Positions 1-35,163 of a stretch of DNA of 35,163 nucleotides are shown here, piece after piece. The DNA lies in the IMG/VR virus record IMGVR_UViG_3300037222_000012, positions 1 through 35,163 of that record. One strand, 5' to 3'. Both the position numbers and the translations under genes were made by a program. The notes beneath the pieces were generated by a model, which was given only the letters and a program-made list of their open reading frames with translations, did not search any database and was not told where the DNA came from. Every line of letters begins with the position of its first letter. Position 1 is the stretch's first letter. The stretch is from a virus.

Positions 1-48
1 CACAGCACGCAAAATCGCAAAATTCCACCGAAATTTTGTCCGATTTGT
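1..48 (-). repeat. Upstream element copy A (tandem ATTTTGCG)
   Basis: This stretch is a diverged copy of 1033-1080. Read leftward, both contain a GTGGA core followed by two ATTTTGCG octamers in tandem, and both start with CACA when read rightward. Copy A lies just beyond the stem-loop that ends the 101-877 gene, so it would sit upstream of the next leftward gene outside the window. By analogy with copy B it may be a regulator-binding or promoter-proximal element. The similarity is seen in the sequence; the role is inference. Confidence 0.45.
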
Positions 49-49
49 T

Positions 50-89
50 CCGGTTAGTTGAGTCGATTTATCTCGACTCAACTAACCGG
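50..89 (-). terminator. Long perfect stem-loop after the 101-877 gene
   Basis: A perfect 17-bp inverted repeat (50-66 with 73-89, arm CCGGTTAGTTGAGTCGA) encloses a 6-nt loop. It begins about 11 nt after the stop codon of the leftward gene, the usual place for an intrinsic terminator. No T-run follows on the minus strand, so it may be a U-poor terminator of actinobacterial type or an mRNA 3' stabiliser. Confidence 0.7.
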
Positions 90-100
90 CCGTTCTAAAC

Positions 101-877
101 TTACTCGGCGCCAGCAGGAATCTTGACCATTGTAACCTTGAAAGTTTCGTCACCCTTGACAACTTCAAACGCTTCAGTCTCAGGGAAACTTTCGACCGGA
201 GTGTCCTTACCCTGTGGGCATTCATTCCAGAACTTCTGTTGAATAACGGAAGTCTCAACTCCGATAACCTTAGCAGCTGCAGCCATGTTAGAACTTTGAC
301 CGGAACCGTTAGGAAGCGTTGCCAACTTACCGTTAACCGACACATTGTAGCCACGAACCTTACGCCCGCCAGTAGTGCCAGCCTTACGTACTCCGCCGCT
401 ACGGTTTGCCCTACGGGCCAACTTCAAACCTAGCTCGTCTGGCTTAACCTTCGCGCGACCCGCAAGGTAATCAATAAGCGGACTAACCCTGATCTTGATT
501 TCGTCAAGTTCAGCCGCAACCGCTTCCGCACTTCCTGCGCCTTGCTCCTGAACCTTCGCAACCTCTGACTTAAGAATCTCGTCGCGCTTAGTCTCAAGCT
601 CAAGCAATGCATCATTCAATGCCGCAATGTTCTCGCGGATCTTCACAACATCTGGCGTCTGCGAAGTCTCGCGCAAGTTGACAAGCAACTCATTAGCGTC
701 GCCACCTAGCGCAGTGTACTGCGCGGCCAACTCGTTAAATTTGTCTACGTCAGTCTTAACCTCTGAGTAGACATTGCGCTCGAAATCATTAGCACTTGCC
801 AGGAATGTGTCAAGCACACTTGGCTTAGTAGCCTCTGGCGCAACCGTTTCGGTTGGCTCAGTAACCGTTGCAGTCAT
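101..877 (-). CDS. Coiled-coil phage protein with basic linker, unknown function
   Basis: This encodes 258 residues. The start is set by an AAGGAG ribosome site 9 nt upstream; a longer frame reaching 970 would run through the promoter. Residues about 20-135 are Ala/Glu/Lys-rich and look like long helices (coiled coil). A basic, Gly-rich linker (RRANRSGGVRKAG region, about 150-175) follows, then a small C-terminal domain of about 80 residues ending in KIPAGAE. The acidic helical half plus basic linker would suit a nucleic-acid-binding or scaffold-like early protein, but I do not recognise the family. It is transcribed alone, with its own strong promoter (939-966), a small leader hairpin (899-904 with 918-923) and a strong stem-loop after the stop. 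That arrangement suggests abundant expression. Confidence 0.85.
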   Translation of the reverse strand: MTATVTEPTETVAPEATKPSVLDTFLASANDFERNVYSEVKTDVDKFNELAAQYTALGGDANELLVNLRETSQTPDVVKIRENIAALNDALLELETKRDEILKSEVAKVQEQGAGSAEAVAAELDEIKIRVSPLIDYLAGRAKVKPDELGLKLARRANRSGGVRKAGTTGGRKVRGYNVSVNGKLATLPNGSGQSSNMAAAAKVIGVETSVIQQKFWNECPQGKDTPVESFPETEAFEVVKGDETFKVTMVKIPAGAE

Positions 878-938
878 TCTAACTACTCCTTGTCTAGTGG
901 AAGCCTGCCCGATGCTTGCTTCCGTTGTTTCTAAGATC

Positions 939-966
939 AGTCTACCGTATGGCTTGCCACTGTCAA
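939..966 (-). promoter_or_regulatory. Leftward promoter for the 101-877 gene
   Basis: On the minus strand a consensus TTGACA (961-966) is followed after 16 nt by TAGACT (939-944), which fits the TAnnnT -10 box of actinobacterial sigma factors. Transcription would start near 932 and give a leader of about 55 nt holding a GGAAGC/GCTTCC stem-loop and the AAGGAG ribosome site. Confidence 0.65.
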
Positions 967-1032
967 GCATCCTACAGGAAAACCTCTAGGTAACTTTGAG
1001 TGACATTGCAACGCATGGCCGTTACACACGGT

Positions 1033-1080
1033 CACACGCCGCAAAATCGCGCAAAATCCACTCGAAAACTTGACGGAACA
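1033..1080 (-). repeat. Upstream element copy B (tandem ATTTTGCG)
   Basis: This is the partner of copy A at 1-48. Read leftward it has TCGAGTGGA followed by ATTTTGCG, CG and ATTTTGCG. It lies immediately after the stop of the 1084-1263 gene and about 70 bp upstream of the promoter at 939-966, where an activator or repressor site would sit. Function is inferred from position only. Confidence 0.45.
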
Positions 1081-1083
1081 AAA

Positions 1084-1263
1084 TCACATGGTGCATAAAT
1101 CGCACGGGCAATCATCGGTACCGAATGGGTCATTGTATAACGTTTCAGTATCTAACACGTTTCGTAGCGTTACGCCGTAGTAATCAAACGCGCGGCCTAA
1201 TGGTTCGTCACGGTAGGGTGAAGTAACAACGTCGATTAGTTCGTCAATGCGTGACTTAGGCAT
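1084..1263 (-). CDS. Small hypothetical protein with C-terminal Cys pair (59 aa)
   Basis: A 59-residue frame begins MPKSRIDELIDVV and ends CPCDLCTM. An AAAGGA ribosome site lies about 9 nt upstream. The start overlaps the end of the preceding 46-residue gene, so the two are probably translationally coupled. The three clustered cysteines at the C-terminus could bind a metal or form an interaction tail. No family is recognised. It is the last of three overlapping leftward microgenes (1602 to 1084). Confidence 0.6.
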   Translation of the reverse strand: MPKSRIDELIDVVTSPYRDEPLGRAFDYYGVTLRNVLDTETLYNDPFGTDDCPCDLCTM

Positions 1264-1396
1264 TACGAGAATCCTTTACGTTAGTGGTGAATAGCTCGGC
1301 ACAATCATCGCAGAGTAACTCGTGTTCAGTATCTAGGTGAACGTAAACCGTTGTCGCACGTTGCGAGCAAAGGTAACAAATCAGGCTAGGTATCAT
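1256..1396 (-). CDS. Zinc-ribbon-like microprotein (46 aa)
   Basis: This 46-residue frame has two CxxC pairs (CYLC near residues 7-10 and CDDC near 29-32) about 20 residues apart, a spacing seen in small zinc ribbons. Its ATG overlaps the TGA of the upstream gene (ATGA at 1393-1396) and its end overlaps the next start, so it is coupled on both sides. Function is unknown. Metal binding is inferred from the cysteines alone. Confidence 0.6.
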   Translation of the reverse strand: MIPSLICYLCSQRATTVYVHLDTEHELLCDDCAELFTTNVKDSRNA

Positions 1397-1602
1397 TCGG
1401 CATCCCAATACTGAGGCGAACCACTAGCGGGATGCGCAGCTGCGATCATATCTTCCCGCACGTTGTAAAGCTTGATCCATTCTTTACTAATGCCGTCAAC
1501 GTTGTTGATTAGTCGCATGGCTTGACCAATCAAAGTGAATGCTTGCGTGGTTGGGTCGGCGTATCCCATTAGCTTAGCTCCGTTTCGGTTGGCGTTTGTC
1601 AT
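1393..1602 (-). CDS. Small hypothetical protein (69 aa)
   Basis: The ATG at 1602 gives 69 residues starting MTNANRNGAKLMGY. An upstream in-frame ATG at 1638 would add 12 unlikely residues (MLCYCTVTTLEL) and run through an inverted repeat, so I reject it. The ribosome site is weak (GGAA close to the ATG). The protein looks soluble and helical, and no family is recognised. It heads the three-gene overlapping leftward unit, and the inverted repeat at 1613-1658 sits directly upstream where an operator would lie. Confidence 0.55.
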   Translation of the reverse strand: MTNANRNGAKLMGYADPTTQAFTLIGQAMRLINNVDGISKEWIKLYNVREDMIAAAHPASGSPQYWDAE

Positions 1603-1612
1603 TAGTTCCAAA

Positions 1613-1658
1613 GTTGTGACAGTGCAATAACACAACACTCATGTAAATCTGTCACAAC
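1613..1658. promoter_or_regulatory. Inverted repeat GTTGTGACAG / CTGTCACAAC, possible operator
   Basis: Two perfect 10-bp arms (1613-1622 and 1649-1658) are separated by 26 bp, so the centres are 36 bp apart, between three and four helical turns. The left arm lies 11 bp upstream of the start codon of the 1393-1602 gene. The spacer is too long for a simple hairpin; a pair of half-sites for a dimeric regulator is more likely. No clear leftward promoter was found here. Confidence 0.45.
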
Positions 1659-1712
1659 ATTGCAACTAATGCAAGGTTAAGGGAACGTTAACTGTTTTTG
1701 TCGTTCGTACTG

Positions 1713-1740
1713 TTGACGATTTAGTAACTTCAACTATCTT
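1713..1740 (+). promoter_or_regulatory. Candidate rightward promoter in a leftward gene region
   Basis: TTGACG (1713-1718), a 16-nt spacer and TATCTT (1735-1740) resemble a promoter firing rightward, against the surrounding genes. A transcript would start near 1747 and reach the stem-loop at 1921-1948. Match quality is moderate. Confidence 0.35.
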
Positions 1741-1920
1741 TATCCCGCGATTATTCACCACCATTGATCTGGGTTGAGCCGGACAGGAGACTAGCTGAAC
1801 GTCGCTTGACCACAGTAGAGCTCGATAGATTCCAAACATGCTGGTCAGAGGCTTGCGTTCGTTCCATTGCTTTCAAAGATCACAATGGCCTAAATGATCT
1901 TGTGACTCATTTCAAACCCT

Positions 1921-1948
1921 GGGGTATAGTACTATGTACTAATACCCC
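1921..1948. terminator. Stem-loop, possible bidirectional terminator
   Basis: GGGGTAT plus AGTAC pairs with GTACT plus ATACCCC (one bulged base) around a TAT loop. It lies 28 nt past the stop of the leftward 36-residue gene and at the end of the possible rightward small RNA, so it could terminate from either side. Neither flank has a T-run. Confidence 0.4.
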
Positions 1949-1976
1949 GGTTTGGCGCAGGGAATAAATACGAGAA

Positions 1977-2087
1977 TTAGCTCCAATCAAGAGTCGCAGT
2001 GTGCAAATGTTCGAGCAAACAACGGCCATTAACAACTAGACCGTTACACATGTGCATTCCGATCATGGCGTTACAATACTGGTCCAT
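1977..2087 (-). CDS. Three-cysteine microprotein (36 aa)
   Basis: The frame starts MDQYCNAMIGMHMC and is 36 residues long, with Cys at about 5, 14 and 23 and His residues between them. A clear AGGTGA ribosome site sits 4 nt before the ATG. Similar tiny Cys/His proteins are common in phage early regions. Function is unknown, and metal binding is possible but not shown. Confidence 0.45.
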   Translation of the reverse strand: MDQYCNAMIGMHMCNGLVVNGRCLLEHLHTATLDWS

Positions 2088-2139
2088 TAGTTCACCTAGT
2101 TAGTGTTATGGCAGGATGTTTAGTTAGAAAGCAGACGCA

Positions 2140-2319
2140 TTAGCTCGATAAGCGGATTTCAAATGAGTCCGCGTGATAACCGAACTCGCCAGCGTGAAAT
2201 AGCGCGGCATCGACAGAATCGAAGTAGAAGTTGAATAGCTCAGTGCTCATGTTACGGCTCATTATGATATAGCCGTGGTTAGGAACGAACTCAATGATAT
2301 AAGCTGGCAAGCGTTCCAT
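2140..2319 (-). CDS. Small hypothetical protein (59 aa), first leftward gene
   Basis: The start at 2319 is fixed by a GGAGG ribosome site 7 nt upstream. The frame stays open to an ATG at 2406, but that start lacks a ribosome site. The product starts MERLPAYIIEFVPNHGYII and is rich in aromatic residues, suggesting a small mixed alpha/beta domain. No family is recognised. It lies nearest the divergent control region and is probably served by the promoter at 2471-2499. Confidence 0.65.
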   Translation of the reverse strand: MERLPAYIIEFVPNHGYIIMSRNMSTELFNFYFDSVDAALFHAGEFGYHADSFEIRLSS

Positions 2320-2470
2320 AATAAGCCTCCGAGTTAATAGCAGGATCGCGTTATACGACGTCGCCACGTCCATTATGTCGGCTCGTCTGCTCGCACGCAG
2401 AGTCATCGCTACAATCGCGCTCGCGGCATAGATAACCTATCCGGTCTTCGCACCATTTCGATCTAGTGAA

Positions 2471-2499
2471 AGAATATCAGGCGGCAGATTAAAGCGCAA
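2471..2499 (-). promoter_or_regulatory. Leftward promoter candidate
   Basis: On the minus strand TTGCGC (2494-2499), a 17-nt spacer and TATTCT (2471-2476) form a good promoter match. It would drive the first leftward gene (start 2319) with a leader of about 145 nt. Confidence 0.45.
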
Positions 2500-2661
2500 C
2501 GCCTACACCATAGTCATTTCTAATCATCTTTCCGCATAGTCACAAATAACCATTGCCCAAATCTATGGAACCTACATGAATACTATACATACAGATTTGG
2601 TAGGCATTAGTAGAACGGTTGAAGGTTAAAAGGTTGAACCCTCAAGTAACCGCACAACTAC

Positions 2662-2677
2662 TTGCTTGCGCAAGCAA
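2662..2677. promoter_or_regulatory. 16-bp perfect palindrome, operator candidate
   Basis: TTGCTTGCGCAAGCAA is perfectly self-complementary with no loop, as expected for a protein dimer site rather than an RNA hairpin. It lies between the leftward promoter (2471) and the rightward one (2791). The adjacent HTH protein (2826-3395) is an obvious but unproven candidate to bind it. Confidence 0.4.
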
Positions 2678-2790
2678 ATACATGTCGAGAACATTTGCTA
2701 GATTCCACCGAGCTTGCGAGGGTTTCTCGCTGAACTTTTTTAACTTCCCAATTCTTAGTCTACCACATATAACCAATATAATGCTATCCC

Positions 2791-2819
2791 TTGACACGCA
2801 AATTACCATGTGCTACTCT
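2791..2819 (+). promoter_or_regulatory. Leaderless promoter for the tandem-HTH regulator
   Basis: Consensus TTGACA (2791-2796), exactly 17 nt, TACTCT (2814-2819), then 6 nt (CATACT) and the ATG at 2826. Transcription would start at the A of the ATG, giving a leaderless message, and no ribosome site precedes this ATG. Two more promoters in the window (21688 and 29425) have the same 17 + 6 spacing. Confidence 0.75.
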
Positions 2820-2825
2820 CATACT

Positions 2826-3395
2826 ATGCGAATCGGCCAACCCTATAACCTTCCAACGGACCCCAATCCGTTCCTTTCAATGAGGAATTACCTGGGATTA
2901 ACGGTTGACCAAGTCAGCAATGATTTAGAGGTCCACCGTAATACAATCCTGCGTACAGAGCAAGGACAATATACTAATCCCCCAAACGACTTACTCGATT
3001 ATTATTTCCCGTCAAGCGTCAGGAAGTTAGAAATCCTAGAGGAATACAGTCAATGGCGCCTTCTCTGTAGGAAAGCTAATTACGGTTTACTCGATCCATT
3101 GTTTGATTACAGATTTCTCGGCGGAATTGCTTTTCATCCTTTCAAAGAGTGGCGTGATTTTTCAAAAGTGAAAGCGCTTAATACTATTGCCAAGGCTTTT
3201 GCATTACATCACGGTACACTATTTAAGTACGAGTCTCAACCTGAACGTTGCGAAACAACACCGCCTCAAATTATTGAAGCCTTACGAGACTCGGGCTATT
3301 CCAATTTACAACTAGAAAATTTAGAACTAGCTTTTCAACTTTACAAGCGGAAGATTCGTAACTCGATCCTCTCTAATGTTAGGCGGGTGGGCTAA
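2826..3395 (+). CDS. Tandem helix-turn-helix DNA-binding regulator
   Basis: This encodes 189 residues. Residues about 17-48 (LTVDQVSNDLEVHRNTILRT) match the XRE/Cro-type helix-turn-helix pattern. A second, more diverged copy lies around residues 110-150 (ALNTIAKAFALHHGTLFKYE), and both are preceded by an F-x3-R aromatic stretch, so the protein looks like an internal duplication. The ATG at 2826 is chosen because a leaderless promoter ends exactly 6 nt before it; an open frame continues upstream to 2619 but would cross that promoter. The stop overlaps the terS start (TAATG). It is the first gene of the rightward block, so it may control the late genes or the divergent region. A role next to the small terminase in packaging cannot be excluded. 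Confidence 0.75.
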   Translation: MRIGQPYNLPTDPNPFLSMRNYLGLTVDQVSNDLEVHRNTILRTEQGQYTNPPNDLLDYYFPSSVRKLEILEEYSQWRLLCRKANYGLLDPLFDYRFLGGIAFHPFKEWRDFSKVKALNTIAKAFALHHGTLFKYESQPERCETTPPQIIEALRDSGYSNLQLENLELAFQLYKRKIRNSILSNVRRVG

Positions 3396-4180
3396 TGCCT
3401 GCCTTCACTCTTGAGGACCAATCCTTCCTCAACTTTGTTGAACAGTTTTGGTTAGCGCACGAACGGCTACCTTCTCAAAAGGAAACAGACGAAGCGGGAT
3501 TCAAATTAACTCAATGGCGGCGAGTTGTTAGCTCGGAGGATTTCAAAGAGGAACTTAGTCTCCGCGGGATTCCTAGGTCAGTTCTTGAGGAATTGCAGAA
3601 CGCTATTCCTGACCGGAAGGTTTTGACGGATAGGCAACTCTCCTTTATTAGCGTTTACCTCGACTACCACGATAAGCGTTCGCAGACTAAGAAGTTAGCC
3701 GAAGCTGGAATTAGTACAGGCGAATGGCAGCAATGGATTCTTGACCCGACTTTTCAAAAGGTTTTAAAACAGAAATCCAACGCGATTGTTCGTGGGGCCG
3801 GAATTGCCGAAGCAGATAACGCGCTTGTGCAAAAAGTGCGCTCGGGTGACGTGCGCGCTATTGATTACATTAACGCACTCACCGGAAGGTTTGACCGAAG
3901 CGCTAGTTCCACTAAAGAAGCGCCGTTTGATATTAAGGCGTTTATTGTTCGGGTGATGGAGTCGATTCAGAAGAACGTCAAAGACCCGAATGTTATTGAA
4001 GCCATTGCGACAGACCTGCTGATTCTTGCCAACGCCGAAGGTTTCGCTTCCAGAGTTATGACACAACTTGAACCTTTGAAGATTCCGATTCCTGTAGACG
4101 CACCTAGACACGTTATTAGCGAGGCGATTGCAATTCCAATGCAGGAAGTAATCGACATAAAGGAAGCGGCAGGACTCTAA
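3395..4180 (+). CDS. terS: Terminase small subunit
   Basis: This encodes 261 residues. The central part (about 76-130) reads LTDRQLSFISVYLDYHDKRS, then KLAEAGISTGEWQQWILDP and a downstream F-x2-L-L. This is the pattern of the homeodomain-like phage terminase small subunit: LT-x-RQ, a run of helices, AG(I/V)S, then W-x2-DP-x-F. The N-terminal 70 residues look like a second small helical domain. TerS recognises the packaging site on concatemeric DNA and brings in the TerL motor. It sits one gene before terL with overlapping stop/start codons on both sides. The C-terminal half is helical and probably forms the oligomer. Calling it terS rests on this motif and on gene order. Confidence 0.8.
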   Translation: MPAFTLEDQSFLNFVEQFWLAHERLPSQKETDEAGFKLTQWRRVVSSEDFKEELSLRGIPRSVLEELQNAIPDRKVLTDRQLSFISVYLDYHDKRSQTKKLAEAGISTGEWQQWILDPTFQKVLKQKSNAIVRGAGIAEADNALVQKVRSGDVRAIDYINALTGRFDRSASSTKEAPFDIKAFIVRVMESIQKNVKDPNVIEAIATDLLILANAEGFASRVMTQLEPLKIPIPVDAPRHVISEAIAIPMQEVIDIKEAAGL

Positions 4181-4512
4181 TGAGCAGTTCTAATACTGAA
4201 CGGCATCCTGCTAATGCACCCGGTACAGATTACGGTTCGCAACACTCCCAGGAAATTCATGTTAACTCCGACCTTAATCAAGGACCGGAAGCTCAGCACC
4301 ACACATTAGGTAAAGGTGCAGATCAAGCTGCGCCCGGTAACCACACTCACGCATTAATGCCAAATAATATTCTATCGCTTCCCCCTGCATCTAATTCTTT
4401 ACAAGGACAACTTAGAACTATTCCTGGTACAATAAGTACGGCTGATGTGTTGTATGTTTGTTTGAAAGCCGCAGATAATTCCTACTCATGGAAAGTGGTG
4501 GCAACAGGATGA
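4180..4512 (+). CDS. Fibre-like small structural protein between terS and terL
   Basis: This encodes 110 residues. The middle holds HHTLGKGADQAAPGNHTHA, the His-rich G-x-A-x2-AAPGNHTH motif common in phage tail-fibre and collar proteins. The C-terminus (ADVLYVCLKAADNSYSWKVV) matches the usual C-terminal strand pair of fibre and structural proteins (LYVCLK-x-SW-x3-ATG). It is probably a small trimeric fibre or head decoration. Its location between the two terminase genes is unusual. The start overlaps the terS stop (TAATGAG). The next gene starts inside its stop codon. Confidence 0.65.
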   Translation: MSSSNTERHPANAPGTDYGSQHSQEIHVNSDLNQGPEAQHHTLGKGADQAAPGNHTHALMPNNILSLPPASNSLQGQLRTIPGTISTADVLYVCLKAADNSYSWKVVATG

Positions 4513-4622
4513 CAGTTATTGGACAAGAGTGCCAACACGACTTTACTATTCTTAGTGATGGTAGTGCTTTTTGTCTTAAGTGCAAGCTTAGTGGAACGGT
4601 TATTGGTAAGAGTGCCTCCTAA
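4509..4622 (+). CDS. Zinc-binding-like microprotein (37 aa)
   Basis: The ATG at 4509 overlaps the upstream TGA (ATGA). The 37-residue product has C-x-H near residues 8-10 and CLKC at 22-25, a compact Cys/His set that could hold one zinc ion. It overlaps the likely GTG start of terL by 11 nt, so translation of all three genes is probably coupled. The overlapping terL frame is hydrophobic here (see rejected items), and the coding signal is better in this frame. Function is unknown. Confidence 0.5.
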   Translation: MTVIGQECQHDFTILSDGSAFCLKCKLSGTVIGKSAS

Positions 4623-6174
4623 GAGTAAGCAGCAACCGTTAGAAATCGGTGAGGCTATTCGTAGTCTCGCCGAGGGTATGCTTGTCCAAGCTAAGAATCC
4701 TAGTGTTTTAAATTATAAACCTCATGCTAAGCAATACGCATTTCATTCTAGTGATGCTCGGATGCGTTTATATATTGGAGGAAACAGAAGTGGAAAAACA
4801 GTCGGGGGGGTTGTTGAAGATTGTTTATGGCTCATGGGAAAACATCCCTGGCGTCGAACTCCATTATTGCCCGTCAGGGGACGAGTCGTTGGTGTTGACT
4901 TCATTAACGGGATCGACAAGAACATTATCCCTCAAATCTCTCAGTGGCTACCCACGTCAGAACTTAAGGGTGGCTCGTGGGACTCGGCTTACAATAAGGA
5001 ACTTCGCACTTTAACATTAGAGAACGGTTCCTTCATTGAGTTTATGAGTTACGATCAGGACTTGGATAAGTTCTCTGGAACTAGTCGGCACTTCGTACAT
5101 TTTGACGAGGAACCACCGAAGGATATTTTCACAGAATGTTTCTTGCGTACAGTTGACGTAGGTGGGTCTATGTGGATAACAATGACTCCTGTAGAAGGCA
5201 TGACGTGGATTTACGACGATATCTACGAGCCCGGCTTAATTCATCAGCGGGAATCTACAGAAGTCATTACTGTCGATATGACCGAAAACCCTTACTTATC
5301 TCAAGGGGAAATTCAAGCCCTTGTTAATAGTTTGGATGCCGAAGATCGTGAGGCCCGAGTTCATGGGAAATTCGTCAGGCTCGGGGGACTTATTTACAAA
5401 GACTTCTCGGTCGATACGCACGTTATACCGAGGGGAAGTCTCGATATACCGAAAGATGGAATTATCATTGCGTCACTCGATGCGGGATACAATAACCCTA
5501 CCGCGTGGCTCTGGCATTATGTCGATCCAGACGGTAATCCAACAACCTTTAAGGAACACTACGCAAGCGGTATGGTTGTTGAAGAACATGCTCAACGAGT
5601 ACATGAGATTAACAAAGAAATTGGACGAGCACCTGATTATTACGTGGGTGACCCCTCAATTCAAAATACGAGCGCCAATGGAACCTCGATACAGCAGGAC
5701 TACATTAAGTACGGTATACCTATCCTTTTGGGTAACAATGCTGTTAGAGACGGCATTAATAGAGTTGCCGGATATTTGCGCGTTCGTCCTGACGTGGGAC
5801 CAAGATGGCACGTTACAGCAAATTGTACGGCACTTATAAGTGAAATGCTTAAGTACCGTTGGAAAACTTACGCTAACCGACGGTTGATTAACCAGAACAA
5901 CTTACAGGAAGAACCGCATAAGAAGAACGACCACGCTTGCGACTCCCTCCGATATTTCATTATGAGTCAACCAGATATTGCTAGCGGATACATTGGACGA
6001 ACTACTAAGACAAGTAGTCCTAATGATTGGGTAGGCGCTCCTTCTGCTATTGATCCTCTAATGCCACAGTTACATGAACCACGTAGTCCTAGTGATTTCA
6101 ATTCCGAATACAATTCAACTGGAACATTTACAGTTGACTCTGATGGCAGTGACGATTTTGGGAGCGAGTGGTGA
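4612..6174 (+). CDS. terL: Terminase large subunit
   Basis: The packaging motor: an N-terminal ATPase pumps DNA into the prohead and a C-terminal RNase H-like nuclease cuts concatemers. From the GTG at 4612 (520 residues) Walker A is GGNRSGKT (about 56-63) and Walker B with the catalytic Glu is FVHFDEEP (D165, E166). TMTPVEG (about 190) is the coupling motif. The nuclease carboxylates are visible as SLDAGYNNP (D290), VGDPS (D347) and DHACDSLRYF (D440/D444). The frame is open to a TTG at 4519, but that extension overlaps the 37-residue gene and forms a false transmembrane segment; an ATG at 4675 is the other option. Length is normal for the family. The message continues into two tiny membrane proteins. 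Confidence 0.93.
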   Translation: MPPKSKQQPLEIGEAIRSLAEGMLVQAKNPSVLNYKPHAKQYAFHSSDARMRLYIGGNRSGKTVGGVVEDCLWLMGKHPWRRTPLLPVRGRVVGVDFINGIDKNIIPQISQWLPTSELKGGSWDSAYNKELRTLTLENGSFIEFMSYDQDLDKFSGTSRHFVHFDEEPPKDIFTECFLRTVDVGGSMWITMTPVEGMTWIYDDIYEPGLIHQRESTEVITVDMTENPYLSQGEIQALVNSLDAEDREARVHGKFVRLGGLIYKDFSVDTHVIPRGSLDIPKDGIIIASLDAGYNNPTAWLWHYVDPDGNPTTFKEHYASGMVVEEHAQRVHEINKEIGRAPDYYVGDPSIQNTSANGTSIQQDYIKYGIPILLGNNAVRDGINRVAGYLRVRPDVGPRWHVTANCTALISEMLKYRWKTYANRRLINQNNLQEEPHKKNDHACDSLRYFIMSQPDIASGYIGRTTKTSSPNDWVGAPSAIDPLMPQLHEPRSPSDFNSEYNSTGTFTVDSDGSDDFGSEW

Positions 6175-6257
6175 GCACAGTAATTGGAAACGGCATTGGT
6201 GTGTTGATCTTTATTGTTATCTTTGGTTGGTTTATATGGGTGGGGGTGAAGAAGTAA
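6171..6257 (+). CDS. Tiny single-pass membrane protein (28 aa), first of a pair
   Basis: A GTG overlaps the terL stop (GTGA), with GGGAG 6 nt upstream. The 28 residues are a short polar N-terminus, one hydrophobic helix (VLIFIVIFGWFIWVGV) and a KK tail, which by the positive-inside rule puts the C-terminus in the cytoplasm. Its TAA overlaps the ATG of the next tiny gene. Function is unknown; candidates are a membrane modulator or lysis accessory. Confidence 0.5.
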   Translation: MSTVIGNGIGVLIFIVIFGWFIWVGVKK

Positions 6258-6343
6258 TGGCGTGGGGAATTCTAGTTGCTCTCGTTATGCTTATCATTGC
6301 TTTAGTCGTAATTGATAAGAACCATGATGAGAGTGATAATTAG
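6257..6343 (+). CDS. Tiny single-pass membrane protein (28 aa), second of a pair
   Basis: The ATG overlaps the previous TAA. The 28 residues begin MAWGILVALVMLIIALVVI and end in a charged, acidic tail (DKNHDESDN). This is one transmembrane helix in a frame different from the preceding protein. With 6171-6257 and 9944-10036 it makes three such microproteins scattered in the structural operon. No family is recognised. Confidence 0.5.
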   Translation: MAWGILVALVMLIIALVVIDKNHDESDN

Positions 6344-6420
6344 TTGACTTGCGTGAGCGGCACACCTTGCCGTATCTTCTTACTCAAGGCCGAAGGTCTG
6401 TCTAATCGTGGAGGTAAGTA

Positions 6421-6867
6421 ATGACCGAACTTTCAAGTGATGTTGTCACTAATGACTTTACTGGCAGTAAGTTGCCACAAAAGACTGGCGACCCAAGTAT
6501 TGATTTTTCGCCGCCGACTACTACAATTGTTACTGTGGACCAGTTAGATGTTACTCGTTTTCCGCAGGGCAGTATGGTTGCAACACACCAGTTACGTTTG
6601 CCGAGTCATGCCCCGTATTTGGATGACGCTGCGGCTCAGGGTAATTCTACTGAGGACGCATTAACTTCCGTTACTCAGGAGGGTGTGCTTACTCCGTCGG
6701 GACATTTTCACTCAGATGTTAAGGCAAAGTTCGAGGGCGACCCTTACGTTCCTGTAGATAACGTAGGAACCGATGTTGTCGAACCAGAAGTTGTTGAAGT
6801 TCCGGTTCAGGAAGTTCCTGCTCAGCCGAATACTTTTGGGGTTACAACTCCAATTGTTGTCAATTAA
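6421..6867 (+). CDS. Acidic, Pro/Val-rich hypothetical structural protein
   Basis: This encodes 148 residues, with a strong ribosome site (GGAGGT 6 nt before the ATG). It is acidic and low in predicted structure, with a Val/Glu/Pro-rich tail (EPEVVEVPVQEVPAQP). The location between terL and portal and the strong ribosome site suggest a virion or assembly protein. Family not recognised. The intergenic stretch 6344-6420 shows no gene. Confidence 0.7.
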   Translation: MTELSSDVVTNDFTGSKLPQKTGDPSIDFSPPTTTIVTVDQLDVTRFPQGSMVATHQLRLPSHAPYLDDAAAQGNSTEDALTSVTQEGVLTPSGHFHSDVKAKFEGDPYVPVDNVGTDVVEPEVVEVPVQEVPAQPNTFGVTTPIVVN

Positions 6868-6876
6868 GGAATAGAA

Positions 6877-7419
6877 ATGCCCAACCCTTCTGGCCGTATC
6901 AAGGTTATTCAATTTTCTGCAATGCAGCAACCGGCTCGTTGTGCTTGCTGCGGCCGGTCGGGTAGGAATAACGAGGAACTATTTGCGGACCCAGCAATCT
7001 TTTTTGAGTTCGAGGGCAGTATTTATTTCTGCCAGGACTGTGTAAGTGAAATGGGTGCGTTGTTTGGTTTGGCAGTTGCTTATAACCTTCGTATCTCTTT
7101 AGCTAATAAGGATGCGGAACTCTTACAAACTCGGGAAGCATTAGAACGATCGGAACGAATTAATGACGATCTTACTCGTGAGCGGCTTGCTAGGCGTGAT
7201 TCTGTGCCTATTATTGCTAGTATTCCTTATGGGGATACAGTTACTCAAATCTTCGACACTGGCTCACAGTCAGTTATTGCAGAACCTCAATCTTCTGACG
7301 ATTCACAATCAGGGGTTGAGGAACCAGTTAATGTCGAAAGACCCGATGACGTTAGCGAATCTTCAACAGACAACGTTATTGAGCACGCAGCCGCTATCCT
7401 CGCAAGCAGTGGGTTATAA
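6877..7419 (+). CDS. Zinc-finger/coiled-coil protein of unknown function
   Basis: This encodes 180 residues, with AAGGAA 5 nt before the ATG. Residues about 22-55 contain CACC and CQDC pairs separated by about 25 residues, a likely zinc knuckle. They are followed by a charged coiled coil (NKDAELLQTREALERSERIN, about 77-108) and an acidic Ser/Asp-rich C-terminal tail. It lies just upstream of the portal. A role in capsid assembly or in binding host factors is possible but not shown. Confidence 0.7.
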   Translation: MPNPSGRIKVIQFSAMQQPARCACCGRSGRNNEELFADPAIFFEFEGSIYFCQDCVSEMGALFGLAVAYNLRISLANKDAELLQTREALERSERINDDLTRERLARRDSVPIIASIPYGDTVTQIFDTGSQSVIAEPQSSDDSQSGVEEPVNVERPDDVSESSTDNVIEHAAAILASSGL

Positions 7420-7561
7420 CAATCCTGCACCTGAATATCCTAGCCAGGATTTTAATGATGAATCTTTGCATTATGGTGATGATGATGAAGGGCAGGAAAT
7501 AACCGACGATGACGTCTACAACTTTAACGGAGACGGCAACCCAGCCGTTGTCATCCCGTAA
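7409..7561 (+). CDS. Possible acidic overlapping microgene (50 aa)
   Basis: Between the end of the zinc-finger gene (7419) and the portal start (7509) only one frame stays open, and it continues 53 nt into the portal gene. From a GTG at 7409 it would give 50 residues with an acidic run (DDDEGQEITDDD). It lacks a clear ribosome site and may be coupled to the upstream gene. The alternative is a 90-bp spacer. Confidence 0.35.
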   Translation: MGYNNPAPEYPSQDFNDESLHYGDDDEGQEITDDDVYNFNGDGNPAVVIP

Positions 7562-9713
7562 TGCTTCGTCATCGGATACTGGTGATACAGTATTAGATTC
7601 GATTAAAAAGCAAAAAGATGATGCAGATACTTTATCGTGGATTATGAGGCAATACAGACGTTGCAAGTCACAACGGGTTTATGTAGAACGCCAGTGGTAC
7701 GTCAATCTGGCGTTCTACTTTGGTAAGCAGAATATTAAAGTTATTGCTGCCAACGGGGCTGCTAGTAATGGATTTCTACTGACAGTTCCTAAAGCGCCTC
7801 CGTGGCGTATCCGTATGGTTGTTAATCGTTGCCGTACATTTGTTCTTAAGCAGATGGCAAACCTCACTAGCCAGGAACCTAAGTTTTATTCTGTCCCGGC
7901 CGGAACAAGTGACGAAGATGCAACCAGTGCTCGTATTGCAGAGAGCATTATTGACAGCTACTATCGTGAAGAACAGTACAAATTAAAGTTGCGGCGACTT
8001 CTCTTTTGGGGAAGTATTTGTGGAACATCTTTCTTTAAGACCTATTGGGACAAAAGTCAGAAAGATGCTAATGGAAATCAAGGAAAAATTACAACAGATG
8101 TTATTGATCCTTTTCATCTCTATGTACCAGATTTGCTTCAACAGGATTTAGAGCTTCAACCATTTCTCATCCATGCATCTACTATGTCGCCAGAAATGGT
8201 AAAGAGAATTTATGGGGTTGAAGTAACTGCTAACGCTACAACTAGCGTAAACTTACTTGAAGATCAGTTTCTTAATTTAACAGGTAACGGCAAGGTTCCT
8301 AGTAAATTTAACGCAGTTCTGGTTCTTGAATGCTGGATTAAGCCTGGGTCATATGACCGATTTCCCGACGGTGCAATGATTACGGTTGCGGGGGATAAAC
8401 TAGTTCAAAATAAGCCTGGGTGGCCTTACGACCACAAGGAGTATCCCTTTGCAAAATTCGACGACATTGACACCGGAAAATTCTATGGTGAAGGCGTACT
8501 TACAGATATTGTCCCGTTACAGAGGGAATATAACCGTAAGCGAAGCCAAATTGTTGAGAACACAAATCTTATTGCGAAGCCGAAATTACTCGCGCCGCGA
8601 GGCTCGATTAATCCTTCTGCGATTACTTCGGAGCCCGGTCAGGTAATTCTTTACACTCCTGGATTTAATCCTCCTACACCTTTACCTATTGCACCACTTC
8701 CAGCCTATGTCGAAAATGACATTCAACAGCTAATGTCTGACATGCAGGACTTAGTTGGGCAGCACGACCTTTCGCATATTGTAGGCACGAGAACTTCTGC
8801 AACAATGCTAGCAGCTATTCAACAACAGGACGCACTAATTATCCAGGGTGCCGCTACAAACATTGAGCAAGTTACTCAGATAACAGGTCGTCAAGTTCTT
8901 GCATTGGTGAAGCAGTTTTGGACTACCACTCGAACAATTAAGGTTGTAGGTTATGACGAAGCCTTCGAAATCCTTGCGTTTAAGAATACTGATATTACGA
9001 GCAATACCGAGGTTTATGTCGAAACAGGAAGCGCTCTACCGGTTAACAGAGCGGGTCGCCAAGCTTTCTTAATGGATGCGTTTAAGTTGGGATTAATTCC
9101 TGATCCTAACGACGTATTAGATTTGATGGATATTGGTGGGGTTGCTAAGATTCAACAGGATATGTTGATTGACCAGCGCCAAGCTCAGCGCGAGAATCAA
9201 CAAATGGTCGCACTTGGCAAAAATCCACCTGCTGCTGACTTTAACTTCCCCGACAATATTGATCCAATGGCTGACCTACTTAATGTCGTTCAAGAATCTG
9301 GTGAAGTTCCTGGGCAACCTGATCCTGACGAGAATGCAAATGTTCCGCAGTTTGTTCCTAATACGTGGGATAACCACACTGTCCATATTCAAATTCATAA
9401 CCGATTCCGTAAGTCTGAAAAATTTGAATCACTTGATGATTTAACTAAGAAGATTTTTCAGAACCATGTTGCCTTGCATGAACAGGCATTGCAGCAGAAT
9501 ACTAGTGGTCAGCCAATACCAGCCCAACCAGGAATACAACCTACAGACGAAGCAACTGCTAATGCACAACCTGCTCCTGCAGAACAACCAACGCAAGCAG
9601 GGGATGTTGGTGGAGATAAATCAGGAATAGAAAATGTAGGTAATGCAATACCTCAGGGACTTCCTGTAGGAATCACTACTCGGGCCGGTAATTATATTGA
9701 GAGGACTCTCTAA
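7509..9713 (+). CDS. Portal protein
   Basis: This encodes 734 residues, the length of P22/SU10-like portals. It forms the dodecameric ring at the capsid vertex through which DNA is packaged and ejected, and which nucleates head assembly. Family-typical stretches are an N-terminal RxVYVERQWYVNLAFYFG helix, then MVVNRCRTFVLKQMANLTSQ-P. Next come the LRRLLFWGSICGTSFFKTYW core, FYGEGVLTDIVPLQREYNRK and a long helical barrel-like C-terminus ending in a Gln/Pro-rich tail. The ATG at 7509 is preceded by AGGA 11 nt upstream; no other start fits the frame. Gene order after terL supports the call. The low-complexity Gln/Ala/Pro tail (about 650-715) is probably disordered or internal. Confidence 0.9.
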   Translation: MTSTTLTETATQPLSSRNASSSDTGDTVLDSIKKQKDDADTLSWIMRQYRRCKSQRVYVERQWYVNLAFYFGKQNIKVIAANGAASNGFLLTVPKAPPWRIRMVVNRCRTFVLKQMANLTSQEPKFYSVPAGTSDEDATSARIAESIIDSYYREEQYKLKLRRLLFWGSICGTSFFKTYWDKSQKDANGNQGKITTDVIDPFHLYVPDLLQQDLELQPFLIHASTMSPEMVKRIYGVEVTANATTSVNLLEDQFLNLTGNGKVPSKFNAVLVLECWIKPGSYDRFPDGAMITVAGDKLVQNKPGWPYDHKEYPFAKFDDIDTGKFYGEGVLTDIVPLQREYNRKRSQIVENTNLIAKPKLLAPRGSINPSAITSEPGQVILYTPGFNPPTPLPIAPLPAYVENDIQQLMSDMQDLVGQHDLSHIVGTRTSATMLAAIQQQDALIIQGAATNIEQVTQITGRQVLALVKQFWTTTRTIKVVGYDEAFEILAFKNTDITSNTEVYVETGSALPVNRAGRQAFLMDAFKLGLIPDPNDVLDLMDIGGVAKIQQDMLIDQRQAQRENQQMVALGKNPPAADFNFPDNIDPMADLLNVVQESGEVPGQPDPDENANVPQFVPNTWDNHTVHIQIHNRFRKSEKFESLDDLTKKIFQNHVALHEQALQQNTSGQPIPAQPGIQPTDEATANAQPAPAEQPTQAGDVGGDKSGIENVGNAIPQGLPVGITTRAGNYIERTL

Positions 9714-9943
9714 TGGCACAGATCGGAATTGATGTTGGGCATGGGTTTATGGATAAGCGTATTGTTCAGGGGCAGGCTAGTGATGTTTTAGGTACATCAG
9801 CTAATTATGCGTCGCAGGCTGCATTACGCGCTCGGTTGACTGCAATTAATGGCACTCTTTATTCTGCGGCCAACCTTGATAAGTTGACCTATAATGACAA
9901 GGTTTATGCCTTGCGTCTAAATGATGATGCGGCAGGGATTTAA
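9713..9943 (+). CDS. Small structural-region hypothetical protein (76 aa)
   Basis: This encodes 76 residues. The ribosome site is GAGAGGA 8 nt upstream, and the start overlaps the portal stop (TAATG). The composition (MAQIGIDVGHGFMDKRI at the start, LTYNDKVYALRLNDDAAGI at the end) looks globular without membrane segments. It lies between portal and scaffold. Family unknown. Confidence 0.65.
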   Translation: MAQIGIDVGHGFMDKRIVQGQASDVLGTSANYASQAALRARLTAINGTLYSAANLDKLTYNDKVYALRLNDDAAGI

Positions 9944-10036
9944 ATGAGTCAGCAAGCAGTTAACACACTACTAATCCTTATTGGGCTTGTTCTTATTATC
10001 GGTGAGATTGTGATTGCGGTTAAGGTTGGTGTTTAA
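9944..10036 (+). CDS. Tiny single-pass membrane protein (30 aa)
   Basis: The ATG follows the previous stop directly, with AGGGA 5 nt upstream. The 30 residues hold one hydrophobic helix (LLILIGLVLIIGEIVIAV) with a short polar N-terminus and one Lys near the C-terminus. The TAA overlaps the next ATG. It resembles the two 28-residue proteins after terL. Confidence 0.5.
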   Translation: MSQQAVNTLLILIGLVLIIGEIVIAVKVGV

Positions 10037-10212
10037 TGGCAATGGTTCCGAAAGGTGTGCAGGCGGCTGCTCAGGCTAAAATGGCTAGCAGTAAAGCTAA
10101 GGGAACCTATATGGGTTTCAATAAATTAGCTAATAAGACGTCTCCCGCATTAGCTGCGTGGATTGGTAAGAAGAAGTATGGAAATGCAGGTTTTAATTCC
10201 TTAAAGAAGTAA
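10036..10212 (+). CDS. Small basic protein (58 aa) with WIGKKKYG motif
   Basis: The 58 residues are strongly basic (about a dozen Lys). The C-terminal SPALAAWIGKKKYGNAGF pattern recurs, to my knowledge, in small proteins near phage head genes. It overlaps the preceding stop (TAATG) and is followed by a terminator-like hairpin. DNA-binding or head-internal roles would fit the charge but are not shown. Confidence 0.6.
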   Translation: MAMVPKGVQAAAQAKMASSKAKGTYMGFNKLANKTSPALAAWIGKKKYGNAGFNSLKK

Positions 10213-10229
10213 ATGCTTTGAATGCAAAT

Positions 10230-10261
10230 TAAGCCGAATTCCTTGATTGGGGTTCGGCTTA
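10230..10261 (+). terminator. Hairpin terminator before the scaffold gene
   Basis: TAAGCCGAA (10230-10238) pairs with TTCGGCTTA (10253-10261). With U-G pairs the stem extends to about 13 bp around a TTGATT loop. It is followed by GCTTGTG rather than a T-run. It lies 18 nt after the stop of the 58-residue gene and probably reduces read-through ahead of the scaffold/capsid unit. Confidence 0.6.
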
Positions 10262-10263
10262 GC

Positions 10264-10293
10264 TTGTGTCTGGACCTAGTTCGCGTCTACTCT
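10264..10293 (+). promoter_or_regulatory. Candidate promoter for scaffold and capsid genes
   Basis: TTGTGT (10264-10269), 18 nt and TACTCT (10288-10293, the same -10 as at 2814) follow directly after the hairpin. Unlike the leaderless promoters, this one would give a leader of about 60 nt with an AAGGAC ribosome site. The spacer is one base longer and the match weaker. Confidence 0.35.
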
Positions 10294-10360
10294 GTCAGTC
10301 AAAGGCCAGGGCTCCCGCACTCGGCGAGAGTACAGCTACCATTAATAAGGACAAAACTAA

Positions 10361-11137
10361 ATGTCAGAACCCCAGGGCAATGAGGTTGTTGTACCGCCAG
10401 TAGTTACGGAACCTCAAAGTACAGGACACCCCGCATGGGAAGAAGCTTTAGCTGAACTTCCTGAGGGATTACGTCCATTAGTTACTCCTACTTTTGAAAA
10501 GTGGGATAAAGGCGTTCAGGAAAGATTAGCTAAAGAGAAGGAGATTTACGCTCCTTGGAAAGAGTTAATCGACGCACAAGTTGATCCTGCTGCTGCTGCA
10601 CAAGCTTTAAATCTCATGCAGGCAATTGATAATGACCCTGCCGGAGTTATTAAAGTTCTGCAGGAAGCATACGGATTAACTAAGGCAGAAGCTAAAGCAG
10701 TTGTTGCAGACGTACAGCAAACACCAACTGGTGAAGAACTTTCACCGGAAGCAAAGAGGATTGCCGAATTAGAAGCAAGACTTAATGAAGTTGCTACAGG
10801 TGTTCAAGCTCAGACGAAAGCCCAGCAAGATGCTAAGAATGCACAAGATTTAAGAGTTTTTATGGACAATGTAAAAGCAAAGTTTCCTACCGTTCCAGAA
10901 CAATATCTTCTCCCGTATGTTGCACAGGGTTTAGATGTTGAAAAAGCTGCAAAGGATTATCTTGACGGTATAGAAGCTGCCGTTCAGGCGGCAAAAGCTC
11001 CCGGAGATAATGCTCCTGTAGTGATGGGTTCAGGTGGAGGAACAGTTACAAACCAGCAGGACTTAACTAAGCTTAGTGAAAAAGAAAGAAAAGACTTAGC
11101 AATACGAATGCTCGAAGAAGCGAGTCGTTCAAAGTAA
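10361..11137 (+). CDS. Capsid scaffolding protein
   Basis: This encodes 258 residues, immediately before the major capsid gene. The N-terminus has HPAWEEALAELPEGLRPLV followed by TPTFEKWDKGVQERL and YAPWKELID, the signature of scaffolds in many actinophages and siphophages. An acidic helical middle and a coiled-coil region (about 130-170) follow, and the C-terminal 30 residues are a charged helix (SEKERKDLAIRMLEEASRSK) of the kind that binds coat protein. The scaffold guides coat assembly and leaves before DNA filling. The ribosome site is AAGGAC. Confidence 0.85.
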   Translation: MSEPQGNEVVVPPVVTEPQSTGHPAWEEALAELPEGLRPLVTPTFEKWDKGVQERLAKEKEIYAPWKELIDAQVDPAAAAQALNLMQAIDNDPAGVIKVLQEAYGLTKAEAKAVVADVQQTPTGEELSPEAKRIAELEARLNEVATGVQAQTKAQQDAKNAQDLRVFMDNVKAKFPTVPEQYLLPYVAQGLDVEKAAKDYLDGIEAAVQAAKAPGDNAPVVMGSGGGTVTNQQDLTKLSEKERKDLAIRMLEEASRSK

Positions 11138-11153
11138 TCCCTGCCCTGGGATT
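11136..11153 (+). promoter_or_regulatory. Short hairpin ahead of the capsid gene
   Basis: AATCCC and GGGATT form a 6-bp stem with a 6-nt loop starting within the scaffold stop codon region. It ends about 10 nt before the AGGAG ribosome site of the capsid gene. It may stabilise the 5' end of a processed capsid message. Weak on its own. Confidence 0.3.
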
Positions 11154-11174
11154 CTGAGATTTAGGAGTTGTCAA

Positions 11175-12365
11175 ATGGTCGCAACTATGACTACGGTGAA
11201 CTCAATCACCAAGATTTTATATACTGGTACTATTCAGGAACAGCTTCAAAATGAGGCTGTTGGTTGGAAGCGTATTGAGTCCACTTCCGAAGGTGTTACT
11301 TCCGAAGTTGGCGGTCAATATGTGACCTTCCCGATTAGGATTGGCCGTAACAACGGTATTGGTTTCCGAAACGAAATGGAAGCACTTCCTGCGGCTGGTA
11401 ACCAGGGATTTACTTCTGTTCGTATTGGTCTTAAATACGGTTACGGTGCTGTGCAGCTTTCAGGTCAGACTATGAAGTTAGCTGACTCTAACTTCCAGGC
11501 ATTTAGTTCTGCACTTAGCTTGGAAATGAACGGACTTAAGGAAGATGTTGGCAAGGAGCAGAGCCGTATGTTTTACGGTAATACTCTTGGAACAATTGCA
11601 ACTGTTGTAACTTCGGCATCTGCTGGAACAATTACTGTTGATACTTTGCAGTATGTTCAGGATGGTATGTTTATTGACATTGTTACTACGGCAGGGGTTT
11701 CTCACGCTGCTTCTCGTAACATTTTGACCATTACTAACTCGACTAACACCATTACTTATGACGGTTCTGACGTTCACACAGTTGTTGCCGCTGGTGACAT
11801 TCTTGTTCGTCAGGGTTCGTATGGTCGTGAGCCTAACGGTTTAGCCTCTATTGACAGTAGCACAGGCGTTCTCTTTAATGTGGACCCTGCTACTTATCGT
11901 CAGTGGGCTGCAACAGTTAATGCGAATGGTGGAACTAACCGCGCCATTTCCGAAGGCTTAATGATTAACTTAACGGACAGTGTTCGTCAGCAAGGTGGTA
12001 AGACTTCTCTCATTCTTATGAGCCTCGGTGTTCGGCGAGCTTATTTCAGCTTGCTTTCTCAGCAACGTCGTATCGTTTCGACAACTGAGTTTACTGGTGG
12101 TCTTACCGGAATTGCATTTACTAATGGCCGCGATATTCCTTGTGTCGAAGATGTTGACGCTCCTGCAAATAAGATGTGGTTCTTGCAGGAAGATTCGTTC
12201 AAGATTTACCGTCTCGCTGATTGGGACTGGTTGAATATGGACGGAGACATTTGGAAGTGGCTTGTTGGTTATGACGCTTGGCAGGCAAAGTTAGCTTGCT
12301 ATTACGAACTCGGTGTTAATCGTCGTAACGCTAATGGTCTCCTTTCGGACATTACTGAGGGCTAA
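11175..12365 (+). CDS. Major capsid protein
   Basis: This encodes 396 residues with a good AGGAG ribosome site. Order and pattern fit an HK97-fold coat protein. There is an N-terminal arm, then an early conserved part (VTFPIRIGRNNGIGFRNEME), and the P-domain helix around LEMNGLKEDVGKEQSRMFYG. A Thr/Val-rich beta insertion (about 135-215; TITVDTLQYVQDGMFIDIV) follows, as in capsid proteins with an inserted Ig-like domain. The C-terminal A-domain ends WDWLNMDGDIWKWLVGYDAW. It is flanked upstream by the scaffold and downstream by a strong hairpin, the typical isolation of the most expressed late gene. Confidence 0.9.
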   Translation: MVATMTTVNSITKILYTGTIQEQLQNEAVGWKRIESTSEGVTSEVGGQYVTFPIRIGRNNGIGFRNEMEALPAAGNQGFTSVRIGLKYGYGAVQLSGQTMKLADSNFQAFSSALSLEMNGLKEDVGKEQSRMFYGNTLGTIATVVTSASAGTITVDTLQYVQDGMFIDIVTTAGVSHAASRNILTITNSTNTITYDGSDVHTVVAAGDILVRQGSYGREPNGLASIDSSTGVLFNVDPATYRQWAATVNANGGTNRAISEGLMINLTDSVRQQGGKTSLILMSLGVRRAYFSLLSQQRRIVSTTEFTGGLTGIAFTNGRDIPCVEDVDAPANKMWFLQEDSFKIYRLADWDWLNMDGDIWKWLVGYDAWQAKLACYYELGVNRRNANGLLSDITEG

Positions 12366-12374
12366 TCCAGGTTT

Positions 12375-12412
12375 AGGGCGTTAGTAGGTTCCCGAGTGCC
12401 TACTAACGCCCT
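12375..12412 (+). terminator. Terminator after the major capsid gene
   Basis: A perfect 13-bp stem (GGGCGTTAGTAGG at 12376-12388 with 12399-12411), extended by one A-T pair, encloses a 10-nt loop 10 nt after the capsid stop. It is followed by TCCTGCT, so U-poor. Probably a partial terminator or 3' stabiliser that sets the capsid to fibre ratio. Confidence 0.7.
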
Positions 12413-12436
12413 TCCTGCTAAAAGGAGACTTTTGTT

Positions 12437-14257
12437 ATGACAACACTTTCCGACTTGGTGTTTGCCGCATTGGCAAATAAGTCTGGGCTTACCCCTGCTT
12501 CTTCATATTCTATGGCTGATCACGCCATGTATGTTCTTACTAATGGCAGTTCCGGCGGTGGGGGTATTACCCCTCCTGTAGGTGATATTGGTGGAACTTC
12601 GGGTGCCCCTACTGTTGTAAGTACACACCTATCTGCTGCATTACCTGTTAATCAGGGTGGTACTGGAAGCACTACACAAAATACTAATGCTGGTGACTCG
12701 GTAACTAAGAGTTATGTTGATGCTGCAATTGCAGCATTAGACTTAAAACCAGAAGCACAATGGGCAACTACTGCTGCATTGGCAGCTAATACTTACTTAA
12801 CTGGTGTTATTACTGAAACAGGTAATGGCGCTTTAACTGTTGATGGCACAGCCGTTGCAGTTAATGATCGAGTTCTTGTTAAAAATGAAGCTACTCAACA
12901 AAATAACGGTTTATACTCTGTTACTGCTACTGGTTCTGGTGCAGCACCCTTTGTATTAACTCGTGTCGCTGATATGAATACTAATGCTTCAATCCCCGGT
13001 GCATTAGTTGTTATTCAAAAGGGTACAGTTAATGCCGGTAGCCTATGGGGTGTCTTTAATCCTGGGCCATTTATAATTGGTACAACGGCAATTGTATGGT
13101 CTGGATTAGACGTTGGTCCAGATTTAGTAGCTGGTTCTGGTATCACTGTTACAGGCTCTACAATTGCAGCCAAAACATTAGATTTACTTCCTGCTCCTGC
13201 GGCTGCTGTGGCATTTAATGCACAAAAAATTACAGGACTTGCTAACGGCTCAGGTGCCCAGGATGCCGCAGCTTTTGGTCAAATTCCAACAGCACTTCCG
13301 CCTAATGGTGCTGCTGGTGGGGACTTAAGTAGTACATACCCTAATCCTACTGTAGCTAAGGTACAAGGTGTCGCTATTACCGCTGGTTCGGCGACACTTG
13401 TATCACAACTTAATGGTTCAACGACACGTTCAGCTACTGCAACTCTTATTGCTGGGGAAGAAACAGTTTTTACTGGTTCTACTGCCGCGCAAACATTGAC
13501 ACTACCGGCCAGTACAGCGCAAGCATCGTCTCTTAATACTATTGCTAATACATCATCAGTGTCAGTAACAATCGCCGCTGGCGCTGGCACCACACTTAAT
13601 GTCGGTGGTGTTGCAGGTAGCGTTGTTCTCTCAGCGGGTTTTTCTATAGAATTTGCTTTAATTGGCACTGTTTGGTACGCTCTAAATTTCGGTCCGCTGT
13701 CTCGGGGTTATGCTCTCGCGTCTGATTATAATTACGCAGCAATGACTGTGCAGCCAGACTTTCTCCCTGTTGCCTCTGCTGCCATGAACAACGCTGGGAC
13801 GATCACTGGGTCGGTAATGCGCTTAGACCACGTTGCGCCAATTACAAGCTTAGATTTTTCGATATCTACCGCCGGTGCTTCATTAACCGCTGGTCATTGT
13901 GAGGTTGGCGTCTACGATCCGAGCAAAACCCTTATAGGCCACGCATTTACAGCAGATGGTGCAACTGATTTGGCTACTGTTCTAGTCGGCTCAACTGGAC
14001 GGCATACGAGTACGTTAATAGCTGACGGAACTGGCTTAACAGGCTTATTGCCGGGTAATTATTATGCAGTAATTTATCAGAATGGCACCACCGCGGCGAT
14101 CCTCAAGGCACCATCGAACTCCACCCTTGTGAACGGCAACCTGTCGGCGGCTAATAGTAAGTATTTTACTGCTGACACTGGCCGAGTCAATTCCCTCCCG
14201 GCATCATTAGGTGCATTTACCGCACGATCGGGTGCCGACTGGTTTGCGATATTCTAG
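12437..14257 (+). CDS. Tail fibre protein
   Basis: This encodes 606 residues, with AAAGGAG 8 nt upstream. Recognisable fibre elements in order are LPVNQGGTGSTT (about 75) and a TKSYVDAAIAALDLKPEAQW region leading into an adhesin-like module (about 95-225; LTVDGTAVAVNDRVLVKNEA, NGLYSV). Then come ITGLANGSGAQDAAAFGQIP and GGDLSSTYPNPTV (about 296-310), all frequent in phage fibres. The C-terminal third (about 425-606) is a separate beta-rich domain and the likely receptor-binding head. It is Ala/Gly/Thr-rich throughout and has no signal peptide. It opens the host-recognition cassette. Confidence 0.75.
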   Translation: MTTLSDLVFAALANKSGLTPASSYSMADHAMYVLTNGSSGGGGITPPVGDIGGTSGAPTVVSTHLSAALPVNQGGTGSTTQNTNAGDSVTKSYVDAAIAALDLKPEAQWATTAALAANTYLTGVITETGNGALTVDGTAVAVNDRVLVKNEATQQNNGLYSVTATGSGAAPFVLTRVADMNTNASIPGALVVIQKGTVNAGSLWGVFNPGPFIIGTTAIVWSGLDVGPDLVAGSGITVTGSTIAAKTLDLLPAPAAAVAFNAQKITGLANGSGAQDAAAFGQIPTALPPNGAAGGDLSSTYPNPTVAKVQGVAITAGSATLVSQLNGSTTRSATATLIAGEETVFTGSTAAQTLTLPASTAQASSLNTIANTSSVSVTIAAGAGTTLNVGGVAGSVVLSAGFSIEFALIGTVWYALNFGPLSRGYALASDYNYAAMTVQPDFLPVASAAMNNAGTITGSVMRLDHVAPITSLDFSISTAGASLTAGHCEVGVYDPSKTLIGHAFTADGATDLATVLVGSTGRHTSTLIADGTGLTGLLPGNYYAVIYQNGTTAAILKAPSNSTLVNGNLSAANSKYFTADTGRVNSLPASLGAFTARSGADWFAIF

Positions 14258-14293
14258 AACGTATATATTGAATCTATAGGGAAAGGAATTAAA

Positions 14294-14836
14294 ATGGCGG
14301 TCCTTTTGACCGACCTACTTATTAAAGGTAGCAGTTCTCTAGCTACTGCTGGTAATGCCACGCCTAATAGTGGTCCTGGCAGTAACCTCGGTGGTTTCTG
14401 TTCTTCTGGTGCTCTGATTGATGCTACTCTGGATAACTTATTTTCAGATGCCACAGGTGCAGAGAATGCTGCGGGTAATCAGGACTACCAGTGTTATTTC
14501 TTACTTAATAACAATGGAACTCAAGACCTATCTAACATCACAGTATTTGTTAATGGTGACACGCCGGGCGGTGCAGTAATTGCTGTTGGACTTGATCCTA
14601 CAGGAATAACCTCATTAGCTTCTTCATTAGCTCAAGCTGCCGTTATTCCAAATAAGAATACGCCTCCTGCGGGAGTTGTATTTTCTTATCCTGTGCTGCC
14701 TGGTAATGGACTGCTTGTATCTAATCTTACTCATGGTTTTGTTCTACCTATTTGGATTCGTCGAACTTGTCAGGGTGGCCCAGCCGTTAATAACGATGGC
14801 GTCATCATCGGTTATTCTGCCACGAGCCCTCTGTAG
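14294..14836 (+). CDS. Virion surface protein, beta-sandwich type (hypothetical)
   Basis: This encodes 180 residues, with AAAGGA 7 nt before the ATG. It is rich in Gly/Asn/Thr and beta-forming stretches (DYQCYFLLNNNGTQDLSNIT, IWIRRTCQGGPAVNNDGVII). The NNNGT-x-DLSNITVFV pattern suggests an Ig-like or jelly-roll strand pair. Its placement among fibre genes suggests a fibre, decoration or chaperone. Precise role unknown. Confidence 0.6.
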   Translation: MAVLLTDLLIKGSSSLATAGNATPNSGPGSNLGGFCSSGALIDATLDNLFSDATGAENAAGNQDYQCYFLLNNNGTQDLSNITVFVNGDTPGGAVIAVGLDPTGITSLASSLAQAAVIPNKNTPPAGVVFSYPVLPGNGLLVSNLTHGFVLPIWIRRTCQGGPAVNNDGVIIGYSATSPL

Positions 14837-14844
14837 GAGTAGTA

Positions 14845-15288
14845 ATGACTGCTGTTGATCTTTTACTTAACGGTCCAAGTTTCGTTACTACTGCGGGCGG
14901 GACAACTATTCCTGCATCTGGTACAGTTGAAACTTGGGCATCTTCTACATTAACTGCATTTACTGGTATTACTACTGGTACAACAGAATGTAGAGTCCAG
15001 GACTTGGCTGCTCCTGGCGAGATTATTCTTGTGACTAATGTTGCAGGTACAGCAGTTACAGTAACTCGCGGTGCAGAGGGTACAACTCCTGTTGCTCATG
15101 CAGTTGGTCATTCATTTACTGCTGTGTTAACTGCTGGGGGAATTGCTAGTTATATTGCGGGAGCAATTGTAACCGCTATGGCTAATGTAGTAATTAATGG
15201 CAACGGTACTGGACAGATTGAATTATTTGAAGGTACTAGCGATCCTGGGGGCTCTGCTGCTGAGGGTGCTATTTGGGTTGATGCGTAA
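14845..15288 (+). CDS. Short fibre/adhesin-like protein
   Basis: This encodes 147 residues, with TAGGAG 6 nt upstream. TVTRGAEGTTPVAHAVGHSF is a motif recurring in phage fibre and tail proteins (VTRG-x2-GT-x3-H-x2-G). The beginning (MTAVDLLLNGPSFVTTAGG) resembles that of the 14294 product (AVLLTDLLIKGSSSLATAG), which suggests a shared attachment segment. It ends in a Gly-rich GTSDPGGSAAEGAIWVDA tail. It overlaps the next gene's start (TAATG). Confidence 0.65.
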   Translation: MTAVDLLLNGPSFVTTAGGTTIPASGTVETWASSTLTAFTGITTGTTECRVQDLAAPGEIILVTNVAGTAVTVTRGAEGTTPVAHAVGHSFTAVLTAGGIASYIAGAIVTAMANVVINGNGTGQIELFEGTSDPGGSAAEGAIWVDA

Positions 15289-16307
15289 TGCCTATTGCAC
15301 TTATTAGACGCAATGGTGCTTGGATTCCATTAAGCGTCCAAGGAAATAGTGGACTTTTTGTTGTCGGTGCAGTAGAGCCTGCACCCGGTACTAATACTGG
15401 TCCTAATGGTATTTGGGCTGTTGATAAGAAAGCTGTCAATCTACTGACACCGATGTATGGTGACCAAATTTTTAATACCCCTGGACAAACAATTGTAAAC
15501 AGGGATATTTTTGGTTTTGTGACCATTACAGCGGCTAATGTGACTCTTTCAGGTTGTAAAGTTCGTGGGTATGTTGCAGGAACTTTACCCGGTGGAGCAC
15601 ATACTTCTCCTGCCACTACATCAACAGGTCTTATCAACACTAACAATGCGAACTGTTCCAATGCAATTATTCAGGATTGTGAACTGATACCCGATAATCC
15701 TGCACAGCAAATTGATGGTATTTTTGCTCGCAGGTATCGTGCCTATCGTAATAACATTCAACGTTGTGTGGATGGTTTTGGGGCATTTGATACCAGTTCT
15801 GCTAACAATGCTGATGTAATTGTTTATGGCAACTTTGTTGATAAGCATGCTTGGTTCTATCCTGACGCGGGACATACCAATGGTTCCCATTGTGATGGAA
15901 TACAGCCGCAAGGCGGTAAGAATATTGATATCCAGGGTAACCGGCATACGGGCATGGTTGACCCAACAATTCCAGGATTTAGTTCTACTAACTACTTTGC
16001 CCAGCGAGGCAATCATGGTGGACTTTATCTTGCTAACTCCGCTATTCAGTTCAACACTAATACTGGTGCATTGAGTAACGTTACAGTGGCAAAGAACTGG
16101 TTTGGTGGGGGAGACTTCTCTACTGTTAATGACCCTCCTGGACAGCCTATTGCTTTTGTTAAGTTTGATGATAATATCTTTGATGGAAATAATGGTGGGG
16201 GTAATTCGTGGGCTTGGTCGGTTGCCACAGGCAGCACATTTTCAGCCCATGCTCCTACTGGAAATAAATTCAGCAACGGTACTCTTGTTACTCCCCATTA
16301 CCAGTAA
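15288..16307 (+). CDS. Tailspike-like right-handed beta-helix protein
   Basis: This encodes 339 residues. After a short N-terminal segment (ALIRRNGAWIPLSV) the body shows a pectin-lyase-like repeat pattern: VTLSGCKVRGYV, NAIIQDCELIPDN, YRAYRNNIQRCVDGF, ADVIVYGNFVDKHAW, KNIDIQGNRHTG and NVTVAKNWFGGG. These are rungs of roughly 22-25 residues each ending in Asn, Asp or Gly. Phage proteins of this fold often bind or cut surface glycans. DAGHTNGSHCDGIQP near residue 200 puts His and Asp residues on the surface, but catalysis cannot be claimed. It is shorter than classical tailspikes, so it may dock on a partner. Confidence 0.7.
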   Translation: MPIALIRRNGAWIPLSVQGNSGLFVVGAVEPAPGTNTGPNGIWAVDKKAVNLLTPMYGDQIFNTPGQTIVNRDIFGFVTITAANVTLSGCKVRGYVAGTLPGGAHTSPATTSTGLINTNNANCSNAIIQDCELIPDNPAQQIDGIFARRYRAYRNNIQRCVDGFGAFDTSSANNADVIVYGNFVDKHAWFYPDAGHTNGSHCDGIQPQGGKNIDIQGNRHTGMVDPTIPGFSSTNYFAQRGNHGGLYLANSAIQFNTNTGALSNVTVAKNWFGGGDFSTVNDPPGQPIAFVKFDDNIFDGNNGGGNSWAWSVATGSTFSAHAPTGNKFSNGTLVTPHYQ

Positions 16308-16315
16308 GGTATATA

Positions 16316-17647
16316 ATGGCGCTTAAAAGAAATACCGCAGAGGGTCAGAGTAACGGCACACCTCTGACTGTTGGAAATTCTGGCGGTGGTTCGGGGGATG
16401 CTTTTAGTGTTATTGGTGGTTCGGGCGGCGCAGCAATTTTTTCTACTGCCCAAGCTATACATGGAACTAACTCTTATGATTTAAGTGCTACTTCTGGAAA
16501 TACAATTATTCCAGAATTCGACTATACAGCAAGTCCTCAATGCGCGCATCAGTTCTATTTCAGACTCCCTGTACTTCCATCGACTACAGTTGCATTATGT
16601 CAAGTTCGTAATTCTAGTGGAATCGCAGCTAAAGTTACTATTAGTGCCTCGAATAAATTGCAGATTCAAAATGCAACGGGCAACACTTTACATGGTGCTG
16701 GATTCGCTACTACACTACTTGCTAACACTTGGTATCGTGTTGAAATTGAAGTCATCCCTGGCACAACTACCGCTAATGGTACAATTAACTGCGGCTACTA
16801 TTTAGGAGACGCCGCTGAGGGCTCTCCTGTAGATGCTCGTTTAGCATTAGGTGCTACTGTTAATGCTGGTACTGCTAATTTAACTAAATACCAACCCGGC
16901 ATTGCACAAACATCTGCTTCTGGAACGTTTCATGTTTTCTATGACGATCCAGGATTTGATTCTGCAACTTCTACACCTATTGGTGTTGGTGCAGCCACAA
17001 TTCCTGGGGCGCCTACTGCTGTAATTGCTACTCCGGCAAGCGGTCAAGTTAGTGTAGCATTTACTGCACCGGGTTCAAATGGTGGATCAGCAATTACAGG
17101 TTATACTATTGTAGTTACAGATACGATTACTAGTGCAGTGTTTTCTAATAGTGGACCGACTTCACCGATTTTTGTTGGTGGTTTAACTAACGGAAATCTT
17201 TGTTCAGTAGTGGTTTATGCTACTAATGCAATTGGAAATGGGCCTAATTCAAGTCCTGCTGTGACATTCACACCCGGCGCGGTTCCTGGGGCTCCTACGT
17301 CGATCGTAGCAAGCGCAGGGGTGGACGCAGCGACGGTTACGTTCACTGCTCCCGCAAGTAATGGCGGTTCACCAATTACGGGCTATACTGCAATATCTAC
17401 GCCAGGTTCATTTACTGGTACGGGAGCAGCAGCGCCTATTAATGTAGTGGGATTAACTGCCGGAACAGGTTATACTTTTACTGTTCACGCTATTAATGCA
17501 AATGGTAATTCGGCCGAAAGTGCAGCATCTAATTCAGTTACCCCTACTGGTGGACTTAATGTTGTATCCATTCGACGTTCTGGTGTATGGGTATCTAACG
17601 TCCCTATTAACATCAGACGTTCCGCTGCATGGACGCAGGTATTATAA
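16316..17647 (+). CDS. Fibre protein: lectin-like domain plus two fibronectin type III domains
   Basis: This encodes 443 residues, with AAGGT 7 nt upstream. Residues about 30-225 look like a concanavalin-type jelly roll (LLANTWYRVEIEVIPGTTTA, FHVFYDDPGFDS). Two FN3 domains follow (about 230-320 and 323-411), each starting PGAPT and carrying SNGGS-x-ITGYT and a Y-x-V-x-A-x-N-x-NG-like strand. The last 30 residues repeat IRRSGVW and IRRSAAW. A glycan-binding fibre with FN3 spacers is the likely role. The PGAPT/ITGYT pattern is typical of FN3 domains in actinobacterial and phage secreted proteins. Confidence 0.75.
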   Translation: MALKRNTAEGQSNGTPLTVGNSGGGSGDAFSVIGGSGGAAIFSTAQAIHGTNSYDLSATSGNTIIPEFDYTASPQCAHQFYFRLPVLPSTTVALCQVRNSSGIAAKVTISASNKLQIQNATGNTLHGAGFATTLLANTWYRVEIEVIPGTTTANGTINCGYYLGDAAEGSPVDARLALGATVNAGTANLTKYQPGIAQTSASGTFHVFYDDPGFDSATSTPIGVGAATIPGAPTAVIATPASGQVSVAFTAPGSNGGSAITGYTIVVTDTITSAVFSNSGPTSPIFVGGLTNGNLCSVVVYATNAIGNGPNSSPAVTFTPGAVPGAPTSIVASAGVDAATVTFTAPASNGGSPITGYTAISTPGSFTGTGAAAPINVVGLTAGTGYTFTVHAINANGNSAESAASNSVTPTGGLNVVSIRRSGVWVSNVPINIRRSAAWTQVL

Positions 17648-17847
17648 TGGTATCTCCGACTAGTAACTTACCTCAATCTCTACCCTTAGTATTAGCTGGT
17701 GCTCCTGCTGGTGCTCCAAGTACCGTTCCTATTCTTAAGACTTCTACATTCTTGTGGAATGTTGGTATCGGAACAACCCCACTTGCTTGGACTAATACGT
17801 TCCGTTGGAATATTGGCTACGAGACGATTTGGACGAAGTTAAACTAA
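17647..17847 (+). CDS. Small fibre-cassette protein with TF-x-WN repeats (66 aa)
   Basis: The ATG overlaps the previous stop (TAATG) and the product is 66 residues. The N-terminal half is Pro/Ala-rich (LAGAPAGAPSTVP). The C-terminal half repeats STFLWNVG and NTFRWNIG and ends ETIWTKLN. Two Trp-containing strands like these echo the Trp-ending motifs of the neighbouring fibre proteins, so it may be a shared docking piece. No family recognised. Confidence 0.55.
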   Translation: MVSPTSNLPQSLPLVLAGAPAGAPSTVPILKTSTFLWNVGIGTTPLAWTNTFRWNIGYETIWTKLN

Positions 17848-18329
17848 TGTTAGACTTAAGCTTAGGAACTGTCCTTGTTCCTACAGAAGATGGCTACGTC
17901 ATTGACCAAAATCATGCACGTATTGCCGAGATTATTAAGGACTACGATCCAGATTTAGAATTAGCGTGGATTCCGCCAGATAAGAGATTATCAGATGATC
18001 CTCCGTTTTGTGTAATCCATCGTCCGGTAGGATTGGCTGCCTACATTGCATTCTATTCTTGGGTTTGTGACGAGACAATTCTTGAGCGTATTTTCATGGG
18101 GGATGTTCGTAAGCAAGGAAACACGATCCTTAGTCGAATTGATGCTAAGAATGCAGCGATCAAAGCACTCCAAATGAAGCGACAAATGGATCAGTTAGAC
18201 GAAGCTTCTGACAAGGCTAAGCATATTCTCAGAAGTCCGCAGCATAACTATACTGTGGATGGCGTCGTATACCATGATAATAAGCCAGCCACTCCTGTAG
18301 AAAAGCCGAAGATTTTTGGACTGAGGTAG
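17847..18329 (+). CDS. Head/neck-region hypothetical protein
   Basis: From the ATG overlapping the previous stop (TAATG) this is 160 residues, starting MLDLSLGTVLVPTEDGYVID; an earlier in-frame ATG at 17805 lies inside the neighbour. It has WIPPDKRLSDDPPFCVIHRP in the middle and a charged C-terminal helix (ALQMKRQMDQLDEASDKAKH). It lies directly before the neck adaptor gene. A virion role is likely, with no specific call. Confidence 0.65.
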   Translation: MLDLSLGTVLVPTEDGYVIDQNHARIAEIIKDYDPDLELAWIPPDKRLSDDPPFCVIHRPVGLAAYIAFYSWVCDETILERIFMGDVRKQGNTILSRIDAKNAAIKALQMKRQMDQLDEASDKAKHILRSPQHNYTVDGVVYHDNKPATPVEKPKIFGLR

Positions 18330-18330
18330 A

Positions 18331-19014
18331 ATGAACGTACAGGATATTGTCTCACGAGTGCGCAGTCAATTTGGTGATACTACAGGTATTCAGGTATCCG
18401 ATAGCGATATCTTTAACTGGATTAATGACGGTATGCGCGATATTTGCTATGGCGCTTCATTGATTCAAACTCGTGCGACGGCTGACGTTAAAACTGGTCA
18501 GATGGATTACACATTGCCCAATGACTACTTGACTATTTTCAATATTAAATACGATGGTCGATCTATTGAAAGTTTAACCATTGAAGAACGAGATAATTTA
18601 ATAGCCAATGCTGATAATATAATCACACAAACTACTGAGAACACACCCACTCGGTATTGGATTTGGGCTCGCACTATTACTTTGTACCCGACTCCCAATG
18701 TGGATTTACAGGGTGGATTACGGGCATATTATACACGAGTTCCAGATAAAATTTCTAGTCTTTCAGATAGTCTCGATGACGGCTTTCCTTTGAGTTTGCA
18801 TAATACCTTATTAGACCGTGTTCTTCAATGGGCTTATGAGAAGGACGAAAACTGGCAAGCTGCTCAAATTAAAGAAGGTCAGTATACTACTACGGTAGCT
18901 AAGATGGCCGAAGATATTAACTTCAATGAGCATGATGAATACCCGCACATTACTGTCAGTGAAAGAGATTCAGGGCAAGACAATCTAGGGAATGTTTATG
19001 GCTACGGCTGGTAA
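18331..19014 (+). CDS. Head-to-tail adaptor (neck) protein
   Basis: This encodes 227 residues, with GAGGT close upstream. The N-terminus (VQDIVSRVRSQFGD, then VSDSDIFNWINDGMRDIC) is the helical pattern of podovirus/SU10-type adaptors that bind below the portal. A beta part (YTLPNDYLTIFNIKYDG) and a helical C-terminus (LLDRVLQWAYEKDENWQAAQ) follow in the usual order. It closes the portal channel and gives the tail a docking surface. It overlaps the next gene by 17 nt. Confidence 0.75.
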   Translation: MNVQDIVSRVRSQFGDTTGIQVSDSDIFNWINDGMRDICYGASLIQTRATADVKTGQMDYTLPNDYLTIFNIKYDGRSIESLTIEERDNLIANADNIITQTTENTPTRYWIWARTITLYPTPNVDLQGGLRAYYTRVPDKISSLSDSLDDGFPLSLHNTLLDRVLQWAYEKDENWQAAQIKEGQYTTTVAKMAEDINFNEHDEYPHITVSERDSGQDNLGNVYGYGW

Positions 19015-21685
19015 GACAAAGATTAGAATTACCGGTACGAATCGGCAAATTACGCCGATTCAAATTGGTCCTTGGCCCGAAGGTTTAAACAACCGCGAAG
19101 GCGACTATGGATTTCGTGATATCAAACCAAGCGAGCTTCTTGCTTGTTCTAATCTTAATGTCTTAGAATCAGGGATTCTCGTTAGTCGTTCAGGATTTGC
19201 AAGATATGATGCGAACATCTTTCCAGATACGATTGGTACTAATCAGTCTACTCTTAGCCTTCGCAATGTTATTGGCTCTGTACGTTTGGATAACCAATAT
19301 AGTGAAGGTTTAGTTCAATTTTACGACACCAACTCTCTTACTATTTATGTGCTAAAAACTAGTGTAATCGGTGGTGGCGAATTTACCGACTTTGCTAGTG
19401 GCTATTGGGTTAAGCAAGCTATTACTGCTGGACAGAATTACTGGCTTACGTCAGCAGTACGCTATAATAAGAATATCTACTTGACTACCAATAATGCTTA
19501 CTTGAATGAAGCTTCCAGTTTTGCTGGGGGTTTTTACTACGGGTATTCTCCAATTCCTACGGTAAAGACTACGTTTGCTATTGCTCCTATATATCCGAGT
19601 GGTCCAAATGCAGGGCAAATTGCGCCATTAGAAGATATGTGCATTGATAATGCAGGCAATATTTACTGTCTTGTTAGCGCTACAAGTGGTGCTACACTTG
19701 ATGGTTTTATTAGTAAGATTACTTCGGGTGGAGTTCAGTCTATTTTTGTAACTGGACTTGATCTTGTTAAGTCTATGACTACCGATGGAATTAATCTTTA
19801 TATTACGGGTTACGGTAATGGTGCAAGTCTTTACGGGAATGCTGTTAATAAGATTGATTCTACAGGCCTTATAACGACTGTGGTTCCTGCGGGTAGTCAG
19901 TATTATTATGAAGGAATGGCTTGGGATGCTTCAATCGGTAGTATTGTTTGTTATCAAGATTACCAAGTCAGTTCTACTCTTGTTGCTAATCTTGTTTCAA
20001 TTAATGTAATCACTAATATAATTACAACCATCTATACTGGAACAAATCCCCCAACACAGCCCAATGGTTCTAATGCAACTGAGAATGTATTAGTTAAAAG
20101 TATTACGACTCCTGGGCTATATTATGGTGTGGGGGGATTTCTAGGTAACTCCACTTATCGTATTGACTCAGCAAGTGCTGCTGGTCCGAATCAAGCAGTA
20201 AGCCCTCAAGTATTGGGGACAACTGCTGTATCCATTTTTGATTCCACTCTTGATACTCAAAATGATATTGTATATATTGTTGATGGTGTTGCCACAAGTG
20301 GAACTGTTGTTAAGGTTAACATCGGTACACAAACTGCCACACAGTATGTTACTGGACTCGATGCGCCCACGGAAATTGTAGAGGATGCAGCAGGTAACAT
20401 CTATGTGTACGAGTCGAATCAAAAGAGGATTACTAAAGCTGCTGTACCTGCTACACCTAATTTGAACCCCATTGTTAGTATGCCATTTGGTGATTTCTCA
20501 TTCATGTTCAAGGACAGAATGTGGATCATCAATAAGATCAGTAATCGTATCTATTACAGTAAGCCTACTGATCCTACGGGTTGGAATATTGGTGTAGACG
20601 GATCAGGATTTTTTGACGTAAACCCTGGGGATGGTTTAGCGATTACTGACGTAGTTGTTGCCAGTAACCAAATGTTTATCTTTAAAGATGGTGGAACCTG
20701 GCGATTCACATTTACTTCGGACCCAGGAGTAGATGGTGTTTTAGCTGTTATCTCTAAGGACCGTGGAGCTTTCTCCGCTACCGTATACAACAACGTACCC
20801 TATTTAGTTGGACGCCAGGGTGTGCAAAGATTAATTAATGGAAACTTCATTGATGTATCTCAGCAGATTCGAGATTATAATACATTCTTTACTTCGGATT
20901 CTGTTATTGACAACTTCAAAAATAGACTGTACGTAACACTTCAATCGTCTACAACAGGTCAACCCCATATGCTTACCATGAACCTTATTTCAGGTGCATG
21001 GAGTTCGTATGACCTATCTGATATTTTTGGGGCCACTCAGTTTCCTGTAGAAAGCCATATGTTTAGTTGCGGGATTAACTGTGCATTATTTTTAGCACAG
21101 AATGGTTCTGATCTTGCAGTGGGAGCTATTAATAACATTTCCAGTGATAACATCGTAACGAATCTCGGAGGGTGGAATTCTTCTCCTGCTTCGGGTGGGG
21201 CACTTGGAAATAGCCTTCAAATTTTTGTCCCTAATAATATTCAAACTACTCGGCAAATTCCTGCCTACAGTATGCAGACAATGCACTATGATTTTGGTAC
21301 ACCCTTAAACTGGAAGAAGTTAGATAAGGTTTCAGTTGATGTACTGTCTACGTTTTTCGACTTTGAAAGTGTTGATACGGATTATCCGATTAATTTGAAT
21401 ATGGATTTCAGAAGTCCTGTGATTGATAATAAAGGTATTGTGACACTGGATACTCAAATTGATACAAATCCTTTAGGACCAGACGGATTTCCAGTATTGC
21501 AAGTTATTTATGATACTACTACACAACAGCCGTTTTCGGCACATAGATTTCAAGTTGTTACATTTGGATTTAGTACAGCATTGACAGCAATTAATTCGTC
21601 AGGTAATGATGCTCAATTGGTATTCAAGCGTGCATCTGGTTATATCGTACAGAAAACTTCGCAGGGTCAAGGCGCAGTTTTGTAG
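18998..21685 (+). CDS. Nozzle/stopper-like tail protein with beta-propeller-like repeats
   Basis: This encodes 895 residues. AGGGA lies 6 nt before the ATG at 18998, so the ATG two codons earlier (18992), touching the AGGGA, is rejected. After an N-terminal arm the stretch about 200-480 holds repeats of NHL/propeller type: DMCIDNAGNIYCLVS, GINLYITGYG, GMAWDASIGSIVCYQ and IVEDAAGNIYVYES. Next are FMFKDRMWIINKISNRIYYS, GFFDVNPGDGLAITDVVV and DGGTWRFTF (about 490-575), a pattern I associate with tail nozzle-like proteins of short-tailed phages. It follows the adaptor gene as expected for a short tail. The promoter for the next gene begins 2 nt after its stop. Confidence 0.7.
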   Translation: MATAGKTKIRITGTNRQITPIQIGPWPEGLNNREGDYGFRDIKPSELLACSNLNVLESGILVSRSGFARYDANIFPDTIGTNQSTLSLRNVIGSVRLDNQYSEGLVQFYDTNSLTIYVLKTSVIGGGEFTDFASGYWVKQAITAGQNYWLTSAVRYNKNIYLTTNNAYLNEASSFAGGFYYGYSPIPTVKTTFAIAPIYPSGPNAGQIAPLEDMCIDNAGNIYCLVSATSGATLDGFISKITSGGVQSIFVTGLDLVKSMTTDGINLYITGYGNGASLYGNAVNKIDSTGLITTVVPAGSQYYYEGMAWDASIGSIVCYQDYQVSSTLVANLVSINVITNIITTIYTGTNPPTQPNGSNATENVLVKSITTPGLYYGVGGFLGNSTYRIDSASAAGPNQAVSPQVLGTTAVSIFDSTLDTQNDIVYIVDGVATSGTVVKVNIGTQTATQYVTGLDAPTEIVEDAAGNIYVYESNQKRITKAAVPATPNLNPIVSMPFGDFSFMFKDRMWIINKISNRIYYSKPTDPTGWNIGVDGSGFFDVNPGDGLAITDVVVASNQMFIFKDGGTWRFTFTSDPGVDGVLAVISKDRGAFSATVYNNVPYLVGRQGVQRLINGNFIDVSQQIRDYNTFFTSDSVIDNFKNRLYVTLQSSTTGQPHMLTMNLISGAWSSYDLSDIFGATQFPVESHMFSCGINCALFLAQNGSDLAVGAINNISSDNIVTNLGGWNSSPASGGALGNSLQIFVPNNIQTTRQIPAYSMQTMHYDFGTPLNWKKLDKVSVDVLSTFFDFESVDTDYPINLNMDFRSPVIDNKGIVTLDTQIDTNPLGPDGFPVLQVIYDTTTQQPFSAHRFQVVTFGFSTALTAINSSGNDAQLVFKRASGYIVQKTSQGQGAVL

Positions 21686-21687
21686 GC

Positions 21688-21716
21688 TTGACACGACGGC
21701 TCCTGAGAGGTAGCAT
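21688..21716 (+). promoter_or_regulatory. Leaderless promoter for the ejection/lysis genes
   Basis: Consensus TTGACA (21688-21693), 17 nt, TAGCAT (21711-21716), then 6 nt (TGTAAT) to the ATG at 21723. This is the same 17 + 6 geometry as at 2791 and 29425. A GAGAGG 12 nt before the ATG might act as a ribosome site on messages that read through from upstream. Confidence 0.7.
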
Positions 21717-21722
21717 TGTAAT

Positions 21723-22643
21723 ATGGCCGCACCTGTGACTAATTATTCTGCCGGGAACAATATTTATGGCTCCGGCAGTCCCCAGGCAACTATGGGAACC
21801 GTTGACCCTACGGGTTACATTGACCGTTCTCTAAATAACCCTTCGCAAAGCAGAAGTGGTTTAGCCGCTGCGGCTATTCAAAGATTAAATGGGACGCCAC
21901 AATTTGCTCCTGGTGATCCTGGTGTTGGGCAATTAAACGGTACACCCCCGCAGTATACACCACCGCTTACAGGTGCTAATTATGGGTCTAATGGTACTGA
22001 TCCTTTGCAGCAGATTTCTCAAAGTGTTTTTAATCAGAACAGTCCTGCGGATCAATCGTTAGCCCAGCAACGTTCACCCGGTGGCGCGTTGCCTGTTCCT
22101 AAGGTGGCGCCTTTAAATGTCAACTCCATCGGACAAATTAGCCTTCCGCCTTCTCAGTCATTACCTCTCGATGCTGATTTGGCGGCACAAGAAGCTGCAC
22201 AAACATCAGCAGCTAATAATCAACTTGCTCAGTTCCAAAATCAACAGCAAGCTTTAGCTGCTCAATACGCATTAAGTGCTCATAATCAGTCAGAGAAATT
22301 CCCAGGCGTACTTAATGCGCTTCTTGCTAATTATGGTTCCGGTCGTGGATTGGGTTTTAGTTCAGGATACGGAACAGCTTATAACAATGACCAGAATGCC
22401 CAACAGCAAGCATTAGATCAATTGTATTCAGCGGCTCAGCAAGGATTAGCTGGCGTTCAGACTAATGCAGCCCTAGTTCCTACTACTCTTTCTAATGCTA
22501 TTCAGCAAATTCTTGCTACGCAAGCTGCTCGTAATAATACACTATTGAATGCTGGTGGAACTACAGGACTATCTGGTGTCCCAGCATTAACATTGAATCC
22601 TAAGGCTGCGGGAGTAGCTGGCGGCGTAGGAGGCTTATACTAA
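21723..22643 (+). CDS. Gln/Asn-rich internal virion (ejection-type) protein
   Basis: This encodes 306 residues, low in Cys and charge and high in Gln, Asn, Ala, Gly and Pro. The N-terminal half is probably disordered (SGSPQATMGTVDP, GTPPQYTPPLTG). The second half is helical (ADLAAQEAAQTSAANNQLAQ) with LDQLYSAAQQGLAGVQTNAA. Proteins of this kind between the nozzle and a very large virion protein are typically ejected with DNA in short-tailed phages. It has its own leaderless promoter. Confidence 0.6.
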   Translation: MAAPVTNYSAGNNIYGSGSPQATMGTVDPTGYIDRSLNNPSQSRSGLAAAAIQRLNGTPQFAPGDPGVGQLNGTPPQYTPPLTGANYGSNGTDPLQQISQSVFNQNSPADQSLAQQRSPGGALPVPKVAPLNVNSIGQISLPPSQSLPLDADLAAQEAAQTSAANNQLAQFQNQQQALAAQYALSAHNQSEKFPGVLNALLANYGSGRGLGFSSGYGTAYNNDQNAQQQALDQLYSAAQQGLAGVQTNAALVPTTLSNAIQQILATQAARNNTLLNAGGTTGLSGVPALTLNPKAAGVAGGVGGLY

Positions 22644-24001
22644 TGGCACTTTTAGCAACTACTCCTAGTCCATACCCTACTTCGGGCACTCCATTTCCGA
22701 CTTCGGGTAACCCATTTCCTTCTAGTGGGGCACCCCTATCTAATTCTGCACCTGCTGCTACTAAAGCTTCTACCAAAGCTGCCGCTACGCCTGCACCTAC
22801 TCAAAGTATTTTTGGTCAAGGCGGTGCATTTGGCCCTACCACACCTACTGCTGTTGGTCCTAATGCTTGGAGTAATCCTAGTGCTAGTGTTCAAGCTGGT
22901 GCACAGGCCGCAACCGCAACTGTTGATCCTTATGACCAATTAATGCAAGCATTACAATCATCTGGACCCTATACTCCTGCGCAAACTATTGGTGGGGGAA
23001 GTTCAGTTGTTCAAACTGGTCCTGGGTTACAGCAGATTATGTCAATGCTCGGGCTTGGGAATTACCAGGCTCCTACTTTAGCTCAATTAACTGCTCAGGC
23101 TAATAATCAAGTTAATACTACACTCAACCCTCAAATTGCTGCTGTTCAGCAACAGATTGCTGCACGTAACACTTTAGGTCAACAGCAATCTGGTGATGCA
23201 ACTAAGCAGTATGCTGATCTTAATGCTTTTATTCAGGCTGCAACTCAGCAGGGTCAGGGTGCTTATGAGAATGCTGCAAATGCACAAGGTCAAGACTACC
23301 AGGCATTATTAAATGGTATCGGACAAAATTACGCTAATGGTAAGCAGGCTGTTAATGCTGAACAAGCGAGGTTAGGTCTTAATGGAATCAACAACTCTGC
23401 GTTCGATCGTAACGCGCAATTCCTACAGGGATTAGCTGCTGCGAATCAACAATCGGCAGCGAATACTTTGGCTGGACAACGGGCCAATTATACTGGCACG
23501 CAGAATTTACTCGGTTCAGCCGAACAATCTGGCGGTGTCGCAGAACAAAACAAACTTGCGACCGCGCTTGCACAGGCATTAGGTGGATTAAATCAACAAG
23601 TTAGTTCGTTACAAGGTTCTCGTGGTGGATTAGAACAGCAAGCTTTAGCACAATTGCAACAGCAAGCGTTAACTAACCAGAATGCTAACACTACTCAAAT
23701 GTTGAATGCAATTAAGGCTGCTGCTGCGGGTCAAAAGGTTGTTAGTAATGGCAGTACAAAAATTGCGGCATCCGGTATTTCAGATCAGCAAAAAATTACA
23801 GATGCTTTGGCAATTCTTAGTGGGCAACGTCAAGCTACAACTGCACAACAGAATGCGGCTCAGAAGCTTATCACTAATGCATACGCCGGTATTAATTCGG
23901 TTACAGCTACGACTAAGGAACAGCAAGCGTTAGCAGGGACTCCTGCACTCAACGCTTATAACCAGAAACTTAACCAGATTATGAGCCAGGTTCCGCAGTA
24001 A
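22643..24001 (+). CDS. Gln/Ala-rich internal virion (ejection-type) protein
   Basis: This encodes 452 residues, with TAGGAGG 9 nt upstream. The N-terminus has a three-fold repeat (YPTSGTPFPTSGNPFPSSG) and a Pro/Ala linker. Residues about 90-450 are long Gln-rich helices (LNPQIAAVQQQIAARNTLG, LEQQALAQLQQQALTNQ), probably coiled coil. It shares composition with the 21723 product, so the two may form one complex. Assignment rests on composition and position, not on a named family. Confidence 0.6.
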   Translation: MALLATTPSPYPTSGTPFPTSGNPFPSSGAPLSNSAPAATKASTKAAATPAPTQSIFGQGGAFGPTTPTAVGPNAWSNPSASVQAGAQAATATVDPYDQLMQALQSSGPYTPAQTIGGGSSVVQTGPGLQQIMSMLGLGNYQAPTLAQLTAQANNQVNTTLNPQIAAVQQQIAARNTLGQQQSGDATKQYADLNAFIQAATQQGQGAYENAANAQGQDYQALLNGIGQNYANGKQAVNAEQARLGLNGINNSAFDRNAQFLQGLAAANQQSAANTLAGQRANYTGTQNLLGSAEQSGGVAEQNKLATALAQALGGLNQQVSSLQGSRGGLEQQALAQLQQQALTNQNANTTQMLNAIKAAAAGQKVVSNGSTKIAASGISDQQKITDALAILSGQRQATTAQQNAAQKLITNAYAGINSVTATTKEQQALAGTPALNAYNQKLNQIMSQVPQ

Positions 24002-27000
24002 TGCCTGTCAACTTGAGTGCATTACTTCAAGGGGCTGCTATCCCAAAGGTGGCGGCTCCTTTAGTTGCGCCCTCAGTTCCTAAAATAGCTCCGACGGCAC
24101 CCCCAATGAGTCCATTAAGTCAAGCATTAGCTAATATTTTAGCGGGTAGTGGGGCAGCGCAGCCTAATGTTTCGGCCCCTATTACTCCCTCTGTAGGGGG
24201 GTTTCAGTTCCCTAATTTTACATTAGGAAGTACAGACACTTCTACTGGAACTACTGGACCGGCACTTGATCCAAAGGTTCAAAAACTCTCTAATATTTAT
24301 GCTGCTGATGCTGCAAAATCTGCTGCATTAGGAATGGCGCCTCCATCACATCGACCAAGTTTAATTCACCGGGTATTTGATCTACTTTCACGTCCTGAGT
24401 ATGCTGTCAGTAATGCTCTTTTGCAAGGTGATAAAGCTGTTTCTCAGGGTAAGAGTTGGCTGGATCAATTTGGAGCTATGGGTAGCGGTGCATTATCGGG
24501 TCTTGAGGGTAAATCTAAGACTATGTATGGGGATGTTATCCAGCAGTTGCGAGATGCTGCTAATGCTCGTGGTCAAAGTGGTTTTGAAAACACTTTATTA
24601 GGTCACAGTCCCGTAACTTATACTCCTGGGCAATCTGGTCCAATGCAAAGTATTTTGGGTAAGGGTTTGACTATTGGTGCTAATATTGTAGGTGACCCGT
24701 TAAACTTAGTTTCAGGTGTTGGAGTTCCTGAAAAACTTACTAATGTAGCCAAAACTTTAGGAAAAGCTGGTGAGGTTTCCGATGCTACAAAAGCTGCGGA
24801 TGCGTTGGGGGCAGTTCATGGAATTTCTGCACCAGGGGAGCTAACTAGTTTAGTTCGTCCTGCAACTGCAATTCCATCAGTAACTCAAGCAACTCAAACT
24901 GAGTCACGAGTACAGCAAATTCTGGATCAATTACAACCGCATATGAATCAAGAGCATTTAGCACTTAATACTAAATTAGCTGAGCAAGCCGGTTTAGGTG
25001 GTCCAGTATTACGAACTGGACAAACTACTACGACTAAGTTGGCTAAAACCGTTCAGAATATTGACAGGGGTATTCGTCCTGCTGATTTAATTGGTACGGG
25101 TAAGCGTGCTGAAACTAATCGTTTGGCTATGGAAATTCGTGGTCAATCTACTGCCGATGCAGCAAAAGCTTATAAGGATATGCAATCTAGTGTCTTAGAA
25201 GATATGACTAGAGCAACTCGTCCTGCCACTATTCGTCGTGCTGGTGTTAAAATTGCTGGAAAGCAATTAACTTTAACTCCTGAGGCTATTTCGAGTAGAC
25301 TTAGAAGTTTAGGTAATGAATCAGGCATTAATGAGGCTACTAGAGCATTCCAAAAGGCATTCATTTCTACAGGAAGAATGAGTCCTGAATTACAAGCAGT
25401 AAGTGGAGCAAGTCGAGGAATGTCTCATGGCCCTTGGGCTTCTTTAATTCACACTATGGGCGATCGTTTTCATGGTATGAATGAAGGGGCCATCGGCAAT
25501 TCCTTACGTCACGTTGTAAATAATACACCAGAATTAGGTTCAAGTCCTGAAATTGAAGCTGCAATCCACGCCCATGTTGGAGATATTGTAGATAAATTGC
25601 AAAATAGTAATGAGCATGGACTAAATATTACAGACTTTAATCATCACTTATCGGGTAAAGATAAACTCACTCTTAATCCTGAGAGTGCTAATATTATTCA
25701 AAATGGTACTCGGGATCAAGCTATTAAAGAGCTAGAAATGACAATGTCTCGTGGGGTTGAGGCCAATAAGAGCCACCCTCTTGACTATTTAGCTCGTTTA
25801 GGTAATGGTGGAATCAAGGCTGATGCTGCAAAAGCTATTCGTAGTCAACTTGTTAAGTTTGGTATTAAAGATGAGGGTCCAGTAGCAGAAGCTCTTAAGA
25901 ATACTCATGGATATAAGGAGTTGAAACAGACGCCTGGATTTATCTATCACCCCGATATTCATAACGATGCCAGTCGTATGTTTGACCTCCTTACTAATCA
26001 TGGGCAATCGGAAGAATTTACAAACCAGCTTGGTAAGATCGTAACTCTGTGGAAGAAATTAGCTACAATTTACAACTTGCCAGGCTATCCGACCCGTAAC
26101 TTTATTGCTAACTCGTATATGGCTTGGTTGGTTGGTGGGCAGCACGGATTAGGTGCTTTTAAATCTTCTATAATGGCTGCTAAGCAAATGGCGCATCGAC
26201 TTGATAAAGTTGACCGTGGGAGTATTGACCCGGTTCGTGCAGTTCTAAAGAAAGAAATGGACAAAGAAATTGGTGGAACAGGACCAGTTTTATATCATAC
26301 AAAAGGTGGATTTCCCGTTTCGCCTGATCTTAACGATGCCGCGTATCGCGGGAATGGACTCGAATCGACTTTTACGGGAACTACATATACTTCGCATCCT
26401 GCGACAGCAACGGGAGTTAGAGCAGCAGCACATAAAGTAAATGCTTCTGTTTTAGCCGCTAACAAAGCTGTTGAAGATTTCGGTCGGCACGGAGTATTTA
26501 TTCATCACATGCGTATGAGTAGCGCCAAAAATCAAGCAGAGTTTGAAAAAGAGGCTGCGTTAGCTGCTAATAAGGTTCGTAAGGCACTCTTTGACTATGG
26601 AGATAGTACGGCCTTTGAAAAGAAAACAATGGTTAAGTTGTTCCCGTTCTACAAATGGAATAGGAAAGCTATTCCGGCTCTGTTTCATGGGCTCCTAGAC
26701 CACCCTGGGAAAGTCTTGAACTTCCAGATGGCGCTAGAACAGGGTCTACAATTAGCCTCTGGGCACCCTGCGCCGCCTAATGACCCTTGGGGATTAAATC
26801 AAGTTGAACCATTAAGTCGTATTCCTTCATATATTGCACAAAGAATGAGCACTCCGTTTGGAAAAATGGGTAAGACTGGCGCTCAGCAATATCTTGATCC
26901 AGCTATTCCATTTAACGACGAGCTAAGATTGTTAGGTGATCCCTCATCTATCATTTCTCAGATAAGCCCACTTTTACGGGTGCCTATTGAGGATACAATG

Positions 27001-27327
27001 GGTAAGCAGTTTTTCCATGACTTACCCATTAAGAATCGTTTACAGTATTCAACAGTAGGACAGGTCAACATTCTTCGTTCATTATTGAAAGCATCAGGAA
27101 ATAGCGGTGCTCCTGTAGGAGCTTCTGGAAGCACTACAGGAAGTACGGCAACAAGTAAGAGTCCTCTTGATGCAATCTTGCAAACCTTTAATCCACTTAA
27201 TTCAATAGTAGGTCCGCAGCAAAATACGCCTAAATCACAAGCTTCTACTTTATTAGCAAATAATACAGCCTTAGCAAAGAAGATTAAGGCCCTCCACGAT
27301 GCGGCGGTAAAAAATGCTGGTGGCTAG
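24001..27327 (+). CDS. Very large internal virion (ejection) protein, 1108 aa
   Basis: This is the largest gene here. It has a Pro/Ala-rich N-terminus (about 1-75) and mixed helical domains. An amphipathic region around 690-720 contains YNLPGYPTRNFIANSYMAWL. A conserved-looking block follows near 820-910 (FGRHGVFIHHMRMS, ALFDYGDSTAFEKKTMVKLF, PFYKWNRKAIPALFHGLLDH). Such blocks occur in large virion proteins of many phages and are thought to help DNA cross the envelope. The C-terminus is Gly/Ser/Thr-rich and then basic. No lytic transglycosylase signature was seen. The end overlaps the next gene by 14 nt. Confidence 0.65.
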   Translation: MPVNLSALLQGAAIPKVAAPLVAPSVPKIAPTAPPMSPLSQALANILAGSGAAQPNVSAPITPSVGGFQFPNFTLGSTDTSTGTTGPALDPKVQKLSNIYAADAAKSAALGMAPPSHRPSLIHRVFDLLSRPEYAVSNALLQGDKAVSQGKSWLDQFGAMGSGALSGLEGKSKTMYGDVIQQLRDAANARGQSGFENTLLGHSPVTYTPGQSGPMQSILGKGLTIGANIVGDPLNLVSGVGVPEKLTNVAKTLGKAGEVSDATKAADALGAVHGISAPGELTSLVRPATAIPSVTQATQTESRVQQILDQLQPHMNQEHLALNTKLAEQAGLGGPVLRTGQTTTTKLAKTVQNIDRGIRPADLIGTGKRAETNRLAMEIRGQSTADAAKAYKDMQSSVLEDMTRATRPATIRRAGVKIAGKQLTLTPEAISSRLRSLGNESGINEATRAFQKAFISTGRMSPELQAVSGASRGMSHGPWASLIHTMGDRFHGMNEGAIGNSLRHVVNNTPELGSSPEIEAAIHAHVGDIVDKLQNSNEHGLNITDFNHHLSGKDKLTLNPESANIIQNGTRDQAIKELEMTMSRGVEANKSHPLDYLARLGNGGIKADAAKAIRSQLVKFGIKDEGPVAEALKNTHGYKELKQTPGFIYHPDIHNDASRMFDLLTNHGQSEEFTNQLGKIVTLWKKLATIYNLPGYPTRNFIANSYMAWLVGGQHGLGAFKSSIMAAKQMAHRLDKVDRGSIDPVRAVLKKEMDKEIGGTGPVLYHTKGGFPVSPDLNDAAYRGNGLESTFTGTTYTSHPATATGVRAAAHKVNASVLAANKAVEDFGRHGVFIHHMRMSSAKNQAEFEKEAALAANKVRKALFDYGDSTAFEKKTMVKLFPFYKWNRKAIPALFHGLLDHPGKVLNFQMALEQGLQLASGHPAPPNDPWGLNQVEPLSRIPSYIAQRMSTPFGKMGKTGAQQYLDPAIPFNDELRLLGDPSSIISQISPLLRVPIEDTMGKQFFHDLPIKNRLQYSTVGQVNILRSLLKASGNSGAPVGASGSTTGSTATSKSPLDAILQTFNPLNSIVGPQQNTPKSQASTLLANNTALAKKIKALHDAAVKNAGG

Positions 27328-27601
27328 TTTACTTGCAGAAGGTGCAGTTGCTAATAGTAGCACAGCGGGCATTATTACAGCAGTTGCTACCTTATTTATT
27401 GCTTTAAGTGGACTTGTAGTTGCTCTGCCTGCTCTTATTAAGATACTTCGTGCTACTAATATGAACACTGTGCAGATTAAAGAAGTGCATACGATTGTTA
27501 ATCAACAACATACTGACTTAAAACGATATCAAGTTGCTTTAGTTAAAGCTTTACAGGCCGCAGGTGTAGAAGTCCCCGACGACCAAAGTTTGGAAGATTA
27601 A
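27314..27601 (+). CDS. Single-pass membrane protein, holin-like (95 aa)
   Basis: One strong transmembrane helix (GIITAVATLFIALSGLVVAL, about 19-38) has a short N-terminus and a cytoplasmic-looking charged coiled coil (VHTIVNQQHTDLKRYQ), then an acidic end. It is the first of three adjacent small membrane proteins before the amidase, so it probably belongs to the lysis cassette. The start is uncertain: ATG at 27314 or GTG at 27320 with GGTGG nearby. Confidence 0.6.
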   Translation: MLVASLLAEGAVANSSTAGIITAVATLFIALSGLVVALPALIKILRATNMNTVQIKEVHTIVNQQHTDLKRYQVALVKALQAAGVEVPDDQSLED

Positions 27602-27960
27602 TGCTATTAGCTGATGCCACCATCCACTTTACCAATAATGTCAATACCGGGAGTATAGCTACCGTTGTTGCTGCTGGTATTGTGGGATGGTTTTCTTTAA
27701 AAGCTGCTAAAATATCTAAGAAAACTAACGATAAGGTAGGTAATGGGTGGACAGAAGCACTCGGAAAGACACTGGATAAAATTCAGGATTCCGCAGACAT
27801 TTCCGCAGAAAAGTCAGATAAAGCAGCAAGAGAAGCGGAAGAAGCGAAAAGAAAAGCATCTTCCACAGATGAACAAATTAGGAAAACTCGCGGAACGGTA
27901 GATCGTTTGTCTGGTCAATTTGACCAGCATATCATGCAGCACAATTGGAGAGACAAATGA
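27601..27960 (+). CDS. Membrane-anchored coiled-coil protein, lysis cassette (119 aa)
   Basis: This encodes 119 residues, with GGAAGA 4 nt upstream. One N-terminal membrane segment (GSIATVVAAGIVGWFSL, about 17-33) is followed by a long, highly charged helix (SDKAAREAEEAKRKAS) and a C-terminal DRLSGQFDQHIMQHNW. The architecture recalls membrane-anchored small proteins next to actinophage lysins. It could be a holin partner or a spanin-like link, but no lipobox or secretion signal is visible. Confidence 0.6.
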   Translation: MLLADATIHFTNNVNTGSIATVVAAGIVGWFSLKAAKISKKTNDKVGNGWTEALGKTLDKIQDSADISAEKSDKAAREAEEAKRKASSTDEQIRKTRGTVDRLSGQFDQHIMQHNWRDK

Positions 27961-28220
27961 AGCTTCCATCACTCGGAGAGATTAAGAAATTTCTGGCAGC
28001 ATTGCCGGGAGCGTGTGTGGCTGTTGTCAGTACATTTGCATTAACAGGTGAAACTAGAAGTATTGTTACAACAATTGGCATCGCAGCGGGCTTATTAGGC
28101 ACCTATTTCATTGGTCCTAATGATCCTCCTGCCGTCGCTCAGGTGGCTGCCAGCAGGCTTGAGGCTGTTGCACCCTCGACAAACGTTTCTCAGGGTACTC
28201 CTGGCACCCCAGGAACGTAA
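27957..28220 (+). CDS. Holin (two transmembrane helices)
   Basis: The ATG overlaps the upstream TGA (ATGA), with GGAGAG 7 nt upstream; the product is 87 residues. Two hydrophobic helices (FLAALPGACVAVVSTFAL, about 12-29, and IVTTIGIAAGLLGTYFIG, about 37-54) are joined by a short TGETRS turn. A GPNDPPA exit and a soluble Pro/Gly-rich tail follow. This resembles actinophage holins, which often have a PN-x-PP after the last helix. It sits directly before the endolysin and would form the pores that release it. Best holin candidate of the three membrane proteins. Confidence 0.7.
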   Translation: MKLPSLGEIKKFLAALPGACVAVVSTFALTGETRSIVTTIGIAAGLLGTYFIGPNDPPAVAQVAASRLEAVAPSTNVSQGTPGTPGT

Positions 28221-28225
28221 TCCGG

Positions 28226-28930
28226 ATGCCTACTTTATACCCTTTGGCTGCTTATAAACCATTAGGTTCTCAAACACAGCCGAGATTAGTAAACCCGTCC
28301 GCAATAATCCTACACACAATGGATGGTTATTTACATGGAACTGATGCCACCTTTAGGCCAAACGGATATCACGGTGATGAATCGCATTTCGGAGTCGGTG
28401 GACCGGCAGACGGACAATCTTTTGACGGGGCAGTTTGGCAATGGCAAGACCTTGATTACACAGCCGACGCGCAATATTCGGGTAACTCCTACGGGATTTC
28501 CATTGAAACTAGTGACGGAGGACAACCTAACACCCCTTGGAGTCCTAAACAACTCGAATCAATTACCTCTCTGGTAATATGGCTTTGTCAAAAGTACAAC
28601 TTGCCACCAGTTTTAATGGCACACTCAACTGATAAGGGCATTGGTTTTCACTCACAATTCCATGAATGGAATTTAGATGCACACAATTGCCCTGGTGGCA
28701 CGCGAGCAGCGCAGCTTATTTTAGATGTAATTCCAGCAGTTAAAGCTAGGATTACAATTCCTCAACCTATTCCTGTAGGAGACGAATTGCCAAGCGTAGA
28801 AGATGTACTCAATGGTTTAGACGCCGCAATGACTAGTACATTAGCAGGAACTCCGGTTCCCGGTACTAAGTTTATTGACGGTTTAGCCAAGCGTATCCTA
28901 GAGTTTCAGGCGCAGCAAGCAGGTAAGTAA
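28226..28930 (+). CDS. Endolysin: N-acetylmuramoyl-L-alanine amidase (Amidase_2 type)
   Basis: This encodes 234 residues. The N-terminal 170 residues fit the zinc amidase fold of the Amidase_2/PGRP family. AIILHTMDG gives the first His ligand (H30), YGISIETSDGG the conserved Glu (E94), and GIGFHSQF plus AHNCPGGTRAAQ the distal His (H142 or H153) and Cys (C155) ligands. It would cut the bond between muramic acid and the stem peptide. The C-terminal 60 residues (PVGDELPSVEDVLNGLDAA) lack a recognisable LysM or SH3 wall-binding domain and may bind the wall in another way. No signal peptide, so release needs the holin just upstream. The stop overlaps the next start (TAATG). Confidence 0.9.
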   Translation: MPTLYPLAAYKPLGSQTQPRLVNPSAIILHTMDGYLHGTDATFRPNGYHGDESHFGVGGPADGQSFDGAVWQWQDLDYTADAQYSGNSYGISIETSDGGQPNTPWSPKQLESITSLVIWLCQKYNLPPVLMAHSTDKGIGFHSQFHEWNLDAHNCPGGTRAAQLILDVIPAVKARITIPQPIPVGDELPSVEDVLNGLDAAMTSTLAGTPVPGTKFIDGLAKRILEFQAQQAGK

Positions 28931-29367
28931 TGGACCGTTTAGTTACAAGATTATTATGTAAAATCCTACAGGAAACTCGAAGAAATGGGAAGAAAATGGC
29001 AGACTTAGATCAAGCATTACAGGACGTTCTTAATGAGATTGGGCAACTTCCCGGTCTTATTACCCAGGCAGTTCAGGCTGCGGTTACTGCTGCAAATGGT
29101 GGAGATGCCGCACAATTACAAGCTGCATTACAGCACCAGCAGAATGTTGCAGATTCATTAGAGCAGGGTGTCGCAGCAATTCAAGCTGCATTTAATGTTC
29201 CTGCACCTGCACCGGCTGCTCCAATTAGTATTCCGCCAGCCGGAGCACCTGCACCTAATCCGGTAGTTGTTACAGACAGTTCAGGGACTCCGGTAAATGG
29301 TCCATTAACTCCTGACCCAACAATTACGGACCCAACAGTTACGGACCCTAATCAAGCTGTAAATTAA
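28930..29367 (+). CDS. Ala/Pro-rich helical protein after the endolysin (145 aa)
   Basis: From the ATG overlapping the lysin stop this is 145 residues; an internal ATG at 28996 (MADLDQALQDVLNEIGQL) with GGGAAG upstream is an equally good start giving 123. A helical part (about 23-92) is followed by a Pro/Ala linker and a tail with TDPT repeats (PDPTITDPTVTDP). Small helical proteins with such tails occur at the ends of actinophage late operons. Function unknown. A strong terminator follows 15 nt after the stop. Confidence 0.6.
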   Translation: MDRLVTRLLCKILQETRRNGKKMADLDQALQDVLNEIGQLPGLITQAVQAAVTAANGGDAAQLQAALQHQQNVADSLEQGVAAIQAAFNVPAPAPAAPISIPPAGAPAPNPVVVTDSSGTPVNGPLTPDPTITDPTVTDPNQAVN

Positions 29368-29382
29368 TTATTGGTAACATAG

Positions 29383-29422
29383 AAAAGGCTAGGACTCTGA
29401 TCCCCAAGAGTCCTAGCCTTTT
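29383..29422 (+). terminator. Strong intrinsic terminator of the late block
   Basis: A perfect 16-bp stem (AAAAGGCTAGGACTCT with its complement) and an 8-nt loop end in CCTTTT, a proper rho-independent form. It lies 15 nt after the last late gene. The leading A-run gives a partial T-run on the opposite strand, so it may also stop leftward transcripts that run past 29727. Confidence 0.85.
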
Positions 29423-29424
29423 CC

Positions 29425-29453
29425 TTGTGCTTGCGGGGGGACCGCGCTACATT
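29425..29453 (+). promoter_or_regulatory. Leaderless promoter for the WhiB-family gene
   Basis: TTGTGC (29425-29430), 17 nt, TACATT (29448-29453), then 6 nt (CATACC) and the ATG at 29460. The sequence from -10 to start is nearly the same as at 2814-2828 (TACnnTCATACyATG). It begins 2 nt after the late terminator, so the WhiB gene would be expressed independently of the late operon. Confidence 0.65.
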
Positions 29454-29459
29454 CATACC

Positions 29460-29870
29460 ATGCGAGAGTGGCGGGCGCAAGCCAAGTGCAAAACGCTGCC
29501 CTCACGCGAGGCAGACAGATTATTTTTCCCAAAGGTTACTGCCCCAAATCCACATGTGGTATTATTTTGCAGTTCTTGCATTGTTCAAAATCAATGCTTG
29601 GGTTATGGGATTTTGTACAAAGAACAAGGGTATTGGGGGGGACTAAATCTGAAACAACGACAGAAAATGCGTCCCCGCCTCTTGGCCCATCTGATGGCGG
29701 AAGCACTATTAGAAGGTCCATTAGAATCACGTAACCTCGACGAGTTCATTGGAAGTATTGAGAGAGGCGAGCAAATTACTAGTCCTCCCGAGAATTTGAT
29801 TGATAAGGTCGAGAGGCTTCTCGCTGATAATAAGAGGTTCATCAGTGAGCTTATCACCGGGGTAGCGTAA
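29460..29870 (+). CDS. WhiB-family Fe-S transcriptional regulator
   Basis: This encodes 136 residues. It shows the WhiB cysteine pattern C-x26-C-x2-C-x5-C (C10, C37, C40, C46), LFFP after the first Cys region and the GYWGG turn (57-61), followed by a basic stretch (LKQRQKMRPR) that binds DNA in this family. WhiB proteins carry a 4Fe-4S cluster and usually act with the primary sigma factor; they are confined to Actinobacteria and their phages. In some mycobacteriophages they repress host genes or block superinfection. The ATG at 29460 is set by the leaderless promoter. The C-terminal 60 residues are an extra acidic/helical extension, and their gene region overlaps the opposite-strand gene by 144 bp. 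Confidence 0.85.
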   Translation: MREWRAQAKCKTLPSREADRLFFPKVTAPNPHVVLFCSSCIVQNQCLGYGILYKEQGYWGGLNLKQRQKMRPRLLAHLMAEALLEGPLESRNLDEFIGSIERGEQITSPPENLIDKVERLLADNKRFISELITGVA

Positions 29871-30194
29871 TCCCCAACGTTCTTCAATTGGCTTAGACCA
29901 ATCCCAATCAATACCGATTCCAGCAAGTTCTTTTGCAACACATTCTACAGAACAGTTAGCCACTCTAGCGCGATTAACAGCAAATCGCTTGCCACAATGG
30001 GTGCAAACTTTCTCAGTGAAACTATTTGGGTTGTCCTTATAAGCTAAGACAGCTTCGGCTTCTCGGCTTATATCAGCACGTCTAGTAGCCATGCTAGGAC
30101 CAGTCATAACTTCTGGTGCTTTAATACCGTAGTGCTTAGCTGCAAGTTCAGCAATACGTGCTTGCTCACGTTGCGCTTTCTTATTAGCGTCCAC
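29727..30194 (-). CDS. Zinc-finger protein, last gene of the replication block
   Basis: This encodes 155 residues from a GTG at 30194, with AAGGAA 5 nt upstream; it abuts the stop of the resolvase gene. A single zinc ribbon is visible (CTHCGKRFAVNRARVANC then SVEC; C64, C67, C81, C85). The N-terminus is basic and helical (KKAQREQARIAELAAK) and the C-terminus helical. Such proteins near phage resolvases are often DNA-binding accessories. It converges on and overlaps the WhiB gene by 144 bp, so each is antisense to the other's 3' end. Confidence 0.7.
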   Translation of the reverse strand: MDANKKAQREQARIAELAAKHYGIKAPEVMTGPSMATRRADISREAEAVLAYKDNPNSFTEKVCTHCGKRFAVNRARVANCSVECVAKELAGIGIDWDWSKPIEERWGLRYPGDKLTDEPLIISEKPLDLINQILGRTSNLLASLNTSNELVEVT

Positions 30195-30647
30195 TTATTT
30201 CCTTCCCTGTTGTGGTTTTCTGATCCCATATTTCTGAAGGAAAAACACGCCGTGGATATAGGCGTTCTCTGCATGGGATGCGATCTTATTAGTTGTTTCC
30301 TTCATGCCCGCGTACTTATAACCAATAGACTTTATATTGGCCGGCTGTAAGACTAATTTGCGGCCGGTTAGGAAACACCAGTATTCGATGACTCCGATAA
30401 CTCGGGTCGTCTCTAAGGGACTCCATGATTGAGCTTTTCCCTTCCAAGGATAGAGAAAATAATCTTCACAGATGACAGTAGTTAAATCAGGGCAAGTAGC
30501 GTGCCACTCCTGTAGGAGTTTGTATAAACCTTCTCGGCCGTCGTAGTTACGTGACGTGCCTTGCTTTACCAAACTTCCACCCAAGTCAAAAGTTGCCCAG
30601 CCTGTTGAATCCCCAGGATCAAGTGCAAGATAAACTACTGGTTCCAT
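30195..30647 (-). CDS. RuvC-like Holliday-junction resolvase
   Basis: This encodes 150 residues, close to the length of RuvC-type enzymes. The RNase H-fold motif YLALDPGDSTGWA holds the first catalytic Asp, CEDYF supplies the Glu and the C-terminal SHAENAYIHGVFF holds the late acidic/His region. Phage resolvases of this group cut branched replication and recombination intermediates before packaging. It has no ribosome site of its own and starts 13 nt inside the preceding microgene, so it is probably translated by coupling. Confidence 0.75.
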   Translation of the reverse strand: MEPVVYLALDPGDSTGWATFDLGGSLVKQGTSRNYDGREGLYKLLQEWHATCPDLTTVICEDYFLYPWKGKAQSWSPLETTRVIGVIEYWCFLTGRKLVLQPANIKSIGYKYAGMKETTNKIASHAENAYIHGVFFLQKYGIRKPQQGRK

Positions 30648-30769
30648 CGGTTTAACATTCTATCAAGAGAGGAATCAATTTCTTTTTCTTCTTCCTCAGG
30701 AGTTTTTAAACCTTTACAATTAGCGCACCATTCTGGAACCATTCCATGTATGCATTCTACTGATTCCAT
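30635..30769 (-). CDS. Zinc microprotein (44 aa) between polymerase and resolvase
   Basis: This is a 44-residue frame overlapping the polymerase end by 13 nt and the resolvase start by 13 nt. It contains CIHGMVPEWCANCKG: one Cys, one His and a CxxC, a pattern (C-x-HG-x3-P-x-WC-x2-C) that I recall in tiny phage proteins. AAGG lies 7 nt upstream. The rest is a charged helix (EEEEKEIDSSLDRML). A zinc-binding replication accessory is plausible. Confidence 0.65.
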   Translation of the reverse strand: MESVECIHGMVPEWCANCKGLKTPEEEEKEIDSSLDRMLNRWNQ

Positions 30770-32508
30770 ATTTTACCTTCTACTTTGAACTTAACATCAA
30801 AGGAGGACCAGTCCGTCATTGCTTTGATTATTTGGGCTTCTACCTTTTCACGGTAGCCTTTTGTAATCTTGAATACAATCTCATCGTGAACTTGCAATAC
30901 CATTTTGCAATCGGGAGATTCAATCTCCTGCAATCTTATTTGGGATCGCTTAACAAGTTCAGCGCCCCCTCCTTGGAGGACGGAGTTAAAAGCTCGGTAA
31001 TAGTCCGATCGTAAATGCCTACGTCTCCCGGTCCATAAACGTACGTACCCCCTTTGTTCCGCCAAATTTGTAGCTCGCCTTCCAGCGGCAATAACTCCGG
31101 GCATAGTTCCTTTAAAGTTTTCGTAATGAGGTCTAGTTGTTTCGGGGTCAGAGGTCGGTAAACCCTCAAACTTAGCAATAGTTGCGCTAGCTTTTGCAAG
31201 ACCGCCTCCATATAACATACAGTAGGTTGAGTGTTTTACAGTTTGTCTTTTGAGTCCAGAGGCGTCGGCGATTTCTTGAAATATGTCCCGCGTCGGATCA
31301 GCAAAAATCTCAAGCAACGCTGGATCGCCACCGTAAGCAACAGCCAAACGGAACTCCAAATTAGAAAAGTCATACCCGATTAACTCCTGTTCGTCATTGT
31401 CTGGAAGGAAAGCTAATTTAGCGTCTCCATTCCACTCCTTCTTACTCTTGCGAGGAACTTGTTGAAGGTTGGGTTTACTACTGCTAAGTCGTCCTGTCTT
31501 AGTTCCGTGTTGTTTGTAATTCGTGTGTATAAACCCTCGGGAATCTGCGAACTTGAGACTCGGTTCATAAAATAAGGACGCAGCAGTAGACCAACCTCGA
31601 TATTCTGCCACAAGTCGTGCGATAGGGTTATTGGAGAGGTTAAGGAGTTCATCGTATTCTACCATCGTTTCTTTATTAAATGAAGGTTTGCCGCCAGGAG
31701 TTCTTGCGAGGACGGGAAGTTTAAGTTCGTCGATAAAAAACTCGCCAAGTTGCTTATTACTTCTTGGGTTGAAGCTGAGGACGGATTCAATAACGCCAGT
31801 ACGATCTTGGCATTTTTCAATTTTTCCTTTGATAAATTCGTGGTCAATTCGCACTCCAAGTTGCTCCATACGATAAAGTACATTCGTGTATTCTTGTTCG
31901 TGCGGCCAGAGTCCATCGAGTTCCTCCGCTACTAGTTTAGGCCATAGAAATTCATGAAGTCGTAAAGTTAACTCAGCATCTTTCTTAGCATACGGTGCCA
32001 TAACCCAACTAGGAATATTCGCCCATCCCCAGGCTTGGACAGCCACTTCTAGTTCCGTCTTATCCTTTTCGTCCTTAAGAAATACTTTCGACAGAGAATC
32101 CAAGGACTTAGAAAAGAATTCCTCATTCCACATATGAGCTTCAACTTGAGTATCATATTGCACGTTCTTAGTATGGTCTAAGTCGACGCCCAAAGTGTGC
32201 AAACTATGTAGGTCAAACTTTCGGTGATGAAACACAAGAGGACGACTATTAAAAACATGGGTAAGTTCTTGTAAGTATGCCATGTCCAAATTGTCCTCGG
32301 AGTGTCGAAAAGGAAAATAGCTACTAAACAAATAACCCCCGACGACACGGTAAGCAACACTAATTCCCCGACAGTAATCTCGGCCATCTACAATCCCTTC
32401 GATTCCTGTAGTCTCGGTATCTACTGCAATAATGTCTGCTTCAAGCATATGAGAAATATGGTCCTTGAAAGCAGACACATCGGCGACAATTACTTTATCA
32501 GCCATCAT
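30757..32508 (-). CDS. Family A DNA polymerase with 3'-5' exonuclease
   Basis: This encodes 583 residues. Exonuclease: VDTETTG (D30, E32), HHRKFDLHSL (D99) and YAKKDAELT (Y173, D177). Polymerase: TGRLSSSKPNLQQVP, motif A GYDFSNLEFR (D380, a variant of DYSQIELR), motif B RQTVKHSTYCMLYGG (R421, K425, Y429, Y433, G434) and motif C LQVHDEIVF (H541, D542, E543). No 5'-3' exonuclease domain, as in phage T7-like enzymes. Tyr429 sits where E. coli Pol I has Phe762. It replicates the genome together with the upstream primase-helicase, whose TGA overlaps its start. The start is 32508 or 32505 (tandem ATGATG). Confidence 0.93.
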   Translation of the reverse strand: MMADKVIVADVSAFKDHISHMLEADIIAVDTETTGIEGIVDGRDYCRGISVAYRVVGGYLFSSYFPFRHSEDNLDMAYLQELTHVFNSRPLVFHHRKFDLHSLHTLGVDLDHTKNVQYDTQVEAHMWNEEFFSKSLDSLSKVFLKDEKDKTELEVAVQAWGWANIPSWVMAPYAKKDAELTLRLHEFLWPKLVAEELDGLWPHEQEYTNVLYRMEQLGVRIDHEFIKGKIEKCQDRTGVIESVLSFNPRSNKQLGEFFIDELKLPVLARTPGGKPSFNKETMVEYDELLNLSNNPIARLVAEYRGWSTAASLFYEPSLKFADSRGFIHTNYKQHGTKTGRLSSSKPNLQQVPRKSKKEWNGDAKLAFLPDNDEQELIGYDFSNLEFRLAVAYGGDPALLEIFADPTRDIFQEIADASGLKRQTVKHSTYCMLYGGGLAKASATIAKFEGLPTSDPETTRPHYENFKGTMPGVIAAGRRATNLAEQRGYVRLWTGRRRHLRSDYYRAFNSVLQGGGAELVKRSQIRLQEIESPDCKMVLQVHDEIVFKITKGYREKVEAQIIKAMTDWSSFDVKFKVEGKIWNQ

Positions 32509-34331
32509 AGTCCCGCCGTCAGGTTAGTTCGATCTATTTTGGCTAGGACTTTCTTCTCCTGTTCAAACTTTTCTTCTGCTGTTAATGGGCGTTCTGCACC
32601 TTGTTTGTAACTGAGTTCTTTTGCAACAGTACCTAATGTTATATCTGCCACACGAATGAAATTGAGCCCTGTGGCAGTTCGTTGAATGTGCCAAGAATCT
32701 CCAAGTTCAGACAGGCGCTTTTTGAGTTCAATAACTTCAATGCCTCTAACGTCGGGCCAGAGACATAAGACGGTCGTAGCGCGGTTAACAATATATTGAC
32801 CCCCGTATACGTCTGACATTTTGTTAGGTTTGCGATTATCCGCTTGAGCTTTCCGGTTGTGGTGGACAAACCACGTTGCGACATTATAAGTTTGCCGGAT
32901 GCGGTCGTTAAAGTCCATGATAAGTTTAACGGTACTCTCACCGAGTTCTCCCGAAGTTGATGAACCTAATGAGTCTACGAACGCAATTTCTGGTTTATGT
33001 TCTTTGATTGTTTCTTCAAAGAATTTTTGGTCATCACTGCCGTCCAAATATAGACTCTCGCCCAAAGGTAAGATAATAAAGTTTTCCTCTAACTTGGATA
33101 CATCTTCCTCGCTCAACGTGGACGCCATCTGCTCTAGGAAATATTTTAGTGCAGCGCCTCCCATTTCGAGTGAGAAAAATACCACTTTCATCGGACGTGT
33201 AACAGGAGTTCCAAGAAACTCTTTTCCCAAAGCTAAATTTATAGCCCATCTTAGACTCCACTGAGTCTTTCCAACACCAGCCGGTCCCGTCAAAAGTAAA
33301 TATCCTGAGCGGTCCAATAGTCCCGGTACTAGCCATTCGAGTTTAATTTCGCTATCAAGGAAGCTTTTAAATCCGTAAGCCTCTGCGCGTTCTCGCAAAA
33401 CAATGCTTGTTCTAATAGGGTGCTTCTCACGTACTCTCGTGATAAGGTCAGATAACCTTCGCGTTCGATCAGTCCGACCCGCAAACTTACCCCATCTATC
33501 ATCAGCATTTCTAATGATCGAGAATAATTCGCTATCCGTGAGTCCATGTTCTGCTCCTAAATATCCGAGTTGCATTAAAGCAGTTGATCGAGTACCCTCT
33601 ACAGGAGACGATTTAAATAAAGTAATGAACGTCACCGAAAAGGCATACCTCATTATTACGTCAAATACGTCTGGAATCGTTCCATCGTCAAGTTCGATAG
33701 GGGGTGTAGTCGGTTCCAGCTTTCTAAAGATTTCTTCACTATAGCTTTGTCCCCCGTTGTATAGTAAAGACGTAGCAAGCTTCCCTCGTTTATGATTAAA
33801 GGTCTCTGGTGGACGTAATATCTGAGTAGCATCCCATGATGATTGATCGGCTCCGAAGGTAATACAGAGTCCTCTGTTGATGGACTCCAATCTTTCGGCC
33901 GACTCAATAGGATTTGATAATCTCCAATACCAGTGTTCATTACCAGGCTCACCGGATTGGAGTCGAAGGCTAGGCATTGGAGTGCTGAAAATTTCCCAAC
34001 CACTCGATCCAGGTGACGCAATTGATAAGGCACGCCCACTGTCAAGTTCAGTCCATACGACGTTGGAAACTTTGAAATTTGATCGGGAGTGGTTATCTCC
34101 ACTATGGTAGAGTCCTGGGGCAACATATACTTCTCGATTTCCTGTAGAGGTTTTAATATAAGCTTTGATTGCATTAAGTTCATCTGGATATTTAAAGAAC
34201 TTTTGCTGCCAATCTTGAATCTTACCTAATGTTTCACGTTCTCCGGTAGCTACATATACGTAACCCTCAAGTCCTTCAAATAGGAAGTTTAAGTAGGCAT
34301 CCAACTCTGAGGATATCTGAACGAGTTGCAA
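32505..34331 (-). CDS. Primase-helicase (AEP primase + RecA-like ATPase)
   Basis: This encodes 608 residues from the TTG at 34331, which has AAGGAG 5 nt upstream; a GTG at 34337 touches that site and is less likely. The N-terminal half looks like an archaeo-eukaryotic-type primase (RepB-like): VVWTELDSGRA (about 92), SGEPGNEHWYWRL (about 128) and DATQILRPPETFNHKRG (about 168-183). The second half is a RecA-like hexameric helicase of the RepA/AAA_25 type: Walker A GPAGVGKT (about 349-356), VVFFSLEMGG (384-393), Walker B IAFVDSLGS (D453) and WFVHHNRK near 487. One protein thus supplies priming and unwinding for the polymerase downstream. Confidence 0.8.
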   Translation of the reverse strand: MQLVQISSELDAYLNFLFEGLEGYVYVATGERETLGKIQDWQQKFFKYPDELNAIKAYIKTSTGNREVYVAPGLYHSGDNHSRSNFKVSNVVWTELDSGRALSIASPGSSGWEIFSTPMPSLRLQSGEPGNEHWYWRLSNPIESAERLESINRGLCITFGADQSSWDATQILRPPETFNHKRGKLATSLLYNGGQSYSEEIFRKLEPTTPPIELDDGTIPDVFDVIMRYAFSVTFITLFKSSPVEGTRSTALMQLGYLGAEHGLTDSELFSIIRNADDRWGKFAGRTDRTRRLSDLITRVREKHPIRTSIVLRERAEAYGFKSFLDSEIKLEWLVPGLLDRSGYLLLTGPAGVGKTQWSLRWAINLALGKEFLGTPVTRPMKVVFFSLEMGGAALKYFLEQMASTLSEEDVSKLEENFIILPLGESLYLDGSDDQKFFEETIKEHKPEIAFVDSLGSSTSGELGESTVKLIMDFNDRIRQTYNVATWFVHHNRKAQADNRKPNKMSDVYGGQYIVNRATTVLCLWPDVRGIEVIELKKRLSELGDSWHIQRTATGLNFIRVADITLGTVAKELSYKQGAERPLTAEEKFEQEKKVLAKIDRTNLTAGL

Positions 34332-34333
34332 TA

Positions 34334-34732
34334 TCACTCCTTAGCCCTCCGTCTTACCCATGCAGCTTTTGTTGCACAAGATTTTGAACAATAAAGGTCC
34401 GAACTGTTCAGTTTTGATTGCCTAGAATTGTATACAGAAATAAGTAGTTCAAAAAATTCACCGCATAGAGGACAAGAAAATACTTTATAACCTAAAAATA
34501 AAGATTTTCTAAGGTTATCGGCCGGGGATAGTATTTGGTAATTTTCTATTCTATCATCAGTTTTATCATTATTGATATGATCTACATGTTCATCAGGTAA
34601 GAGTTTTCTTCCTAAGTGTTGTTCCATTAAATATCTAGCGTATGTTTTAGCGGAATTTTTTTGAGTTACGGGATCGTATACACTAATACATCGCCTACCT
34701 TGCTTATTGATCCAAACTCTAGGGACAGACAT
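34334..34732 (-). CDS. HNH endonuclease with zinc ribbon
   Basis: This encodes 132 residues, with GAGGGAG 8 nt upstream. The HNH core is DEHVDHINNDKTDDRIENYQ (H49, H52, N54) and ILSPADNLRK follows, as in free-standing phage HNH homing-type nucleases. A C-terminal CPLC and CSKSC (C87, C90, C115, C119) form a zinc ribbon. The DNA here looks more AT-rich than its neighbours, consistent with a mobile gene. It stands between a tRNA gene and the primase-helicase, whose ribosome site overlaps its end. It may cut related phage genomes or assist packaging. Confidence 0.85.
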   Translation of the reverse strand: MSVPRVWINKQGRRCISVYDPVTQKNSAKTYARYLMEQHLGRKLLPDEHVDHINNDKTDDRIENYQILSPADNLRKSLFLGYKVFSCPLCGEFFELLISVYNSRQSKLNSSDLYCSKSCATKAAWVRRRAKE

Positions 34733-34763
34733 ACACCAACTCCCTCTTAGCTTTTATGAATTG

Positions 34764-34836
34764 TAGCCCCTGAGAGATTCGAACTCTCACTGAGAAGGTC
34801 TTAAATCTTCTGCCTCTGCCATTGGGCTAAGGGGCT
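34764..34836 (-). tRNA. tRNA-Leu (anticodon UAA)
   Basis: The minus strand folds as a 73-nt cloverleaf. The 7-bp acceptor is AGCCCCT/AGGGGCT, the D-arm starts GCCC, and the anticodon loop TTTAAGA gives UAA, flanked by T33 and G37. There is a 5-nt variable loop (TCAGT), a T-arm GAGAG-TTCGAAT-CTCTC and an A discriminator; CCA is not encoded. The last anticodon-stem pair is an A-C mismatch. UAA reads UUA codons, which are frequent in this phage. The short variable loop is odd for leucine (see findings). Confidence 0.9.
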
Positions 34837-34840
34837 TTAA

Positions 34841-34876
34841 CCTGGCCGTTGCCCGGCGAATTTAGCAACGGCCAGG
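34841..34876 (-). terminator. 12-bp stem-loop between a small gene and the tRNA
   Basis: CCTGGCCGTTGC (34841-34852) pairs perfectly with 34865-34876 around a 12-nt loop. On the minus strand it lies 7 nt after the stop of the 29-residue gene and 4 nt before the tRNA. It could be a terminator or an RNase processing hairpin that frees the tRNA 5' end. No T-run follows. Confidence 0.6.
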
Positions 34877-34883
34877 AGTCTAA

Positions 34884-34973
34884 TTAAGGAGTATCAGTTT
34901 GAGTTGTAACCGACTTAACTAGATAACCCTTATCATCATACGTGTTCTCGACTGTCGTTACTAATGTAGCCAT
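34884..34973 (-). CDS. Microprotein (29 aa)
   Basis: The 29 residues (MATLVTTVENTYDDKGYLVK, then SVTTQTDTP) have a clean start overlapping the upstream stop (TAATG) and a GGGGTG ribosome site. The beta-like composition of Thr/Val plus DKGYLVK looks like a small strand pair. No family recognised. A hairpin follows it. Confidence 0.5.
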   Translation of the reverse strand: MATLVTTVENTYDDKGYLVKSVTTQTDTP

Positions 34974-35161
34974 TAAGTTCTCACCCCTGATGTTTGAAGA
35001 ATTTGATCTAATGACCTTGTTGTAATTGCCGGTTCGTTTTCGCCTGATTCAACTGACTCTACTTTAAAATCTTGCTGAATCAAAACTGACTTGACTTCTG
35101 CACACAGGGACTCTAGTGGAATATTAGGCCAGTCAATCCTGACAACAATTTCTCGCCGCAT
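34973..35161 (-). CDS. Hypothetical protein at the window edge (62 aa)
   Basis: The ATG is the last codon of the window (35159-35161), preceded by TA at the edge, so a TAATG overlap with an upstream gene is possible. The 62 residues look like a small alpha/beta domain (MRREIVVRIDWPNIPLESL, AEVKSVLIQQDFKVESV). An earlier start outside the window cannot be excluded. Function unknown. Confidence 0.55.
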   Translation of the reverse strand: MRREIVVRIDWPNIPLESLCAEVKSVLIQQDFKVESVESGENEPAITTRSLDQILQTSGVRT

Positions 35162-35163
35162 TA

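Follow-up and report, generated by a model that had tools for sequence, protein, structure and literature searches.

The window, that is, the whole stretch of 35,163 bases analyzed here (an IMG/VR virus record), encodes a terminase, a P22/SU10-like portal, an SU10-like capsid protein, a family A DNA polymerase (PolA) and a primase-helicase, and belongs to a podovirus related to Arthrobacter phage Jasmine. Among named phages, the closest are Jasmine itself, a podovirus with terminal repeats of 1,330 bp (PMC5513430), Cellulosimicrobium phage DS1, Microbacterium phage Shocker and Manatee Spring phage ctEqG8. The octamer TCCTGTAG recurs throughout the window; its copies are listed in Table 1 together with the genes and domains proposed to act on it.

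Table 1. Copies of the octamer and candidate reader genes in the window (positions from the first base of the window).
Feature	Position	Strand	Remarks
TCCTGTAG copy	972..979	-	intergenic
TCCTGTAG copy	4090..4097	+	
TCCTGTAG copy	5187..5194	+	
TCCTGTAG copy	6750..6757	+	
TCCTGTAG copy	9662..9669	+	
TCCTGTAG copy	11014..11021	+	
TCCTGTAG copy	12574..12581	+	
TCCTGTAG copy	14598..14605	-	
TCCTGTAG copy	16825..16832	+	
TCCTGTAG copy	18293..18300	+	
TCCTGTAG copy	21043..21050	+	
TCCTGTAG copy	22561..22568	-	
TCCTGTAG copy	25367..25374	-	
TCCTGTAG copy	27111..27118	+	
TCCTGTAG copy	27134..27141	-	
TCCTGTAG copy	28771..28778	+	
TCCTGTAG copy	28966..28973	-	
TCCTGTAG copy	30508..30515	+	
TCCTGTAG copy	32404..32411	+	
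TCCTGTAG copy	33599..33606	-	
TCCTGTAG copy	34140..34147	+	
Family A DNA polymerase (PolA), would extend primers	30757..32508	-	PF00476 and PF01612
Primase-helicase, 610 aa, proposed motif reader	32505..34337	-	
RepA/DnaB-like RecA-fold helicase domain, ~aa 323-562	32652..33371	-	PF13481; RSF1010 RepA 1g8y, E 1.4e-9; Foldseek
Helix-bundle domain, ~aa 222-305, proposed GTAG binder	33423..33674	-	five helices in the model; placed like the RSF1010 RepB' bundle
AEP primase catalytic domain, ~aa 11-205	33723..34307	-	conserved motifs; Foldseek to S-2L PrimPol AEP domain 6zp9

The primase-helicase gene is predicted to encode an active primase of the AEP superfamily. The structure model (mean pLDDT 83) comprises an AEP domain, a helix bundle and a RecA-fold helicase, the bundle following the catalytic domain at aa 224–305 with pLDDT mostly 75–95. 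The features by which AEP primases were recognized, namely motif I (D/E-x-D), motif II with a conserved His or Gln, an acidic motif III and the AEP fold, are all found, with W95/E97/D99, S129/H135/W138 and D164/R175 conserved. In Foldseek comparisons the AEP domain matches the PrimPol of cyanophage S-2L (TM 0.70 of target), and the helicase domain matches DnaB and RSF1010 RepA, the latter being also the closest in sequence among solved structures. In the RepB' family of AEPs, Gln replaces His in motif II (PMC5862659); this hallmark is absent here, as His135 is invariant in the alignment of Jasmine-type proteins.

The octamer as a DNA-level signal

Recounting yielded the same 21 exact copies (14 on the plus and 7 on the minus strand) that the sequence-only reading had set against about one expected. 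They are separated by approximately 1.7 kb on average, the outermost lying at 972 and 34140–34147. Dinucleotide shuffles yield 0.80 copies (maximum 4), and Markov models of orders 2, 3, 4 and 5 predict 1.0, 2.1, 4.1 and 6.4, respectively; under each of these orders TCCTGTAG ranks first in enrichment among 19,245 octamers. The information content in the window spans about (T/C)TCCTGTAG(G/A)A.

All 11 plus-strand copies in rightward genes are indeed read T-CCT-GTA-G, as had been claimed, and the remark that GTA is used despite being the less common codon is correct: GTT is the commonest valine codon in the window (351 vs. 175 for GTA), but between CCT and G we count 12 GTA and two GTT. Alternative spellings are few, with TCCTGTGG and TCCTGTCG absent from the window and TCCTGTTG present in five copies. 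Codon choice proved insufficient to explain the excess, as the same reading had held. When synonymous codons are permuted, the 20 copies within genes compare with 2.4 ± 1.6 (maximum 8 in 1000 shuffles), and with 3.7 ± 1.8 (maximum 10) if the neighboring bases are kept as well; the resulting z-score of 11.9 is the highest among the octamers put through the codon-preserving test. Copies in the opposite orientation fall in other reading phases, and since the octamer is thus found in several phases, the signal acts at the DNA level. The enrichment is supported as a genome-wide DNA-level signal beyond codon choice.

Related motifs and their phylogenetic distribution

Most relatives carry a dispersed motif of their own, with a common core CTGT-n-G, where n is A, C or G and never T, and lineage-specific flanks; the spellings are CTGTAGCG, CTGTAGCC, CCTGTAGG, CCTGTAGA, CCTGTCGG, CTGTGGGA, CTGTGGCG and CTGTCGC. 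Strong carriers typically have 20–60 copies vs. 1–3 expected. Across the family, 480 copies are sense, 394 antisense and 173 intergenic, and reading phases that place TAG in frame are avoided; a sense-strand RNA signal was ruled out, as the motif is used in both orientations. The spacing is more regular than random, with Stouffer z of –3.9 pooled and –4.8 per strand in the family, and a coefficient of variation of 0.50 vs. 0.94 for random placement in the window. Motif orientation along the genome shows neither polarity nor an origin signal. In Shocker, CTGTAAAG was at first assumed to be the local version of the motif; CTGTCG is also enriched there (84 vs. 46) and fits the family better, and CTGTAAAG, which is near-palindromic as CCTGTAAAGG, is probably a separate signal. 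An unconstrained EM motif search was drawn to codon periodicity in many genomes and was dropped.

A tblastn search with the AEP domain turned it up in phages whose virion genes are unrelated. In six of the eight that were read, GTGTGG ranks first among hexamers: Muddy (Mycobacterium), whose primase matches Pfam RepB_primase above the cut-off, Troje and Orla (Gordonia), Serbin (Serratia), Lebethron (Pseudomonas) and Triscuit (Microbacterium). The top hexamer of Yappy (Curtobacterium) is CTGTGC, and the top heptamer of CN1A (Clavibacter), CCGTGCG, is a less obvious relative of the core. Among 54 further contigs with both the AEP and the helix-bundle domain (HBD), the top hexamer is GTGTGG in 22 and CTGTGG in two. 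In approximately ten of the 54, no core hexamer ranks among the top 20; these contigs are incomplete or may rely on different sites, a possible example being TGTCAAG in contigs L313 and L314.

Taking the Jasmine-type genomes and these further contigs together, 69 of 90 sequences with the AEP domain have one of the four core hexamers among their top five, as against none of 46 control sequences lacking it, where the median best rank is 240. The motif is thus found only with the matching primase, although the Fisher p-value of 3e-20 treats as independent a set of sequences that are related and include a few near-duplicates.

Candidate readers and alternative explanations

Across 43 genomes, a single protein family, PolA, occurs in every one of the 32 clear motif carriers while no motif-negative genome has it as a whole ORF; this count is biased by the fact that part of the genomes had been found via PolA itself. 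In six motif-negative genomes (G005, G006, G007, G011, G014 and G016), which constitute one clade of the Jasmine group, the primase-helicase is reduced to its helicase part, and a six-frame profile search detected neither AEP nor HBD; PolA is missing as well. Nearly all six keep the exonuclease, Snf2 helicase, AAA protein and resolvase, and these four were rejected as readers, since all occur in motif-negative relatives.

Of the explanations other than a primase site, the one that survives best, though still improbable, is a site for another phage DNA-binding protein (nucleoid-like, a silencer or a regulator) travelling with the AEP primase. The presence of the motif in both orientations, in and between genes, is compatible with such a protein, and so is the fact that the spelling of the motif tracks AEP and HBD no better than other proteins: in a Mantel comparison of motif and protein distances all proteins correlate about equally, and mutual information between motif spelling and alignment columns did not single out the primase, the split-primase clade dominating both analyses. 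On the other hand, apart from PolA no family is universal in carriers and missing in negatives, unrelated phages share the AEP-helicase and not the virion genes, and the core of the motif agrees with known AEP sites.

A site tied to PolA, e.g., for pausing or nicking in strand displacement, would account for the presence of PolA in all 32 carriers and its loss in the six primase-less genomes. A seventh motif-negative genome, G041, separates PolA from the AEP primase: it retains PolA (matching residues 18–569, the gene being cut by the contig end) and has a primase of a different Prim-Pol type (PF09250). Nor was the motif found in 34 contigs with D29-type PolA or in T7, which have PolA without this primase. 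With PolA rejected as the reader on the basis of G041 and the D29-type controls, this explanation is very unlikely; no family A polymerase is known to have a specificity of 6–8 bases.

Of the interpretations offered in the sequence-only reading, a dispersed DNA-level signal stands, a host-genome motif and a Chi-like or recombination site are not supported, and a packaging signal is unlikely; a primase site was not on its list. Four phages that share Jasmine's host (Arthrobacter sp. ATCC 21022) and belong to other lineages show no excess of CTGTGGG, and GTGTGG, the top hexamer of Muddy, ranks 301–423 in D29, for which M. smegmatis mc2 155 is likewise the recorded host. As these same-host phages, with other replication genes, lack the motif, neither a host motif nor a host Chi is supported; besides, GTGTGG is shared by phages of unrelated hosts wherever the AEP primase is present.

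Chi sites are determined by the host and biased in orientation. A Chi-like site of a host recombination nuclease, gathered by the phage for protection, would resemble our motif in being a short, asymmetric, dispersed and over-represented word, and these phages do encode RecB/Cas4-like exonucleases. Even so, we consider it yet more remote than a PolA site: sharing between host chromosome and phages, judged from the same-host phages, is not seen, GTGTGG is common to phages of Mycobacterium, Gordonia, Serratia and Pseudomonas, and the motif has no orientation bias, tracks a phage gene and is missing in relatives that retain the exonuclease. A recombination signal for the phage's own exonuclease or helicases is contradicted by relatives that keep those genes without the AEP primase and have no motif. 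Packaging is improbable given dozens of copies in both orientations and the portal, terminase and capsid genes that the six motif-negative relatives share with carriers. Finally, a codon-usage or coding artefact, suggested by the CCT-GTA-G reading of most sense copies, has next to no probability in view of the codon-preserving shuffles and the family-wide enrichment of intergenic copies and of antisense copies in other phases.

A proposed primase recognition site

We propose, with a probability of approximately 85%, that TCCTGTAG is the site at which the phage's own primase recognizes its template. Pointing to this are the enrichment at the DNA level, the dependence on the AEP-HBD lineage, the even spacing on two strands, and the agreement with the GTG or GTGG sites of characterized AEP primases. 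The phage helicase would expose single-stranded DNA, the helix-bundle domain would bind GTAG within 5'-TCCTGTAG-3', and the AEP domain would start a primer on the bases adjoining GTAG on its 5' side (predicted primer start 5'-A-G-G-A, opposite TCCT), to be extended by PolA. With sites on both strands every ~1–2 kb, either strand could be primed whatever the direction of the fork, and selection for priming would maintain the sites. Several points count against a primase site: motif distances follow those of AEP and HBD no better than those of other proteins, approximately ten of 54 contigs with both domains lack a top-ranking core hexamer, the six primase-less negatives form a single clade in which PolA was lost too, plus and minus copies in the window are unequal in number, and the octamer exceeds the 3–4 bases that the pRN1 and NrS-1 primases need.

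GTG, GTGG or a close variant is found beside the proposed start bases. GTGTGG, CTGTGG and CTGTGC occur in several phages, the first two containing GTGG, while the GTAG or GTCG variants of the window and other relatives (CTGTAG and CTGTCG) retain T-GTnG with the third base changed. A close parallel is ORF904 of pRN1, an AEP primase with a GTG template motif shown on oligonucleotides (PMC8076596). Its AEP domain likewise precedes a helix bundle and a helicase, its site has a T-GTG core, its primers begin at the two bases that lie 5' of this core, and one published template reads CTGTGC, the top hexamer of Yappy. It differs in needing three bases and in having an SF3 helicase, and genome-wide enrichment has not been described for it; most Jasmine-type lineages have A or C as the third base, and the flanks extend the motif to eight bases.

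NrS-1 primase-polymerase, a phage AEP enzyme with a helix bundle, prefers GTGA or GTGG (PMC8718748) and also uses an 8-base site. However, its 8-base site has been proposed as the marker of a specific start, and the enzyme is itself the replicative polymerase, whereas the window has a separate PolA and dispersed sites. RSF1010 RepB' (AEP domain with a helix bundle at 220–323) acts at ssiA, which contains GTG (PMC4434180), and RepA is the nearest solved helicase (PDB 1g8y); there, separate proteins use one hairpin site per strand in leading-strand replication only, in contrast to one fused protein, dozens of dispersed sites and no hairpin requirement in the window. T7 gp4 is also a fused primase-helicase partnered with a family A polymerase and uses GTC sites (PMC11109968), but its primase is of the unrelated TOPRIM/DnaG type, with a 3–5-base site and a far weaker enrichment. 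The best T7 site, GGGTC, is mildly over-represented in the T7 genome (93 vs. 56 expected, rank 10 of 512 pentamers), which supports the notion that primase sites can be enriched. No report of genome-wide enrichment of AEP sites was found in the open literature, most subscription papers being outside this coverage.

More broadly, AEP-HBD phage primases may impose their template specificity genome-wide, the evolutionary shifts between GTGTGG, CTGTGG, CTGTAG, CTGTCG and CTGTGC, with different flanks, each having remodelled dozens of sites; we regard the chances of this generalization as even. If it holds, the primase and the genome would be partners in a co-evolving recognition code limiting swaps of replication genes between related phages. 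Primase specificity, normally determined enzyme by enzyme at the bench, could then be read from genome sequence alone for any AEP-HBD phage primase, including that of Muddy, and dozens of natural enzymes with differing, related sites would constitute a data set on DNA reading by helix bundles. The proposed primase site would also explain why short words keep recurring across phage genes, and would offer a testable view of lagging-strand priming in these phages.

Separate primase and helicase genes

The primase and helicase are encoded by two separate ORFs in eight of the compared Jasmine-type genomes (G023, G024, G025, G030, G031, G032, G036 and G039), with the archaeo-eukaryotic primase (AEP) domain standing alone and the helix-bundle domain (HBD) fused to the helicase. 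The motif is CTGTCG with loose flanks in all eight. L009 and L021 are one and the same IMG/VR contig of 62,075 bases. It has two distinct genes for a major capsid protein of the Jasmine type and is either an assembly join of two phages or an unusual genome.

Further genes of the window

Two more genes are listed below; tRNA-Leu is also present in the relatives DS1 and ctEqG8.

Additional genes in the window
Feature	Position	Strand	Setting
tRNA-Leu (anticodon TAA)	34763-34836	-	adjoins replication genes
fibronectin type III repeat protein (443 aa)	16316-17647	+	amid virion genes

Other dispersed words

The whole genome of Microbacterium phage Shocker contains 15 copies of TTAGGGTA (0.04 expected) and 45 of CTGTAAAG (1.8 expected), the latter having a near-palindromic form, CCTGTAAAGG, and 13 of its 45 copies outside long ORFs. 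Both words are probably regulatory sites, separate from the putative primase motif.

CCTGTT is another dispersed word, the top hexamer in the first 50 kb of Arthrobacter phage PrincessTrina (64 copies vs. 17 expected), and the AEP-HBD profile has no match within the same 50 kb.

Enriched words differing from the core hexamers are observed in five AEP+HBD phages, TGTCAAG/GTCAAGG in L313 and L314, and ATTTCGC in L339, L341 and L345. These may be further primase sites, or else other signals.
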